Shown: one piece after another, positions 1-64,000 of the stretch | Layout of the letters: every line of letters starts with the position of its first letter | Position numbering within the stretch: position 1 is the stretch's first letter | Assembly: GCF_029223865.1 (NCBI RefSeq) | Contig: NZ_CP119520.1 | Location: 4,898,001-4,962,000 of the forward strand | Direction of reading: 5' to 3' | Source of the DNA: Telluria mixta | Lineage (GTDB): Bacteria; Pseudomonadota; Gammaproteobacteria; Burkholderiales; Burkholderiaceae_D | DNA: 64,000 nucleotides | Position numbers and translations under genes: made by a program | The notes under the pieces: generated by a model | The model's input: the letters and a program-made list of their open reading frames with translations, nothing else | The model's database searches: none | What the model was told of the DNA's origin: nothing

Positions 1-497
1 GAGCGCGACACGCCCACGAGGATCACGTCCGCGTCCGCCAGGTTCTTGTGCGACTGGCCGTCGTCGTGCGCCAGCGAGAAGTTGATGGCCTCGATGCGGT
101 TCTTGTATTCCTCCGTGTCGACGACGTTGTGGATGCGGCCGATCGTGTGCGTCGACTTCACCCGCAATTCCTGCTCGAGCGGGGCGACGAAGGTCTGGAA
201 CAAATCCATGTGCATGCCCTGCGCGGCGCGGATCACGGCGGACAGGTCGTGTTTCACGAGCGTGGAAAACACGATCGGGCGCTGGTTGTCGGCGATCGCG
301 GCGTCGTTGATGCGGCGCGCGGCCGCGTAGGCCTTGTCGATCGTGTCGATGAAGGGCAGGCGGATCTGCCGGAAACGCATCTCGAACTGGCTCAGCACCG
401 CGTGGCCGAAAGTTTCCGCCGTGATGCCGGTGCCGTCGGAGACGAAGAAAACGGTGCGCGCGGCGTTCGGATTGGCTGGGGTGCTCGGGATGGACAT
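1..497 (-). CDS. ppsR: PEP synthase regulatory protein PpsR (kinase/pyrophosphorylase), 3' end cut by the window
   Basis: Bifunctional regulator that inactivates phosphoenolpyruvate synthase by ADP-dependent phosphorylation and reactivates it by Pi-dependent dephosphorylation (family knowledge, DUF299). Only the first about 165 residues are present; the reading frame runs off the left edge. The translation begins MSIPSTPANPN, continues with the conserved N-terminal block FFVSDGTGITAET, and reaches the start of the family P-loop (DVILVGVSRS) at the edge. The start at 497 was chosen because it directly precedes the conserved block. It is divergent from ppsA, its target, which is the usual arrangement in betaproteobacteria. 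High confidence. Confidence 0.93.
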   Translation of the reverse strand, partial: MSIPSTPANPNAARTVFFVSDGTGITAETFGHAVLSQFEMRFRQIRLPFIDTIDKAYAAARRINDAAIADNQRPIVFSTLVKHDLSAVIRAAQGMHMDLFQTFVAPLEQELRVKSTHTIGRIHNVVDTEEYKNRIEAINFSLAHDDGQSHKNLADADVILVGVSR

Positions 498-528
498 GAT
501 GTTTTTTAGACAGATAATGACAAAGTTG

Positions 529-543
529 CAGCCCCTAGGGCTG
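529..543. promoter_or_regulatory. 15-bp palindrome in the ppsR-ppsA divergent intergenic region
   Basis: CAGCCC-CTA-GGGCTG is a perfect 6-bp inverted repeat with a 3-bp spacer, 32 bp upstream of the ppsR start. It could be an operator shared by the divergent genes. Nothing in the sequence identifies the binding protein. Confidence 0.3.
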
Positions 544-770
544 TGAAACCCGGTCGTGCGCGGTAAAATGCTCGGGAACGGGTTGTTGGATTGTGCTTTA
601 CGACGCCAAGAATAACAAGAAATCCCCCGGAAACTCGACCAGCCTGCCGCGCGAAGCCCGCCTTGAGCAACGATTGCTCGGCCCGCCGCCGCTGCCTAGC
701 CAGGCTCGTCCGTCATCCGGCCGTCGGCCATCCGCCGTACAGATTTCCATCATCAAAAAGGTGTTTTACC

Positions 771-3218
771 ATGACTAACCTGTCGAATGCAGTATTGAAG
801 GCGCCCGATCCCACAGCGGCCGGCGAGAGCGTGTACGTTGCCTCGTTCGAAACCCTGCGCATGACCGACGTCGAGTCGGTCGGCGGCAAGAATGCGTCGC
901 TCGGCGAGATGATCAGCCAGCTGGCCGAGGCCGGCGTGCGCGTGCCGGGCGGCTTCGCCACCACGGCCCAGGCCTTCCGCGACTTCCTGAACCACTCGAT
1001 CGACGGCGGTCCTTCGCTGGGCGAGCGCATCGCCAAGCGCCTGGAAGGCCTGGACGTGGACGACGTGCGCACGCTGGCCGCCAGCGGCGCCGAGATCCGC
1101 CAGTGGATCATCGACACCCCGTTCCAGCCGCGCCTGCAGGCGGAAATCGAAGCCTTCTACGACCGCCTCGTGGCCGATTCGGACACGGAAGTGTCGTTCG
1201 CCGTCCGTTCGTCCGCCACCGCGGAAGACCTGCCGGACGCCTCGTTCGCGGGCCAGCAGGAGACCTTCCTGAACGTCGTCGGCATCGACAACGTGCTGGA
1301 AGCGATGAAGCACGTGTTCGCGTCGCTGTACAACGACCGCGCGATCTCGTACCGCGTCCATAAAGGCTTCACCCACGCCGAGGTCGCGCTGTCGGCCGGC
1401 GTGCAGCGCATGGTCCGTTCCGACACGGGCGCCGCCGGCGTCATGTTCACGATCGACACGGAATCGGGCTTCAAGGACGTCGTGTTCGTCACGTCGAGCT
1501 ATGGCCTGGGCGAGACCGTCGTGCAGGGCGCCGTCAATCCGGACGAGTTCTACGTGCACAAGCCGATGCTGGAGCAGGGCAAGAAGCCCGTCATCCGCAA
1601 GAACATCGGCTCGAAGCTGATCAAGATGGAATTCACGAAGGAAGCCAAGGCCGGCCGCTCCGTGCAGACCGTCGACGTGCCGATCGAGCAGCGCAACCGC
1701 TATTCGCTGACGGACGAGGAAGTCGTCGAGCTGGCCAAGTATGCCGTCATCATCGAGAAGCACTATCAGCGCCCGATGGACATCGAGTGGGGCAAGGATG
1801 GCCGCGACGGCAAGCTGTACATCCTGCAGGCGCGTCCGGAAACCGTGAAGTCGCAGCAGAAGGCGACGGATTCCCAGCAGCGCTTCAAGCTGAAGGGCAC
1901 GGGCACCGTGCTGACGTCGGGCCGCGCGATCGGCCAGAAGATCGGCGCCGGTCCGGTCCGCGTCATCAACGATCCGTCCGAAATGGAACGCGTGCAGCCG
2001 GGCGACGTCCTCGTCGCCGACATGACCGACCCGAACTGGGAGCCGGTCATGAAGCGCGCCTCCGCCATCGTGACGAACCGCGGCGGCCGCACGTGCCACG
2101 CGGCGATCATCGCCCGTGAACTGGGCGTGCCGGCCGTCGTCGGCTGCGGCGACGCGACCGAGACGCTGAAGGACGGCACGTTCGTGACCGTGTCCTGCGC
2201 CGAAGGCGACGAAGGCAGGATCTACGACGGCCTGCTGGAAACCGAAGTGACGGAATCGGCACGCGGCGAGCTGCCGGCCATCCCGACCAAGATCATGATG
2301 AACGTCGGTAACCCGCAGCTTGCGTTCGACTTCCAGTCGATCCCGAACGGCGGCGTGGGCCTCGCCCGCCTGGAGTTCATCATCAACAACAACATCGGCG
2401 TGCACCCGAAGGCGATCCTCGAGTACCCGAACATCGACAACGACCTGAAAAAGGCTGTCGAGTCGGTCGCCCGCGGCCATGCGTCGCCGCGCGCGTTCTA
2501 CGTCGACAAGCTGGCCGAGGGCGTGGCGACGATCGCCGCCGCGTTCTGGCCGAAGCCCGTCATCGTGCGCCTGTCCGACTTCAAGTCGAACGAGTACAAG
2601 AAGCTGATCGGCGGTTCGCGCTACGAGCCGGACGAGGAAAACCCGATGCTGGGCTTCCGCGGCGCCGCGCGCTACCTGGCCGAGGACTTCGCCGAATCGT
2701 TCGAGATGGAGTGCATGGCGATGAAACGCGTGCGCGACGAGATGGGCCTCACCAACGTCGAGATCATGATCCCGTTCGTGCGCACGCTGGGCCAGGCCGA
2801 GAAGGTCATCGCGCTGCTGGCGAAGTACGGCCTGAAGCGCGGCGAGAACGGCCTGCGCGTCATCATGATGTGCGAAGTGCCGTCGAACGCCATCCTGGCC
2901 GAGCAGTTCCTGGAATACTTCGACGGCTTCTCGATCGGTTCGAACGACCTGACGCAGCTGACGCTGGGCCTCGACCGCGACTCCGGCATGGAGCTGCTGG
3001 CCAAGGACTTCGACGAGCGCGACCCGGCCGTGAAAGCCATGCTGACCCTGGCGATCAAGGCGTGCCGCGCGCAGGGCAAGTACGTCGGCATCTGCGGCCA
3101 GGGGCCGTCGGACAACCCGGACTTCGCCGTGTGGCTGATGGAGCAGGGCATCGAGTCGATGTCGCTGAATCCGGACTCGGTGATCGATACGTGGCAGAAG
3201 CTGGCGTCGATGCAGTAA
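771..3218 (+). CDS. ppsA: phosphoenolpyruvate synthase (pyruvate, water dikinase)
   Basis: Converts pyruvate, ATP and water to PEP, AMP and phosphate for gluconeogenesis; cytoplasmic. The 815-residue product fits the family (about 790-810). It has the N-terminal ATP-grasp/pyruvate-binding domain ([12 protein letters not shown] near residue 40; [20 protein letters not shown]). The phosphohistidine domain has [15 protein letters not shown] with catalytic His443, and the C-terminal TIM-barrel PEP/pyruvate domain has [11 protein letters not shown] with Cys775. The frame stays open upstream to 591, but the ATG at 771 has an AAGG about 6 bases upstream and family-like N-terminal residues, so it is preferred. 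Divergent from its regulator ppsR and closed by a strong terminator. Confidence 0.97.
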
Positions 3219-3236
3219 GCTCGGAACCGCTGATGT

Positions 3237-3269
3237 AAAAAACCGCTGCCTCGGCAGCGGTTTTTTTTT
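3237..3269. terminator. Rho-independent terminator, probably bidirectional
   Basis: CCGCTGC (3243-3249) pairs with GCAGCGG (3254-3260). It is flanked by an A run before and nine T after, so it can end both ppsA on the plus strand and the converging TPR gene on the minus strand. Confidence 0.9.
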
Positions 3270-4218
3270 ACGCGTGCACTTCCGACCGATGAAGGTGATC
3301 GAACGCGCGCTGGAATTCGTCCAGATGCCGCGCGAACGGCGGCTGCGCGACGGCACGCAGCCGCCCCAGCAACGCCTCGCCTTCGGCCACGCGTTCCGTT
3401 TCCAGGCAGGCGCGCAGCAGGTGGAACGCGGCCTGCGGGCCGTGCCGGCCAGGTTCGTAGACGGGGCCGACAAGCGTGACGATCAGGCCCGTGTGGCCAT
3501 ACTGGCCCAGGTCGGCCGCCATCGTCATCAGCGCGCCGCCGTCCACGTCTTCCCCGGCCAGCACGGCCGTGTACTGTTCGCGCGCGGCCGGCAGGTCGCC
3601 GGCGGCGAGATGATGGCGGGCCAGCAGGAGCCGCGCGCGCCAGCTGCCCGGCAGGGCGCACGCTTCCTGGAGCGCCTCCAGGAACCCGGATTCCCCGCCG
3701 CGCGCGCGCTCGACGGCCAGCCAGCCGTTCAACCCGTGTTCGAAGTTCGGATCGAGCCGGATGGCGCGCCGCAGCAGATCGGACGCGCCCGCCGCATCCT
3801 CCCGGTCGTGCTTCACCTTCGCCAGGTTGGTGAGCAGCGCGGCCGTTTCGCCGCAGGTCCGGATGCCTGCCTGCAGCACGGCCTCGGCCTCGTCGTGCCG
3901 CCCGCTTTCAAGCAGGACGATGCCGTGGGTGACATGGCTGCGTTCGGGGAGCCCGTCGATCTCGACGAGGCGGGCGGCCGCCGTCATCAACTCGGGCGCG
4001 AACCCGTCGGACAGCGCAGTGAGGATGGTGCCGTACAGCGCGTCCGGCGTGTCCCAGTGCTGCTTGAGTTGCGGATGCAGCACCTTGTCGCGCCATTCCT
4101 CGCGCGGCATTACCACCTGGCGGCCGTGTTCGTCGTAAGCCGTGATGGCGTCGTCAATATCGGGTGTCGGGGCGGCAGTCGTACGGGTGCGGAAGGCGGC
4201 GAGCAGGCGTCGGAACAT
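3268..4218 (-). CDS. tetratricopeptide-repeat protein, function unknown
   Basis: 316-residue cytoplasmic-looking protein beginning MFRRLLAAF. Helical TPR-like repeats occupy roughly residues 90-290, for example HVTHGIVLLESGRHDEAEAVL and LLRRAIRLDPNFEHGLNG, which match the TPR consensus (Gly/Ala at position 8, Pro near position 32). No enzymatic motif was seen. The ATG at 4218 has GGAG about 7 bases upstream and is preferred over an in-frame start 10 codons further out. TPR proteins usually act as protein-protein scaffolds, but no partner is evident here. It converges on ppsA and shares its terminator. Confidence 0.75.
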   Translation of the reverse strand: MFRRLLAAFRTRTTAAPTPDIDDAITAYDEHGRQVVMPREEWRDKVLHPQLKQHWDTPDALYGTILTALSDGFAPELMTAAARLVEIDGLPERSHVTHGIVLLESGRHDEAEAVLQAGIRTCGETAALLTNLAKVKHDREDAAGASDLLRRAIRLDPNFEHGLNGWLAVERARGGESGFLEALQEACALPGSWRARLLLARHHLAAGDLPAAREQYTAVLAGEDVDGGALMTMAADLGQYGHTGLIVTLVGPVYEPGRHGPQAAFHLLRACLETERVAEGEALLGRLRAVAQPPFARHLDEFQRAFDHLHRSEVHA

Positions 4219-4352
4219 GGCGGATCTCCAGAGAACGATGCATCGCATTATTGGAGCTTATTTCCAGGTGGCAATTGATCTTCCCCGACAGCGGGCGCGC
4301 AACGCGATGTGCATCAACGCGGGAACGATGTTGGGCCTGAAGCAACAAGTTG

Positions 4353-4380
4353 TTGACTTGTCACGGAAAAACGTTACACT
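4353..4380 (+). promoter_or_regulatory. sigma-70-type promoter for the small secreted protein gene
   Basis: TTGACT (4353-4358), a 16-bp spacer and TACACT (4375-4380) closely match the -35/-10 consensus. A leader of about 20 bases leads to the GGAGAGG ribosome-binding site at 4401-4407. Confidence 0.55.
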
Positions 4381-4408
4381 TTGGCAAAAGTTTTTGTCGA
4401 GGAGAGGT

Positions 4409-4771
4409 ATGAAACGTTTGACCTGGTTGGCTGTCGTGATGGGTGTACTCTGGAGCGGAGCAGGCCATGCCGCCGACGCGGGCCTGTGCAAGTCGCTGTG
4501 CGCCGCCGACAAACGCGAATGCCGGGCGAACGCGCGGGAACTGGCCGCGGAAGATGGTGAGTTGCCGCTCGGCAGGACCGAGCGCAATCCGATGGCGCGC
4601 GCGGCCCAGGAGCAGGTGCCGGCGCAGGCGACCCGGGCGATGGACAATGCCGGCACGCAAACGCGCCGGATCGACTACGCGGGCAAATGCGACGCCGCCT
4701 ACCAGCGCTGCACCCGCGCCTGCGCCGCGCCGCCCGACTCGATCCTCGTCAAGCCGGCAGCCGGCCGTTGA
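4409..4771 (+). CDS. small secreted protein with Cys pairs, function unknown
   Basis: 120 residues. The N-terminus (MKRLTWLAVVMGVLWSGAGHAADA) is a clear Sec signal peptide with an AHA-type cleavage site. The mature part is polar and holds six cysteines, CKSLCAADKREC near the start and CDAAYQRCTRAC near the end, which suggests disulphide bonding in the periplasm or a metal site. No family was recognised. The start at 4409 is fixed by the GGAGAGG box just upstream and by the signal peptide. It stands alone between divergent and downstream operons with its own promoter. Confidence 0.75.
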   Translation: MKRLTWLAVVMGVLWSGAGHAADAGLCKSLCAADKRECRANARELAAEDGELPLGRTERNPMARAAQEQVPAQATRAMDNAGTQTRRIDYAGKCDAAYQRCTRACAAPPDSILVKPAAGR

Positions 4772-4798
4772 CTCCGCGCACAGACGCGCTAGACTGGC

Positions 4799-4824
4799 GC
4801 TCATTGGACCCGCTCATTGGACCC
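4799..4824 (+). repeat. two tandem copies of a 13-bp unit
   Basis: GCTCATTGGACCC occurs twice head to tail (4799-4811 and 4812-4824) in the leader before the NfeD gene. A third, partial copy (GCTCCCC) follows. Probably a slippage product; no function is evident. Confidence 0.6.
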
Positions 4825-4900
4825 GCTCCCCATGCGACCCTCGTCACCCAAAGCGGGCGGCGGGGGTTTTTTATCTTTCGATCCGACCACGGAGGAAACC

Positions 4901-5323
4901 ATGGCTGACTGGATGGGCTGGCTGGTAGCGGCCGGCGTGCTCGTGATCCTGGAGCTGTTCACCGGGACGTTTTACCTCCTGATGATCGCCGTCGGGCTCG
5001 CGGTCGGCGGCATTGTCGCGCTGGCCGGTGCGGGAACCCCGGCGCAGGCGATCGCCGCCGCCATCGTGGGCGTGCTCGCGACGGGGCTGCTGCACCGCTC
5101 GCGCTTCGGCCATCCGGCCAGGTCGGACGCGCAGCGCGACCGCAACGTCAACCTGGACATCGGCCAGCGCGTGACGGTGCCCGCCTGGGACAACGGCCGC
5201 GCGCGCGTGATGTACCGCGGCGCGCTGTGGGACGTGGAGCTCGGACAGGGCGTCGCGCCGCATGCGGGCGAGTTCCGCATCGTCGAGGTGCACGGCAGCC
5301 GGCTCGTGGTAGGCAATCCATGA
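4901..5323 (+). CDS. NfeD-family membrane protein
   Basis: 140 residues. Two or three transmembrane helices lie in the first 75 residues (WLVAAGVLVILELF; FYLLMIAVGLAVGGIVALAG; AIAAAIVGVLATGLL). A soluble C-terminal OB-fold-like NfeD domain follows (NVNLDIGQRVTVPAWDNG, GALWDVEL). NfeD proteins typically partner with SPFH/stomatin proteins in membrane microdomains, and an SPFH gene lies two genes downstream. The ATG at 4901 has GGAGGA upstream. The stop overlaps the next start (ATGA), which indicates translational coupling. Confidence 0.88.
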   Translation: MADWMGWLVAAGVLVILELFTGTFYLLMIAVGLAVGGIVALAGAGTPAQAIAAAIVGVLATGLLHRSRFGHPARSDAQRDRNVNLDIGQRVTVPAWDNGRARVMYRGALWDVELGQGVAPHAGEFRIVEVHGSRLVVGNP

Positions 5324-5679
5324 ACAAGCGGCATGTGCTGACCCTGCTGGTGGCGCTGACGCTCGTGTTCGGCGTCGTCGACGCGCGCGAGATGGCGCTG
5401 GGCGTCCAGTCGAACGGCTGGGCCGTCCTGTCGACGGTGCTGTTCAGCTTCCTGAGCTTTTGCTGGTACCGCCTCGACAGCGACGCCCACCAATACCGCC
5501 GCACGGCCCTGCTCAACGTGGGGATCGTGATGTTCGCGATCCTCGCCGTGCCGTACTACCTCGTGCGCAGTCGTCCGGCCGGGCAGAAGGGCCGCGCGCT
5601 GCTGCGCCTGGCCGGCTTCTGCCTCGTCCTCGTCCTGTCGGCGGGACTCGGGGGCGTCGCCTACGAACTGCTTGCCTGA
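5320..5679 (+). CDS. small polytopic membrane protein in the NfeD/SPFH operon, paralogue of the gene at 6733
   Basis: 119 residues with about four predicted transmembrane stretches (VLTLLVALTLVFGVV; WAVLSTVLFSFLSF; VGIVMFAILAVPYYLV; LAGFCLVLVLSAGLGG). A conserved loop reads WYRLDSDAHQYRR and a second block reads PYYLVRSR...GRALLRLA. The product at 6733 has the same blocks. No named family was recognised. Its start overlaps the NfeD stop by four bases. Its place between NfeD and the SPFH gene suggests a membrane-microdomain accessory role, which is inference. Confidence 0.75.
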   Translation: MNKRHVLTLLVALTLVFGVVDAREMALGVQSNGWAVLSTVLFSFLSFCWYRLDSDAHQYRRTALLNVGIVMFAILAVPYYLVRSRPAGQKGRALLRLAGFCLVLVLSAGLGGVAYELLA

Positions 5680-5706
5680 CCATTACCTCATCAAGGAAGG
5701 ACACCC

Positions 5707-6636
5707 ATGGAATTCACGTTCGGAACCGTCGCGCTGGTGATCTTCATCGTCGCCATCGTGTTCGTCTTCAAGACCATCAACGTCGTGCCCCAGCAGCACG
5801 CGTGGGTGGTGGAACGGCTCGGCAAGTACCACGCCACGCTGGCGCCGGGCCTGAACATCGTCGTGCCGTTCGTCGACCGCATCGCGTACAAGCACAGCCT
5901 GAAGGAGATCCCGCTCGATGTGCCGCCGCAGGTCTGCATCACGAAGGACAACACGCAGCTGCAGGTCGACGGCATCCTGTATTTCCAGGTGACGGACGCG
6001 ATGCGCGCGTCGTACGGCGCGTCCAACTACATCCAGGCCATCACGCAGCTGGCGCAGACGACCCTGCGCTCCGTGATCGGCCGCATGGAACTGGACAAGA
6101 CGTTCGAGGAGCGCGACCACATCAACACGACGATCGTCAACGCGATCGACGAATCGGCCGCCAACTGGGGCGTCAAGGTGCTGCGCTACGAGATCAAGGA
6201 CCTGACGCCGCCGGCCGAGATCCTGCACGCGATGCAGCGCCAGATCACGGCGGAGCGCGAAAAGCGCGCGCTGATCGCCGCGTCGGAGGGCCGGCGCCAG
6301 GAAGCCATCAACATCGCGAGCGGCGAGCGCGAGGCGGCCATCGCCCGTTCGGAAGGCGAGAAGCAGGCCGCCATCAACCGTGCGCAGGGCGAGGCTGCGG
6401 CCATCATCGCGCTGGCGGAAGCCAGCGCCAGCGCATTGCGCCAGGTGGGCGAGGCGATCCGCTCGCCGGGCGGCATCGATGCCGTCAACCTGCGCGTGGC
6501 CGAAGAGTACGTGCACGCCTTCGGCAACCTGGCGAAGACCAACAACTCGGTCATCGTCCCGGCCGACATGGGCGACATGAGCGGCCTGATCGCGTCGGCG
6601 CTGACGATCGTGAAGTCGCAGAAGCCGTCCGTGTGA
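5707..6636 (+). CDS. SPFH/stomatin-family protein (paraslipin, QmcA-like)
   Basis: 309 residues. There is one N-terminal membrane anchor (VALVIFIVAIVFVFKTI), then a band-7/SPFH domain with the typical QQHAWVVERLGKYHATLAPGLN and VDRIAYKHSLKE. A long Ala/Glu-rich coiled-coil (EREKRALIAASEGRRQEA) and a short C-terminal tail follow. SPFH proteins oligomerise in the membrane and organise proteases or lipids, and they are commonly encoded with NfeD, as here. An AAGGA box lies 8 bases upstream of the ATG. Confidence 0.92.
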   Translation: MEFTFGTVALVIFIVAIVFVFKTINVVPQQHAWVVERLGKYHATLAPGLNIVVPFVDRIAYKHSLKEIPLDVPPQVCITKDNTQLQVDGILYFQVTDAMRASYGASNYIQAITQLAQTTLRSVIGRMELDKTFEERDHINTTIVNAIDESAANWGVKVLRYEIKDLTPPAEILHAMQRQITAEREKRALIAASEGRRQEAINIASGEREAAIARSEGEKQAAINRAQGEAAAIIALAEASASALRQVGEAIRSPGGIDAVNLRVAEEYVHAFGNLAKTNNSVIVPADMGDMSGLIASALTIVKSQKPSV

Positions 6637-6732
6637 TGATGATCAACGGCAACTTCACGCGGTTCCCTAAGCTGTTGGACGTCGTCTAACCGCGCCGGCG
6701 AGGGAGTCTCCCGCGGCGCATGAGGAGCCGCG

Positions 6733-7083
6733 ATGAGTCACCAGCGTGTCGTGTTGTGGATCATGGTGCTGATGGCCGGCACCGGCCTGCTCGATGCCGG
6801 CCACGCCGACGCCGCCGCGCAGCTGCATTTCGTCGTCGGCGTCGTCGTCAGCTACCTGGGCTTCCTGTGGTACCGCGGCGACAGCGATGCGCGCGGGTTC
6901 CGCAGGTCGCGCTGGCTCAGCGTGGCGGTCGTCGCGTTCACGGTCGCCACGATTCCGTATTACCTCGTGCGCAGCCGCGGGGAAGCGGAGCGCGGGCGCG
7001 CCCTGGTGGCGTACGCCGCCTGCCTCGCGGCGGCGGCGTTCGCCGTGTGGGTGGGCATGGCCATCCACATCGGTCTGGCTTAG
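6733..7083 (+). CDS. small polytopic membrane protein, paralogue of the gene at 5320
   Basis: 116 residues with three or four membrane stretches (VVLWIMVLMAGTGLL; LHFVVGVVVSYLGFLWY; VAVVAFTVATIPYYLV; AAFAVWVGMAIHI). It shares with the 5320 product the blocks WYRGDSDARGFRR and PYYLVRSRGEAERGRAL at matching positions, so the two are duplicates on either side of the SPFH gene. GAGGAG lies 7 bases before the ATG. Its end overlaps the end of the converging TonB receptor gene by four bases. Function unknown. Confidence 0.72.
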   Translation: MSHQRVVLWIMVLMAGTGLLDAGHADAAAQLHFVVGVVVSYLGFLWYRGDSDARGFRRSRWLSVAVVAFTVATIPYYLVRSRGEAERGRALVAYAACLAAAAFAVWVGMAIHIGLA

Positions 7084-9254
7084 AAGTCGACCGTCGCCGA
7101 CACGGTGAACGTGCGCGGGGCGCCGAGCACCAGGTAGCCGTAGCCCGGATAACCGCCCGCCGACGCCCAGTAATTCCGCCCGAACGCATTGTCCACGCGC
7201 GCCCGCACGGTCACGTCGCGGTCGAGCACGCGCGTCGCATACGTGGCGCCCAGGTCGAGGCGCGTCCACGACGGCAGCTTCTGCGTATTGGCCGCATCCG
7301 CGTACTGGTGCGACGTGGTGACGGCACGGGCGTTCAGCGACAGGCCGGCCACCTGCGGCACGTCCCAGTCGGCGCCGAGGTTCAGCTGCGCGCCGGGCAC
7401 GCCGATCGCATCCTTGCCGTCGTTGATGCCGCCGGCCGTGCGGCGCTGTTCGGCGTCGAGCAGGGTGAGGCCGCCGAGCACGCGCAGGCCGTGCATCGGC
7501 AGGCCGAACACGGACAATTCGAGGCCCTGGTTGCGCTGTTCGCCGAACACGCCGAACACGCCGTTCTGGATGTAGCCCAGCGGCTGCGCCGTCGAGAACA
7601 GCGCGGCGCTCATCCCCAGCTTGCCGCTGTCGTACTTCACGCCCACTTCTTTCTGGCGCGAGGTGTAGGGCGCGAAGATCTGGCCCTGGTTGATGACGCC
7701 GACGCCGGACGCCGTCGGTCCCTGCTGCAGCGCCTCGATGTAGTTCGCGTAGATCGACACGTTCTTCAAAGGCTTGTAGACGATGCCCGCGACCGGCGTA
7801 TTGGCGCTCTGGTCATATGCGCTGTTCTGGGCACCCGTGTTGTAGTCGTAGCCGTATGACTTGATGCGCTGGTGGCGCACGCCGGCGGTCACGCGCACGG
7901 TGTCGTCGAGGAAGGACAGCGTGTCCGCCACCGCATAGCTGGACAGGATGCTCTTTGCCGTCAGCAGCGGGTTGGCGAGCGAGCCGCCGGTGAAGGCGTT
8001 GGCCACCGGCGCCGCGACGTCGACGGGACGGACCAGGTTCGAGGTCCAGCCGGCGAAGTCGCCGAACGCGTACGCATTGTCCGACTTCGATTCGAATGCC
8101 GATGCGGTGGCGCTGACCGTGTGTTTCACGGCGCCGGTCGCGAAGTCGCCGCGCACGCCGATCTCGCCGGTACGCACGTTGTCCTTGCGCTCGTTGTCGA
8201 AGCGCGTCATCACGGTGCCGCCGTTGTTGTCGGTCGTCGTCGGCGACGAGATCACGTTCGATTCGCGGCCTTCACGTGCGCCGGCCGCCGCCCAGGCGAC
8301 GACGTGCGGCGCCAGGTCGACTTCGCCGCGCAGGGTGCCGAACGTGTCGCGCTCGTTCGAATGCGTCCACGGCTGGGCGAAATTGCTGTCGGCTTCCGGT
8401 GCGGCCGGGATCGCGAGGCCCGAACCGACGGTCACGCTGGGGCGGCCATTGCGCAGCTGATGATCCTGGTAGCCTACGTCGGCCGACACGCGGTAGTTGT
8501 CGCCGCGGTAGTCCAGGCCGACGGAGAACACGGACAGCTCGCGCTGTTCGCGGTCGACGGCCGTGTCGCCGTCGCGCCGGACGGCGTTCACGCGGATGCC
8601 GGCGCGGTTGTTCGCGCCGAAGCGGCGCGCCACGTCGGCCGCGGCATAGGCCTGGCCGCCCGATTCGACGCCCACCGTCACTTCGTTCAGGGCCCCGTTC
8701 GGTGCGCGCTTGGGCAGCAGGTTGATCATGCCGCCGATGCCGCCGCCGCCCGGTGCGGCGCCGTTGATGAAGCTGTTCGCGCCGCGCAGCACTTCCACGC
8801 GTTCCAGCAGTTCGCTCGCCACGAACTGGCGCGGGAGCAAACCGTATAAACCGTTATACGCGAGGTCGTCCGAGTTCACCGCGAAGCCGCGGATCACGTA
8901 CAGCTCCTGGTAGTTGCCGAAGCCGCGCGCCACGCGCACGGACGGGTCGTTCTGCACGACGTCCGCGACGCTCCTGGCCTGCTGGTCCTGGATCAGCGCG
9001 TGCGTGTAATTGGTGGCGTTGAACGGCGCGTCCATGATGTCCACGTTCCCCAGCAGGCCGAGTCGCCCCCCGCGCGCCACCTGGCCGCCCGCATAGGCGG
9101 ACGGCAGGCCCTGCGCGGATGCGTCGGCGGACGCGGTGACGACGACGGTGGCGATGCCGTCGTCGGTCGTCTGCGCCGAGGCGGAGGCGGCGAGGAGGAG
9201 GGCGCCGACGGCGATCGGCGTGAGGATGGTGTGGGGAAACGGTGCGGACTTCAT
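7080..9254 (-). CDS. TonB-dependent siderophore receptor
   Basis: 724-residue outer-membrane receptor for a ferric siderophore. It has a Sec signal peptide (residues 1-28, ending ASASAQ), a TonB-box-like TVVVTAS near residue 36, and a plug domain to about residue 190 (VADVVQNDPSVRVARGFGNY, LYVIRGF, LLERVEVLRGANSFING, GGMINLLPKRA). A 22-strand-type barrel ends in VSATVDF, with the terminal Phe that barrel assembly needs. The promoter region carries a perfect Fur box (9271-9291), so iron repression is expected. Divergent from a PepSY membrane protein gene. The substrate cannot be told from sequence alone. Confidence 0.92.
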   Translation of the reverse strand: MKSAPFPHTILTPIAVGALLLAASASAQTTDDGIATVVVTASADASAQGLPSAYAGGQVARGGRLGLLGNVDIMDAPFNATNYTHALIQDQQARSVADVVQNDPSVRVARGFGNYQELYVIRGFAVNSDDLAYNGLYGLLPRQFVASELLERVEVLRGANSFINGAAPGGGGIGGMINLLPKRAPNGALNEVTVGVESGGQAYAAADVARRFGANNRAGIRVNAVRRDGDTAVDREQRELSVFSVGLDYRGDNYRVSADVGYQDHQLRNGRPSVTVGSGLAIPAAPEADSNFAQPWTHSNERDTFGTLRGEVDLAPHVVAWAAAGAREGRESNVISSPTTTDNNGGTVMTRFDNERKDNVRTGEIGVRGDFATGAVKHTVSATASAFESKSDNAYAFGDFAGWTSNLVRPVDVAAPVANAFTGGSLANPLLTAKSILSSYAVADTLSFLDDTVRVTAGVRHQRIKSYGYDYNTGAQNSAYDQSANTPVAGIVYKPLKNVSIYANYIEALQQGPTASGVGVINQGQIFAPYTSRQKEVGVKYDSGKLGMSAALFSTAQPLGYIQNGVFGVFGEQRNQGLELSVFGLPMHGLRVLGGLTLLDAEQRRTAGGINDGKDAIGVPGAQLNLGADWDVPQVAGLSLNARAVTTSHQYADAANTQKLPSWTRLDLGATYATRVLDRDVTVRARVDNAFGRNYWASAGGYPGYGYLVLGAPRTFTVSATVDF

Positions 9255-9270
9255 GGGAATGTTGTTTGAT

Positions 9271-9291
9271 TAATGAGAATAATTCTCATTA
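9271..9291. promoter_or_regulatory. Fur box (perfect 21-bp palindrome)
   Basis: TAATGAGAAT-A-ATTCTCATTA is a perfect inverted repeat that matches the Fur consensus. It sits 17 bp upstream of the TonB receptor start and 69 bp upstream of the divergent PepSY gene. Confidence 0.9.
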
Positions 9292-9316
9292 TACGGAGCG
9301 TTCTTGCGTTCGTAAA

Positions 9317-9331
9317 TGAGAACTATTATTA
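9317..9331. promoter_or_regulatory. second, imperfect Fur box
   Basis: TGAGAACTATTATTA matches the 7-1-7 Fur core TGATAAT-N-ATTATCA at about 11 of 14 positions. It lies 29 bp upstream of the PepSY gene and would give that side its own iron control. Confidence 0.6.
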
Positions 9332-9359
9332 TCTAGGCTCGGCCGCAACAATCCCTCCC

Positions 9360-10517
9360 ATGTCTCCCGCACACCTCCGCCGCTGGTCCTGGATCCATAC
9401 CTGGAGCAGCCTCATTAGCACCGTCTTCATGCTCCTGCTGTGCCTGACCGGCCTGCCGCTGATCTATCACCACGAGATCGGCCACCTGCTCGGCAACGAC
9501 ATCGAGGCGCCGCAATTGTCCGCCCCGCAGGCGCCGGCCAGCCTCGACCGCGTGATCGCCGCCGGCCAGGCGCGCTATCCGGACAAGGTCATGATGTACA
9601 TGTCGCAGGAACCGGACGAGCCTTCGCTGTGGTTCCTGACGATGGGCACGCATGCGACCGACCCGGATTTCAAGAGCATCGCCATCGACGCGCGCACCGC
9701 GCAGTTCGTGGGCGAGCCGCCGATCGAAGGCGGCGGCGTCATGCAATTCCTTTTTCATTTGCACGTCGACCTGTTTGCCGGTACAGGGGGCAAGCTGTTC
9801 CTCGGTTCCATGGGGTTGCTGCTGCTGGTGGCGATCGTTTCCGGCGTCGTGCTGTACGCGCCGTTCATGCGCAAGCTGGAATTCGGGACGGTGCGCCAGG
9901 GCCGCACGGCGCGCCTGAAATGGCTCGACCTGCATAACCTGCTGGGCATCGTCACGCTCGCGTGGGCGCTCGTCGTGGGCGCGACCGGTGTCGTCAACAC
10001 CCTGGCCGACGTGCTGCTGAAGGTCTGGCAGGCCACGGAGATCGCCGAGATGACGAAGCCTTACGCGGGCCAGGCCGCGCCCGTCACGCTGGCGTCGATG
10101 GAAGCGACGGTGCGCCATGCGGAAGCCGCGGCGCCCGGCATGCGCGTCGGCTTCATCGCGTTCCCCGGCACGCCGTTCGCGAGCCCGCATCACTACGGCG
10201 TGTACATGCACGGCGACGCGCCGCTCACGTCGCGCCTGTATCAGCCGGTGCTGGTCGACGCGCAGACGGCCGCCGTGACGGACCGCCGCGACCTGCCGTG
10301 GTACCTCAAGACGCTGTTGCTGTCGCAGCCGCTGCACTTCGGCGACTACGGCGGCGCCGGCATGAAACTCGTGTGGGCCCTGCTGGACGTGGCGACGATC
10401 GTCGTGCTGGGCAGCGGCTTGTATCTGTGGCTGCGGCGCAGGCGTACGGTGGCGCGGCCCGCACGCGCGCAGGCGGACGTCGCGCCGGCGCTGGTACGTG
10501 AAGGAGAGATCCGATGA
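9360..10517 (+). CDS. PepSY-associated transmembrane protein (iron-regulated, PiuB-like)
   Basis: 385 residues. PepSY_TM architecture: an N-terminal helix (WIHTWSSLISTVFMLLLCLTG), a periplasmic PepSY segment, a helix near 140-160 (LFLGSMGLLLLVAIVSGVVLY), a helix after WLDLHNLLGIVTLAWALVVG, a second PepSY segment and a C-terminal helix. Such proteins accompany siderophore receptors and are thought to help reduce or release iron at the inner membrane. The frame is open from 9273, but that start lies inside the Fur box; the ATG at 9360 gives the family-typical start. Divergent from the receptor and coupled to the next gene by an ATGA overlap. Confidence 0.88.
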   Translation: MSPAHLRRWSWIHTWSSLISTVFMLLLCLTGLPLIYHHEIGHLLGNDIEAPQLSAPQAPASLDRVIAAGQARYPDKVMMYMSQEPDEPSLWFLTMGTHATDPDFKSIAIDARTAQFVGEPPIEGGGVMQFLFHLHVDLFAGTGGKLFLGSMGLLLLVAIVSGVVLYAPFMRKLEFGTVRQGRTARLKWLDLHNLLGIVTLAWALVVGATGVVNTLADVLLKVWQATEIAEMTKPYAGQAAPVTLASMEATVRHAEAAAPGMRVGFIAFPGTPFASPHHYGVYMHGDAPLTSRLYQPVLVDAQTAAVTDRRDLPWYLKTLLLSQPLHFGDYGGAGMKLVWALLDVATIVVLGSGLYLWLRRRRTVARPARAQADVAPALVREGEIR

Positions 10518-10705
10518 CAGCTTCGTTCCGCCACCTGTGGGGCATGCCGCTGCTGCTGGGCGCCGTGACCGTGTTCGGCCTCGTCGCGGGCCTGCTGGAA
10601 GATGGCGTGTGGGACGTGATCGCCGCGGCCGCGCTGGCGCTGCCCGTGCTGGTTGGAGCCTGGTACGCGTTCAGGCCGGCGCGACCTGTCGATCCGGCGA
10701 GGTGA
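10514..10705 (+). CDS. small inner-membrane protein in the iron operon
   Basis: 63 residues with two hydrophobic helices (MPLLLGAVTVFGLVAGLL and IAAAALALPVLVGAWYAF) around a short acidic loop, and an Arg-rich end. It overlaps the PepSY stop by four bases and has AAGGAGAG upstream, so it is translated with it. Small two-helix proteins in this position often accompany PepSY genes; the function is unknown. About 175 bases of unannotated sequence follow before lepB. Confidence 0.7.
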   Translation: MTASFRHLWGMPLLLGAVTVFGLVAGLLEDGVWDVIAAAALALPVLVGAWYAFRPARPVDPAR

Positions 10706-10880
10706 CGGCCGCGCCGGCGCGTGCGACGATGGCCATCCCGATTCGACGACCAACGCCACGACCGACGACGTCGGCAACTGGCTCACACGCGTACGCATAC
10801 GTGCCTTAATTCTCGGTTAAGTCAGCGCGCGTATAACATCGGCAGAGCGACAAGAACATGACTACAAGCGGGAGACCTGA

Positions 10881-11567
10881 ATGAAGAACTGGGCGCGCAA
10901 CAACAAAGGCTTTCTGGCGTTTCTCGTCCTGTTCGGCGTGTTCCGCACGGCGGTCGCGGACTGGAACCCGATCCCCTCCGCGTCGATGCACCCGAACCTG
11001 CTGGAAGGCGACGTCGTGCTCGTGAACCGCCTCGCGTTCGACCTCAAGGTGCCGCTGACGAACGTCGTGCTCGCGCACCTGGGCGAGCCGCAGCGCGGCG
11101 ACATCGTCACGTTCCGCTCCCCGCGCGACAATACCCTGCTGATCAAGCGCGTCGTCGCGCTGCCGGGCGACGTCGTCGAGATGCGCAACGAACGCCTGTA
11201 CATCAACGGGCAGGGCGCCGATTACCGCGTCGTGGAACATTCGCTCGACTCCATCGGCGGCACGGCGACGCGCGCGCTGCAACTGGCCGAGACGTGGGAC
11301 GACAAGGCCGCGCGCGGGCCGCGCCATATCCAGATCATGCCTGACGTGATGGCGCCGCGCACCTTCGGCCCCGTCACGGTGCCGCAGGGCGAATACCTGA
11401 TGCTGGGTGATAACCGCGACAACAGCGCCGATTCGCGCGTGATCGGCCTCGTGCCGCGCAAGCTGCTCGTGGGCCGCGCGGAACGCGTGCTCGTCTCCGC
11501 CGACTACCAGGGCAACTGGATGCCGCGCACGGAGCGCTTCGGCATGTCGCTGTATCGCCCGGACTAA
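10881..11567 (+). CDS. lepB: signal peptidase I
   Basis: Removes Sec and Tat signal peptides on the outer face of the inner membrane. The 228 residues start with a single N-terminal membrane segment (FLAFLVLFGVF). The S26 boxes follow: PSASMHPNL with nucleophile Ser35, RGDIVTF, LLIKRVVALPGD with general base Lys89, and LGDNRDNSADSR near residue 180. Shorter than E. coli LepB (324 residues), with one anchor rather than two, as in many compact homologues. It is not next to lepA or rnc, so it may be a second signal peptidase rather than the housekeeping copy. GGGAGA lies about 10 bases before the ATG. Confidence 0.88.
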   Translation: MKNWARNNKGFLAFLVLFGVFRTAVADWNPIPSASMHPNLLEGDVVLVNRLAFDLKVPLTNVVLAHLGEPQRGDIVTFRSPRDNTLLIKRVVALPGDVVEMRNERLYINGQGADYRVVEHSLDSIGGTATRALQLAETWDDKAARGPRHIQIMPDVMAPRTFGPVTVPQGEYLMLGDNRDNSADSRVIGLVPRKLLVGRAERVLVSADYQGNWMPRTERFGMSLYRPD

Positions 11568-11625
11568 TTTTCCGATCGCGTGCGCGCAGGCGGCACTGGC
11601 TGCGCCTGCGTGCCCTCGGTGTCCC

Positions 11626-11655
11626 GGCGCGCCGCCTCGTGAACGGCGGCGCGCC
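11626..11655. terminator. GC-rich hairpin after lepB (possible terminator without a U tract)
   Basis: GGCGCGCCGCC (11626-11636) and GGCGGCGCGCC (11645-11655) form a perfect 11-bp stem with an 8-base loop between lepB and the exporter gene. No T run follows, so it may be a Rho-linked or pausing hairpin. Confidence 0.45.
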
Positions 11656-11740
11656 TGCACGGTCCAGGTAAATCCCGCTACAATTTCGTCCTTCGGACGC
11701 TCGCATCGTGCAGTGCCGATGTTTTGATCAAGGCATGCAT

Positions 11741-12940
11741 ATGCAAAGACTCCTCACCGTCATCCTCGCCTGTCTCGGCATGGTCGGCGCCCTCGCCATC
11801 GACACCTACCTGCCGTCGATTCCCGCCATCGGCCGGGCCTTCGAGGTCGGTCCCGTCGCCGTGCAGCAGACGCTGTCGGTATTCCTCTTCATGTTCGCGT
11901 TCATGATGCTGTTCTACGGGACGCTGTCCGATTCGTTCGGCCGCCGCCCCGTGATCATGGTCGCACTGACGATCTACACGCTGGCCTCCGCCGGCGCGGC
12001 ACTCGCGCCCACGTTCGGGTGGCTGCTGCTGTTCCGCGCGCTGCAGGGCATGTCGGCCGGCGCCGGTTCCGTGATCGGCCAGGCCATCGTGCAGGACCGC
12101 TTCACGGGCGCCGACGCCCAGCGCATCATGTCGCACATCATGATGGTGTTCGGCCTCGCACCCGCCATCGCGCCGGTGCTGGGCGGCTGGCTGCACGTGA
12201 CGTTCGGCTGGCGCGCGACGTTCGTGTTCCTCGCGCTGTTCGGTACCGTGATGCTGCTCGCGACCTGGAAGCTGCTGCCGGAAAGCCTCCCGCGCGACAA
12301 ACGCCACGCGTTCCACGGCGTGGCCATCGCGCGCAACTACCTGAAGGTGCTGGGGCATCCGCAATTCGTGCTGCTGTCGCTGTCGGTGGGGCTCGCGTTC
12401 GGCGGGCTGTCGCTGTATATCGGCTCGGCCGCGAACTTCGTGATGGAGATCCTGCATCTGCCCGAAACGGCATTCGCGTGGATGTTCATCCCGCTGATCA
12501 GCGGCATGGTGATCGGCTCCGCGTGGGGCGGCAAGCGCGCCGCGCGCATCCCGGCGCCACGCATGCGTGCCATCGGCTTTTCCACGATGCTGCTCGCGTG
12601 CGTGCTGAACGTCGGCTACACGGCGGCCGCCGGGAATGCGGTGACGATCCCGTGGGCCGTGCTGCCGCTGATGGTCTACACGTTCGGCCTTGCCGTCGCG
12701 ATGCCCGCGATCCAGGTGAGCGCGCTCGGCCTGTTCCCCGACAACCGCGGCCTCGCGTCGTCGATGCTCGCGTTCATCCAGATGATGTCGTTCGCACTGG
12801 TCTCCGGCCTCGTCGCGCCGCTGCTGTTCGACAGCGCCTTCAAGCTCGCGTGCGGCGTGGCGGTGGGCCTCGTGGCCAGCTTCTGTGCGTGCCAGCTGGG
12901 CAATGCGATGGCCAGGGGGCAGAGCCCGGTTCTTCCTTAG
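11741..12940 (+). CDS. MFS drug-efflux protein, Bcr/CflA family
   Basis: 399 residues, 12 transmembrane segments. The start has the DHA1 signature (GALAIDTYLPSIPAIGRAF) and the loop 2-3 motif is GTLSDSFGRRPVIM. Motif C-like GLAPAIAPVLGGWL lies in helix 5. Members export bicyclomycin, chloramphenicol or small metabolites by proton antiport. Upstream in-frame starts exist (GTG 11708, ATG 11735), but the ATG at 11741 is spaced 7 bases after CAAGG and directly precedes the conserved N-terminus. The last codons overlap a hairpin (12920-12947). Confidence 0.88.
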   Translation: MQRLLTVILACLGMVGALAIDTYLPSIPAIGRAFEVGPVAVQQTLSVFLFMFAFMMLFYGTLSDSFGRRPVIMVALTIYTLASAGAALAPTFGWLLLFRALQGMSAGAGSVIGQAIVQDRFTGADAQRIMSHIMMVFGLAPAIAPVLGGWLHVTFGWRATFVFLALFGTVMLLATWKLLPESLPRDKRHAFHGVAIARNYLKVLGHPQFVLLSLSVGLAFGGLSLYIGSAANFVMEILHLPETAFAWMFIPLISGMVIGSAWGGKRAARIPAPRMRAIGFSTMLLACVLNVGYTAAAGNAVTIPWAVLPLMVYTFGLAVAMPAIQVSALGLFPDNRGLASSMLAFIQMMSFALVSGLVAPLLFDSAFKLACGVAVGLVASFCACQLGNAMARGQSPVLP

Positions 12941-12947
12941 GGCTCTG
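12920..12947. repeat. hairpin overlapping the exporter stop codon (CAGAGCCC / GGGCTCTG)
   Basis: An 8-bp inverted repeat with a 12-base loop spans the stop codon; the adjoining TGACCCCGG extends a motif (GGGGTCAGAGCCC) that I associate with dispersed intergenic repeats in this bacterial group. It could also act as a terminator. The repeat status is from memory and unverified. Confidence 0.4.
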
Positions 12948-13084
12948 ACCCCGGTTCGAGCCTGGAACGGATCAGCGCCGGCGCGGTCCAACGGTCATCG
13001 CGTGCCGGCCAGCCGGCGTCATCGACCTGCGCTTCGTCGGCGATGCCGGAGACAGCGCCAAACTAGGGAAGGCTTTCCTCCCCA

Positions 13085-13324
13085 TCATGGGAGGTTCAAG
13101 TCCAGACCGAGCGTTCTGGCAAGGACGAAGGTGACGAGCGCCAGGCCCACGAGCGTTACCACGAAGACGGCGGCCACCTTGCCACTTGCGCGCAGCACCG
13201 CGCGCCTCTCGTTTTCCTTTCCCTTCTTCCCTTGATCGTAATGCCACTTGATGGCGAAGAACATGCCCGTGCATAACACGAGCGCCTTGAACGCAACAAA
13301 GACTACAGGGATCCATTCCATCAT
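13085..13324 (-). CDS. small two-helix membrane protein, function unknown
   Basis: 79 residues: MMEWIPVVFVAFKALVLCTGMFFAIKW forms a first hydrophobic helix, a basic loop follows (QGKKGKENERR), and a second helix is AAVFVVTLVGLALVTFVL. No family was recognised. The ATG at 13324 lies behind a GGA box; a TTG five codons upstream is also possible. Divergent from the MocR-type regulator at 13412. Confidence 0.6.
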   Translation of the reverse strand: MMEWIPVVFVAFKALVLCTGMFFAIKWHYDQGKKGKENERRAVLRASGKVAAVFVVTLVGLALVTFVLARTLGLDLNLP

Positions 13325-13365
13325 TTTGTGTATTTCCAAGCTATTACTTATGGTGTTGCGGCAGG

Positions 13366-13387
13366 TTCTAAGGCATTCTACTTAGAA
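13366..13387. promoter_or_regulatory. inverted repeat upstream of the MocR-type regulator
   Basis: TTCTAAG (13366-13372) and CTTAGAA (13381-13387) are perfect 7-bp arms around an 8-bp spacer, 24 bp before the regulator start. Likely an autoregulatory operator for a GntR-type protein. Confidence 0.4.
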
Positions 13388-13411
13388 GCAATTTCCATAC
13401 ATTGAGACAAA

Positions 13412-14812
13412 ATGTCCCAGTTGAATGCCATACAAGATGACGATTCGCTCATCTGGTTGCCGCGATTGGCCGTGCACGGCGGGCCACGTTTCCTGCAGAT
13501 CGCGGATGCGTTGCAGGCGGCGGTCGTGGACGGATCGCTGAAGCCGGGCGACCGCCTGCCTCCGCAGCGCCGGTTGGCAGCACAGCTGGACGTCGACCTG
13601 ACGACGGTCACGCGCGCATACGACGAAGCCAGGCGCCGCAACCTGCTGGAAGGCCGCGGCGCCCGAGGCACATATGTCGCGGCGCCGAAAGTCGAATTGA
13701 CGGCTATCCTCGACCTGAGCATGAACACCCCGCCACCTCCGGATGGCGTGGACTTCGACGACATGTTGAAACAAGGTTTGTCCCAGGTACTGATGAGGGC
13801 AGACAATGCATCGCTGATGACGTACCACCTGGGCGGGGGAAGCGACTCCGACCGCAAGGCTGGCGCCCAATGGCTCGAACCGATGTTCGGACATCCGGAT
13901 GCCCGACAGGTTGTCGTCTGTCCGGGTGCGCAGGCGGCGATCGCCGCGTCGATCCTGGCGCTGACGGCGCCTGGCGATACCATCCTGGCAGAGCCGACGG
14001 GTTATCCCGGCTTGCTGACCGCAGCGACCCAGTTCGGCCGGCAGATCGTTGCGGTGGAAGCGGACATGCACGGGATGGTGCCGGCAATGTTCGAGGAAGC
14101 GTGCCGCCGGCACAAGCCTGCGCTGGTCTACCTCAATCCGACATTGCAGAACCCGACCGCGATCACCATTCCGGAACGCCGGCGCAAGGAGCTCGCCGGC
14201 ATCGCACAGCGCTGCAATGTCCGCATCGTCGAGGACGACCCCTACTGGCGCCTTGCCGATGCGCCGCCGCCGCCCATTGCCACTTTTGCCCCGGAACAGG
14301 TGGTCTATATTTCGACCCTGTCGAAATGCCTGACGCCCGGCTTGCGTGTCGCCTTCGTGCTGATACGCGACCCGGACGAACGCGAACGTTTCCTGGCCGC
14401 GCTGAGATCATTTGCGCTGATGGTCGCGCCGCTGACGGCCGCCCTGGCCACGCAGTGGATCCTCGACGGTTCGGCTGACGCATTGATGGAAGGCGTACGC
14501 AAAGAGGCGCGCCTGCGCCACCGGATGGCCCGGGATATCCTGGCGGGGCGGTACAGCGGCGCCGGAGACGGCCTGCATGTATGGCTCGAGTTGCCGGCGT
14601 ACTGGAACCCGTCGCAGCTTGCGCGTGCAGCCGACAGCGAGGGCATCGCAGTCACGCCGGCGGAGGCATTTGCAACCGGCAGCGGATCCGTGAACGCAAT
14701 CCGGATCTCGTTGGGAAGCGTCAAGGACCGCGGGCGCCTGCAGGCGGGTCTGCAACGGCTGTCTCAGCTGCTTGCACGTCGGCCGGAGTCGTTCAGCGCT
14801 GCCGTGGTTTGA
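13412..14812 (+). CDS. MocR/PdxR-like regulator: GntR DNA-binding domain fused to an aminotransferase domain
   Basis: 466 residues. An N-terminal GntR winged helix (residues about 18-88: FLQIADALQAAVVDGSLKPG, LDVDLTTVTRAYDEA) is followed by a fold-type I PLP aminotransferase domain. That domain has the VCPGAQAAIAASILALTAPGD segment, YLNPTLQNPTA with the pyrimidine-contacting Asn, the VEDDPYWRL block and the lysine loop ISTLSKCLTPGLRVAF. MocR proteins sense PLP or amino compounds and control PLP, GABA or amine genes. No target gene is obvious; the small membrane protein gene at 13085 is divergent and could be one. An inverted repeat sits in the shared promoter region. Confidence 0.87.
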   Translation: MSQLNAIQDDDSLIWLPRLAVHGGPRFLQIADALQAAVVDGSLKPGDRLPPQRRLAAQLDVDLTTVTRAYDEARRRNLLEGRGARGTYVAAPKVELTAILDLSMNTPPPPDGVDFDDMLKQGLSQVLMRADNASLMTYHLGGGSDSDRKAGAQWLEPMFGHPDARQVVVCPGAQAAIAASILALTAPGDTILAEPTGYPGLLTAATQFGRQIVAVEADMHGMVPAMFEEACRRHKPALVYLNPTLQNPTAITIPERRRKELAGIAQRCNVRIVEDDPYWRLADAPPPPIATFAPEQVVYISTLSKCLTPGLRVAFVLIRDPDERERFLAALRSFALMVAPLTAALATQWILDGSADALMEGVRKEARLRHRMARDILAGRYSGAGDGLHVWLELPAYWNPSQLARAADSEGIAVTPAEAFATGSGSVNAIRISLGSVKDRGRLQAGLQRLSQLLARRPESFSAAVV

Positions 14813-14859
14813 CCGTCGCGGGCAATACGAAACGGTGAGCCGCTGACAATAAGCCAGTG

Positions 14860-15309
14860 CTACCGGCGATGCTGCTTCATCGCCTTGTCGACCTCACGCT
14901 TGGCGTCGCGGTCCCTCTCGGTATCGCGCTTGTCGTGCTGTTTCTTGCCCTTGGCGAGGCCGACTTCGCATTTCACGCGGCCGCCCTTGAAGTGCAGGTT
15001 GAGGGGAACGAGGGTGTAGCCGGAACGCTCGACCTTGCCGACCAGCTTGTCGATCTCGGCCTTGTGCAGCAGCAGCTTGCGGGTGCGCAGGGCTTCCGGA
15101 TGGCTCCAGGCGGAGGCGGTCGTGAGGGCGCTGATGTGGGCGCCGAACAGGTACAGTTCGCCGTTGCGCACGACGACGTACGCTTCCTTGATCTGCACGC
15201 GGCCGTCGCGGATCGCCTTCACTTCCCAACCTTCCAGCACGAGGCCCGCCTCGTAGCGGTCCTCGATGAAGTAGTCGAAAAAGGCTTTTTTATTGTCAAT
15301 AATACTCAT
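14860..15309 (-). CDS. smpB: SsrA-binding protein SmpB
   Basis: Binds tmRNA and delivers it to stalled ribosomes for trans-translation. 149 residues, the usual size. Starts [27 protein letters not shown] in sense but with the conserved [27 protein letters not shown] and [18 protein letters not shown] blocks, followed by a basic tail (KAMKQHRR). The start at 15309 (MSIIDN) is chosen over longer in-frame extensions because family members begin there. Divergent from ratA, the common betaproteobacterial layout. No tmRNA gene is visible in this window. Confidence 0.96.
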
Positions 15310-15376
15310 GAAATCGCTAAATTCCGCGCGTCGGTTAAAATGCAAACTAACCAACATCATAACAAACGGTTGACCA

Positions 15377-15808
15377 ATGGCAGTAGTGCACAAATCAGTT
15401 TTCCTCGGGTACAGCTCGGAACAGATGTTCGATCTGGTCGCGAAAGTCGAGGACTATCCGAAATTCCTTCCTTGGTGCAGCGGCGTGAAAGTGCTCGAAC
15501 GCAGCGACGACAAGCTGGTAGCCTGCCTGCAAATCAACTTCCACGGCGTCAAGCAGAGCTTCACCACGTCCAACCACAACCAGCGTCCGACCCAGATGAA
15601 GATGCATCTCGTCGACGGTCCCTTCAAGATGCTGGAGGCGACGTGGAGCTTCAAGTCCCTGCGCGCCGACGCCTGCAAGATCGACTTCGACATGCAGTAC
15701 GAGTTCTCGAGCATTATCCTCGAGCAGCTCGTCGGACCCGTGTTCGGCATGATCGCCAACACGATGGTCGATTCGTTCTGCAAGCGCGCCGAGGTGGTCT
15801 ATGGCTGA
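15377..15808 (+). CDS. ratA: RatA/COQ10-type START-domain protein
   Basis: 143 residues. Polyketide cyclase/START-like ligand-binding fold, with family blocks [16 protein letters not shown] near residue 25 and [21 protein letters not shown] at the C-terminus. E. coli RatA was described as a toxin that blocks 70S assembly, while COQ10 homologues bind ubiquinone; sequence alone does not choose between them. It overlaps rnfH by eight bases and is divergent from smpB, as in many proteobacteria. Confidence 0.92.
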
Positions 15809-16100
15809 GCAGGCGGAATTACAAGTCTACGTGACGTACGCGCTGCCGCAGAACGAGTTCATCCGCCCGCTGCGCGTCGCGCCCGGCACGACGGTCGGGC
15901 AGGCCATCGAGCAGAGCGGCGTACTGGCCAGCTTCCCGGACATTAACCTGGTGACGCAGCCTGTCGGCATCTACGGCAAGAAAAAGACGCTCGAGACCGC
16001 GCTGCGCGACCGCGACCGCGTGGAAATCTATCGCCCGCTCGTGGCCGATCCGAAGGATTCGCGGCGCAAGCGCGCGGCCAAGAAGCAGGCCTCGGCTTGA
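15801..16100 (+). CDS. rnfH: RnfH/RatB-family ubiquitin-like-fold protein
   Basis: 99 residues. UPF0125/RnfH family, with LQVYVTYALPQNEFIRPLRV at the N-terminus, GTTVGQAIEQSGV, and VGIYGKKKTLETALRDRDRVEIYRPL near the end. This beta-grasp small protein is named as antitoxin to RatA, but its role is poorly known. Starts inside the end of ratA (eight-base overlap), so it is translationally coupled. Basic C-terminal tail (KRAAKKQASA). Confidence 0.92.
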   Translation: MAEQAELQVYVTYALPQNEFIRPLRVAPGTTVGQAIEQSGVLASFPDINLVTQPVGIYGKKKTLETALRDRDRVEIYRPLVADPKDSRRKRAAKKQASA

Positions 16101-16134
16101 AGGCCGTGGGCACCTGTGCCCACGCGTAACCTCT

Positions 16135-16604
16135 TCAGCGGCACCCGGCCAGCACGCGCCGGACCTGTGCCAGCCGGCGCGCCTTCTCGTCGTCCGTGAC
16201 GAAGACGCGCTCCCCTTGTCATCCATATCCGCGATGCGCACGCCCGACGTGAGCACCGCCTCGCTGCGACGTGCCGCGGCGCATTGCGCGGCGTTATCCG
16301 CCTTGCGCTGCGCTTCCTCGGCCGCCTTGCGCTCGTCCGCATCGCGCTCGGCTGCGCGCTTGCGGAAGTCGGCGTCGCGGTCGGCCAGGGTGGGGGCCGC
16401 GGGCTTCGCAGGCTCGGCCGTTGCAGCTGGCTCTGCGGCCGCCGCCGACCGCGGCGTCTTCACAATGCGCGCGTGTGGCGTGCCGGGCGGCGGCGGGTGG
16501 TCGGAAAATACGCGGGTGCCGTGGTCGTCGATCCACGAGTATTGGGCAAGGGCGGGCGCGGATACGGCGCAGGCTGCAAGCAGCAGGAGAGAATAACGGT
16601 TCAT
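16135..16604 (-). pseudogene. DUF4124-domain periplasmic protein, interrupted by an apparent one-base deletion
   Basis: The product starts with a Sec signal peptide (MNRYSLLLLAACAVSAPALA), then a DUF4124 segment (QYSWIDDHGTRVFSDHPPPPGTPHARI) and a charged Ala/Glu/Arg coiled region. At 16212-16215 the frame breaks inside a C run. Adding one base restores the family-like ending GERVFVTDDEKARRLAQVRR and a stop at 16135-16137. As written, the original frame runs on antisense through rnfH to 15819. Either a sequencing or assembly error or a true frameshift; the clean restored ending favours error or very recent mutation. Confidence 0.7.
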
Positions 16605-16678
16605 GGTCCGATTTCGCCATGCCGGGCAGCCACTGTCAATCGCCGGATGCGGGTGATTTCAGTCGTTTTTTGCCAGGC

Positions 16679-16709
16679 TTGCGACGTTTTCCTGGAGTTT
16701 CTGTATAAT
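16679..16709 (+). promoter_or_regulatory. promoter of guaB
   Basis: TATAAT at 16704-16709 is a perfect -10 element 29 bp before the guaB start. TTGCGA (16679-16684) is a weak -35 candidate at a 19-bp spacing. Confidence 0.5.
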
Positions 16710-16734
16710 TCGCTTTTGCGCCTATAGGAAATAA

Positions 16735-18198
<1,464 letters not shown>

Positions 18199-18208
18199 GA
18201 TCCCCTTC

Positions 18209-18233
18209 AACGCGGCCTGCGGGCCGCGTTTTT
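18209..18233 (+). terminator. Rho-independent terminator between guaB and guaA
   Basis: AACGCGGCC (18209-18217) pairs with GGCCGCGTT (18222-18230) around a 4-base loop, followed by a T run. Read-through must feed guaA unless guaA has its own promoter, as the gap is only 56 bases. Confidence 0.8.
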
Positions 18234-18254
18234 GCATTGACTATCAAAATAAAC

Positions 18255-19865
18255 ATGCATTCCAAAATCCTCATCCTCGACTTCGGTTCCCAGGTTACCC
18301 AGCTGATCGCCCGCCGCGTGCGCGACGCCGGCGTTTTTTCCGAGGTCTATCCCTACGACATCGGCGACGAGTTCGTCCGCAACTACGGCGCCTCGGGCGT
18401 GATCCTGTCCGGCAGCCACAACTCCACGCTGGAAGGCGATTCGCCGCGCGCCCCGCAGGCCGTGTTCGAACTGGGCGTGCCCGTACTGGGCATCTGCTAC
18501 GGCATGCAGACGATGGCCGCGCAACTGGGCGGCAAGGTCGAGAACGGTAAAGTCCGCGAATTCGGCTACGCCGAGGTGCGCGCCCGCGGCCATACGAAAC
18601 TGCTGAACGGCATCAACGACTTCGTCACGGACGAAGGCCACGGCATGCTGAAGGTCTGGATGAGCCACGGCGACAAGGTCCTCGACATGCCGCAGGGCTT
18701 CAAGCTGATGGGCTCGACGCCGAGCTGCCCGATCGCCGCCATGGCCGACGAAGAGCGCGGCTTCTACGCGCTGCAATTCCACCCGGAAGTGACGCACACG
18801 ACGCAGGGCGAAGCCATCATCGGCCGCTTCGTGCACGAGATCTGCGGCTGCAAGAGCGACTGGAACATGCCGGACTACATCAGCGAGGCCGTCGACAAGA
18901 TCCGTGCGCAAGTCGGCAGCGATGAAGTGATCCTGGGCCTGTCGGGCGGCGTCGACTCGAGCGTGGCCGCAGCCCTGATCCACCGCGCCATCGGCGACCA
19001 GCTGACCTGCGTCTTCGTCGACCACGGCCTGCTCCGCAAGGACGAGGGCAAGATGGTCATGGACATGTTCTCGAAGAACCTCGGCGTGAAGGTGCTGCGC
19101 ATCGACGCCTCCGACCAGTTCATGGGCCACCTCGCCGGCGTCAATGACCCGGAGCAGAAGCGCAAGATCATCGGCCGCGAATTCGTGGAAGTGTTCCAGG
19201 AGCAGGCCAAGCAGCTGACGGCGGCCCGCTGGCTGGCGCAGGGCACGATCTACCCGGACGTGATCGAATCGGCCGGCAAGGGCAAGAAGGGCCAGACGAT
19301 CAAGAGCCACCACAACGTGGGCGGCCTGCCGGAAACGCTGAACCTGAAGCTGCTGGAGCCGCTGCGCGAACTGTTCAAGGACGAAGTGCGCAAGCTGGGC
19401 GTCGCCCTGGGCCTGCCGCACGACATGGTCTACCGCCACCCGTTCCCGGGCCCGGGCCTCGGCGTGCGCATCCTCGGCGAAGTGAAGCGCGAATACGCCG
19501 ACCTGCTGCGCGAAGCGGACGCGATCTTCATCGAAGAACTGCGCAACACGCCATTCGAAGTGCCGCACGTGCCGGGCATCGACGCCGGCAAGGCGCCGAC
19601 CAACTGGTACGAGGCGACCTCGCAGGCATTTGCCGTGTTCCTGCCGGTGAAATCGGTGGGTGTGATGGGTGACGGCCGTACCTATGAATACGTCGTGGCG
19701 CTGCGTGCGGTGCAGACGCTGGACTTCATGACGGCGCAGTGGGCGCATCTGCCGCATGAGTTGATGGGCAAGGTCTCCAATCGCATCATCAACGAAGTGC
19801 GCGGCATCAACCGCGTCGTGTATGACATTTCGGGGAAACCGCCGGCGACGATCGAGTGGGAGTGA
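18255..19865 (+). CDS. guaA: GMP synthase (glutamine-hydrolysing)
   Basis: Aminates XMP to GMP using glutamine and ATP. 536 residues: class I glutamine amidotransferase domain with nucleophile Cys81 ([18 protein letters not shown]) and the His/Glu dyad in [10 protein letters not shown]. The ATP pyrophosphatase domain has the P-loop [14 protein letters not shown] and the dimerisation domain has [15 protein letters not shown]; the C-terminus ends PATIEWE. The ATG at 18255 precedes the conserved [20 protein letters not shown]; an upstream TTG in frame is less likely. The last 15 bases recur at 38447-38461, which marks a likely island attachment site. Confidence 0.98.
19851..19865 (+). repeat. 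15-bp direct repeat, left copy (3' end of guaA; candidate attL)
   Basis: ATCGAGTGGGAGTGA encodes the last residues IEWE and the stop of guaA. The same 15 bases occur at 38447-38461. The guaA 3' end is a known site-specific integration hotspot for genomic islands, so this is a candidate attachment core. Confidence 0.6.
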
Positions 19866-19906
19866 CCGGAGTGTTGTAAGTAGGTGATTTTAAAGTAAAA
19901 CATGTT

Positions 19907-19950
19907 GGCCATTGATCATTCGACCCGAATGATCAATGGCCTTCTGTTTT
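19907..19950 (+). terminator. strong terminator after guaA (16-bp perfect stem)
   Basis: Inverted arms 19907-19922 and 19926-19941 are perfectly complementary with a 3-base loop, followed by TTCTGTTTTTA. The arms contain ATTGATCATT, unusually AT-rich for this chromosome. It could also end transcription from the converging hydrolase gene at 20058. Confidence 0.85.
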
Positions 19951-20057
19951 TATCGTCGGGTTCGCGAAACGACCGACCGTCACTGACGGCTGTGACGATG
20001 CCACAGCACGTCACCATAGGCGAGAGGTCCTTATAGGCCGGTCACGTCGACGTTACG

Positions 20058-21152
20058 TTACTTTGCGTTCCGATAGGCGTTGAATGCCGGCTTCGGCGAG
20101 CCGTCACTACGTACCATCCCGTAATAGCATTCGCTGTCGGACGAGCCGGGCGCGCAGAAATCCTTGTAGTTGTACCAGAACGTCGGGCCGGTCCACGTAT
20201 AGGAGGCGGCCAGCGACAGCGTTTGCGTCACCATGCTGGCCTGGCGGTCTTCCGACACCGTGGTTCCCCACACATTGGTGCCCGAGGTCGGTGCGCCGTA
20301 CTCGGTGATCCAGATCTTCTTTTTGTCGTCGCCGTATTGGCTCATGATCGACCGGAAACTCGTCGACGTGCTGAACATCTGTGCCCAGTTGTTGGAACTG
20401 GAATCAAGCGGAAGTTGCGGGGCAGTGTACGGATGATTTCCGACGGCGTCGAAGTAGGGGGCAGCGCCGCTGCCGTACAGCAGTTGCAGGAAGAGGCGCG
20501 CTTCCATGTTGCCGCCGCTGGTCGACGGCTGGCCGAGGCCCCCGCTTACGACGAGTGTCCTGGGATTCTGCTTCTTGATCGCGCCATAGGTCTGCTTGAG
20601 CAACTGGGCATAGCCCGCCGGATCGGCGCCTGGATTCCAGAATTGCACGAGGTTGGGCTCATTCCAGATCTCCCACGCGGCGACACCGGCGTTGCCATAA
20701 CGCGTGGTCAGGAACGCCGCAAAATTGGCGAACGTCTGCGGATTCGTTGGTGGGAAAAACTTGCTTGCCTGTCCGCCGTTGGCCCAGCCGGGCGTGTACG
20801 CGATCAGGCCAAGGATCTTGATCTGCGCTTTCGCGAGCGCTGCCACGACCCGGTCGTGATCGGCCAGGTTGTACGTCGTCGGAGTCGGCTGCATGACGCT
20901 CCAATCGAAATCGAACCGCACCCATTTGACGCCCAGGTTCTTGTACCCATCGATGGTCGACGTCAGTTCGGCCGGTGAAAGTCGGAACAACTCGTTGCCG
21001 TTGATGCCTTTTTGTGCATGTGCTGCCGGAACGCTCAGCGCAAGGACAAGGCTGAGCACGACGCTGGGAAATCTCTTGAATGCGTGCAGAAACGCTGTCG
21101 CCAGCGACGGGAAAAGCAGGCGCAGCGCGCCCATATAGAAGGTCATTTTCAT
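20058..21152 (-). CDS. secreted glycoside hydrolase, PslG-like (GH39-type TIM barrel)
   Basis: 364 residues. Signal peptide (MKMTFYMG... to PAAHAQ), then a clan A (alpha/beta)8 barrel. GINGNELFRLS and VKWVRFDFDWSV open the barrel, WEIWNEPN carries the acid/base Glu near residue 155, and IWITEYGAPTSG carries the nucleophile Glu near residue 288. PslG-type enzymes trim or release exopolysaccharide in the periplasm. It is a paralogue of the gene at 30574 in the same cluster, and points outward from the cluster on the opposite strand. Start at 21152 chosen because AAGG lies 6 bases upstream. Polymer specificity is unknown. Confidence 0.85.
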   Translation of the reverse strand: MKMTFYMGALRLLFPSLATAFLHAFKRFPSVVLSLVLALSVPAAHAQKGINGNELFRLSPAELTSTIDGYKNLGVKWVRFDFDWSVMQPTPTTYNLADHDRVVAALAKAQIKILGLIAYTPGWANGGQASKFFPPTNPQTFANFAAFLTTRYGNAGVAAWEIWNEPNLVQFWNPGADPAGYAQLLKQTYGAIKKQNPRTLVVSGGLGQPSTSGGNMEARLFLQLLYGSGAAPYFDAVGNHPYTAPQLPLDSSSNNWAQMFSTSTSFRSIMSQYGDDKKKIWITEYGAPTSGTNVWGTTVSEDRQASMVTQTLSLAASYTWTGPTFWYNYKDFCAPGSSDSECYYGMVRSDGSPKPAFNAYRNAK

Positions 21153-21294
21153 AAATTGCCTTATCAAATCCGCTGCTCACGCTGCGGGACAAGGCCTGCT
21201 CCACAAAATCCGGAGCAGGCAACTGGCTGACTTGTCGGTACAAGCCCCTGTAGTTTTGCGTCGCCGGATTGCTCCGGGTTTGCCTTTCATTCAC

Positions 21295-21646
21295 ATCGCT
21301 ATGCTACACCAATAGTTTCTATGCGGCAAATTAATTGACGTATTTGTGTAAATGTAAATACACATAAGAAATGTTTCTGTCAATGTTTCTTGGTTTTTCG
21401 CGTTTTCTTCCCAAAAATTTGACAAATATGTTGTTTTTTGTGAGGTGTAAATATTTCGCTTGTAAGAACATTCCTACTTCAGCATTATTGCTGCAGAGCG
21501 GAATAGTTTTCTTTCAGAACTTCTTCTTTGTTTTTTGTTATGGGCTTTGCAACCTCTGACTGAGGTGCGTGCAAGTAGTCTGCGGACCTCGTGATACTCG
21601 CAGATCGTTATGCTTTTTGGATCAATATTTTCGTAGAAGGATAATC
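21295..21646. promoter_or_regulatory. AT-rich divergent promoter region of the exopolysaccharide cluster
   Basis: About 350 bases without a gene, strikingly AT-rich beside GC-rich neighbours. It contains the inverted repeat TGTGTA-N8-TACACA at 21345-21364 and two copies of AATGTTTCT (near 21369 and 21381). It separates the minus-strand hydrolase from the plus-strand polysaccharide operon, so it probably carries both promoters and operator sites. No specific regulator can be named. Confidence 0.5.
21345..21364. promoter_or_regulatory. inverted repeat, candidate operator of the exopolysaccharide cluster
   Basis: TGTGTA and TACACA are perfect 6-bp arms separated by AATGTAAA, in the middle of the AT-rich divergent region. 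Dyads of this spacing are typical of dimeric regulators. Confidence 0.45.
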
Positions 21647-23046
21647 GTGCGCATAAATATCGAAAATTTGGCCGACGTGGAGCATGAGATCGCTCATGTG
21701 TTTCCTTCAGCAACCAATATCGTCAGGCGCATCCTGGATCCGCTCTTCGCGGCCGTCGCGTATCTTGCACTCGCGTTCTGGGTTGACGACACCATCACAA
21801 AGCAGGACGAGGTGTTCGCATTCGTTGCTGCGCTGATTTTTTTTCCGAGCACGCCAGTCGGTACGTCGCTGCGCAAATACGCGTCTGCAGTACTGTTCAG
21901 CTGGATAAAGGTGCTGGCCTGCCTGTTTATCTTTGACCTCGTGGGACATTTTTCCGCCGGCTTCAACATGGAAGTCGTCAAGCTTTGGGCAATGCTGGTG
22001 CCGGTTTCGATCATTGCCATGCATACGTTGGGCGCGCCCTTGAAAAGGCGCCTGAACCTTTTTGCAGCGACTCAGACGGCCGTCGTGATCGGTGCGAGCG
22101 AGGTCGGCAAGCATCTGGCGCACCGCCTGCAGTCGAAGAGCATTCCGGGCCAGTCCTTCGTCGGCTACTTCGACGATCGGCCCGCCACGCGCAGCGGTGC
22201 CGGCGACGGCGAACTGCTCGGGGTCATCGACACCGCGCCGGAATTCGTCAAGCGCGAGCGCATCGACATGGTGTATGTCGCGTTGCCGATGGCATCGCAG
22301 CCCCGCATCATGAAATTGCTGGATGGCTTGCGCGATACGACGGCGACGGTCAAGTTCGTTCCCGATATGTTCATCGCAGACCTCATCCAGGCAAAGGTCG
22401 AGAATGCGGCGGGCCTGCCGGTGATCGCGATCTGTGACACGCCGTTCGTCGGCTCCTACGGCCTGCAAAAACGTTGTTTCGACCTGTTGGTCTGCCTGCT
22501 CGCGCTGCCGGTCATCGCGCCGCTCATGCTGCTGATCGCCGTATTGATCCGGGCAACGTCCGCGGGGCCTGCCTTCTTCAAGCAACGCCGCTATGGTCTC
22601 AACGGGGAAGAGATCGTCGTGTGGAAGTTCCGGTCCATGAAGGTGATGGAGGATGGCGACGCAGTCTACAAGCAGGCTACGCAGGATGACGACCGTATCA
22701 CCGCCGTTGGAAAGATTCTCCGCAAGACGTCGCTGGACGAACTGCCGCAGTTGATCAATGTACTCATGGGTTCGATGAGCCTTGTGGGGCCGCGTCCCAT
22801 GCCGTCGCCGTCAACGAAAACTACCGCAAGCAAATTTCGGGGTACATGGTGCGCCATAAGGTCAAGCCCGGTATCACGGGCCTGGCGCAGGTGAACGGTT
22901 ACCGCGGCGGCGACGATCTGCATTCGATGAGCAAGCGTATCGAATATGACTTGATTTACCTGCGCTCATGGCATCTTTGGCTCGACGTCACCATCGTGTT
23001 CAGAACGGCGCTCATGCTGCTCAAGGGCGACCCCAAGGCGTTCTGA
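21647..23046 (+). pseudogene. undecaprenyl-phosphate sugar-phosphate transferase (exopolysaccharide initiation), frameshifted
   Basis: Initiates the repeat unit by moving a hexose-1-phosphate onto undecaprenyl phosphate. Four N-terminal membrane helices (FAAVAYLALAFWV onward) and a CoA-binding-like Rossmann segment (VVIGASEVGKHLAHRL) precede the bacterial sugar-transferase catalytic domain. That domain has [53 protein letters not shown] and SLVGPRP. The frame breaks at CCC 22796-22798; one extra base gives [13 protein letters not shown] and joins the second frame ([21 protein letters not shown] to the end). Start GTG 21647 follows AGAAGG at 6 bases. If the deletion is real the conserved end is lost and polymer synthesis would depend on another transferase. 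Confidence 0.8.
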
Positions 23047-23101
23047 GCTCACCCGGACATAACTCTTCTGGTGTTGGCATCGGGCGCTGCACAGCAAATA
23101 C

Positions 23102-24238
23102 ATGACAAAAGAAATTGTTCAAATAATCGGCAACGGCGATCCGGGCGGAGGCACCACGGCGGTGCTGACCCTCGCCATCCTGCTGCACGATGCCGGCCAT
23201 CGGCCTGTCATCGTGTCGCAGCGTGGCAGCTACCTGCTTCGTGAAGCGGGCAGGCATGGCATCGACGCGCACGGGATGGACTTTTCCTCGCGTGGCGGCG
23301 CGATCGCCAATTGCCGCGCGCTGGCGGCATTCATCCGCCAGCGCGGACCGGCGGTCGTGCACGCGCACGGCAACCGTGCGGGCCTCCCGGTCGCACTCGC
23401 CATGAAGTTGCTGGGCAGGGCGCATCGGCCCCGTTTTGTCTACACCGTGCACGGTTTCCATTTTCTGACCAAGAAGATCGGTGCCTATCAGCTTGCCCGG
23501 ATCGCTGAGAAGTTTGCGATCGGCGCGGCCGACTGGACCAATTTCGTGTCGGATGGCGACGCGCATATCGCACGCTCGCAGCGACTGGTGGCGGATCTCG
23601 CCAGCACGGGCGTCATCCACAACGCCGTGCTTTCACAGGATTTTCCTGCCGGCGCCCCCGGTTCAACCGGACCGGGGATCGCGTTCATCGGCAGGCTGAC
23701 GCACCAGAAGAACCCCTTGATTCTCGTCGATATTGCTGCGGCACTCCGGCCACTGGCGCCGCCGATTCACGTGATCGGGGGCGGCGAGCTGGAACCCGTG
23801 CTGCGCGACAGGGTGCGCACGGAGGGCATGTCGGGCCAGTTCGTCTTCCACGGCCAGCAGCATCGCGCGGACGCGCTGCGGATCGCGGCGACCTGCACGC
23901 TGCTGCTGCTGCCGTCGCGCTGGGAAGGCCATCCCATCACGGTGATCGAGGCGATGCATATGGGACTGCCGGTGGTTGCATCGGACATTTCCGGGACACG
24001 GGAAATCGTCGATCAGGACGGTACCGGCTACCTGGTGCGTGCGGACGACGCGGCAGGATATGCGGCGGCGATCCGGCAGGTACTGGTCGAGCCAGGGCTG
24101 GCGAGACGGCTCGGTGAGCGCGGGCGTGACGTCGCCAACGAAAGGTTCTCGGCGCAGCGCATGCTGGGCGCGAATCTCGCGGCGTACCGGATCACGTCGC
24201 AGGGAACCGGGACGCACGCCGCATCGTGTGTCGTCTGA
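23102..24238 (+). CDS. glycosyltransferase family 4
   Basis: 378 residues, GT-B fold. The N-terminal acceptor domain has GNGDPGGGTTAVLTLA and VVHAHGNRAGLPVALAM. The C-terminal donor domain has the retaining GT4 pattern (IAFIGRLTHQKNPLILVDIA, LLPSRWEGHPITVIEAMHMGLPVVASDISGTREIV), in which the E-x7-E-type glutamates contact the nucleotide-sugar. Cytoplasmic, membrane-associated extension of the lipid-linked repeat unit. 55 bases downstream of the initiating transferase and 23 bases upstream of the flippase gene. The sugar is not predictable. Confidence 0.9.
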   Translation: MTKEIVQIIGNGDPGGGTTAVLTLAILLHDAGHRPVIVSQRGSYLLREAGRHGIDAHGMDFSSRGGAIANCRALAAFIRQRGPAVVHAHGNRAGLPVALAMKLLGRAHRPRFVYTVHGFHFLTKKIGAYQLARIAEKFAIGAADWTNFVSDGDAHIARSQRLVADLASTGVIHNAVLSQDFPAGAPGSTGPGIAFIGRLTHQKNPLILVDIAAALRPLAPPIHVIGGGELEPVLRDRVRTEGMSGQFVFHGQQHRADALRIAATCTLLLLPSRWEGHPITVIEAMHMGLPVVASDISGTREIVDQDGTGYLVRADDAAGYAAAIRQVLVEPGLARRLGERGRDVANERFSAQRMLGANLAAYRITSQGTGTHAASCVV

Positions 24239-24261
24239 ACGGCTAACAGGACTGCGACTTC

Positions 24262-25578
24262 ATGCGAATCGTTATCTTGCTCATCGGTACCGCCGGCAAC
24301 GCGCTGATCGCGTTTCTGACGCATCTGCTGTTGACGCGAAACCTGGCAGTGGACGATTACGGCCGCGTGGTCGCCATCACGGCGGCGGTGACGATGGTGA
24401 CGCCTGTCGCGAGCATGTGCATCGGTTGGTTCTGGCTAGAACTGTATGGCAGGGAAGGCGAAGCCGCGGTGCGGTGGGGACCCGGCTCCAGGATGGCCAG
24501 CCTGGGTGCGTTCTCGATCTCGTCCGCCGTGCTGGTGGGATATGGCATGCTCGCGGGCATTGCCAGCCCGGTCGTGCTCGCGTGCGCGTGCATGATGCTC
24601 GCCGGTCAGTCTCTGGCCGAGACCCGCGCGGTGCGGCTGCAACTCGAGGAGCGCTACAACGCCCTGGGCGTCTGGCAAGCCGCGCCGCAGGCATTGCGTT
24701 CGGCCGCCGTGCTGGCCATGCTTGTCGTGTCGTCAGGCTTGTCGGACCAAACCGCCATGATGGCCTATGGCTTTGCCGCGCTGGTGGTCGCAGCGCTGTC
24801 GAGCGGCTCGATCCAGGCGGTCACCGACGGTGGTGTCCGGATCCCGGGTGCGGGCCGGGCCCGGAGACGCGACGACGCAACTGGCGAACCGGCCGTGTCG
24901 GCGTGCTTCAAGGCAGCGTGGCCCTTCTCGCTGGTGACGCTGTTTTATCTCGTCTATTCCACGGGCATCCTTGCGCTGCTCAACCCCCTCATCGGGGCGG
25001 CTGCGAGTGCCTACTACAACATCGGATTCCTGTTGTTCAATTCCCTGGCCATGCTGCCCAGCGTGATCTACGGGAAATTCCTGGTAGGCAAACTCTTCCG
25101 CTGGTGGTCGCACGACCGGGAAAAGTTCGTGGCGGTCTTCCACCTCGGCGTGGCGGCCCATTTCGGGCTGGGTATCGTGCTGGGGGCGCTGATGTGGTGG
25201 ACGGCGCCGGTCGTCGTGCCGCTGCTGTTCGGTGAACACTACCGCGACGCGGTGCCAGTCGTCCGCATCCTGGCGCTTGCGGTGCCGATCCGTTTCGTCC
25301 AGCACGGCTACGGCGCGGTACTGTTCTCCAAAGAGCATATCCGGCGCAAGGTGCGCTACATGGGCCAGGCGGCGCTGTTGAGCGTGGTGTTGCTGGTCGT
25401 GCTGGCAGGACGCTATGGCGTGACCGGCGCCGCGGTCACATCGGTCGCTTCGGAACTGGCGCTGCTCGTCTTCTACATGGCGGGTGCCGCGCGTCACGTC
25501 GCGCCGATCGACGTGCGTGCGACCTTCCTGCCTCGCACGCTGACGACGGCATACCGCCGGCTGGTAGGGGAGGGTTGA
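24262..25578 (+). CDS. polysaccharide flippase-like membrane protein (Wzx/MATE-type)
   Basis: 438 residues with about 12 hydrophobic helices. It begins MRIVILLIGTAGNALIAFLTHLLLTRNLAVDDYGRVV, typical of the polysaccharide-transport family, and has VPLLFGEHYRDAVPVVRILALAVPIRF in the C-terminal half. Expected to flip the lipid-linked repeat unit across the inner membrane. Lies between the first GT4 and the polymerase-like gene, with tight spacing. Moderately sure of Wzx function because the family is diverse. Confidence 0.82.
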   Translation: MRIVILLIGTAGNALIAFLTHLLLTRNLAVDDYGRVVAITAAVTMVTPVASMCIGWFWLELYGREGEAAVRWGPGSRMASLGAFSISSAVLVGYGMLAGIASPVVLACACMMLAGQSLAETRAVRLQLEERYNALGVWQAAPQALRSAAVLAMLVVSSGLSDQTAMMAYGFAALVVAALSSGSIQAVTDGGVRIPGAGRARRRDDATGEPAVSACFKAAWPFSLVTLFYLVYSTGILALLNPLIGAAASAYYNIGFLLFNSLAMLPSVIYGKFLVGKLFRWWSHDREKFVAVFHLGVAAHFGLGIVLGALMWWTAPVVVPLLFGEHYRDAVPVVRILALAVPIRFVQHGYGAVLFSKEHIRRKVRYMGQAALLSVVLLVVLAGRYGVTGAAVTSVASELALLVFYMAGAARHVAPIDVRATFLPRTLTTAYRRLVGEG

Positions 25579-25580
25579 GG

Positions 25581-26894
25581 ATGACCATATCGGATCCGGC
25601 AACCCGCGTCGTGCACATGCCGTTGCGTACCTCTGCTGCGGCATTGGCGCCCTCCGGTCCCACGCGGATCGAGACACTGCTGATTGTCATCCTGCTGTGC
25701 GCGTTTTGCGCGCTGCCCTTCCTGGTCGGCGACCAGCCCGTTTTCCTGACGTCGGTGAAGGAGACCGGCATTACGTCGCCACAAGGGGATACCAACAAGC
25801 AGATCATCCTGCTGGCCATCTACGGGCTCGTTGCGGGTACGCTTGCACCGAGGTTGACGCCCGATGCGCGGCGCGCCATCGGACTGCCGCTGGTGCTGCT
25901 GCTGGCATGGGCGGGCCTTTCCGCACTCTGGGCGGACATGGCCGGCATCACGCTGCGCCGTACCGTGGCGCTTGGCGGTACGTTCACGCTGGGCGTTTAC
26001 CTTGCGTTGCGTTGGCCGCCGCGCGAGCTCGCACGCCTGTTCTGCCAGGTGGCGCTGGTCGTGCTCGGCGCGTCGTTCGTCATTGCACTGGTGTTGCCGA
26101 GTGCGGGTCTGGATCCCGAGCATCGCCTGCGCGGCGTGTTCGCGCACAAGAATTCCTTCGCTTCATTCGCCGCGCTTGCCCTCGTGTGCGCAGCCGACGC
26201 CCTGGCCGATCCGCAACGGCGGCGCCAACGTCTGCCGTGGATCGTCGCCTTGTCCAGCCTGGTGGCATTGGGCCTGGCGGCGTCCGCGTCGCCGATCCCC
26301 GCCGCCGCCGCCGCCGTTTTCGTCGTCGTTCGTGTCCATGCGATGGCCCCGGGCACGCGCCACGTGTTGTCCACGCGCCTGTGCGGCTGGGTCTTCGCCG
26401 CGACCGTCCTGATGCCGTGGATTGCGCCGTTCGTCGGCGAGATCGCGCTGCTGTTCGGCCGCAATACGGATTTTTCCGGCCGGACGCTGGTCTGGAAGTT
26501 TGCGCTCGAGTTCTTCCAGCGCAATCCGTTGTTCGGCTATGGCTATGCCTCGTTCTGGTCGGGGCCCGCCGGCCTGCTGTTCGTCAGTTACGCCCGTTTT
26601 CCGGTCGCGCATGCGCACAACGGGGCCATGCAGTTCCTTCTCGATTGCGGCGCCATCGGACTGGCCCTGTTCGCCACGATCCTGGCGCGCGCATTGCGCG
26701 GGGTTTCCGCGCTCCTGAACGACAAGGATCGCGGTGCGGCTGCCTGGATGGCGGGCTACCTTGTCCTCTACACGTTTTCCAACCTTGCGGAAACCCATCT
26801 TCTCGAGCCCAACGACCTGTATACGGTCCTGTTCGCCTATGTCGTCGTCAGGATCAACCTGGCACGCGCCGGCGCCACGCAGGATGCGCCGTGA
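25581..26894 (+). CDS. O-antigen ligase/polymerase-family membrane protein (Wzy-like)
   Basis: 437 residues with about 10-12 transmembrane helices. The Wzy/WaaL signature lies in the second half: FRGVFAHKNSF-like sequence (LRGVFAHKNSFASFAALAL), GRTLVWKFALEFFQRNPLFGYGYASFW and a periplasmic AHNGAMQFLLDCG with the conserved His. In an exopolysaccharide cluster the likely role is polymerising repeat units in the periplasm. The ATG at 25581 follows the flippase stop directly; a TTG six bases earlier is possible. Confidence 0.85.
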   Translation: MTISDPATRVVHMPLRTSAAALAPSGPTRIETLLIVILLCAFCALPFLVGDQPVFLTSVKETGITSPQGDTNKQIILLAIYGLVAGTLAPRLTPDARRAIGLPLVLLLAWAGLSALWADMAGITLRRTVALGGTFTLGVYLALRWPPRELARLFCQVALVVLGASFVIALVLPSAGLDPEHRLRGVFAHKNSFASFAALALVCAADALADPQRRRQRLPWIVALSSLVALGLAASASPIPAAAAAVFVVVRVHAMAPGTRHVLSTRLCGWVFAATVLMPWIAPFVGEIALLFGRNTDFSGRTLVWKFALEFFQRNPLFGYGYASFWSGPAGLLFVSYARFPVAHAHNGAMQFLLDCGAIGLALFATILARALRGVSALLNDKDRGAAAWMAGYLVLYTFSNLAETHLLEPNDLYTVLFAYVVVRINLARAGATQDAP

Positions 26895-26926
26895 AGACCC
26901 TTGCCATCCCTTATGTGATTGAATCC

Positions 26927-28213
26927 ATGCGCCCACCAAAAGTAGCAATCGTTCACGAATGGCTCACGACCTATGCAGGGTCGGAACGCGTGCTCGAACA
27001 GTTGATCAAGCTGTATCCGGACGCCGATGTCTTCGCGGTGGTCGATTTTCTCCCGGACAGCGAACGCGGCTTCCTGCAGGGTCGTTCCGTGACCACCTCG
27101 TTCATCCAGCGCCTGCCGTTCGCGAAGAAGCATTTCCGCCATTACCTGCCATTGATGCCACTGGCCATCGAGCAGTTCGAGCTCGGCGACTACGACCTCA
27201 TCCTGTCGAGCAATCACGCGGTGGCCAAGGGCGTGCTGACGGGCCCGGACCAGGTGCACGTCTCGTACGTCCATAGTCCGATCCGCTACGCGTGGGACCT
27301 GCAGGGCCAGTACCTGCGAGAATCCGGCCTGCGCTCCGGCCTGAAATCCTGGATCGTGCGCGCGTCGTTGCATTACATGCGCCTGTGGGACACGCGGACG
27401 GCGAGCGGCGTCGACAGCTTCATCGCCAATTCGTCGTTCATCCAGCGGCGGATCCGCAAGGCGTATGGCCGCGACAGCAGGGTCATCTTCCCGCCGGTCG
27501 ACGTTGCCGGCTTCTCGGGCGAGGCGGACAAGGGCGACTTCTTCCTCGCCGCCGGCCGCATGGTCCCGTACAAAAAGATGCCGCTCATCGTCGAAGCCTT
27601 TGCGCGCATGCCGCAGCACCGCCTCGTCGTGATCGGCGAGGGCCCCGATTTCGAACGATGCAAGGCGCTGGCCACGCCGAACGTCACGTTGCTCGGTTAT
27701 CAGCGTTTCGACGTGTTGCGCGACCACATGCTGCGGGCGCGCGGTTTCGTGTTCGCGGGCGAGGAAGACTTCGGCATCATGCTCGTCGAAGCACAGGCTG
27801 CCGGAACACCGCTGATCGCCTACGGAAATGGCGGAGCACGCGATATCGTGCGGCCGGTGGGCGCCGGGGCCGCGCCGACCGGACTGTTTTTCGAGGAGCA
27901 GACCGTCGGCTCGATCGTGGATGCCGTCGGCCGCTTTGTCGCCTGCGAGGCCGCAATGACACCGCTCGCCTGCAAGAACAATGCACGCGGGTTCAGCGAA
28001 GAGCGCTTCCGCGCCGAGATCGCGGCACTTGTCGAGGAGGAGCTCGCCGCATTCAACGGACGCGTCGCGTGCGCCGCGCCTGGCATCGAAAAAACGGGGC
28101 CTGTGCGGGCAGGCATCGTCGAGGCCGCTATGCTTCCCCGGCAGCAGCAGCTCGCGACGGCAGCGCCGCCGCGTCTCCAGACCGAACCCGTCACCGTCCA
28201 GGAACTGTCATGA
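26927..28213 (+). CDS. glycosyltransferase family 4
   Basis: 428 residues, GT-B fold. Starts MRPPKVAIVHEWLTTYAGSERVLEQL. The middle holds VHSPIRYAWDLQGQYLRESG and SFIANSSFIQRRIRKAYGRDS; the donor domain has FFLAAGRMVPYKKMPLIVEAF and EDFGIMLVEAQAAGTPLIAYGNGGARDIV. A GTG at 26891 overlapping the previous stop is an alternative start, but homologues begin near PKVAIVHEW. The C-terminal tail of about 50 residues is low-complexity and may be non-catalytic. Coupled to epsF by an ATGA overlap. Confidence 0.88.
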   Translation: MRPPKVAIVHEWLTTYAGSERVLEQLIKLYPDADVFAVVDFLPDSERGFLQGRSVTTSFIQRLPFAKKHFRHYLPLMPLAIEQFELGDYDLILSSNHAVAKGVLTGPDQVHVSYVHSPIRYAWDLQGQYLRESGLRSGLKSWIVRASLHYMRLWDTRTASGVDSFIANSSFIQRRIRKAYGRDSRVIFPPVDVAGFSGEADKGDFFLAAGRMVPYKKMPLIVEAFARMPQHRLVVIGEGPDFERCKALATPNVTLLGYQRFDVLRDHMLRARGFVFAGEEDFGIMLVEAQAAGTPLIAYGNGGARDIVRPVGAGAAPTGLFFEEQTVGSIVDAVGRFVACEAAMTPLACKNNARGFSEERFRAEIAALVEEELAAFNGRVACAAPGIEKTGPVRAGIVEAAMLPRQQQLATAAPPRLQTEPVTVQELS

Positions 28214-29649
28214 ATCCTTCCCAAGTCATCGCCATCCTTAAAGGACGCCGGCGCGAGGCGCAGCTGGTCTTCGCCGCACTGGCGACCGCCATCTTCGGTG
28301 CGGCGTGCCTGTTGCCCGTCCAGTACACCGCGGGCGCGTCCGTCGTGCTGAACCTGAAATCGTCGGACGGCCTTTCCAGTATCGCGCTGCCGGGCGGACT
28401 GGTCTCGACCCACATCGCGACTCAGATCAATGTCGTGCAGAGCGACCGCGTGCTGCAGAAGGCTGTCGACGCCATGGCCCTTGAACAGCGGCCCGAATGG
28501 CAAACCAAGTGGCAGTCAGCCGCGCGCGGCGCAAAGACGTTTCGGGTCTGGGCAGCGGAAGCGATCGCGAAAAAGCTGGTCGTCAAGCCCGTTCCCGACG
28601 CGAGCGTTCTCACCGTGTCCTATACCAGTAGCGATCCGGCCTTCGCCGCCGAGGTCACGAATGCCGTCGTCCGTGCCTACATGGCGACCGGCCTCGAAAT
28701 GCGTCTCGAACCCGCGCGGCAGTACAGCCATTATTTCGAAGAGCGCGCTGCGCAGCTGCGGACCAGCCTTGAACAGGCGCGTGCGAAGCTTCTCGACTAC
28801 CAGCGTACGAACAACCTGATCATCACGGACGAAAAGATCAACCTGGAAGCGGATCGCCTGCATGAGCTCAGCGCCAAGCTGACCGATGCGAAGGTGGCGG
28901 CCTCGGAATCGTCGGCGCAGCGGCGCCGTGCCGCCGGCAGTCCGGACAGTGCCAAGGAAGCGCTGAAGGACCCTGTTGTCGCCGCGCTGTCGGAAGAAGC
29001 GTCGCGCCAGGAAGCATTCTTTGCCGAGCAGTCCATGCGGCTGGGTGCGAACCATCCGCAGGTCGTCGAGCTGGCCACGCGGATCGCCGTGCTGAAGCAG
29101 CGTCGCGATGCCGCGATTCAAAAAGCGCTCGGCAGCCTCGACGTGGCCGACAAAGTGAACCAGTCGCAACTGCAGTCGCTCGAACAGGACGTCAAGACCC
29201 AGCGCACGCACGTTCTCGACCTCGAGTCGCGCCGCGTCGAAGCGGGGCTGCTCGAGCGTGAGATCGCGAGCACGCAGCGCGCGTACGACGCCGTGCTCGA
29301 GAAAGCCAGCCAGGCGGCGCTGCAAAGCGGCGACAACCAGTCCGACATCTCGATTCTCGGTACCGCGACTCCTCCGCTCGACCGGCCGCTCGCGCGCCTG
29401 CTGAAGTACCTTGGCATTGCCTGCGGCGGTGCGGCACTCGCGGCGCTGGCCCTCGTGCTCGTGCGGGAACGCTTCGACCGGAGAGTGCGCACGGCCGAAG
29501 ACATCACCCTGCATCTCGGACAGCACCTGCTCGTCACGCTGCAACCCCTGACGGCGGCGGAAACGGGCGTCCACCCGCTGTTTTCGCCATCCCGTGGCAA
29601 GGAGCTCCCCGTGCCGTCCCGCTCCGTCCAGCTGAAGGAAGCAAAATGA
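28210..29649 (+). CDS. epsF: chain-length determinant protein EpsF (Wzz/PCP type)
   Basis: 479 residues. An N-terminal helix (LVFAALATAIFGAACLLPV) and a C-terminal helix (YLGIACGGAALAALALVLV) bracket a long periplasmic coiled-coil (residues about 150-390). A proline-containing segment (GTATPPLDRPLARL) precedes the last helix, as is typical of polysaccharide co-polymerases. Controls polymer length together with the next gene's ATPase. The name EpsF follows the methanolan-type exopolysaccharide clusters in which EpsE, EpsF, EpsG and EpsL occur together. Overlaps the genes before and after by four bases each. Confidence 0.85.
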   Translation: MNPSQVIAILKGRRREAQLVFAALATAIFGAACLLPVQYTAGASVVLNLKSSDGLSSIALPGGLVSTHIATQINVVQSDRVLQKAVDAMALEQRPEWQTKWQSAARGAKTFRVWAAEAIAKKLVVKPVPDASVLTVSYTSSDPAFAAEVTNAVVRAYMATGLEMRLEPARQYSHYFEERAAQLRTSLEQARAKLLDYQRTNNLIITDEKINLEADRLHELSAKLTDAKVAASESSAQRRRAAGSPDSAKEALKDPVVAALSEEASRQEAFFAEQSMRLGANHPQVVELATRIAVLKQRRDAAIQKALGSLDVADKVNQSQLQSLEQDVKTQRTHVLDLESRRVEAGLLEREIASTQRAYDAVLEKASQAALQSGDNQSDISILGTATPPLDRPLARLLKYLGIACGGAALAALALVLVRERFDRRVRTAEDITLHLGQHLLVTLQPLTAAETGVHPLFSPSRGKELPVPSRSVQLKEAK

Positions 29650-30554
29650 ACGATATGTCGCAACGCCCGCAAGAAGACCGTTGGCAGCCTGGTGCCGGTC
29701 TGCCGCAAGAGGAACCGCAGCCGATCGGACGCATGCTGCAGACGCTGCGCGGGCTGTCGGACAAACAGATCGACGACATCGTCGAGTACCAGCAGCGCCA
29801 CGGGTTGCAGTTCGGCGAAGCCGCGGTCGCGCTGCGCCTGGCAAGCGACGACGATATTGTCGAACTCATCGCGCGCCAGTTCCATTATCCCTGCGATCCG
29901 GGGTCCGACGCCTCCTCCGCATTGCCGCCCGAACTCGTGGTGGCCAGGAATCCGTTCTCGGACGGCGCCGAGATGATCCGCGACCTGCGCACGCAGTTGC
30001 TCATCGGGCTGGCCGGTGCCGAAGGCGGGCAGCTGTCGCTCGCGGTCACGAGCGCGCAGGCCGGCGACGGCAAGACCTTTGTCGCCGCCAACCTGGCGGC
30101 CGCCCTGAGCCAGTTGGGAAAGCGTACGCTCCTCATCGATGCCAACATGCGCAAGCCCCGGGCCGGCACGGTCTTCGGCGTCGCGGACGGCAGTCCCGGG
30201 CTCAGTACGATCCTGTCCGGACGGGTGGTGAAGTACGCGTTCCATCAAGCAGCGGCGCTACCGAACCTGTTCGTCCTCGGCGCCGGTCCGATCCCGCCGA
30301 ACCCGCAGGAACTGCTGCAGGGTGCAAGCTTCGAGTTGCTTCTCGACGAGTTGCGCCGTGAATTCGAACACATCGTCATCGACACGCCGGCCGGCGACAG
30401 CGGCTCCGACTTCCGCATGGTCGCCGCGCGCTCGGCCGCGACGCTCGTGGTGGCGCGCCAGGACCGCACGTCCTACGGGGCGCTCGCCGCGGTGGTGCAA
30501 GCCCTCGCGCGTGGCGCAGGCACGCTCGCCGGCGTCGTCATGAACCGCTATTGA
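29646..30554 (+). CDS. epsG: EpsG-type ParA/MinD-like ATPase (BY-kinase homologue) with an MshEN-like N-terminal domain
   Basis: 302 residues. Residues about 25-90 resemble the c-di-GMP-binding MshEN fold (PIGRMLQTLRGLSDKQIDDI, then Q at the motif end, then a half repeat GEAAVALRLASDDDIVEL). Residues about 130-300 form the CpsD/Wzc-type ATPase domain: Walker A QAGDGKTFVAAN with Lys143, Walker A' LLIDANMRKPR and Walker B VIDTPAGDS. The C-terminus ends VMNRY and lacks the Tyr-rich tail that BY-kinases autophosphorylate. It should pair with EpsF to drive polymer assembly. The c-di-GMP link is inference from motif resemblance. Confidence 0.83.
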   Translation: MNDMSQRPQEDRWQPGAGLPQEEPQPIGRMLQTLRGLSDKQIDDIVEYQQRHGLQFGEAAVALRLASDDDIVELIARQFHYPCDPGSDASSALPPELVVARNPFSDGAEMIRDLRTQLLIGLAGAEGGQLSLAVTSAQAGDGKTFVAANLAAALSQLGKRTLLIDANMRKPRAGTVFGVADGSPGLSTILSGRVVKYAFHQAAALPNLFVLGAGPIPPNPQELLQGASFELLLDELRREFEHIVIDTPAGDSGSDFRMVAARSAATLVVARQDRTSYGALAAVVQALARGAGTLAGVVMNRY

Positions 30555-30573
30555 TGTCCGGTCGCTCGACAGC

Positions 30574-31635
30574 ATGAATCGTCCACGCCGACATCCAATG
30601 ACCCCCCCCGCGCGCTTGCGCGCCTGCGTGCTCGCGTTCGCCCTGGCCGCCGGTATGGCGGCGCCCGCGTTCGCGCAAAAAGGCATCAACGGCAACGAAC
30701 TCCATACGCTCTCCGCGCAGGAGCTTGGCGCAACGATCGCGGACTACCGGCAGCTGGGCGTGAAATGGGTGCGCTTCGATTTCGACTGGAGCGTCATCGA
30801 GCCGACGGCCGGACGATTCGCGTTCGAACGTTACGACCAGGTGATCGACAAGCTGGCGCAAGCCGAAATCCAGGTCCTCGGCCTGATCGCCTACACGCCG
30901 TCCTGGGCCAACGGCGGCAGGCCTGGAAAATACCATCCACCCCAGAATCCCGCGCGGTTTGCCCAGTTCGCGGCGCGGCTCGCGGGACGTTACGCCAACA
31001 AGGGCGTGCATGCATGGGAAATCTGGAACGAGCCGAACCTTGGGCAGTTCTGGGGCAACGCCCCCGATGCCGCGGCCTACACGGCCCTGCTGAAACTCAC
31101 CTACACGGCCATCAAGAAAGCGGATCCGAAGGCATTTGTCGTCTCCGCGGGATTGGCGCAACCCGCGACGACGGCGACGTCGGTCGATTCCCTGACCTTC
31201 CTGACAGCCATGTACCGGAACGGAGCGCAGGGCTATTTCGACGCGCTGGGGAATCATCCGTACACGTCGCCGAGGATCCCGGGAGAATGGATGGCCTACA
31301 ACTGGCGCAAGATGAGTGCCACTTCGCCAAGTGTGTTGTCCATCATGAAGCAGTACGGCGACGCCAACAAGAAAATCTGGATTACCGAATTTGGCGCGCC
31401 TACGGGCGGCAAGAGTCCATGGGGAACGGTGATAAGCGAAGCGCAGCAAGCCACGATGGTCGAGAGAACGCTGGCCGAAGCAGCGGCGGTACCGTGGGCC
31501 GGCCCCGTGTTCTGGTACAACTACCGCGATTTCTGCCCCTACAAGCCGGATGCCGATTCCGAATGCTTCTATGGCCTGACGCGCGTCGACGGATCCCGGA
31601 AACCCGCGTTCGAAAAATTCCGCACCAGCCCCTAG
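30574..31635 (+). CDS. secreted glycoside hydrolase, PslG-like, second copy
   Basis: 353 residues. Signal peptide to PAFAQ, then KGINGNELHTLSAQELGATI, VKWVRFDFDWSVIEPT, acid/base WEIWNEPNLGQFW and nucleophile IWITEFGAPTGG, ending VFWYNYRDFCPYKPDADSECFYGL. It is strongly similar along its length to the product at 20058. It sits within the operon between epsG and a GT2 gene, so it is co-expressed with polymer synthesis. A start at 30598 is also possible. Probably trims polymer in the periplasm. Confidence 0.87.
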   Translation: MNRPRRHPMTPPARLRACVLAFALAAGMAAPAFAQKGINGNELHTLSAQELGATIADYRQLGVKWVRFDFDWSVIEPTAGRFAFERYDQVIDKLAQAEIQVLGLIAYTPSWANGGRPGKYHPPQNPARFAQFAARLAGRYANKGVHAWEIWNEPNLGQFWGNAPDAAAYTALLKLTYTAIKKADPKAFVVSAGLAQPATTATSVDSLTFLTAMYRNGAQGYFDALGNHPYTSPRIPGEWMAYNWRKMSATSPSVLSIMKQYGDANKKIWITEFGAPTGGKSPWGTVISEAQQATMVERTLAEAAAVPWAGPVFWYNYRDFCPYKPDADSECFYGLTRVDGSRKPAFEKFRTSP

Positions 31636-31671
31636 CCCAACGATTCCATTGGCCTCCTTGGACAACACACC

Positions 31672-32595
31672 ATGAACTCCTCAGTCACCGTAGTCATCCC
31701 GACTTTCAATCGAAAAGAGCTCATCTTCCAGGCACTCGACAGCGTCGCTAAACAAACCTGTCTGCCGCTCGAAGTCATCGTCGTCGACGACTGCTCGTCC
31801 GACGGCACGGTCGAAGCGTTGCGCGCCGCGCACTTTCCGTTCCCCGTCCTGGTCGTAGCCCAAGCGACGAACCAGGGGCCGGCGGCCGCGCGCAACGCCG
31901 GGATCCTGAAAGCCAGTGGCCGCTATGTCGCTTTTCTCGACAGCGACGACGTCTGGTTGCCGGAAAAACTCGAGCAGCAGCTTGCCTTGCTCGAATCCTT
32001 GCCGAACCGCGACAGGACGGTGCTGTATGCCCAGGTACGATTGCAGCGGCGTCACGAAGTCCTGCTCCGTCCGCTGCGCGCAAAGGAGGGCGGCGAATCC
32101 ATCGCGGAATATGTGTTCGTGAATGGCGGGTATCTCGACCAGAACACCATCATGCTTCCCACGGCACTCGCACGCGCCGTCATGTATTGCGGCGACCTTC
32201 GCCTGCACGAGGACTGGGATTTCTACATCCGGCTGGAAGAGCAGGGCGCGGTATTCGTCATGGTCGAGATGGCGCTCGGCATCACCTACGACAACAGCAC
32301 GTTCGGCAGGGCAAGCGCAGCACAGCCGACCCACTCGCTGGCCATGCTGGAAAACTGGCGGCCGCGCATCTCCGAGCGCGCCTATCTTGGCTTGCGGGCC
32401 CGGATCGCGCCCCAATTGCGCGGCCAGGCGCCGCTGCGTGCCTGCGGATTCATCATCGACGCCTACAGGAGGGGAGCGATCTCGTTCTGGATGGTCGTGG
32501 TGCTGATCGGCCGTCTCGCGCATCCGGATCTAAGGCAGCTTGCCTATTACATCCGGGGCAAGCTTGCCCGCACCGCGCCGGCCGAGGCGCACTGA
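31672..32595 (+). CDS. glycosyltransferase family 2
   Basis: 307 residues, GT-A fold: VTVVIPTFNRKELIFQALDSVAKQ at the N-terminus, VVDDCSSDGT, GPAAARNAGILKASGRYVAFLDSDD with the DxD-like metal site near residue 87, and HEDWDFYIRLEEQG as the acceptor-side block with the catalytic Asp. Cytoplasmic, inverting transfer in repeat-unit assembly. Followed by manC four bases after its stop. Confidence 0.9.
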   Translation: MNSSVTVVIPTFNRKELIFQALDSVAKQTCLPLEVIVVDDCSSDGTVEALRAAHFPFPVLVVAQATNQGPAAARNAGILKASGRYVAFLDSDDVWLPEKLEQQLALLESLPNRDRTVLYAQVRLQRRHEVLLRPLRAKEGGESIAEYVFVNGGYLDQNTIMLPTALARAVMYCGDLRLHEDWDFYIRLEEQGAVFVMVEMALGITYDNSTFGRASAAQPTHSLAMLENWRPRISERAYLGLRARIAPQLRGQAPLRACGFIIDAYRRGAISFWMVVVLIGRLAHPDLRQLAYYIRGKLARTAPAEAH

Positions 32596-32599
32596 CCGA

Positions 32600-34042
32600 A
32601 TGGACAACCATACGATCATCGATATGAACATTTATCCAGTTATCCTCTCCGGCGGTGCCGGTACCCGTCTGTGGCCGCTGTCGCGGGCAGTGATGCCCAA
32701 GCAGCTGCTGCCGCTGGTGACGGACAAGACGATGCTGCAGGAAACCGCGCTGCGGGTCCGCGGCTGGCCGGGGTTGATGGCGCCGCTGGTGGTCTGCGGC
32801 AATGAGCACCGCTTCCTCGTGGCCGAGCAGCTGCGCGGCGTCGGCATCACGCCGCACGGCATCCTGCTCGAGCCGGCGGGCCGCAACACGGCCCCGGCCG
32901 TGGCGGCAGCGGCCGCCTTCCTGAAGGCGCAGGATCCGGACGCCGTGATGCTCGTGCTGCCCGCCGACCACGTGATCGAAAAGAACGAAGCGTTCCGCGT
33001 CGCCGTGGAACGTGCGGCGGCGCAGGTGGAAAAGGGCGCGCTGGCCACGTTCGGCATCGTGCCGAGCGCCCCGGAAACGGGCTATGGCTACATCCGCCGC
33101 GGCGAACCGCTGCCGGGCTGCGACGACTGCTACAAGATCGAGCGCTTCGTCGAAAAGCCGGACCGCAACACGGCCGAAGGCTTCGTGGCCGACGGCGGCT
33201 TTTACTGGAACAGCGGCATGTTCATGTTCCGTGCCGATCGCTTCCTGGCCGAGATCGAGAAGCACGCGCCGACGATCGCCCAGGCTGCCGGCGCCGCCGT
33301 GCAGTCGGCGTACCGCGACCTGGACTTCTGCCGCCTGGACGAAGCCGCGTTCGCCGCGAGCCCGTCCGATTCGATCGACTATGCGGTGATGGAACACACG
33401 CGCGACGGCGTCGTCGTCGCGGCCGACATCGGCTGGAGCGACGTCGGTTCCTGGTCGGCGCTGGCCGACGTGCAGGACAAGGATGCCAGCGGTAATGCCG
33501 TGCGCGGCGACGTCTACCTCGACAGCACGAGCAACACGCTCGTGCGCGCCGAGAGCCGCATCGTGGCCGTCGTGGGCGTGAAAGACCTCGTCGTCGTCGA
33601 GACGAACGATGCCGTGCTCGTCGCGCACAAGGACATGGTCCAGCGCGTGAAGAACGTCGTCGACCACCTCAAGGGCAACGAGCGCACGGAACACCTGTAC
33701 CACACGAAGGTGTACCGTCCGTGGGGCTATTACGAAGGCATCGACGCGGGCGACCGCTTCCAGGTCAAGCGCATCTGCGTGAAGCCCGGCGAAAAGCTGT
33801 CGCTGCAGATGCACCACCACCGCGCCGAGCACTGGATCGTCGTGTCGGGCACGGCACGCGTCACGTGCGGCGACAACGTCACCCTGCTGTCCGAGAACGA
33901 GTCCACGTACATCCCGATCGGCATGACGCACCGCCTGGAAAACCCGGGCAAGCTGCCGCTGCACCTGATCGAAGTGCAGTCGGGCAGCTACCTCGGCGAG
34001 GACGACATCGTCCGCTTCGAGGATATCTACAAGCGCTCGTGA
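32600..34042 (+). CDS. manC: mannose-1-phosphate guanylyltransferase / mannose-6-phosphate isomerase
   Basis: Makes GDP-mannose, so the polymer probably contains mannose or a mannose-derived sugar. 480 residues from ATG 32600; ATG 32624 (MNIYPVILSGG) is the alternative and more family-typical start. The nucleotidyltransferase domain has SGGAGTRLWPLSRAVMPKQ, VEKPDRNTAEGF and FYWNSGMFMF. The C-terminal cupin isomerase domain has VKPGEKLSLQMHHHRAEHWIVVSGTARV with metal-binding His residues. Typical bifunctional length and order. Confidence 0.95.
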   Translation: MDNHTIIDMNIYPVILSGGAGTRLWPLSRAVMPKQLLPLVTDKTMLQETALRVRGWPGLMAPLVVCGNEHRFLVAEQLRGVGITPHGILLEPAGRNTAPAVAAAAAFLKAQDPDAVMLVLPADHVIEKNEAFRVAVERAAAQVEKGALATFGIVPSAPETGYGYIRRGEPLPGCDDCYKIERFVEKPDRNTAEGFVADGGFYWNSGMFMFRADRFLAEIEKHAPTIAQAAGAAVQSAYRDLDFCRLDEAAFAASPSDSIDYAVMEHTRDGVVVAADIGWSDVGSWSALADVQDKDASGNAVRGDVYLDSTSNTLVRAESRIVAVVGVKDLVVVETNDAVLVAHKDMVQRVKNVVDHLKGNERTEHLYHTKVYRPWGYYEGIDAGDRFQVKRICVKPGEKLSLQMHHHRAEHWIVVSGTARVTCGDNVTLLSENESTYIPIGMTHRLENPGKLPLHLIEVQSGSYLGEDDIVRFEDIYKRS

Positions 34043-34074
34043 GCGCACCAGGGTTATCGAAAAGGTTGGATCGG

Positions 34075-34335
34075 ATGTTCAGGTTAGTCAAAGGATGGGC
34101 GAGAAGACTTGCTCCACTCTTCTCCCGTAAAGCCTACCGCGCTCGCCCGCCGCTGAAGAGCAGGTTCATCAGGCAGTTCGAGTATCGCTATCTAAGGAAC
34201 GGGAAATATCGTGGCGTCATTGTGTGGAGCCTGATCGGCCGATTGTCCAACGACCACGTGGAGCGGTTTTGTGAACATGAACGTGAGACCAAAGAGCAGG
34301 CACTGAACGATGCGAGAACGGCGATATGGAATTGA
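34075..34335 (+). CDS. small basic protein between manC and epsL, function unknown
   Basis: 86 residues, MFRLVKGWARRLAPLFSRKAYR..., Arg/Lys-rich in the first half with no membrane helix. No family was recognised. AAAGG lies 9 bases upstream of the ATG. The 3' end overlaps the start of epsL by 26 bases, and it fills a gap that would otherwise be open in this tight operon. Real, but with an unknown job. Confidence 0.5.
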   Translation: MFRLVKGWARRLAPLFSRKAYRARPPLKSRFIRQFEYRYLRNGKYRGVIVWSLIGRLSNDHVERFCEHERETKEQALNDARTAIWN

Positions 34336-35536
34336 CCTGATCATCGAGCGGCCGACGCGTCGTCTTGTCACGCTGCTCCTGGCACTGTACGCTTTGCCCG
34401 CTGGTGCCGGCCCAGGCGATGCGCTCCACCTGTATGCCGGTGTCGGCTACGCCCACGACGACAACCTGCTGCGCGTGCCCGAGGGCCAGCCCGCTTTCGG
34501 CGGCGCCCGTGCCGACTCGTGGTGGACGCGCGAGGGTGGACTGCTCTTCGATAAGACCTACAGCCGCCAGCGGATTTCCATCGTGGCCAAGCTGTCGAAG
34601 TACGACTTCGACTACTTCAAACAGCTGAATTACGATGGCAAGGATTTGCAGGCAACCTGGTTCTGGCAACTCGGCAATCACCTCGAAGGCAAGGTCGGTA
34701 CGACCCATGAACAGGTGTTGGCACCATACACCGATATCGCGAGCAGCGAGCGCAATTTGCGTCGTACTCGCGGCCGGTTCGCGGAAGGCGCGTGGCGCTT
34801 CCACTCGTCCTGGCGCGTGCGCACGGGCTTCCAGCGCGACAAGTATGACTACGAGCTGTTCGCCCAGCGCTACAACAACCGCACCGAGGACGCGAGCGAG
34901 GTCGAGCTCGATTACCTGCCCAGCAGCGGCAGCACGGTGGGCCTCGTGGCGCGGCGGGTCAAGGGCAAATATCCCTATCCGCGCCCCGTCGGTCCGAACC
35001 TTCTCAACGACAACTTCACGCAGGACGAACTGAAGGCGCGCGTGCTGTGGATCGCGACGGGCTCCACGACGTTCGACGCCCTGGTCGGCTACACACGGCG
35101 CGACCAGCGGTCGTTCGGCACGGGCAAGACGAGCGGCGTGGCCGGCAAGGTCAAGGCCACGTACCAGCCGCGCGGCAAGATGACGTACCGCGCCGCCGTC
35201 TGGCGCGACTTCGCGCCGCTGGAGAGCACGGTAGTGAGCTACACGCTGAACAAGGGCGCCAGCGTGGGTGCGCAGTGGGATGCGACGGCCAGGATCAAGG
35301 TGAATGCCGACGCCGTCTACGAGCGGCGCAACTACAACGCGCGCGAGACGTTCGCCGGCGCGGGCGACATCCGCGATTCCATCCGCACGCAGAGCCTGTC
35401 CGCGACGTGGACGCCGCGGCCGACCATCCAGGTATCGGCCGGGCTGGCGCATCAGGCGCGCAGCAGGGTACCCGCGCTCGGTACCGGCGGCTTCACGGCG
35501 AATGGTATGACGGTGTCGGCAAGCGGACAGTTCTGA
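34310..35536 (+). CDS. epsL: exopolysaccharide biosynthesis outer-membrane beta-barrel protein EpsL
   Basis: 408 residues. A signal peptide (RRLVTLLLALYALPAGAG) is followed by an alternating beta-strand pattern ending in a C-terminal Phe (VSASGQF), which fits an outer-membrane barrel. AGVGYAHDDNLLRVPEG near the mature start is characteristic of EpsL, the predicted outer-membrane secretin-like porin partner of EpsE in methanolan-type clusters. Start overlaps the preceding small gene. Confidence 0.83.
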   Translation: MRERRYGIDLIIERPTRRLVTLLLALYALPAGAGPGDALHLYAGVGYAHDDNLLRVPEGQPAFGGARADSWWTREGGLLFDKTYSRQRISIVAKLSKYDFDYFKQLNYDGKDLQATWFWQLGNHLEGKVGTTHEQVLAPYTDIASSERNLRRTRGRFAEGAWRFHSSWRVRTGFQRDKYDYELFAQRYNNRTEDASEVELDYLPSSGSTVGLVARRVKGKYPYPRPVGPNLLNDNFTQDELKARVLWIATGSTTFDALVGYTRRDQRSFGTGKTSGVAGKVKATYQPRGKMTYRAAVWRDFAPLESTVVSYTLNKGASVGAQWDATARIKVNADAVYERRNYNARETFAGAGDIRDSIRTQSLSATWTPRPTIQVSAGLAHQARSRVPALGTGGFTANGMTVSASGQF

Positions 35537-35584
35537 AGGCGGTCGCAGGCATCCAACAAGATCAACAAACCAGAAGGAGCAGAT

Positions 35585-36385
35585 ATGAAACGATTCGTGA
35601 CCCGGGTGTGCGCATGGACGATCACGGCAGTCCTGGCATTGGGTGTCGACATGGCGCACGCTGCCGACGTAGTGCTCGGCGCGGGCGATATGGTCAAGGT
35701 GTCGGTCTATGGCAGCCCCGACCTCGCGACCGAAGCACGCGTGTCGGAGGCCGGCTCGATGACCTTCCCGCTGCTGGGTGACGTGCAGGTCGGCGGCCTG
35801 ACGGCCCAGGAGGCGGAAAAGAAGCTCGGCGGCCTGCTCGAGAAGGGCGGCTTCCTCAGGAAGGCCCAGGTCAACCTCCTGATCACCACGCTGGCGAGCC
35901 AGCAGGTGTCGGTGCTGGGCCAGGTGAACCGTCCGGGCCGCTATCCGGTCGACGGTCCGCGCAAGGTGCTCGACCTGCTGGCGCTGGCCGGCGGCATGGG
36001 CCCGGAAGGCGGCGACATGGTCAGCCTGGTGCGCACCCGCAACGGTGCCACCACGCGCGAAACCATCGACGTCGTCGACATGGTGCGCAAGGGCGAGCTG
36101 AACCGCGATTACGAAGTCGCCGGCGGCGACATCATCTTCGTCGAACGCGCACCGCGCGCCTACATCACGGGCGAGGTGCAGCGTCCGGGACCGTTCCGCC
36201 TGGAACGCGCGATGACCATCCGGCAGGCCCTGTCGGCTGGCGGCGGTCTGACCCAGCGCGGCACCCAGCATGGTCTGCGCATCACGCGCCGCGACGCGAA
36301 CGGCGGGGCGCAGACAATCGATGCGAAACCCGATGACCTCGTGCAAGTTGACGACGTCATCACGGTCAAAGAGTCCTGGTTCTAG
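35585..36385 (+). CDS. epsE: polysaccharide export protein EpsE (Wza-like, SLBB domains)
   Basis: 266 residues. Signal peptide to AHAAD; Poly_export domain (LGAGDMVKVSVYGSPDLATEARVSEAG, FPLLGDVQVGGLTAQEAE) and two SLBB repeats (VSVLGQVNRPGRYPVDGPRKVLD; YITGEVQRPGPFRLERAMTI). No lipobox Cys is seen, unlike E. coli Wza, so it is probably a periplasmic or non-lipidated outer-membrane export ring. AGGAGC lies 6 bases upstream. Partner of EpsL for export of the polymer. Confidence 0.92.
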   Translation: MKRFVTRVCAWTITAVLALGVDMAHAADVVLGAGDMVKVSVYGSPDLATEARVSEAGSMTFPLLGDVQVGGLTAQEAEKKLGGLLEKGGFLRKAQVNLLITTLASQQVSVLGQVNRPGRYPVDGPRKVLDLLALAGGMGPEGGDMVSLVRTRNGATTRETIDVVDMVRKGELNRDYEVAGGDIIFVERAPRAYITGEVQRPGPFRLERAMTIRQALSAGGGLTQRGTQHGLRITRRDANGGAQTIDAKPDDLVQVDDVITVKESWF

Positions 36386-36456
36386 ACCCATCGGCGGAAA
36401 CGCGCGTCAACGCTCCGTTTATAGGGTCGACATTCCAACAATTACATAAAGAACCT

Positions 36457-37652
36457 ATGTTCAACTGCAAAAGCCGGATACTGTTTGTTACCGAGGACCT
36501 GTTCATTCCGCCTCGTAACGGGTCTGCCCGTATTTATTACGACACGGCAGAAAAATACAAATGCGGTGGCCATGACATTTTCTGTATCGCGGCGTATCGG
36601 AGCGAGGAGGAAGCGAATGCGCCCGGTATAAAAGATGGGTATTCGACCCTGTTCAGCGATGTCCTTTTTATCCCCAGCCTGAATTACCGGGGCAACGCCG
36701 TGGCGAAACTGGGACTGGTGATGCGCGAAGTCGCGCGCACCCTGAGCGGTGACGTGTACACGGGGACGCCGTTCTACACCATAGCCCTGCGCCCGTTCGT
36801 CCATTCAATCGTCGACTTCGTACGGAAAAACGAAATTGAGGTTATCTATTTCCACAAGCCGCATACCGTGCTGATGCTCCTGCCGCTATTACATCAATTC
36901 TCTTCTTTGGAAGTCGTTGTAGAGATGCATGATGATTTCATCGAGCGTGCCGAGCAGTATCGATTGACTTATCGTAGCCTGTTTTCCAGGATGGACTGGA
37001 AGCATATCTTTGCCCGGTACCTGGGTGAGTACGTCAAGCTGGTGCGGCTCAGCAGCTTGAACGTCCTGAGGTCACGCCACACTGAAACTCGATTGCTCCA
37101 GTATTGCGGAAAAATCCTGGTGGCGTCCGAAGAGGAATTTGGCTATTACCGGCAAGATCCGGCAATGAAAGAGAAAGTCGTCTACCACCCATGGCAGTTC
37201 GATCAAGCCCCGCCCATGTCGGGCACACGATCCGCGCCCGGTTTGATGCCGGATTCATCAGTGGTGACGACATCATGAATCTTGATGGACTCGTGCACTT
37301 CTGCACATGTGTCTTGCCCGGCATTCGGGTTCAGAAGCCGAACTTCCGATTCCTGGTTGCCGGGGCCATTTCAACCAAGGCGCTCGGCCTCGTCGGCCAC
37401 TTGCCCAATGTGACGGTCTCGGGCCCGGTCGATGACCTCCGTGAATTCTATGAAGCCGTGTCGGTCGTTGTGATTCCGGTCCGCTACGGTACCGGCGTAA
37501 GCATCAAGGCGTTAGAGGCGATACGCTCGGGGTGCCGGGTAGTCAGCACGAGTAAAGGAGTGCGAGGTATTGCGAAGGCCAATCTTGGCGGAATCGCTAT
37601 TGCGGACGAGGCAGACCAGTTCGGCGAGAGGGTGCTGAGCGCGCTTCACTGA
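36457..37652 (+). pseudogene. GT4-type glycosyltransferase, interrupted by an apparent one-base deletion
   Basis: The first frame gives an acceptor domain (ILFVTEDLFIPPRNGSARIYYDTAEKY, VIYFHKPHTVLMLLPLL, VVVEMHDDFIERAEQYRL). It ends abruptly after VYHPWQFDQAPP, at CCC 37213-37215. One added base continues with HVGHTIRARFDAGFISGDDIM and the donor domain (FRFLVAGAIS, VTVSGPVDDLREFYEAVSVVVIPVRYGTGVSIKALEAIRSGCRVVSTSKGV). The whole is about 398 residues, normal for GT4. GC content is visibly lower than in the cluster's other transferases, suggesting a different origin. Last gene of the exopolysaccharide cluster. Confidence 0.75.
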
Positions 37653-38034
37653 CGCGGCTTCGATTGTCCTGAGACGCCGCCATCTGCAATTGTCCGGATA
37701 TCGCTATTTACGATAGGCCGGAACTCAGGCAAACTGTTATAAAAAATAGATCAATAGGCATAGGTGAAGCGTGACGCCGCTGCCATGCACAGGATGGCAG
37801 GGGACACGTGCAACAACGAGCTGATCAGTACACAGAGCGCGCCATTGAACGTCTCATTATCAGCGTGCTGATGCAGCCGGCAAACCGACGCCGCGTGCCG
37901 GGCGAACCGAACATCAACTGATCATCGCGACATGTGTGTTCCATCAAGGCCATCAAGATGCACCATGAATTGCGGCGCTTTTCACGGTCAATTCGCCCCA
38001 TCCATTGCGAAAACAAGGTGTTAGTGTTCTCAAC

Positions 38035-38259
38035 ATGAATCGTCGCAACGATCGGCAGACAGCCCTCATCATTGACGCAGCCCTCAGTACCTGTTCAGCG
38101 CGCGGCGTACAGGTTGCGGCATTGATGTTGTCCGAACACGAAATCGCGCTCGCTACGATTTTGCGTGTCTTGACTTCGCCGAGGAAACGCCGCGGTGCGG
38201 GGCAACATTCATGTATTACCGCGCAGCCTGATATGTGTAGGGGAAACGGCGAGCACTGA
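38035..38259 (+). CDS. possible small protein, function unknown
   Basis: 74 residues beginning MNRRNDRQTALIIDAAL, with a helical middle (GVQVAALMLSEHEIALATIL) and a basic stretch RVLTSPRKRR. It resembles small uncharacterised proteins I recall from this bacterial family, but no named domain. No good ribosome-binding site is visible close to the ATG. Lies in the low-GC flank. Confidence 0.35.
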   Translation: MNRRNDRQTALIIDAALSTCSARGVQVAALMLSEHEIALATILRVLTSPRKRRGAGQHSCITAQPDMCRGNGEH

Positions 38260-38446
38260 TGCAAGCGGGAGAAAAAGGCTGGTACGCTTCACTCCGCGGT
38301 GGTCTTTCATCTAGCCGGGATCAAGCCAAGCGGTCATTGACTTTGCTTGCCGCTGAGCTGACTTCTGCACATGGTAAAGTTAATGGTATTGTCGAAGTTT
38401 CAATCTAAAAGTGGTGAGAATCAGGTGCTTGACTCAGCCATTGATC

Positions 38447-38461
38447 ATCGAGTGGGAGTGA
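38447..38461 (+). repeat. 15-bp direct repeat, right copy of the guaA 3' end (candidate attR)
   Basis: ATCGAGTGGGAGTGA is identical to the last 15 bases of guaA, 18.6 kb away. The preceding bases (CCATTGATC) keep the frame, reading PLIIEWE-stop versus PATIEWE-stop in guaA. A terminator follows 37 bp downstream, as would be expected for the displaced original end of guaA. Confidence 0.6.
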
Positions 38462-38497
38462 GCTTCCTGTTGGAAACTTGATCTCCAAGTCTATAAA

Positions 38498-38526
38498 AGC
38501 CCGCCTCGTCTCGGCGGGCTGTTTTA
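38498..38526. terminator. Rho-independent terminator, bidirectional
   Basis: AGCCCGCC (38498-38505) pairs with GGCGGGCT (38513-38520) around a 7-base loop, with a T-rich tail on both strands. It can end the minus-strand hydrolase gene and, before any island insertion, could have ended guaA. Confidence 0.85.
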
Positions 38527-38560
38527 TTGAATAACGTAGGCAAACACTGCCTCGTTGGGC

Positions 38561-39280
38561 TTACTCGAGCTCGGTGATTCGGGGGCTGCAACCCCCGACC
38601 TGGACCGCGTCGCGAACGCCGCAGCGGCAGTGCGACGGCACCTGGACCAGTTCCGGCAACTGTTCCAGCAGCGCCAGTCCAAAGGGCCAGTCGTCCAGGT
38701 TCGAGTCGGCATTGATGTGCCCGAGCGGGCCTGCGTTGACGAAAGTGCTTCCCCACTGCCGGGCCCAGGTCCGGGCGCCCTCCAGCGACAGCCAGGGGTC
38801 GTTTTCGCTGCCGACGACGATGGTCGGCACGGCGAGCGGCGCGACCATGAGTTCCCGTTCGATGCCGAACTTGTGCGGGTCGGCCGGCGCGACCAGCAGT
38901 GCACCCGCCAGGTTCGGGGCGCCAGCCGCGGCCCGGTGTACGGTGGCCAGGCACCCGAAACTGTGCGCGACCAGGATCGCCGGACGCGCCGAACGGCGCA
39001 GCATGTGTCCCACTTGCGCCGACCATGCGTCGAGATCCGGGCGGTCCCAATCCCATTGCTCGATGCGTTCGAACGCCGGATGCAGGCGTTCCCAGCGCGT
39101 TTGCCAATGGTCCGGGCCGCTGTCGTGCAATCCGGGCGCGACCAGGACGCGAAAGTCCGATAACGTCGGACTCTCCCTGCGTCCGCGCGCGGCGTGCCGC
39201 TCGAAGCCACGATGCGCCGCGCCGATGTGCCCCCTGGGCGATGCCGCGGATGGATGGTCGGGTGTGCCGTAGGATGCCAT
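38561..39280 (-). CDS. RBBP9/YdeN-family serine hydrolase
   Basis: 239 residues. The RBBP9 fold is recognisable from FRVLVAPGLHDSGPDHWQTRWE with HxxWQ, ILVAHSFGCLATVHRAA with nucleophile Ser in AHSFG, VVGSENDPWLSLEGA with the Asp, and GPLGHINADSNLDDWPFG with the His. Small alpha/beta hydrolase, substrate unknown. The start at 39280 (MASYGTPDHPS) has GGAGGG 9 bases upstream; a longer in-frame form is less likely. Ends before a bidirectional terminator and lies just outside the candidate island. Confidence 0.85.
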   Translation of the reverse strand: MASYGTPDHPSAASPRGHIGAAHRGFERHAARGRRESPTLSDFRVLVAPGLHDSGPDHWQTRWERLHPAFERIEQWDWDRPDLDAWSAQVGHMLRRSARPAILVAHSFGCLATVHRAAAGAPNLAGALLVAPADPHKFGIERELMVAPLAVPTIVVGSENDPWLSLEGARTWARQWGSTFVNAGPLGHINADSNLDDWPFGLALLEQLPELVQVPSHCRCGVRDAVQVGGCSPRITELE

Positions 39281-39367
39281 GTGCAAGAGCCCTCCGTTGT
39301 GAAGAGGATTCATGGTAGCGATGGCAGGCCGCCCTGCGAACGAATCTTTTTGCACTTGCACATGCGT

Positions 39368-40092
39368 TCAGAGCCTGTAGGAGACGCCCACCTGCACGAA
39401 ACGGCCCGACGCGCCATTCGGCGCGATGAACGAATACGGGTTGATGCCGCTGGCACGGTTCTGCGTAATGTACTTGTCCGGATAATGGTTGAAGACGTTC
39501 TGGATGTTCACGTCCAGCTTCCAGCGTTCCGACAGCTTGTAGCCGACCGAGGCGTCCACGTAGTTCTCGGGCGAGAACACCTGATCGCGGTTGCCGTTCG
39601 CGGCAACGGAATCCGCCACGTCGCCCACGTTGTAGCGGTACTTGCCGTAACGCGTGATGTCGGCCGTCGTCGTCCACTTGCCGTTCGACCAGCGCGCGCC
39701 CAATACCAGCTTGTTCTTCGGCGTTCCGGTCTCCGCATCGCGCACCTTGGCGCCGCCGATGGCAAGGATTTGCGCGCCGCCGATGTTCACGTAGCGGTGC
39801 ACGTTCTCGACCAGCGTGTTCAGCAGGCTGGCCGCGGCCGACAGCTCCAGTTGGCCGTTGGCGAGCTTTCACTGGCGGCGGCCGATCACGGCGCCCAGCG
39901 AGATGGTGCGCGAGCGCTCCGGCGCCAGCGGCCTGGCGCCTTGGCGGCTTGCTCGGCGGCCGTGCGGGCGGCGGCCGCGGCCGTCTCGGGAAAGGATCCC
40001 GGCGGCGGGGTCTGCGCGTGCGCGGCCGATGCGGCCAGCACACCGGCGCCGAGAAAGACCCGGGCTATCGTTTGCTTGCGAACGGCGATCAT
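39368..40092 (-). pseudogene. TonB-dependent receptor remnant with an internal deletion
   Basis: The 5' part (from ATG 40092) encodes a signal peptide and start of the mature protein (MIAVRKQTIARVFLGAG... SAAHAQTPPPGSFPE). The 3' part (39368-39861) encodes only the last about 160 barrel residues (LANGQLELSAAASLLNTL, KLVLGARWSNGKWTTTADIT, WKLDVNIQNVFNHYPDKY, ending FVQVGVSYRL). The plug and most of the barrel, several hundred residues, are missing, and the 3' frame is closed on its 5' side by a TGA (CAGTGAAAG). Not functional as a receptor. The upstream gene at 40089 is truncated too. Confidence 0.8.
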
Positions 40093-40529
40093 TGTTGGGC
40101 TCCTTGTGCCTTTGCCTGCGCGCCCGCCGGCGGCCTGGGCGGATAGAACTGGTCGTAGTCCTGCGTGAAGTGGTTGTCCTCGATCAGCTGGAAATTCTTC
40201 TCGCGGTGGCGGTGCAGCAGCACGGACAGCGTCCACGGGCGGCTGTACACGTCGGGGTCTTCCAGCGTGGCCTTGTACTCGATCGTGTTCGGATCGAGGT
40301 AGCGCCAGCGTTCGACGACGTGCAGTTTCTCACCGTGGAAGTTGCCGGCCCGGTCCAGCCAGGTCTCGTCATTGAAGTCGGTCACGTCCACAACCAGGGT
40401 GTCACCTTCCCAGCGGCGGCGCGAACGACCGATTTCGCATATCCATGGAATGGCGATAGCCAGTCTGTGGAGTATTTGCGGTTCAGGTGTTATCGCGAAG
40501 GTGCCGGAGCCGCGCCTGAGGTCAATCAT
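40089..40529 (-). pseudogene. truncated C-terminal fragment of a TonB-receptor-associated hypothetical protein
   Basis: The translated end (RRRWEGDTLVVDVTDFND, WLDRAGNFHGEKLHVVERW, DPNTIEYKATLEDPDVYSRPW) matches a family of about 300-400-residue proteins often found beside TonB-dependent receptors. Only about the last 120 residues are recognisable; the first about 25 look unrelated. Its stop overlaps the receptor remnant's start (ATGA), so the two were once an operon. Left behind by deletion. Confidence 0.6.
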
Positions 40530-40740
40530 GCTGAGCCACCTGTTTGCCCGACGTACCGCCCGGTCAGTTCCGAAGCAGCTTCAACAGTGCAGTGGCGACA
40601 TGCCGGAAGGATTCGGCGAAGTCCTGTCAGCCTGTGAATCGTTACACACCAGTGTTTGTCCTACAGGGCAGCAGGCACAGCCACCTTTGCTGCGGCGGAG
40701 CATTGCGCGACAATTCAGGCATCCACTTGGGGAGCCGAAT

Positions 40741-41709
40741 ATGTTGAGCACAATGCTGGATGCCTGGTCGAACTTGACCCAACCGCCGTGGGTCGGTATG
40801 CCTGCTGTATCTGGAGCGCGGAATGTCGTTGCAGGGCACTTCGACGATGAGGCTGGATCGCTGCAGTACAAGCTGTTCGTTCCCGCCGGATATCGGGGCG
40901 ACGCGTTGCCGCTGATCGTGATGCTCCACGGCGGTAACCAGGATGCCGACGATTTCGCACTTGGTACGGGCATGAACACATTGGCCGAAGAATACGGTTG
41001 TGTCGTCCTTTACCCCGAACAGTCTTCCCGCGCCAACTGGAGCATGTGCTGGAACTGGTTCGAGGAGCGTCATCATCATCGCGGCCAGGGCGAGCCGGGC
41101 CTGATTGCGGCGCTCACGCGCAAGGTGATCGATGACCATGCGATCGACGCGTCACGGGTGTATGTCGCCGGGCTGTCCGCCGGTGGCGCAATGGCGGTCA
41201 TCCTGGGCAGGACCTATCCCGAACTGTTTGCGGCAGTGGGTTGCCACTCCGGCCTCGCACACGGGAGCGCGACGGACAGCTATAGCGCCATACAAGCGAT
41301 GCATGGCGGAATCGACGCGAACGCGTCAGCCCATGCGTCACCCACGAACAACGGGCCCATCATCGTGTTCCACGGTGACGCGGACTTCACGGTCCATCCC
41401 AGCAATAGCACAAGTGTCGTACAGCAGTTTCTCGACAGCTACGTGGCTCGGACGCCGGATGCGGACGTGTCGGTGTCGTCAGAAGCGGGAAGGGCGCGCG
41501 GGCGCGCGTACGAGCGGAAAGTGCATCGAGATGCCGATGGGCGTATCGTGGTCGAGCACTGGACCATCAAGGGAGGACGCCACGCCTGGTCGGGCGGTAC
41601 GGGCCGTGGCAGCCATAGCGACGAGAGTGGTCCCGATGCCAGCCTGGAAATGCTGCGCTTCTTCCTGGGTGTACCGGAATTTAGTGAGTGCGCACTTCGT
41701 CGAAGGTGA
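40741..41709 (+). CDS. PHB-depolymerase-family esterase
   Basis: 322 residues. Alpha/beta hydrolase of the LpqC/polyhydroxybutyrate depolymerase-like family: PLIVMLHGGNQDADDFALGTGMN (oxyanion loop), VVLYPEQSSRANWSMCWNWF, nucleophile Ser146 in YVAGLSAGGAMA, Asp215 in HGDADFTVHP and His281 in KGGRHAWSGG. No signal peptide is seen, so it may act inside the cell or on a short ester. The ATG at 40741 has GGGGAG 6 bases upstream; the open frame extends further upstream but is not family-like. About 210 bases before it show no gene. Confidence 0.85.
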   Translation: MLSTMLDAWSNLTQPPWVGMPAVSGARNVVAGHFDDEAGSLQYKLFVPAGYRGDALPLIVMLHGGNQDADDFALGTGMNTLAEEYGCVVLYPEQSSRANWSMCWNWFEERHHHRGQGEPGLIAALTRKVIDDHAIDASRVYVAGLSAGGAMAVILGRTYPELFAAVGCHSGLAHGSATDSYSAIQAMHGGIDANASAHASPTNNGPIIVFHGDADFTVHPSNSTSVVQQFLDSYVARTPDADVSVSSEAGRARGRAYERKVHRDADGRIVVEHWTIKGGRHAWSGGTGRGSHSDESGPDASLEMLRFFLGVPEFSECALRRR

Positions 41710-41771
41710 GTCTTGAATGACCGGTAGCCGATCATGAAGGTCAAGCAGTGAGCTTGGTTGATTATGGAAGC

Positions 41772-43259
41772 TTAATGTTCTAGTTCCTCAACAGCCCGCT
41801 TCGTTTCAGTGGGCCTTTTTGCAGAATAACGCACACCAGCGGCAGCGCGGCGGGCGAGCGTCATCCCCAGCACCACGCCCGCACCGAGGCAACAGGCGAT
41901 GCACAGGGCGGCGACGACGAAGGCGTGCGAAATCGCCGCCGGGTCGTCCCGTCCGCCGAGGACCGTATAGAAAATCCCGCCGATCAGGGCCACGCTGAGT
42001 GCGGTGCTCACCTGCAGGGTCGAGCTGGCGATGCCGGCGATCATGCCGGAATACGCGGGCGCCACGCGGCCGGTGATCATTTTCATCAGCGTCGGCAGGC
42101 CGAGTCCCTGGCCGAAGCCGATGAAGAACAGCAGGGCGGCAAGCGGAGTGGACTCCGGCGCCGTGCCGTCCGGCGTCGCGGAGACCAGCCCTGCCAGGCC
42201 GAGGAAGCCGGCGGTCTCCAGCCCCATGCCGATCGGATTGACCCACTCGCCGAGGCGCCGGCGGAAATAAGGCGTCGACAGGGGCCCGAGCAGGAACCCG
42301 GCACCGAAAGGCAGGAAGACCAGGCCGGCGTCCAGGGCGCTGACGTGCAGGGCATTCTGCAGATAGACCGAAAACAGCAGGAAGAACGTACCGATCGAAT
42401 AGAAGGACAGGGCGACCAGCAGGGCGCGGCCCAGCCCCGGCGCGCGCAGGGCCGCGGGATCGAGCAGGGGCGCCCCGCCGGCCTGCGCGAGCCGGCTTTC
42501 GTAGCGCCAGAAGATCCGGGCCAGCAGCGGCGCCGCAGCCAGCGACAGCCAGGACCACCAGGGCCATCCGGCCTCGCGGCCTTCGATCAGCGGCACGATC
42601 AGCAGCGCCAGCGTCAGCATCGACAAGACCATGCCGCCCGGGTCCAGCTTGCCCGAGCCTTGTACGCCCGTCCGTTTCAGGAGCGGGATGCCGAACAGTA
42701 TCACCAGGATGGCCACGGGTAGGTTGACCAGGAAGACCGGGCGCCATCCCATGCCGAACAGGTCCAGCGCAATGAGGAGGCCGCCCAGCGCCTGCCCGAT
42801 GACCGAAGCGAGGCCGAACACTGCGCCGTACACGCTGAGCGCCAGCGGCTTTTCGGATTCCGGGAAGACGGCCTGGACGGAGGCGAGCGCCTGCGGCGCC
42901 ATGACCGCGGCGGTGATGCCCTGCAGGGCCCGCCCGACGATGAGGGCCCAGGGCGACCAGGCAAAGCCGCACAGCAGCGACGCGGCGGTGAATCCGATCA
43001 GGCCGAGGAAGAACACCCGGCTGCGGCCGAACAGATCGCCCAGGCGCCCGCCGGTAATGAGGGTCACCGCGTACAGCGCGGCATACGAGGAAATGACCAT
43101 CTGCTCGGCCGAGGACGAGGTGCCCAGGTCACCCTGGATGGAGGGCAGCGCCACGTTGACGATGAAGAAATCGAGCGGCGGCAGGAAGGAGCCGACCAGC
43201 AGGACGGCGAACATCGCCCAGCGGCTCGGCTCGGGCGGGGCGGGACAGTTCTGGGGCAT
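41772..43259 (-). CDS. MFS drug transporter, DHA2 (14-TM, EmrB/QacA-like) family
   Basis: 495 residues, about 14 membrane helices. LPPLDFFIVNVALPSIQGDLG at helix 1 is the DHA2 motif, GGRLGDLFGRSRVFFLGL is motif A and GQALGGLLIALDLFGMGWRPVFLVNLPV is motif C plus the GWRPVF block. Proton-driven efflux of drugs or toxic compounds. The start at 43259 follows AAGGAGAACAC on the minus strand. Divergent from a LysR regulator that probably controls it. The C-terminal tail (SAKRPTETKRAVEELEH) is encoded by sequence that also forms a plus-strand terminator. Confidence 0.88.
   Translation of the reverse strand: MPQNCPAPPEPSRWAMFAVLLVGSFLPPLDFFIVNVALPSIQGDLGTSSSAEQMVISSYAALYAVTLITGGRLGDLFGRSRVFFLGLIGFTAASLLCGFAWSPWALIVGRALQGITAAVMAPQALASVQAVFPESEKPLALSVYGAVFGLASVIGQALGGLLIALDLFGMGWRPVFLVNLPVAILVILFGIPLLKRTGVQGSGKLDPGGMVLSMLTLALLIVPLIEGREAGWPWWSWLSLAAAPLLARIFWRYESRLAQAGGAPLLDPAALRAPGLGRALLVALSFYSIGTFFLLFSVYLQNALHVSALDAGLVFLPFGAGFLLGPLSTPYFRRRLGEWVNPIGMGLETAGFLGLAGLVSATPDGTAPESTPLAALLFFIGFGQGLGLPTLMKMITGRVAPAYSGMIAGIASSTLQVSTALSVALIGGIFYTVLGGRDDPAAISHAFVVAALCIACCLGAGVVLGMTLARRAAAGVRYSAKRPTETKRAVEELEH
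41794..41821 (+). terminator. terminator for the esterase gene, inside the transporter's 3' coding end
   Basis: GCCCGCT (41794-41800) pairs with AGTGGGC (41808-41814), one G-U pair, and TTTTT follows at 41816-41820. Its loop TCGTTTC and the downstream GAATAACG resemble the terminator at 38498 (loop TCGTCTC), so the two are probably related copies. Confidence 0.6.
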
Positions 43260-43348
43260 GTGTTCTCCTTGAGGAACCCGGCGCTTCAATGCAGCGCGGT
43301 TGAACGCCATGGTGCTGCGTACAGAATTGTCTGTGAACTGCCATTCAT

Positions 43349-43373
43349 GTACATTTCAGGTACATTTTTGTAC
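43349..43373. promoter_or_regulatory. LysR-type operator candidate between the transporter and its regulator
   Basis: Three GTAC cores at 43349, 43360 and 43370 sit about one helical turn apart; the last two form the dyad GTACA-TTTT-TGTAC. It ends 11 bp before the LysR start, fitting autoregulation and control of the divergent exporter. Confidence 0.5.
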
Positions 43374-43384
43374 GGGCATATTGC

Positions 43385-44254
43385 ATGGAGTGGAGCGACG
43401 TTCGGATTTTTCTGGCGGTAGTGCGGAGCGGATCGTTCGGCGAGGCCGCGCGCACCCTGGGGGTGAGCCATCCAACGGTGGGGCGCCGGATCAAGGCGCT
43501 CGAAGAGGAAGCGGAGCAGGCCCTGTTCCGCAGGACCAGGGATGGACTGGTCCTCACGGACGCCGGGGATGCCGTGCTGAGCCTGGCGGAATCCATGGAA
43601 GATTCCGCGCTGGCCCTGGAGCGGCGCCTGGCGGGCAACCACGAGCGCCTTGAAGGCATCTTGCGGATCTCTGCGGCAGAATGGTTTGCCGGTTACGTCC
43701 TTGCCCCCGTCCTGGCCGAACTGACGCATCGCCATCCGGCCGTGGTACCGGAGCTGATCGCCAGCTACCGCTTGTTGAATCTGGCGCGCCGTGAGGCCGA
43801 TGTGGCATTTCGGATTGTGCCGTTCAGCGAGCCGGACATCGTCCAGCGCCGTCTGATGAGCATTCCGTACGGTCTCTATGGCTCAGCCGACACCGTGTCT
43901 GCGATGCAGGACGATCCGGCTTCGGTGGGATTGATCCTCATGAATACCGCGCAGTCCCACTTTCCCGATGTCGCCTGGCTGCTCGACAGGTTCCCGCAGT
44001 CGCGGCGGGCCTTCACGAGCACGAGCCGGGCCGTCCAGGCACAGATGTGCCTGCGCGGCATGGGCATTGCGGTGCTGCCGCGGCCTCTGGGCGACGCAAC
44101 GGCCGGATTGCAGCGTATCGACACGCCGGACCAGCCGCCAGGCAGGGACGTCTGGGTCGGCTACCACCAGGACCTGCGGCATATGGACCGCCTGCGCGCG
44201 ATGCTGGATATCGCCGACGCGATGCTGGCGGAATCCGCATTTGCAGCTCGGTGA
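43385..44254 (+). CDS. LysR-family transcriptional regulator
   Basis: 289 residues. N-terminal winged helix (MEWSDVRIFLAVVRSGSFGEAARTLGVSHPTVGRRIKALEEE) and a C-terminal periplasmic-binding-type effector domain (LRISAAEWFAGYVLAPVLAELTHRHPAVVPELI, ADVAFRIVPFSEPDIVQRRLMSIPYGLYG). Divergent from the DHA2 exporter with a candidate operator between, so the likely role is inducible control of efflux. The effector is unknown. Confidence 0.9.
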   Translation: MEWSDVRIFLAVVRSGSFGEAARTLGVSHPTVGRRIKALEEEAEQALFRRTRDGLVLTDAGDAVLSLAESMEDSALALERRLAGNHERLEGILRISAAEWFAGYVLAPVLAELTHRHPAVVPELIASYRLLNLARREADVAFRIVPFSEPDIVQRRLMSIPYGLYGSADTVSAMQDDPASVGLILMNTAQSHFPDVAWLLDRFPQSRRAFTSTSRAVQAQMCLRGMGIAVLPRPLGDATAGLQRIDTPDQPPGRDVWVGYHQDLRHMDRLRAMLDIADAMLAESAFAAR

Positions 44255-44333
44255 GCGGACCACGATTCATTGACGATCTTTGTATACATGCATAAGATTG
44301 GTGCTTTGTCACATTAAATTTTCGTCAGGGTCC

Positions 44334-45026
44334 ATGAAACCAATGAAACAAGACACCGAGCAACCCGTCGGCCGGAAGCGGGGCGCCGCCAAGGAAAGCC
44401 CGCCGGAACCCGAGCGTAACCTGCGTGCCCAGGGGCAGCGCACGCGCAGCGCCATCATCGACGTCGCGAAAGCGCTGCTGCTGGAAAGCGGCAGCCTCGA
44501 ATTCACGCTGCGCGAAGTCGCGCTGCGTGCCGGCATCAGCATCAGCAATCTCCAGTACTACTTCCCGACACGCCTGGCCGTGCTGCGGGCCGTCGTCGAG
44601 CCGGTGATCGAGGCCTATCTCGCCGAGCTCCGGAAAACGCTCGACGTCGATGCGCCGCCCCGCGTGATGGTCGACGTGTTGGTCGACCGCGCCCTGGAGG
44701 ATGCCAGGGATGCCGAGCGCTCCGCATTGTGGTGGCACTTCGTGTCGCTCGCCGCGATCGATGCCGAATGCTCGCAACTGCTGGACGACTGGTACGAGGA
44801 GGTGACGCAGGGGATCGCGAAGTTCATCCGCGTCGTCGACCCCGAATGCAAGCCGGCGGACAGCCTGCACCGCGCCACGCTGCTGATCGCGATGGCCGAC
44901 GGCCTCGGTTACCAGCTCGGCGCCGGACGCCGCAAGCGCAGTTATACGCGGGGCCTCGATGCCAAGTTCCGCGCGGCCGTCGATGTCATTCTGCTTGGGG
45001 GAGCGCACCGCAACGCGGACGACTGA
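44334..45026 (+). CDS. TetR-family transcriptional regulator
   Basis: 230 residues. Helix-turn-helix at about 42-87 (RSAIIDVAKALLLESGSLEFTLREVALRAGISISNLQYYF, with the TetR recognition helix YYF pattern), followed by an all-helical ligand domain. It lies directly upstream of the acyl-CoA dehydrogenase operon, with a terminator between, so it is a candidate regulator of that locus and of the shared TGTCCTAA element. An earlier in-frame start at 44280 has no ribosome-binding site. Confidence 0.88.
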   Translation: MKPMKQDTEQPVGRKRGAAKESPPEPERNLRAQGQRTRSAIIDVAKALLLESGSLEFTLREVALRAGISISNLQYYFPTRLAVLRAVVEPVIEAYLAELRKTLDVDAPPRVMVDVLVDRALEDARDAERSALWWHFVSLAAIDAECSQLLDDWYEEVTQGIAKFIRVVDPECKPADSLHRATLLIAMADGLGYQLGAGRRKRSYTRGLDAKFRAAVDVILLGGAHRNADD

Positions 45027-45063
45027 TCGATCGCGGCGGGAAACGCCGTCTCCACGACGACAC

Positions 45064-45093
45064 ACGACAGGCCCGCGCCTGTCGTTTTTTTTA
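45064..45093 (+). terminator. Rho-independent terminator after the TetR gene
   Basis: ACGACAGGC (45064-45072) and GCCTGTCGT (45077-45085) form a perfect 9-bp stem with a 4-base loop, followed by eight T. Confidence 0.9.
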
Positions 45094-45111
45094 TTCATTT
45101 ATTTTGTAATT

Positions 45112-45138
45112 TGTCCTAAGTTTGGTATTGTGTTCTAA
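45112..45138 (+). promoter_or_regulatory. TGTCCTAA-N11-TGTTCTAA element, first copy
   Basis: Two TGTyCTAA half-sites 19 bp apart lie 60 bp upstream of the acyl-CoA dehydrogenase start. The same arrangement, with TTTGTCCTAAGTTT identical, precedes the DUF1329 operon at 47293. Candidate operator or activator site for both operons. Confidence 0.6.
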
Positions 45139-45197
45139 TTGATTTCAGGGTGCCCGGCGGCGATCGGCCGGCGGCCATATTTCGAGAGGAGACACAA

Positions 45198-46487
45198 ATG
45201 ATCCATCTATACAAGTCCACGGCGCTGCCGGTGGCCGGCCTGAGCGGATTCGAGACGCCGCTGGGCGAAGAGGAAAACGCGATCCAGCAGACGGTGCACC
45301 GCTTCGCGCGCGATGTCATGCGCCCGATCGGCCGGCAGCTCGACCGCATGACGCCGGAGGAGGTCATCGCGCCGGGTTCGCCGTTCTGGACCGCGATGTT
45401 CGAAGGCGCGCAGCTCGGACTCGATCCGAGGCTGATCGCGCAGTTCCCGCCCGAGATGGCCATCCGCATCGAATCGCTCGTCGGCGAGGAGCTCGGCTGG
45501 GGCGATCCCGGCCTGGCCATCGCGATGGGCGTGGCGACCGCACCGCTGATGATGGCGCACGCGGTGGGCAACCAGGAACTGGTCGACATGTGCACCAACA
45601 AGATCGGCTGCTGGATGAACACCCAGCCCGACCGTGGCTCGGACGCCGCGATCCTGCAGCGCGAGGAGCTGGGCGCCGGCGGCCGGCAGCCGGTCGGCAA
45701 CGTCACGGCCAAAGTGGGCGCGGACGAAATCGTCATCAACGGCCAGAGCTCGGCGTGGATCTCGAACGGATCGGTGGCGCAGGTCGCGCTCGCGTACATG
45801 GCTGCGGATTACGGCGACGGCTTCTACGGGACCGGCGAGAAGAGCACGTTCACGAACGGCATCGCCATGATCATCCCGCTCGACCTGCCCGGCATCTCGC
45901 GCGGCAAGCCGCTGGACAAGATCGGCCAGCGCGCGCTGCCGCAGGGGGAGATCTATTTCGACAACGTCAAGGTGCCCAAGCGCTTCGCGATCGCGCTGCA
46001 GGACGACTACCTCGGCAACCTGGCCTCGACGTGGTCGTACGCCGGCACCCACATGAGCCAGGTCTTCGTGGGCGCGGCCCGTGCGGCGTTCGAACTCGCG
46101 CTGGCCTACTGCCACGAGCGCAAGCAGGGCGGCATTCCGCTCATCGACCACCAGATGACGCAGCTGCGCCTGGGCGACATGCTGCGCCGCCTGGAAATGG
46201 CGCGCGCCGTCGCGCGCCGCAGCCTCGCGTACGCGCGCACGTCGCCGCAGAGCCATCCCTATGTGACGGCGCAGGCCAAGGTCAGCGTGACGGAAGAAGC
46301 GATGAAGATCACGCACGAAGCCATGCAGCTCCTGGGCGGCAATGCCACGACGCGCGAATATCCGATCGAAAAGATGTTCCGCGACGTACGCTCCGCCCTG
46401 ATCGAGGACGGCGAAAACTACGTCCTCACGTCGCGCCTGGGCGTGCTGGCCGGGAAGCTGTACCAGAACGGCTGGACGCGGGAATGA
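45198..46487 (+). CDS. acyl-CoA dehydrogenase-family protein
   Basis: 429 residues. ACAD fold: an N-terminal helical domain (IQQTVHRFARDVMRPIGRQLDRM), the middle beta domain (CWMNTQPDRGSDA..., IVINGQSSAWISNGSVAQVALAYMAAD, with the usual ING-SWISNG pattern) and a C-terminal helical domain (AMQLLGGNATTREYPIEKMFRDVRSALIEDGEN). Expected to use FAD to form an enoyl thioester; the catalytic base cannot be assigned with certainty because IEDGEN replaces the common IYEGT. GAGGAGA lies upstream. First gene of an operon with a membrane protein that overlaps it. Confidence 0.85.
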   Translation: MIHLYKSTALPVAGLSGFETPLGEEENAIQQTVHRFARDVMRPIGRQLDRMTPEEVIAPGSPFWTAMFEGAQLGLDPRLIAQFPPEMAIRIESLVGEELGWGDPGLAIAMGVATAPLMMAHAVGNQELVDMCTNKIGCWMNTQPDRGSDAAILQREELGAGGRQPVGNVTAKVGADEIVINGQSSAWISNGSVAQVALAYMAADYGDGFYGTGEKSTFTNGIAMIIPLDLPGISRGKPLDKIGQRALPQGEIYFDNVKVPKRFAIALQDDYLGNLASTWSYAGTHMSQVFVGAARAAFELALAYCHERKQGGIPLIDHQMTQLRLGDMLRRLEMARAVARRSLAYARTSPQSHPYVTAQAKVSVTEEAMKITHEAMQLLGGNATTREYPIEKMFRDVRSALIEDGENYVLTSRLGVLAGKLYQNGWTRE

Positions 46488-47227
46488 CCATGCCTGCACA
46501 CCCGAACCACGCCACGCGCTTCACCGGCTGGGCCGCGATCGTCGGCGGCCTGTTCGCGTATGCGAATGTCGGTCTCGTCGTCGCCGCGACGGGCGGAAAC
46601 GTGGACACGATCCTCACCGGCTCGCTCATGCTGGCCTTGCCGGACGACGCGCGCGCCCTGTTCCGATGGGGGATGTTCGCCGACATCCTGGGCTTCTACC
46701 TGCCGGTGCTCGCCATCGGCGGCTACCTCTGGCGCCGCTTCCGCGACGAGGCCGGGGCGCTGGGCGACATGGCGCTGATGGCCATTACGCTGTATGCGGT
46801 CGTCGGGATCGGCGGCGCGGCCATCCAGCTGGCGGCATTGAACCCCCTGGCGGCGCTGCATGCGGCCGGAAACGAGGCGACGCGGGCCGCCGCGGAGGCG
46901 GCGTGGACCGCCGTCGCGCACCTGAGCCAGCGCGGCCTGTGGTGGAGCGAAGGGCCCGTCGTGCTGTTCTGGGGCCTCGTCGTGGGCGCTCAGCTAAGCC
47001 GGGAAGAGTGGGGCAGGCCGCGGCTCATCCTGCTGAAGATCACGGGCTGGGGATTCGCGCTGTTCTTCGTGGCGGGGATGTTCCCGGCGCTGAGCCTGTT
47101 CATGAACCTCATGCTCGTCGTCGTCGTGCTGGTGTTCCCGTTCTGGATGCTGTCGTTCGGCGCCCAGCTGCTGCGCCACGCGCGCCATCTCCCCGCACGC
47201 GCACGCACGCTGCCCGCGGAAACCTGA
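46484..47227 (+). CDS. polytopic membrane protein, function unknown
   Basis: 247 residues, about six transmembrane helices (WAAIVGGLFAYANVGLVVAA; FADILGFYLPVLAIGGYLW; MALMAITLYAVVGIGGAAIQLAAL; GLWWSEGPVVLFWGLVVGA; LLKITGWGFALFFVAGMFPALSLFM; LMLVVVVLVFPFWMLSF). Resembles small DUF4386-like membrane proteins in size and helix pattern, but no firm family match. Starts in an ATGA overlap with the dehydrogenase stop, so it is co-translated with it. Confidence 0.72.
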   Translation: MTMPAHPNHATRFTGWAAIVGGLFAYANVGLVVAATGGNVDTILTGSLMLALPDDARALFRWGMFADILGFYLPVLAIGGYLWRRFRDEAGALGDMALMAITLYAVVGIGGAAIQLAALNPLAALHAAGNEATRAAAEAAWTAVAHLSQRGLWWSEGPVVLFWGLVVGAQLSREEWGRPRLILLKITGWGFALFFVAGMFPALSLFMNLMLVVVVLVFPFWMLSFGAQLLRHARHLPARARTLPAET

Positions 47228-47245
47228 CGTTCGCAACGCTGCTGC

Positions 47246-47273
47246 AACGGCACACGACCGTGCCTTTTTTTTC
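47246..47273 (+). terminator. terminator after the dehydrogenase operon
   Basis: GGCAC (47249-47253) pairs with GTGCC (47260-47264), a short 5-bp stem, followed by eight T. Separates this operon from the DUF1329 operon, which has its own copy of the shared element. Confidence 0.5.
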
Positions 47274-47292
47274 AACTTAATGTTTGTACGTT

Positions 47293-47319
47293 TGTCCTAA
47301 GTTTAGTAGTATGTCCTAA
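47293..47319 (+). promoter_or_regulatory. TGTCCTAA-N11-TGTCCTAA element, second copy
   Basis: Two perfect TGTCCTAA half-sites 19 bp apart, 40 bp upstream of the DUF1329 gene. Bases 47291-47304 match those before the acyl-CoA dehydrogenase operon exactly, and most of the spacer is shared too. Confidence 0.6.
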
Positions 47320-47358
47320 AAATATGCGGCGACGCCGCGAATTCAACAGGAGACGCAA

Positions 47359-48723
47359 ATGAGCTTCAAGACGATGTTTCTCGGCGCCGCCATGGTGCTC
47401 GGCGCCACGGCCCATGCCACGGCCGGCGAGCAGGAAGCGGCCAGGCTCGGCAAGGACTTGACCCCGGTGGGGGCCGAGCGCGCCGGCAACAAGGACGGGA
47501 CGATCCCGGCGTGGACCGGCGGCGACATGAAGGCGCCGGCCGGCTGGAAGACCGGGGCGCCGCGTCCCGACCCCTACGCCGGCGACAAGCGCCTGTTCTC
47601 GATCGACGCGTCGAACGTCGACCGCTACAAGGACAAGCTGGCGGCCGGCCAGGTCGAGATGGTGAAGTCGATCCCGGGCTACCGGATGGACGTGTACCCG
47701 ACGCACCGCTCCTGCGGCTATCCCGACTACTTCTACGAGCGGACGAAGAAGAACGCGGCGACCGCGAAGCTGGCCGCCAACGGTCACGACCTGGCCGAAG
47801 CCATCGGCGCCGCCGTGCCGTTTCCCGTGCCGCGCAACGGCGCGGAGGCGATCTGGAACCACAAGCTGAGCTGGCGCGGCGAAGGCTTTTCGTCGCACTT
47901 CTCGGCGTTCATCCCGCCGAAGGGCGGCGACGGCATCGGCGAGGCGATCTCGCAGGACGAGTGGGAGATGTCGCCGATGTGGTCGCCGTCGAACAAGGGC
48001 ATCGCCGACGCCCGCAACATCGAGTACCAGCTGCTCAACGTGTTCACCGGACCGCCGTCGATCGCGGGCGACGCCACGCTCGCGCAATACAACTTTGCCA
48101 AGCCGAACGACGTCTGGCTGTATTTCGCCAGCCAGCGCCGCGTGCGCCGCGCGCCCACTTACCAGTACGACGCGCCGATCCTGAACACCGAGAACCTGGA
48201 GATCGTCGACCAGTACCTGCAGTTCAACGGACCGCTCGACCGCTACGACTGGAAGCTCGCCGGCAAGAAGGAGCTGTTCGTCCCCTACAACACCTACCGC
48301 CTGAATGCGCCGGCGAACAAGGTCGCCGACGTCGTCAAGCCGAAATTCTTCAACCGCGATCTCGCCCGCTACGAGCTGCACCGCATGTGGGTCGTGGAAG
48401 CGACGCTCAAGGAGGGCATGCGCCACATGTTCCCCAAGCGCACCTTCTATATCGACGAAGACACCTGGACGATCCTCGTCGAAGACATGATCGACGCCCA
48501 GGGCAAGGTCTGGCGCACCACCGAGATGGGACCGTACATGGCGTGGGAAGTGCCGGCCTGCGTCTGGGCCGCCAACACGAGCTATGACCACGTGACGGGC
48601 CGCGCCGTGCTCGACCGCGTGCTCGCGGGCGGCAAGGAACCCGACTGGCTCGCCGCGCGCGAGGGACGCCTGAAGGCGGGCACGTTCGAGCCGGACGGCC
48701 TGCGCCGCGCCACGACCCGATAA
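47359..48723 (+). CDS. DUF1329-family periplasmic protein
   Basis: 454 residues. Signal peptide to about residue 22 (FLGAAMVLGATAHATA), then the DUF1329 opening (EQEAARLGKDLTPVGAERAGNKDGTIPAWTGG) and repeated beta-rich blocks (SFLYASQRR-like YFASQRRVRRAPTYQYDAPIL; YELHRMWVVEATLKEG; YIDEDTWTILVEDMID). The family folds like lipoprotein carriers and is nearly always encoded with DUF1302 and an RND protein, as here. Suggested role: carrying a hydrophobic compound across the periplasm, which is inference. Confidence 0.9.
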   Translation: MSFKTMFLGAAMVLGATAHATAGEQEAARLGKDLTPVGAERAGNKDGTIPAWTGGDMKAPAGWKTGAPRPDPYAGDKRLFSIDASNVDRYKDKLAAGQVEMVKSIPGYRMDVYPTHRSCGYPDYFYERTKKNAATAKLAANGHDLAEAIGAAVPFPVPRNGAEAIWNHKLSWRGEGFSSHFSAFIPPKGGDGIGEAISQDEWEMSPMWSPSNKGIADARNIEYQLLNVFTGPPSIAGDATLAQYNFAKPNDVWLYFASQRRVRRAPTYQYDAPILNTENLEIVDQYLQFNGPLDRYDWKLAGKKELFVPYNTYRLNAPANKVADVVKPKFFNRDLARYELHRMWVVEATLKEGMRHMFPKRTFYIDEDTWTILVEDMIDAQGKVWRTTEMGPYMAWEVPACVWAANTSYDHVTGRAVLDRVLAGGKEPDWLAAREGRLKAGTFEPDGLRRATTR

Positions 48724-48752
48724 ACCAACGACACGAACAAGGGGATGCGGAA

Positions 48753-50666
48753 ATGAAGACACGTGATGATGTGGACGCGAGGCTGGCACGTACGCTGGCC
48801 TGCACGGCGGTGCTGGGCACGCTGGCGGTGGCCGGACCGGTCCATGCGGCCGAGTGGCCGCTCGCGAACGGCTGGTCGGTGAACCTGGATTCGACGGTGT
48901 CGTTCGGCCTGGCCGTGCGCACGTCGAAACCGGATTGCCGCAACGTCGGCAACGACAATGGCGGTTGCGTCGGCGACGCGGTGACGCCGCTGCAGGCGGC
49001 TTACCCGGCCGCGTATTCGATGAACCTCGACACGCTGCGCCTGAACCAGGATCTGGGCAACCTGCACTACAAGAGCGGGCAGGTGGTGTCGGCCAACCTG
49101 CAGTACACGGCCGACCTGTTCGTGAAGGGGACGGACGGCTGGAGCGGCCTGCTGCGCGGCGTCGCCAACCACGACTTCGCGATCGACCGCACGAAGCGCG
49201 GCCCGCTCGATCCGGCGGCGCGGGATTTCGCGGTCAGCAATCCGCGCTGGCTCGACGCCTACGTGACGAAGGAGTTCGACATCGGCGCACAGCAGGCGCG
49301 TATCCGCGTCGGCAACCAGGTCCTGAGCTGGGGCGAGGACCTGTACATCACGGGCGGCGTGAACTCGATCAACCCGATCTACGTGCCCGCCGCGCACCAG
49401 CCGGGCACGCCGCTGAAGAACCTGTTCATCCCGGCGCCGATGGTGTCGTTCAGCACGTCGCTCGCGCACGGCCTCGGCCTCGAGGCGTTTTACCAGTGGA
49501 AATGGAAGGGCTTCGAATTCGACGCGCCGGGCACGTTCTTCTCGACCAGTAACTTCGCCGGCAAGGGCGGACGCGGGATCTACCTGCCGACGTCCGTCCT
49601 GAACGCGGCCGTCGCGCCGTTCGGCGTGGGGCCGTTCCCTGCCGGGACGATCGGCAACACGGGCACGGTCATCACGGGACCGGATCCCGCCACCGGCGTG
49701 CCGTACGGCCGCCGGCTCGGCTTCGGCGAGCTGGCGGATCCCGCCGTCAATCCGGCCGGCGCCATCCTCGGCACCGGCACCGTCATCCCGCGCGCGGCGG
49801 ACCGCGCGCCGCGCAACGGCCAGGGCGGCATCGCCTTGCGCTACCAGCTTCCCGAGTCGGGCAATGAGCTCGGCCTGTACTACATCCGCTACGACGACAA
49901 GGTGCCGTTCGCGAGCTACCAGGTCACTGGCACGACCGCCAATCCCTTCGGCTGGGAAGCGGCCCTGGACTATGGCCGCAACCGCAGCCTGTTCGGCGTG
50001 TCGTACAACTTCCAGGCCGGCGAGTGGGCAGTCGGCACCGAGCTGTCGTACCGGCCGCGCGATGGCGTCGCCCTCGATCCGAGCGCCGTCATCGACCCGC
50101 GCAATGCCCACTACTGCAACGCGCTGGCCGATTTCACCGCGGCGCCCGTCGGCACGTATTGCCGCGGCTGGGTCGACACGCGCCACGTCCAGCTGCACCT
50201 GACGGGCATCCACATCCTGTCGCCATCCGGCTCGCTGGGCGGCCTGCTGCGCGCGCTGGGCGCGAGCGAAGGGACGATTACGGCGGAGACGGCGGTCGCG
50301 CACTACCCGCGACTGAAGCTCGACGGCAGCGTGCCGTACGCCGTCACGGCCGACTACAGGCTGCCGACGAAGACGTCGTGGGGCATGGTCGTCGCCGGCA
50401 CGGTGACGTACCCGAACGTGTTCGGCACGCGCGCTTCGCTGGCGCCGGACATCGCGATCTCGCAGGGACTGTCCGGCGTGGCGGCGACGGCGCTGCCGGG
50501 CTTCGTCAAGGGCGCGGGCGCCGCGGTACTCGGCGCGACGATCGATTTCAAGGTGAAGCCGGAGACGAAGCTGCGCGTGGACTTCACGCAGAACTGGGGC
50601 GGCGGCGCGAGCAACCTGATGCGCGACCGTGATTTCATGTCCATCAGCCTGACGTCCTCGTTCTGA
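48753..50666 (+). CDS. DUF1302-family outer-membrane protein
   Basis: 637 residues. Starts with a signal region (LACTAVLGTLAVAGPVHAAEWPLANGWSVNLDSTVSFG). The rest is beta-strand-rich, with the DUF1302 blocks RLNQDLGNLHYKSGQVVSAN, RVGNQVLSWGEDLYITGGVNSINP and QFGTSFA-like barrel repeats, and ends in a terminal Phe (SISLTSSF). Predicted outer-membrane channel for hydrophobic substrates. Overlaps the RND gene by one base (TGATG). Confidence 0.88.
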   Translation: MKTRDDVDARLARTLACTAVLGTLAVAGPVHAAEWPLANGWSVNLDSTVSFGLAVRTSKPDCRNVGNDNGGCVGDAVTPLQAAYPAAYSMNLDTLRLNQDLGNLHYKSGQVVSANLQYTADLFVKGTDGWSGLLRGVANHDFAIDRTKRGPLDPAARDFAVSNPRWLDAYVTKEFDIGAQQARIRVGNQVLSWGEDLYITGGVNSINPIYVPAAHQPGTPLKNLFIPAPMVSFSTSLAHGLGLEAFYQWKWKGFEFDAPGTFFSTSNFAGKGGRGIYLPTSVLNAAVAPFGVGPFPAGTIGNTGTVITGPDPATGVPYGRRLGFGELADPAVNPAGAILGTGTVIPRAADRAPRNGQGGIALRYQLPESGNELGLYYIRYDDKVPFASYQVTGTTANPFGWEAALDYGRNRSLFGVSYNFQAGEWAVGTELSYRPRDGVALDPSAVIDPRNAHYCNALADFTAAPVGTYCRGWVDTRHVQLHLTGIHILSPSGSLGGLLRALGASEGTITAETAVAHYPRLKLDGSVPYAVTADYRLPTKTSWGMVVAGTVTYPNVFGTRASLAPDIAISQGLSGVAATALPGFVKGAGAAVLGATIDFKVKPETKLRVDFTQNWGGGASNLMRDRDFMSISLTSSF

Positions 50667-53044
50667 TGATCACGCGCCTCATTTCCCGTCTCGAGACGGC
50701 CCTGTTCGGGCGCCGCCTCGCTTTCCTCCTCGTGCTGGCGGGCTTTACCGCCTTCATGGGGATGAACGCGGCCAAGCTGAAACTCGAAGCCGGCTTCGAA
50801 AAGCAGCTGCCGTCCGGCCACGAGTACATCCGCACGTTCGAGAAGTACCGCGCGCAGCTGTTCGGCGCCAACCGCCTCACCATTGCCGTGCACGCCCGCC
50901 AGGGCGACGTCTGGAACCCGGCCGTGCTCACCCAGGTGCTGAAGGTGACCGACGCCCTGACGTACCTGCCGGGCGTCGACCGCACCAGCGTGACGTCGCT
51001 GTGGACGCCGAACGTGTTCTTCACCGAGATCACGGAAGACGGCTTCCGCGCGGAACCCGTGGCCGGCGGCGACATCGTGCCGGAAAAGCTCACCGGCGAC
51101 GTCATCGCCCAGATGCGCCAGCGCACCGTGGCGGGCGGGCACGTGGGGACGCTCGTGGCGCGCGACCAGACGAGCGCCCTGATCACGGCGCAACTGACGG
51201 ACGTCGATCCGCGCACCGGGGAAAAACTCGACTACATCCGGTTCAACCGGCTGCTCGAGGACAAGATCCGCAAGCCGTTCGAGAACGCCGGCGTGGAGAT
51301 CGAGATCATCGGGTTCGCCAAGGAGATCGGCGACATCGCCGACCGCTCGGACGAAGTCACGCGCTTCTTCATCGTTGCCTTCCTGCTGACGGCGGTCGCC
51401 GTGTACTGGTACTGCCGGTCGATCCGCCTGACCCTGCTGCCGCTCGCGTGTTCCCTGACGTCGCTCGTGTGGCAGTTCGGCACCTTGCACCTGCTCGGTT
51501 TCGGACTCGATCCGCTCGCGATCCTGGTGCCGTTCCTCGTGTTCGCGATCGGCGTCTCGCACGGCATCCAGCAGATCAACTTCATCGTCCGCGAGGTCGC
51601 GCACGGCCACGATTCCTTCGCGGCCGCACGGCACAGCTTCACGGGCCTGCTGATTCCGGGCTCGCTCGCGCTCGTCACGGCGTTCGTCAGCTTCATCACG
51701 CTCGTGCTGATCCCGATCCCGATGATCCGCGAACTGGCGATCACGGCCGCCATCGGCGTGGCCTACAAGATCCTCACGAACCTCATGATGCTGCCGATCG
51801 CCGCCTCGTACTTCCGCTTCACGCCGGAGTATGCCAGGCGCGCGCTCGTGCGGCGCGAGCGGCAGGGGGCATGGCTGGGCGTCGTCGCCCGGGTCGCGCG
51901 GCCGCGCAACGCCGTGGTCATGACGCTCGTCGGCGCCGCGATCTTCGGCGTGGCGTACTGGAAGAGCCAGGGACGCCATATCGGCAGCCTGGAAGCCGGC
52001 GCGCCCGAGCTGCGCGCGGATTCGCGCTACAACCGCGACGCCGCCGCCATCGTCGGCCGCTTCGACGTGGGCCTGGACTGGCTGACCGTCGTGTTCGAGG
52101 CGACGCCGGGGCACCCGGGCGAGGTCTGCTCGCGCGCCGACGAGCTGCTGTTCATCGATGAATTCGCGTGGCACATGGAAGGCGTGCCGGGCGTCGTGTC
52201 GGCCGATTCGGCGGCGGGCCAGCTCAAGCTGTACAACGCGGGGCTCAACGAGGGCAACCCGAAGATGGCCACCGCGACGCGCGATCCGCGCGGTCTCGGC
52301 TCGCAATTCCAGGGCGTGAACAACCGCATTGCCGGCCTGGCGTCGGGCGATTGCCGCGTGCAGGGCGTCAACCTGTACCTGCCGGACCACCGCGCCACGA
52401 CGATCAAGAGCGTCGTGGCGGCCGTGAAGGACTACCGCGCGGCCAACCGCCTCGACGGCGTGAACATCCGGCTCGCGAGCGGCAACGCGGGCGTGCAGGC
52501 GGCCACCGACGAAGTGCTGGAGGCGAGCGAGATGCCGATGATGCTGTACGTGTACGCGGCCATCCTCATCCTGGTGTTCCTCGTCTACCGCGACTGGCGC
52601 GCGATGTTCGCCTGCTGCCTGCCGCTCACGGTGGCGACGTGGATCGGCTACTGGTTCATGAAGGAATTCGAGATCGGCCTGACGGTGGCGACCTTGCCCG
52701 TGATGGTGCTGGCGGTCGGCATCGGCGTCGACTACGCCTTCTACATCTACAACCGGCTGCAGGTGCAGCTCGCGAACGGGCTGGGTTTCACGCAGGCCCT
52801 TGAACTCGCGCTGGCGGAGACGGGACTCGCGACCGTGTTCACCGCCATCACGCTGTCCATCGGCGTGGCGACGTGGACGTTCTCGAGCCTGAAGTTCCAG
52901 GCCGACATGGGGGCGCTGCTGACCTTCATGTTCATCGTAAACATGGTCATGGCGATCACCCTGCTGCCGGCGTTCGCGGCGGTGCTCGAATGGCTGTTCC
53001 CGCGCCGCGGACCGGTACGCATGCCGGCCATCCTGCAGCACTGA
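50666..53044 (+). CDS. RND/MMPL-family transporter
   Basis: 792 residues, about 12 transmembrane helices in two repeats of one helix, a large periplasmic loop and five helices. The sterol-sensing-like helices contain AILVPFLVFAIGVSHGIQQINFIVRE and TLPVMVLAVGIGVDYAFYIYNRL with the conserved Asp of MMPL proton relays. Homologues pump lipids, hopanoids or sterol-like molecules. With DUF1329 and DUF1302 it forms a likely cross-envelope system. Confidence 0.9.
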   Translation: MITRLISRLETALFGRRLAFLLVLAGFTAFMGMNAAKLKLEAGFEKQLPSGHEYIRTFEKYRAQLFGANRLTIAVHARQGDVWNPAVLTQVLKVTDALTYLPGVDRTSVTSLWTPNVFFTEITEDGFRAEPVAGGDIVPEKLTGDVIAQMRQRTVAGGHVGTLVARDQTSALITAQLTDVDPRTGEKLDYIRFNRLLEDKIRKPFENAGVEIEIIGFAKEIGDIADRSDEVTRFFIVAFLLTAVAVYWYCRSIRLTLLPLACSLTSLVWQFGTLHLLGFGLDPLAILVPFLVFAIGVSHGIQQINFIVREVAHGHDSFAAARHSFTGLLIPGSLALVTAFVSFITLVLIPIPMIRELAITAAIGVAYKILTNLMMLPIAASYFRFTPEYARRALVRRERQGAWLGVVARVARPRNAVVMTLVGAAIFGVAYWKSQGRHIGSLEAGAPELRADSRYNRDAAAIVGRFDVGLDWLTVVFEATPGHPGEVCSRADELLFIDEFAWHMEGVPGVVSADSAAGQLKLYNAGLNEGNPKMATATRDPRGLGSQFQGVNNRIAGLASGDCRVQGVNLYLPDHRATTIKSVVAAVKDYRAANRLDGVNIRLASGNAGVQAATDEVLEASEMPMMLYVYAAILILVFLVYRDWRAMFACCLPLTVATWIGYWFMKEFEIGLTVATLPVMVLAVGIGVDYAFYIYNRLQVQLANGLGFTQALELALAETGLATVFTAITLSIGVATWTFSSLKFQADMGALLTFMFIVNMVMAITLLPAFAAVLEWLFPRRGPVRMPAILQH

Positions 53045-53054
53045 GAGGTCCATC

Positions 53055-54029
53055 ATGAAACTCATCCGATTCCTTCCCGGCGCCGTCCTGGCCTTGTGCG
53101 GCGCGCATGCGGCGGCCATCGACGACCCGGCGGTTGCGCCGGTGGCGAAGGGCTGGCCGGTCATCGCGCCGGCGCAGCGCGGCGCCAACGCGGTCCGCGC
53201 GCCGCTGCTGGCCGCCACCCGCGCGGGCAACCGCATCGTCGCCGTCGGCGACCACGGCGTGGTGCTGTTGTCCGACGACGGCAAGACGTACCGGCAGGCG
53301 AAATCCGTTCCCGTCCGTGGGCTGCTGACGTCGGTGCAGTTCATCGACCCGCAGCGCGGCTTCGCGGCCGGTCACGACGGCGTCGTCCTGGGGACCCGCG
53401 ACGGCGGCGAGACCTGGTCGCTGCTGCGTGCCACGCCGGGTGTGGAGCAGCCCATCCTGTCGTTCCACTTCGACAGCCCCGACCACGGCATCGCGGTCGG
53501 CCTGTACGGCTGGGCCATCGAAACCCGGGACGGCGGCCGCACGTGGGCCGAGCGCCACATCGGCACCGGCGCCGACGCCGACCGTCACCTGTACCACGTG
53601 TTCGCGTCCGCCCACGGCACGCTGCTCATCGCGGCGGAGGCGGGGACCCTGTATCGCTCGGCCGACGGCGGCAAGTCGTGGGACACGCTCGCCACCGGCA
53701 ACAAGGGCTCGCTGTGGCATGGCGCGGCGCTCGTCGACGGCACTTTGCTCGTGTGCGGCATGCGCGGCCATCTTTATCGCAGCGCCGACGACGGCCGCAC
53801 CTGGCGCGCCGTCGATGCGCACACGTCCCAGTCGCTGACCGGCATCGCGCAGCTGGCCGACGGCAGCGTGGTCGTCGCCGGCATGGCGGGGACGACGCTG
53901 CGCAGCACCGACGGCGGCACGACGTTCACGTCGACCCAGCGCGCGCAGCAGGAACCGCTGACGGCCGTCGTCGCGATCGGTGCCCGGCCGCCCGCGCTGA
54001 TGTCGATGGCCGGGCCGGTGGCGCGCTGA
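53055..54029 (+). CDS. YCF48/BNR-repeat beta-propeller protein
   Basis: 324 residues. A signal peptide (LIRFLPGAVLALCGAHAAA) is followed by repeated propeller blades with Asp-box-like motifs (SDDGKTY, TRDGGETWSLLRATPG, ETRDGGRTWAERHIG, SADGGKSWDTLATG, SADDGRTWRAVD, STDGGTTFTS). YCF48-type propellers act as assembly or binding factors and regularly follow DUF1302/DUF1329/RND genes. Ten bases after the RND stop. Confidence 0.88.
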   Translation: MKLIRFLPGAVLALCGAHAAAIDDPAVAPVAKGWPVIAPAQRGANAVRAPLLAATRAGNRIVAVGDHGVVLLSDDGKTYRQAKSVPVRGLLTSVQFIDPQRGFAAGHDGVVLGTRDGGETWSLLRATPGVEQPILSFHFDSPDHGIAVGLYGWAIETRDGGRTWAERHIGTGADADRHLYHVFASAHGTLLIAAEAGTLYRSADGGKSWDTLATGNKGSLWHGAALVDGTLLVCGMRGHLYRSADDGRTWRAVDAHTSQSLTGIAQLADGSVVVAGMAGTTLRSTDGGTTFTSTQRAQQEPLTAVVAIGARPPALMSMAGPVAR

Positions 54030-54067
54030 ACACGCAGGGACCTATCCGAACTACGCAGGCAGACATC

Positions 54068-55558
54068 ATGAAACGAAACAAAACGACGACATTGGGACAG
54101 GCGGGAGCCGCCGTCACGCGCCGCGGTTTCCTCGGCGCCGCCGCGGTCACCGCTGCCGTGACGGCGGCGGCGGGACCGGAGCCGGCACGCGCGGCCGCCG
54201 GCCGGCGCGACGAACGCGGCGTACTGGACATCGCCATCATCGGCGCGGGCCTGGCCGGCCTGACGGCCGCGCGCGACCTGCACCGCGCGGGCTGCGAATC
54301 GTTCGTCGTGCTGGAAGCGCGCGACCGCGTCGGCGGCCGCACGCTGAACCACGACCTCGGCAACGGCTATTTTTCCGAGGCGGGCGGCCAGTGGATCGGT
54401 CCCGGCCAGTCCGCCATCATCGATTTGCTCCGCGAGCTGGGCATCGGTACGTTCCCGACCCACTGGCAGGGCAAGATGACCTTGCTGGCGGGCGACGTCC
54501 GCGCGCGGACGGAAAGCACCGGCGGGCTGGACACCGACCCGGCCATCCGGCGCGAGCTCGAGGAACTCGCGAAAGAAGTCCCGTGCGGCGCGCCCTGGAC
54601 GGCCAAACGCGCGGCGGAATTCGATGCCATGTCGTTCGCCGACTGGCTGGCAAAAAAGAACATTCCGCCTGCGGACCGCCTGAGCTGGGTGCTGGGTGCG
54701 ACGCTGACGACGGGCGCCAGCCCCGTCAAATTGTCGCTGCTGCATTACCTGGCGATGCTGAATTCCGCGAACTGCGATTACGTGCGGCTGGAAGGGATCA
54801 AGGACGGCGCGCAGGAAACCCGCATCGCGGGCGGTTCGCAGATCCTGTCGATCAGGATGGCGCAGGCGCTGGGCGACAAGGTCCGCCTGTCGACGCCCGT
54901 GTCGCGCATCGAGAACTGGAAGGATGGCCCGGTTGCCATCCACACGCCGGACGGCGTGATCCGCGCGCGCAGCGTGATCGTCGCGCTGTCGCCGGCCCTG
55001 TGCCACCGGATCGCCTTCGATCCGCCATTGCCGGACAAGCGCCGGGAGATGCAGCGGCGCTGGCCGGCGTTCGCCCCGATGCGCAAGACGGTCCACGTCT
55101 ACAAGAAGCCGTTCTGGCGCGACCAGGGCCTGAGCGGCTGGATCGTGCAGGCGCAGGGGCCGCTGCTGCTGGCGTTCGACAACTCGCCGGAGGACGCGTC
55201 GCTCGGCGTCATCGCGGCATTCGTCAACAACGGTGCGCTGCCGTCGGACCCGAAGGCGGCGGAGGCCGAGCTCACGCGCATCTATGCCAGCGCTCTCGGG
55301 GACGAGGCGCTGCATCCGGTCGCCTACCACGATCACGACTGGGGCAAGGCCGACGACTGGTCGCTGAGCTGCACGGCACCGTTCCCGCCGGGCTTCCTCA
55401 CCCAATACGGCGACGTGCTGCATCCACCCGTCGGGCGCCTGATCTGGTCGGGCACGGAAACGGCGGACATCTGGGCGACGGCGATGGATGGCGCCGTGCG
55501 TTCCGGCCACAAGGCCGCGCTGCAGGCGCTGCAGGCCGCCGGCGCAGGGAGGACGTGA
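54068..55558 (+). CDS. Tat-exported flavin amine oxidase-family protein, copy 1
   Basis: 496 residues. Twin-arginine signal TRRGFLGAAAVTAAV near residue 20 implies folded export. FAD-binding Rossmann motif IIGAGLAGLTAARDL (about 58-72), the GGR segment ARDRVGGRTLNHDLGNGYFSEAGGQWIGPGQ, and the C-terminal FAD block GRLIWSGTETADIWATAMDGAVRSG, as in monoamine and polyamine oxidases. A Cys in LSCTAPFPPGFLTQYG lies one residue nearer the FPPG motif than the flavin-linked Cys of monoamine oxidases. First of three tandem paralogues; ends one base into copy 2. Confidence 0.9.
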   Translation: MKRNKTTTLGQAGAAVTRRGFLGAAAVTAAVTAAAGPEPARAAAGRRDERGVLDIAIIGAGLAGLTAARDLHRAGCESFVVLEARDRVGGRTLNHDLGNGYFSEAGGQWIGPGQSAIIDLLRELGIGTFPTHWQGKMTLLAGDVRARTESTGGLDTDPAIRRELEELAKEVPCGAPWTAKRAAEFDAMSFADWLAKKNIPPADRLSWVLGATLTTGASPVKLSLLHYLAMLNSANCDYVRLEGIKDGAQETRIAGGSQILSIRMAQALGDKVRLSTPVSRIENWKDGPVAIHTPDGVIRARSVIVALSPALCHRIAFDPPLPDKRREMQRRWPAFAPMRKTVHVYKKPFWRDQGLSGWIVQAQGPLLLAFDNSPEDASLGVIAAFVNNGALPSDPKAAEAELTRIYASALGDEALHPVAYHDHDWGKADDWSLSCTAPFPPGFLTQYGDVLHPPVGRLIWSGTETADIWATAMDGAVRSGHKAALQALQAAGAGRT

Positions 55559-57036
55559 TGAGCAAGCTGAACCAGCCACAGGATGAAACGCCCGCGCTCA
55601 CGCGCCGCGGTTTCCTCGGCGTGGCGACGGCCGCCGCGGCGGCAACGGCGCTGCCCGGGGCGGCACGCGCCGCGACCGGCAAGGCCGCAGAGGGCAACGT
55701 GCTCGATATCGCGATCATCGGCGCCGGCCTGGCCGGCCTGACGGCGGCGCGCGACCTGCAGCGGGCCGGCTGCTCGTCGTTCGTGGTGCTGGAAGCGCGC
55801 GACCGCGTCGGCGGCCGCACCTTGAACCACGACCTGGGCAACGGCTATTTCACGGAAGCGGGCGGCCAGTGGATCGGCCCGGGCCAGACCGCGATCGCGG
55901 ACCTGGCGCGCGAGCTCGGCGTCGGCACCTTCCCCAATTACTGGCAGGGCAAGGCGTCGTACGTCCTGGGCGAGGCGCATGCCGCGCTCGACACCGGGGG
56001 CAGCGTCGGTACCGACCCGCGGCTGCAGCGCGAACTCGAGGACATGGCGAAGAGCGTGCCCTCCGGCGCCCCCTGGACGTCGCCGCGCGCCGCCGAATTC
56101 GACGCGCTGTCGCTGGGCAGCTGGCTGGCGACGAAGCACCTCGCCCCGCAGGACCAGATCGGGTGGTCGGCCGGCGCGATGCTCACGGGCGGCGCCGCCC
56201 CGGCGCAACTGTCGCTGCTGCACTGGCTGTCGATGATCAATTCGGCCGACTGCACCTACGAGCGGCTGGAAGCCGTGCGGGGCGGCGCCCAGCAGACCCG
56301 CATCTCGGGCGGCTCGCAGATCCTGTCGATCCGGATGGCCCAGGCGCTGGGCGACAAGGTGCGGCTCCAGTCGCCCGTGCTGCGCATCGAGAACTGGAAC
56401 GACGGGCCCGTCGCGATCCACACGCCGGACGGCGTGATCCGCGCGCGCTACGTGATCGTCGCGCTGTCGCCGCCGCTGTGCAACCAGATCGCGTTCGACC
56501 CGCCGCTGCCGGCACCGCGCCGGGAGATGCAGCGGCGCTGGCCGGCCTATGCGCCCATCCGCAAGACCGCGCACGTCTACAAGAAGGCGTTCTGGCGCGA
56601 GAAGGGCCTGAATGGCTGGATCGTCCAACCGAAGGGACTTGTCCTGTGGGCCTATGACAACTCGCCCGAGGACGTGTCGTTCGGCGTGATCAACGCGTTC
56701 ATCGTCAACGGCATGTTGCCGACCGATCCGAACCAGGCGGAGACGGAACTCGCGCGCATCTACGCCCAGGCGTTCGGCGAGGAAGCGCTGCATCCGGTCG
56801 GGTACTACGAGCACGACTGGGGCAAGGCGGACAACTGGACGCTGACCTGCGTGTCGCCGATGCCGCCGGGCTTTCTCACCCGATACGGCAAGGCCCTGCA
56901 TCCGCCGGCCGGCCGGCTGATCTGGTCGGGCACGGAAACGGCGGACATCTGGGCGGGCTACATGGATGGCGCCGTCCGGTCGGGGCACGCGGCCGCGCTG
57001 CAGGCGCTGCGGGCCGTGAGCGCGGACAGGGCATGA
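55558..57036 (+). CDS. Tat-exported flavin amine oxidase-family protein, copy 2
   Basis: 492 residues. Tat motif TRRGFLGVATAAAAA near residue 16, FAD-binding IIGAGLAGLTAARDL, GGR segment with EAGGQWIGPGQTAIADL, and C-terminal IWSGTETADIWAGYMDGAVRSG. Very similar to copies 1 and 3 over its whole length, closer to copy 3 (shared EMAKSVPSGAPWTSPRAAEF-like block here DMAKSVPSG). The Cys block reads LTCVSPMPPGFLTRYG. Start overlaps the previous stop by one base. Substrate unknown. Confidence 0.9.
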   Translation: MSKLNQPQDETPALTRRGFLGVATAAAAATALPGAARAATGKAAEGNVLDIAIIGAGLAGLTAARDLQRAGCSSFVVLEARDRVGGRTLNHDLGNGYFTEAGGQWIGPGQTAIADLARELGVGTFPNYWQGKASYVLGEAHAALDTGGSVGTDPRLQRELEDMAKSVPSGAPWTSPRAAEFDALSLGSWLATKHLAPQDQIGWSAGAMLTGGAAPAQLSLLHWLSMINSADCTYERLEAVRGGAQQTRISGGSQILSIRMAQALGDKVRLQSPVLRIENWNDGPVAIHTPDGVIRARYVIVALSPPLCNQIAFDPPLPAPRREMQRRWPAYAPIRKTAHVYKKAFWREKGLNGWIVQPKGLVLWAYDNSPEDVSFGVINAFIVNGMLPTDPNQAETELARIYAQAFGEEALHPVGYYEHDWGKADNWTLTCVSPMPPGFLTRYGKALHPPAGRLIWSGTETADIWAGYMDGAVRSGHAAALQALRAVSADRA

Positions 57037-57079
57037 GCGGGCGTCCTCGAAATTTTTTAGTCGAACCTCAGGAAGAGAC

Positions 57080-58567
57080 ATGATGGAAGAATTTGAATCG
57101 AACCGGGACGATGCGCCCGGCGAGCCCGCGCTGACGCGGCGCGGGTTCCTCGGCATGGCCGCGTCGGTCGCTGCCGCCGCGTTACCGGCTGCCGCGCGCG
57201 CGGCGGTGGGGCAGCGTGACGAACGCGGCGTGCTGGACATCGCGATCATCGGCGCCGGCCTGGCCGGACTGACGGCGGCGCGCGACCTGCGGCGGGCCGG
57301 CTGCGAATCGTTCGTGCTGCTGGAAGCGCGCGACCGCGTCGGCGGCCGCACCCTGAACCACGACCTCGGCAACGGCTATTTCACGGAAGCGGGCGGCCAG
57401 TGGATCGGACCGAGCCAGACCGCGATCGCGGACCTGGCGCGCGAGCTCGGCGTCGGCACTTTTCCCAGCTACTGGCAAGGCAAGGCCGTCGTCGTCGGCG
57501 GCGATGGACGCGCCGCGTTCGACTGCGACGGCACGTTCGGCACGGATCCCAAGCTGGGGCATGAACTCGAAGAGATGGCGAAGAGCGTGCCGTCCGGCGC
57601 GCCCTGGACGTCGCCGCGCGCCGCCGAATTCGATGCGATGACGCTCGGCAGCTGGCTCGCGACGAAGAACGTCGCGCCGGAAGACCAGATCAGCTGGCAA
57701 ACGGGCTCGGTCCTCACCGGGGGCGCCGCTCCGTCACGGCTGTCACTGCTGCACTGGCTGTCGATGGTGAATTCCGCCGAGTGCAACTTCGAGCGCTTCG
57801 AGGCGGTCAAGGACGGTGCGCAGGGGACGCGCATCTCCGGCGGCTCGCAGATCCTGTCGATCAGGATGGCGCAGGCACTGGGCGACAAGGTGCGGCTCAA
57901 GACGCCCGTGCTGCGCATCGAGAACTGGAACGACGGCCCGGTCGCGATCCACACGCCGACCGGCGTGATCCGCGCCCGCCACGTGATCGTGGCGCTGTCG
58001 CCGCCGCTGTGCAACCAGATCGCCTTCGACCCGCCGCTGCCTGACGGGCGCCGCGAAATGCAGCGGCGCTGGCCCGCCTACGCGCCGGCACGCAAGACGG
58101 CGCACGTCTACAAGAAGCCGTTCTGGCGCGACAAGGGCCTGAACGGCTGGGTCATGCAACCCAAGGGTTCGCTGTTCTGGGCCTACGACAACTCGCCCGA
58201 AGATGCCTCGTTCGGCGTGATCAATGCGTTCGTCGTGAACGGCACGCTGCCGACCGATCCGAAGGCCGCGGAGGCCGAGCTGTCGCAGATCTACGCCAAG
58301 GCGCTGGGCGAGGAAGCGCTGCATCCGGTCGCGTACTACGACCACGACTGGGGCCAGGCGGACCCATGGACGCTGACGTGCATCTCGCCGATGCCGCCGG
58401 GCTTCCTCACCAAATACGGGCAGGCCCTGCACCCGCCGGCCGGCCGCCTGATCTGGTCGGGCACGGAAACGTCGGATATCTGGGCAGGTTACATGGATGG
58501 CGCCGTGCGCTCCGGCCACAAGGCCGCGCTGCAGGCGCTGCAAGCAATCAACGCAGGGAGAGCATGA
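57080..58567 (+). CDS. Tat-exported flavin amine oxidase-family protein, copy 3
   Basis: 495 residues. Tat motif TRRGFLGMAASVAAA near residue 22; FAD motifs as in copies 1 and 2 (IIGAGLAGLTAARDL, EAGGQWIGPSQTAIADL, IWSGTETSDIWAGYMDGAVRSG); Cys block LTCISPMPPGFLTKYG. AGGAAG lies 8 bases upstream. The stop overlaps the cytochrome gene start (ATGA). Three copies in series suggest specialised substrates or a multi-step oxidation of one compound. Confidence 0.9.
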   Translation: MMEEFESNRDDAPGEPALTRRGFLGMAASVAAAALPAAARAAVGQRDERGVLDIAIIGAGLAGLTAARDLRRAGCESFVLLEARDRVGGRTLNHDLGNGYFTEAGGQWIGPSQTAIADLARELGVGTFPSYWQGKAVVVGGDGRAAFDCDGTFGTDPKLGHELEEMAKSVPSGAPWTSPRAAEFDAMTLGSWLATKNVAPEDQISWQTGSVLTGGAAPSRLSLLHWLSMVNSAECNFERFEAVKDGAQGTRISGGSQILSIRMAQALGDKVRLKTPVLRIENWNDGPVAIHTPTGVIRARHVIVALSPPLCNQIAFDPPLPDGRREMQRRWPAYAPARKTAHVYKKPFWRDKGLNGWVMQPKGSLFWAYDNSPEDASFGVINAFVVNGTLPTDPKAAEAELSQIYAKALGEEALHPVAYYDHDWGQADPWTLTCISPMPPGFLTKYGQALHPPAGRLIWSGTETSDIWAGYMDGAVRSGHKAALQALQAINAGRA

Positions 58568-59280
58568 TGAAGGTCGCAACGAAACAATCCAGGGAAGGCG
58601 AAACGCCCACCGTGAAGGCGCGCAGCCGCGGCAGGCGGATCGCCGTGTGGTCCGGCTGGCTGTTGCTGGCGGCGGTCGTGGTGGGCGGCGTCGCCTACGG
58701 ACCGGACCTGGTCAACCTGTACCGTCTGGGCGAGCAGATCGACGCCATCGCCAAGGAAGACACGCGCGTCTACGGGCCCTGGCCGCGCACGATCGACGAG
58801 TGCATGGGCTGCCACGGCGTCGGCGGCAACGCGCGCGCCCAGACGTATCCGCGCCTCGCGGGCCAGCCCGAGGCCTACCTCAAGAAGCAGCTGAAGGCCT
58901 TCGTCAGCGGCGAGCGGACCGACCCGGCCATGACGTCGCTGGCGCTGAGCATGCCCGACAAGGAACTCGAGGCGCTGGCGACGCACTTCGCGCACGTGGC
59001 ACCGCTGCCCAACACGACGTTCAAGCCCGATCCGGCCCGCGTGGCGCGCGGCGAGGCCGTCGCCAAGGCCGGCAGCTGCGTCGCCTGCCATGGCGCCGCC
59101 CTGGAAGGCAAGGGCGAGTTCCCGCGCCTGGCGGGGCAGGGCTACGACTACCTGCGCCACCAGCTCATGCGCTTCAAGGACGGCACGCGGCGCGACGCCA
59201 CCGGCGCGATGCCCGCCGTTGCGAGCCAGCTCTCGCAACAGGACATCGACGATGTGGCGCAGTTCCTGGCGAGCCGATGA
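58564..59280 (+). CDS. membrane-anchored dihaem cytochrome c
   Basis: 238 residues. One N-terminal anchor (IAVWSGWLLLAAVVVGGVAYG) and two class I haem domains: CMGCH (Cys80-His84) and CVACH (Cys172-His176). Each is followed by a Met-containing segment (LALSMPDKELEALATHFA; GAMPAVASQLSQQDIDDVAQFL), as in cytochrome c4-type proteins. Coupled to the third flavoprotein by ATGA, so the likely job is taking electrons from the periplasmic flavoenzymes to the respiratory chain. Confidence 0.9.
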   Translation: MMKVATKQSREGETPTVKARSRGRRIAVWSGWLLLAAVVVGGVAYGPDLVNLYRLGEQIDAIAKEDTRVYGPWPRTIDECMGCHGVGGNARAQTYPRLAGQPEAYLKKQLKAFVSGERTDPAMTSLALSMPDKELEALATHFAHVAPLPNTTFKPDPARVARGEAVAKAGSCVACHGAALEGKGEFPRLAGQGYDYLRHQLMRFKDGTRRDATGAMPAVASQLSQQDIDDVAQFLASR

Positions 59281-59287
59281 ACCCAGC

Positions 59288-59311
59288 GGCGGGCGCGGAC
59301 AGTCGCCCGCC
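59288..59311 (+). terminator. hairpin after the cytochrome gene (weak terminator or attenuator)
   Basis: GGCGGGCG (59288-59295) pairs with CGCCCGCC (59304-59311) around an 8-base loop; only a weak T-rich stretch follows at once, with a longer T run at 59328-59334. Confidence 0.45.
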
Positions 59312-59363
59312 ATTTATCAACCCAGCCTTTTTTTAACCAAAACTTTTATTCAAGGAGACTTTC

Positions 59364-60497
59364 ATGGCTAAGCATTCTGTCGTCGTCTACGGCGCGAGCG
59401 GTTACACCGGCATGTTGATCATGGACTGGCTGATCGACCAGAACATTCCCTTCACCGCCGTGGCGCGCAACGCCAAGCGCACCAAGGAAATGATGGAGCA
59501 GCGCGTCGTGCGCCTCGAATCCGCCGAGTACGAACTGATCGAAGCGGAACACAATGTGGAAGCGCTGACCAAGGCCTTCACCGGCGCCAAGGTGGTGCTC
59601 AACACCGTTGGTCCGTTCGTCAATTTCGGCCTGGTCGGCGTGGAAGCGGCACTGCGCGCGGGCTGCCACCACCTCGATCCCGCCGGGGAGCAGACGTATA
59701 TCCGCAGGGTTCGCGACGAGTTCGGCGAACAGTTCCGCCAGGCCGGCCTGCTGGTCTCGCCGTCGAACGCCTATATGTACAGCTATGCGGAAATCGCCGC
59801 CGAACTGGCGCTCGAGACGCCCGGCATCGATGCGCTGGAAACCGCCACGCTGGCGCGCGGCATGCGCGGCGCCGGCGCCGGCGTGAGCATCGGGTCGTCG
59901 GCGACGATCTTCGAAAGCTATCGCCACGATGCTTACTACTTGTGGGAGAAAAAAATGATGGCGCACGCCCCCGACGCGTCGTTCACGGTCGTCGACCCGG
60001 CATTCCAGCAGCCGGTATTCTGCCTGCCGTGGGGCGGCACGTCGCTGCCGGTCCACTTCGAGCACGACCCGCGCGTGCGCAGCTGCATCTCGTCGGTAGG
60101 CTTCTACGACGGTAACGTGATGCAGACGGTCCACGCACTCGGCAAGAAATGGGATGCCGAGTACAAGCATCTGCCGCGCGAGCAGCAGGACGCCGTGCTG
60201 AAGCAGATCGTCGACTCGACCACGCCCACGATGCCGCCGCGCGAACGGACCACGATGCACCGCACCGTCGACTTCGCCATCGGCCGCGGCCAGCTGTCGG
60301 CCGTGCGCGCGACCGTGTACGGCGTCACGCCCTATATCGCCACCGGCGCGATCCTCGTGGCCGAAACGATCAAGCTGCTCGACGGCGACACCGCGAAGGT
60401 CGGCTTCGCGTCCGGATCGAAAGCGTTCGGCCACCGCTACCTGCTCGGCTTCCTCGAGCAGCGCGGCCTCGCGCGCGCGTCGGTGCAGCAGCTCTGA
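59364..60497 (+). CDS. saccharopine-dehydrogenase-like NAD(P)-binding reductase
   Basis: 377 residues. N-terminal Rossmann fold with VVYGASGYTGMLIMDWLI and VARNAKRTKEMMEQ; middle TVGPFVNFGLVGVEAALRAGCHHLDPAGEQTYIRR, typical of the saccharopine-dehydrogenase/trans-acting enoyl-reductase group. The group includes enoyl reductases and lipid-type reductases, so true lysine metabolism is not implied. AAGGAG lies 7 bases upstream. Sits 12 bases before the ligase gene; probably the same operon. Confidence 0.85.
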   Translation: MAKHSVVVYGASGYTGMLIMDWLIDQNIPFTAVARNAKRTKEMMEQRVVRLESAEYELIEAEHNVEALTKAFTGAKVVLNTVGPFVNFGLVGVEAALRAGCHHLDPAGEQTYIRRVRDEFGEQFRQAGLLVSPSNAYMYSYAEIAAELALETPGIDALETATLARGMRGAGAGVSIGSSATIFESYRHDAYYLWEKKMMAHAPDASFTVVDPAFQQPVFCLPWGGTSLPVHFEHDPRVRSCISSVGFYDGNVMQTVHALGKKWDAEYKHLPREQQDAVLKQIVDSTTPTMPPRERTTMHRTVDFAIGRGQLSAVRATVYGVTPYIATGAILVAETIKLLDGDTAKVGFASGSKAFGHRYLLGFLEQRGLARASVQQL

Positions 60498-60509
60498 CGG
60501 GAGCCGGAC

Positions 60510-62063
60510 ATGGCCATCATCGACTTTTTCGACCGCGGCTGGCGCATCAATCCGCACGGCGCCGCCTACATCCAGGACGAACGGCATTATTCTTACCAGG
60601 AGGTCGGCGAACTGTCCTGCCGCATCGCCAACACCTTGCTCGCCACCGGCTTCGGCCGCGAAGCGAAGGGCGCGGTCTGGGCCGACAACGACGTCTTCGC
60701 GTGGACCTGCGCGCTGGGCCTGTGGCGCGCCGGCATGGCGTACATCCCGGTCAACGGGCGCAACGTCGCCGAGGAGAACCAGTACGTCCTCGACTTCTTC
60801 GACTGCGAGGTGCTGTTCTTCCAGCGGCAGTTCGCGGAAGTCATCAATGGACTGCGCCCGCGCCTGCCCAAGATCCGGCGCTGGGTGTGCATCGACGCGG
60901 ACCTGCCCTGGGCGCCGTCGCTGGCCGAATGGAGCGAAGGGCAATCCACGACCCCGCCCCAGGTCGCCGTCGACCCGGACGACGTGGTGGTCCTGTCGCC
61001 CACCGGTGGCACGACCGGCAAGCCGAAGGGCGTGATGAATACGCACCGCTCCCTGCAGACCTACTTCGCGCAGGCGATGATGGTGCATCCGTACAACGGC
61101 GCGCGGCCCGTGAACCTGGCCGCCGCACCGATGACGCACACGGCGGGCATGCTGTCGATGCCGTGCAGCGCGCAGGGCGGGACGGTGGTCGTGATCACCA
61201 GGCCCGATCCGGTGGCGATGTTCGGCGCGATCGTCAAGTACCGGGTGACCGAGCTGTTCCTGCCGCCCACCGTGATCTACCGGCTGCTGGACATCCCGGG
61301 CATCGACAAGCTCGACTTCTCGTCGCTCCGCTACTTTTTCTACGGTGCCGCGCCGATGTCGGTGGAAAAGCTCAAGCGCGCGATGGCGGTGTTCGGCCCG
61401 GTGATGGCGGGCGGCTACGGCCAGACCGAGGCGCCGGCGTCGATCTCCTACCTGCCGCCGTACCAGCACGTCGTCGACGGCCAGCTCGCGCCGGACGAAC
61501 GCCTGTCCTCGGTCGGCCGTCCGAATCCGCTGATCCGCGTCGAGATCATGGACGCGGCCAACCGGATCCTGGCCCAGGGCGGGACCGGTGAAATCTGCGT
61601 GCGCGGCGACCTCGTGATGAAAGGGTATTACAAGGCGCCGGACAAGACGGCGGAGACGATCGTCGACGGCTGGCTGCATACCGGCGACATCGGCCACATT
61701 GACGCTGAGGGCTACCTGCACATCACCGACCGCAAGAAGGACATGATCATCAGCGGCGGCTTCAACGTCTACCCGAGCGAGGTCGAACAGGTCATCTGGG
61801 CGCACCCGGCGGTGCAGGACTGCGCGGTCATCGGCGTGCCCGACGAGGAGTGGGGCGAGGCGGTGAAGGCGGTGGTCGAGCTGAACGGTGGCCAGGACGT
61901 GAGCGCCGCCGAGATCATCGCGCTGTGCAAGCAAAAGCTGGGTTCCGTCAAGTCGCCGAAGAGCGTCGACTTCGTGCCGGCATTGCCGCGCAGCCCGGTG
62001 GGCAAGGTGCTCAAGAAGGACCTGCGCGAACAGTACTGGCAGGGCGTGGAACGCCGGATCTGA
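60510..62063 (+). CDS. AMP-forming acyl-CoA ligase
   Basis: 517 residues. ANL superfamily: P-loop LSPTGGTTGKPKGVMNTHRS, A5 motif GYGQTEAPASISYLPP, A8 hinge WLHTGDIGHIDAEGYLHITDRKKDMIISGGFNVYPSEVEQVI (core residues RKKD and GGFNVYP), and catalytic Lys in SPVGKVLKKDLRE. Activates a carboxylic acid to its CoA thioester for the following thiolase and dehydrogenase steps. The acid is unknown; family members act on fatty, aromatic or cyclic acids. Confidence 0.92.
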   Translation: MAIIDFFDRGWRINPHGAAYIQDERHYSYQEVGELSCRIANTLLATGFGREAKGAVWADNDVFAWTCALGLWRAGMAYIPVNGRNVAEENQYVLDFFDCEVLFFQRQFAEVINGLRPRLPKIRRWVCIDADLPWAPSLAEWSEGQSTTPPQVAVDPDDVVVLSPTGGTTGKPKGVMNTHRSLQTYFAQAMMVHPYNGARPVNLAAAPMTHTAGMLSMPCSAQGGTVVVITRPDPVAMFGAIVKYRVTELFLPPTVIYRLLDIPGIDKLDFSSLRYFFYGAAPMSVEKLKRAMAVFGPVMAGGYGQTEAPASISYLPPYQHVVDGQLAPDERLSSVGRPNPLIRVEIMDAANRILAQGGTGEICVRGDLVMKGYYKAPDKTAETIVDGWLHTGDIGHIDAEGYLHITDRKKDMIISGGFNVYPSEVEQVIWAHPAVQDCAVIGVPDEEWGEAVKAVVELNGGQDVSAAEIIALCKQKLGSVKSPKSVDFVPALPRSPVGKVLKKDLREQYWQGVERRI

Positions 62064-62076
62064 GCCGATCAACCAT

Positions 62077-62096
62077 GGCCGGCCCTCGGGCCGGCC
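62077..62096. other. hairpin between ligase and thiolase genes
   Basis: GGCCGGCC (62077-62084) repeats as GGCCGGCC (62089-62096) around CTCG, a perfect 8-bp stem without a T run. May stabilise or punctuate the transcript between the two genes. Confidence 0.45.
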
Positions 62097-62113
62097 CATC
62101 ACTCCAAAACATT

Positions 62114-63355
62114 ATGAGCAACATTTATATCGCCGGTATCGCCATGACGGTGTTCGGCCGGCACGTGGAACGCAGCCTCGACGACCTGGCAGCCGAGGCG
62201 TTGCGTGGCGCCCTGACGGACGCCGGGTGCCACGCGGAAGACATCGGCGCGGCTTTCTATTCGGGCATCACCAACGGGCAGCTGCAGGGACAGTATGCGA
62301 TTCCGGGCCAGGTCGTGTTCAGCAAGATCGGCATCGAAGGCATCCCGATGTTCAACGTCGAGAACGCGTGCGCGTCCGGCAGCACGGCCGTCCACCTCGC
62401 GATCCAGCACCTCAGGGCGGGCGCGTGCGACGTCGCGCTGGCGCTCGGCGCGGAAAAGATGAACGTGCCCGACAAGATGAAGGCGTTCGCCCTGTTCGAA
62501 GCGGGTTGGGACGTGTCGCGCGTCGACGAAAACTTCGCGACGCTGGTGAGGATGGGCGAAGGTATCGTACCGCCGCCGGGATCGGAGTCCGACAAGCCCT
62601 ACAGCCGGTTCATGCAGATCTACGCCGCGATGTGCCGCCAGCACATGAAGACATACGGCACGACCCAGCGCCAGATCGCGGCCGTCTCGGCCAAGAACCA
62701 CCAGCACTCCGTGCACAACCCGTTTTCCCAGTTCCGCAAGCCGTTCACGGTCGACGAGGTGCTCGCGGCGCCGCCGATCACCTATCCGATCACGCTGCCG
62801 ATGTGCGCGCCGCTCACGGACGGCGCGGCCGCCGCGATCCTCTGCACCGAGGAAGGCCTGCGCCGCATCGGTGCCGACTGCAAGCGCGCCGTGCGCGTCG
62901 CGGCCAGCGTGATGCGCAGCTTCACGCGGCACGAGGCGGGCGACCGCGAACGCAACATCAGCCGCCTGGCGTCGCTGCAGGCTTATGCGCAAGCCGGGCT
63001 GGGCCCCGCGGACATCCACGTGGCCGAGGTGCACGACGCGTCGGCGATGGGTGAAATCGTCCAGGCGGAGAACCTGGGCCTCGTGCCGTTCGGCGAGGGC
63101 GGTCCGGCCGCCGAGCGCGGCGATTTCACGCTGGGCGGCCGCATTCCCATCAACACGTCCGGCGGACTGGAATCCAAGGGGCACCCGATCGGCGCCACCG
63201 GCATCGGGCAGTTGTACGAGCTGGCCACCCAGCTGCGCGGCGAGGCCGGTGCGCGCCAGGTGCAGGGCGCGCGCCATGCGATCCAGGAAAACGGCGGCGG
63301 CCTGCAGGGCGTCGAAGAGGCGGCCGTCGCCATCCATATCCTGAGCAAGGACTAG
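62114..63355 (+). CDS. thiolase-family protein (SCP-x/lipid-transfer type)
   Basis: 413 residues. Thiolase fold: MSNIYIAGIAMTVFGRHVERSLDDLA at the start, nucleophile Cys86 in NVENACASGSTAVHLAIQHL, and GHPIGATGIGQLYELATQL with the conserved His. The usual second catalytic Cys motif (CGGGxG) is replaced by ENGGGLQGVEEAAVAIHIL, as in the SCP-x-like and nonclassical thiolase group that also includes steroid side-chain enzymes. Expected to cleave or form C-C bonds on CoA esters. Confidence 0.88.
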   Translation: MSNIYIAGIAMTVFGRHVERSLDDLAAEALRGALTDAGCHAEDIGAAFYSGITNGQLQGQYAIPGQVVFSKIGIEGIPMFNVENACASGSTAVHLAIQHLRAGACDVALALGAEKMNVPDKMKAFALFEAGWDVSRVDENFATLVRMGEGIVPPPGSESDKPYSRFMQIYAAMCRQHMKTYGTTQRQIAAVSAKNHQHSVHNPFSQFRKPFTVDEVLAAPPITYPITLPMCAPLTDGAAAAILCTEEGLRRIGADCKRAVRVAASVMRSFTRHEAGDRERNISRLASLQAYAQAGLGPADIHVAEVHDASAMGEIVQAENLGLVPFGEGGPAAERGDFTLGGRIPINTSGGLESKGHPIGATGIGQLYELATQLRGEAGARQVQGARHAIQENGGGLQGVEEAAVAIHILSKD

Positions 63356-63364
63356 GAGGACGTC

Positions 63365-64000
63365 ATGGCCAACAAATCGGACGCCGCGCACGTTCGCGTG
63401 GCCGCGGCCGGGCCGGAGACGGCCGGCGCTATGGGGTTCCGCGCCATCGGCGGCTGGGTCGAGCGCCCGGAACACCCGCAACCCGCGCTCCAGGACCATG
63501 TGAGCGCGGACGTGGTCGTCGTCGGCGCCGGTTTCGCGGGCCTGAACACGGCGCTGGAGCTGGCCGCACGCGGCGCCTCGGTGGTCGTGCTCGAACGCGA
63601 TTTCGCCGGGTTCGGCGCGAGCGGGCGCAACGCGGGCTACCTGGGCGGCAGCCTGGCGGTCGAATACGACATGTTCCTCAAGCGTGTCGGCCACGAGCAG
63701 GCGAAGCAGATCGTCGCCTTCTACGACGCGGGCGTCGACTACGTGGAGGGCAAGCTCGCGGCCTACGGCATAGCCTGCGACTACATCGCATCGGGCATCA
63801 TCCGCGCCGGCGTCCATCTGTCGCAGGAAAAGAAGCTGCGCAAGGACATGCGGACCGGCCTCGAACTGGGATCGGTCTCGCGCTTCCTGGACAGCGCCGA
63901 CCTGCGCGCGCGCGGTATCCCGCCTGCCTTCCTGTTCGGCTGTTACACGGAGCGCGGCGGCACGCTGGATCCCGGCAAATACGTCATGGGACTGCGCCGC
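63365..64000 (+). CDS. DAO-family FAD-dependent oxidoreductase, 3' end cut by the window
   Basis: First 212 residues only. Dinucleotide-binding motif VVVVGAGFAGLNTALELAARGASVVVLERDFAG near residue 50, followed by GASGRNAGYLGGSL, as in D-amino-acid oxidase/glycine oxidase/gamma-glutamylputrescine oxidase-type enzymes. AGGAGG lies about 6 bases before the ATG. Nine bases after the thiolase stop, so in the same operon. An amine-oxidising activity would suit the three upstream amine oxidases, but this is inference. Confidence 0.85.
   Translation, partial: MANKSDAAHVRVAAAGPETAGAMGFRAIGGWVERPEHPQPALQDHVSADVVVVGAGFAGLNTALELAARGASVVVLERDFAGFGASGRNAGYLGGSLAVEYDMFLKRVGHEQAKQIVAFYDAGVDYVEGKLAAYGIACDYIASGIIRAGVHLSQEKKLRKDMRTGLELGSVSRFLDSADLRARGIPPAFLFGCYTERGGTLDPGKYVMGLRR

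Follow-up and report, generated by a model that had tools for sequence, protein, structure and literature searches.

The exopolysaccharide (eps) cluster beside guaA in Telluria mixta is most likely the cargo of a guaA-targeted, integrase-less island that resembles a cis-mobilizable element (CIME) and sits in a tandem hotspot, a reading that we hold at a probability of roughly 0.9. The window, by which we mean the whole 64,000-nucleotide stretch analysed, contains the target gene guaA, encoding GMP synthase (18237..19865, forward strand; Pfam GMP_synt_C and GATase), followed by the cluster. An initial annotation had proposed an island at the guaA 3' end bounded by direct repeats. That proposal is strongly supported by a right end that recurs across the genus and scores strongly against a profile, by the restricted distribution of the eps Wzy protein, and by empty sites in other genera. 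What began as a 15-bp repeat is now a defined island with a searchable right end.

The guaA end is repeated at the far edge of the eps cluster

The last 15 bases of guaA, ATCGAGTGGGAGTGA, form the left core (19851-19865, forward strand). The same sequence recurs on the same strand at 38447-38461 as the right core, which duplicates the guaA 3' end and is recognised by its genome count and by the right-end profile described below. Both copies read IEWE-stop, and their sites are the two edges of the eps cluster. Throughout the 7,444,617-bp genome, ATCGAGTGGGAGTGA occurs twice in forward and never in reverse orientation, and a backwards-pattern control gave 0 and 0 matches. The exact repeat, orientation and reading phase described initially are therefore borne out by coordinates and whole-genome count, and the 15-mer is not common elsewhere in the chromosome, both copies in 7.44 Mb lying here. 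Each copy contains GAGTGGGA, which the available text of two studies gives as the guaA-island core (PMC9376610, PMC7775301). The locus therefore has the GAGTGGGA-containing direct repeats of such islands, as well as insertion at the guaA 3' end with the end of the gene regenerated.

A further sequence, GCCATTGATCAT, is found three times in the window, at 19908 (forward), 19929 (reverse) and 38437 (forward), and three matches were reached in 0 of 100 shuffles. Two of these copies, 19908 and 38437, had been listed initially and are real; the reverse copy at 19929 had been overlooked. Those at 19908 and 19929 pair as the two arms of the hairpin (19907-19941) that serves as the guaA terminator, and the copy at 38437 overlaps the right core and is the core-proximal end of the element. 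The suggestion that GCCATTGATCAT is an arm-type site does not fit these positions and is rejected because a different repeat, ATGGTAYYG, occupies the fixed arm-like positions. The A-tail terminator stem and the right end have 11-12 bp in common.

The right end is conserved across the genus

Immediately 5' of the right core lies the island right end (38370..38446, forward strand), which ends in CTCAGCCATTGATC, carries the arm-like repeat ATGGTATTG at 38383-38391, and is defined by genus-wide conservation and by the profile. Positions 38370-38469 are 85% identical to one right end of genome G041 (L141). Extra guaA ends following CTCAGCCATTGATC or a near variant were first noticed in five genomes, including that of the window. 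Across the genus set of 61 Massilia/Telluria genomes, which includes the window's own, the right-end motif was present with at most three mismatches at 31 places in 18 genomes and absent at that threshold from the other 43, a point against the island reading; the backwards control matched once in the 61. Twenty-four of the 31 places share a contig with guaA, and 23 of these 24 are downstream on guaA's strand, the sole exception being one of two copies in G060. These 23 right ends lie 3.7 to 313 kb from guaA, often in series (five in G041). The remaining seven places are on guaA-free contigs (G031, G036, G044, G051).

Thirty of the 31 places were read for conservation. Conservation extends approximately 75 bp 5' of the core, averaging 0.78 bits per column there and 1.63 in the core itself, compared with 0.29 over the 15 bp beyond it. 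A 35-bp profile built from 29 right ends, with the window copy left out, scored 57.0 bits at 38427; the runner-up in 104 kb was the end of guaA, at 0.4, and no score above 0.0 came from five shuffles. Judged by sequence, the right copy of ATCGAGTGGGAGTGA terminates a conserved attachment site. The exact degenerate motif matched 12 stretches in a named collection, all labelled Massilia or Telluria. An alignment of three right ends, whose stretches were too short upstream, gained nothing. G015 has a further guaA end that lacks the right-end motif.

Tails and terminators 3' of guaA are exchangeable among relatives

A guaA 3' query matched in 59 of the 61 genus genomes, with two partial (G025, G055). 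From 56 relatives we took the sequence 3' of guaA, up to 20 kb each and less where contigs ended. Three tails recur directly 3' of the stop codon. Tail A, a GCCGTTGATCAT hairpin, is found on the left side of the window (19866..19950, forward strand), where it includes the present guaA terminator hairpin. Tail B is AAGCCCCTGA..TCAGGGGCTT. Tail C, which consists of GTTTCC..GGAAAC followed by a GC-rich hairpin, is found on the right flank of the window (38462..38587, forward strand). Regex typing of 57 tails, the window's included, gave 20 A, 18 B, 15 C and 4 unclassed; the patterns fit some C tails, as well as tails 3' of distal copies, only loosely. Genes beyond the tails vary, each ORF cluster being confined to at most 7 of the 57 genomes. 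A strict terminator rule, a hairpin with a T-run, was satisfied by 39/57 guaA tails and 18/30 distal tails versus 13/400 random windows, and the rule misses 18/57 and 12/30 of these tails, respectively.

The terminator noted initially at 38498 is present (38498-38520) and is part of the C tail. This tail also stands directly 3' of guaA in relatives: G022, G036 and G049 match it at 72-76% identity across 133-142 bp. The designation of the 38498 terminator as the ancestral guaA terminator does not stand: the ancestral one is AAGCCCTG..CAGGGCTT, which lies beyond the window, another 60 kb along. Tail C is probably a former guaA tail that is itself the left end of an older element.

The eps cargo and the boundaries of the unit

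The eps cargo (20058..37652) is mostly unidirectional and was assigned from Pfam and NCBIfam matches. It includes a glycoside hydrolase-like gene (20058-21167, reverse strand), a sugar-1-phosphate transferase, glycosyltransferases, a Wzy_C protein, a ManC-type GMP_PMI protein, and chain-length proteins. EpsL and EpsE score above curated cut-offs, the EpsF- and EpsG-like chain-length proteins fall below the NCBIfam cut-offs, and the flippase call is weak. None of the 16 ORFs scanned over the eps region (20058-38264) matched a transfer family. The genus-wide eps search was made with Wzy, which was strong in 1/61 genomes, this one, with a single 25% match in G057; no relative with the same eps island was found by it. 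Together with the empty sites, this Wzy distribution supports the island at guaA. Among plasmids, 109 records with homologues of the eps Wzy were uninformative: identity was below 60% throughout, and in no case was 80% of the query covered.

Most eps genes have a GC content like that of their surroundings, which counts against the island reading. The right flank was described initially as low-GC and gene-poor, and it is: GC is 51-57% at 36500-38499 versus 59-70% over most of 22000-36500, and the two ORFs of at least 80 aa lying wholly within 37652-38446 have no Pfam match. To the right of 38500, GC is 58-69%. A second low-GC stretch lies at 21000-21999.

Arm-like repeats are placed regularly in right ends. 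ATGG[TC][AG][TC][TC]G occurs 60-82 bp 5' of the core in 21/30 right ends versus 0.44% of random windows, usually at positions 66 and 78, 12 bp apart; the other 9/30 have no such repeat at the expected place. On the guaA side, the same pattern occurs at +120 to +155 in 11/57 tails versus 0.86% of random windows. These fixed positions suggest that ATGGTAYYG-type repeats may be integrase arm sites. The window's right end has one such repeat (38383), and there is none within 450 bp of its left core, which is a weak point of the island reading.

This asymmetry bears on a doubtful but possible alternative, that the stretch is a composite in which the 38447 right end comes from one element and tail A from a later one, the two having been fused by deletion. 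Left tails and right ends are also paired differently among relatives, and the low-GC stretches at 21000-21999 and 36500-38499 could be seams. However, no second core or right end lies within 19866-38446, and the eps genes form a compact set with mostly the same orientation. Were two elements fused in this way, eps could stem from either, or from ordinary recombination inside an island. Since a composite would also be an island at guaA, this alternative overlaps the CIME-like island that we favor.

A P4-type integrase is present at guaA in relatives

Behind the B tail, approximately 0.3 kb 3' of guaA, three relatives (G031, G041, G046) encode an intact P4-type integrase, with domains PF13356, PF22022 and PF00589 in G046. 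Fragments of the guaA-adjacent integrase lie at guaA in six more (G020, G023, G027, G032, G040, G056). Across the 61 genomes, all matches of at least 50% identity adjoin guaA except one 42-residue piece, which belongs to a broken integrase copy, otherwise 47% identical, inside an array (G036:C10). Copies at 40% are found elsewhere in the genomes of G011 and G047. Within the T. mixta genome, the guaA integrase has its closest relative at an unrelated locus (2.72 Mb), at 31% identity.

Eight genomes were searched for PF00589 between guaA and the right ends. Six (G000, G005, G022, G047, G058, G060) gave no match; G041 has one at guaA, and G027 has a fragment near guaA. In T. mixta, PF00589 had no match within 220 kb of guaA, and tblastn with three intact guaA-type integrases found no relic in the 104 kb from the window start (best E 0.15). 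The decayed integrase expected initially at the right flank was thus not found. While guaA islands carry a P4-type integrase, as the B-tail relatives do, this locus does not, and the accreted region has neither integrase nor relic; we therefore infer the enzyme from relatives.

Could arrays at guaA have grown without an integrase, by RecA-dependent homologous recombination between shared cores and ends? Array units do have approximately 75 bp of right end plus core in common, and the six searched genomes lacking PF00589 between guaA and the right ends are what such growth would predict. We consider it improbable, as the shared ends are short and diverged, three relatives encode intact P4-type integrases at guaA, and the ATGGTAYYG repeats hold fixed positions, as integrase sites would.

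Empty sites and accretion downstream of guaA

In five other genera (G128, G133, G155, G189, G195), guaA is followed directly by a gene with OsmC and YcaO domains. The stop-to-start gap is 93-251 bp and comprises the terminator AAGCCCTG..CAGGGCTT plus short sequence. Empty sites, which the initial annotation had named as the support to look for, thus exist in relatives. Its choice of an RBBP9-like hydrolase gene as the neighbor of guaA at such a site did not survive: a 96% homologue (G031) is on a different contig from guaA. A backbone role for this gene is likewise rejected, with 72-74% homologues (G039, G002, G015) lying 288-855 kb from guaA. The empty sites come from a search of 145 family genomes in which the OsmC/YcaO query matched 114 and the guaA query 135; the pairs examined were those that looked adjacent, namely these five and G104 and G106, where the gap is 2.7 and 3.5 kb, and some of the remaining pairs are more than 100 kb apart. 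The empty sites, the conserved right end, the uniqueness of the pair in 7.44 Mb, and a profile score far above shuffles refute the idea that the repeat arose by chance beside a native eps cluster, in whose favor it can be said that a 15-mer by itself would be modest evidence of an island; we regard the chance reading as extremely unlikely.

Within the genus, 32 genomes have both genes colinear on one contig, with gaps of 488 bp to 225,897 bp (median 45,223). Three have both genes on one contig in non-colinear arrangement (G007, G012, G022), and in the others the genes are on separate contigs or one was not found. In T. mixta, the gap is 78,547 bp. By the same comparison, the accreted DNA extends from 19866 to about 98.3 kb in window numbering. 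Because guaA and OsmC/YcaO are 78.5 kb apart, the eps block (18.6 kb) is the guaA-proximal unit of a longer accretion. In G036 and, in diverged form, G017, a right end with its core lies immediately 5' of the ancestral terminator and OsmC/YcaO. In T. mixta, the corresponding guaA end beside OsmC/YcaO is only a weak remnant, with 10/15 bases alike by eye; the profile does not pick it up, and this counts against the island reading.

The guaA-OsmC/YcaO interval in Massilia/Telluria is therefore a very variable locus, where T. mixta has exopolysaccharide genes and some relatives carry candidate defence genes. The latter, found in a scan behind guaA in which 5/8 proteins matched, are PtuA/PtuB-like (G022), PDC-S06 (G007), PDC-S49 (G049) and PDC-M60A (G038).

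A model for insertion and capture at guaA

How might the eps island have arrived? We propose that a P4-type tyrosine integrase of the kind found in relatives inserted it at the 3' end of guaA, within the final codons. An exchange of strands within the 15-bp core would leave guaA intact, ending in IEWE-stop, and supplied with the element's tail A and terminator, and the older guaA end with tail C would be displaced to the right edge at 38447. The integrase may have been lost later or absent from the start, either of which would yield a CIME-like unit. Having neither integrase nor recognisable left arm sites, the unit would now be fixed, or movable only by an outside integrase, as a CIME is.

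More tentatively, guaA in Massilia/Telluria may be a capture locus at which a transient P4-type integrase collects integrase-less cassettes in tandem, a role like that of an integron. Each cassette would have a conserved arm-and-core right end and bring its own guaA terminator. Because the cassette supplies the terminator, arrays of up to hundreds of kb, with cargo such as defence genes and exopolysaccharide genes, could grow with guaA unharmed. The IntI integrase that defines integrons is not found: the guaA integrases of relatives are P4-type, and none is present at the window locus. The locus offers a testable case of an essential gene whose 3' end tolerates repeated insertion, with tails rich in terminator-like hairpins relative to random windows.

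Comparison with known systems

The published record, according to the portions of the reports available, already includes islands at guaA, P4-type integrases at that site, a unit that lacks an integrase but is moved by one of these, and tandem accretion (PMC9376610, PMC7775301, PMC5704250). We found no report on the guaA locus in Massilia in the open-licence literature, and nothing on guaA, judged by title, among open-licence papers on Massilia genomic islands and integrases; this is weak evidence of absence because it covers open-licence papers only.

GIsul2 and the CR2-sul2 unit share the guaA 3'-end target and the GAGTGGGA core with the eps island (PMC9376610). GIsul2 carries other cargo and its own integrase, whereas the eps unit has none. 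CR2-sul2 is described in the same text as an integrase-less unit bounded by att sites that a guaA-type integrase can excise and integrate (PMC9376610). Our right-end comparison was confined to Massilia/Telluria sequences. ICERspD18B and the guaA-associated islands of Song et al. 2012 also insert at the guaA 3' end, with GAGTGGGA direct repeats and P4-type integrases, as the available text describes them (PMC7775301). ICERspD18B is conjugative and encodes its own integrase, whereas the eps unit has no recognised gene for conjugation or for an integrase (PMC7775301). The published account of CIMEs, as far as the excerpted text goes, offers a further parallel (PMC5704250). The eps unit differs from a CIME in its left arm sites, which are not recognisable. 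Like a CIME, the eps unit has no recognised integration genes, carries core copies at both ends, and is stacked with other units at one target gene (PMC5704250).

Candidate anti-phage defence genes are found in the stretch after guaA in relatives of the Massilia/Telluria set. These are PtuA/PtuB-like genes in one genome (G022, L039), PDC-S06 in another (G007, L064), PDC-S49 in a third (G049, L043) and PDC-M60A in G038 (L082). G038 also carries, in L082, a partial second guaA copy approximately 0.9 kb downstream of guaA. This copy comprises ~360 bp of the 3' part at 74% identity, and it closes with the IEWE-stop reading of the last guaA codons, followed by another terminator-like sequence.

In the window, the sequence directly after the guaA stop (the A tail) contains a terminator hairpin at 19907-19941; one arm of its stem carries a G to A change, and the opposite arm has a change to match. 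The hairpin stem, GCCRTTGATCAT, has 11-12 bp in common with the conserved right end of the exopolysaccharide island, GCCATTGATCAT (38433-38448), a likeness seen in the window's own sequence as well as in the relatives' consensus.

To the right of the island, a minus-strand region at 39368-41709 resembles, as judged by eye from the sequence and its ORFs, a TonB-dependent receptor end split into short frames. Further along, a stretch that includes DUF1302 and MMPL genes spans 47432-52972. Because its counterpart in a relative (G031:C25), which is 67-72% identical, has the right end of an island (L135) directly to its left, this stretch may be an older unit common to both genomes. Beyond it, two adjacent ORFs at 54391-58567 each contain a flavin amine oxidoreductase domain.
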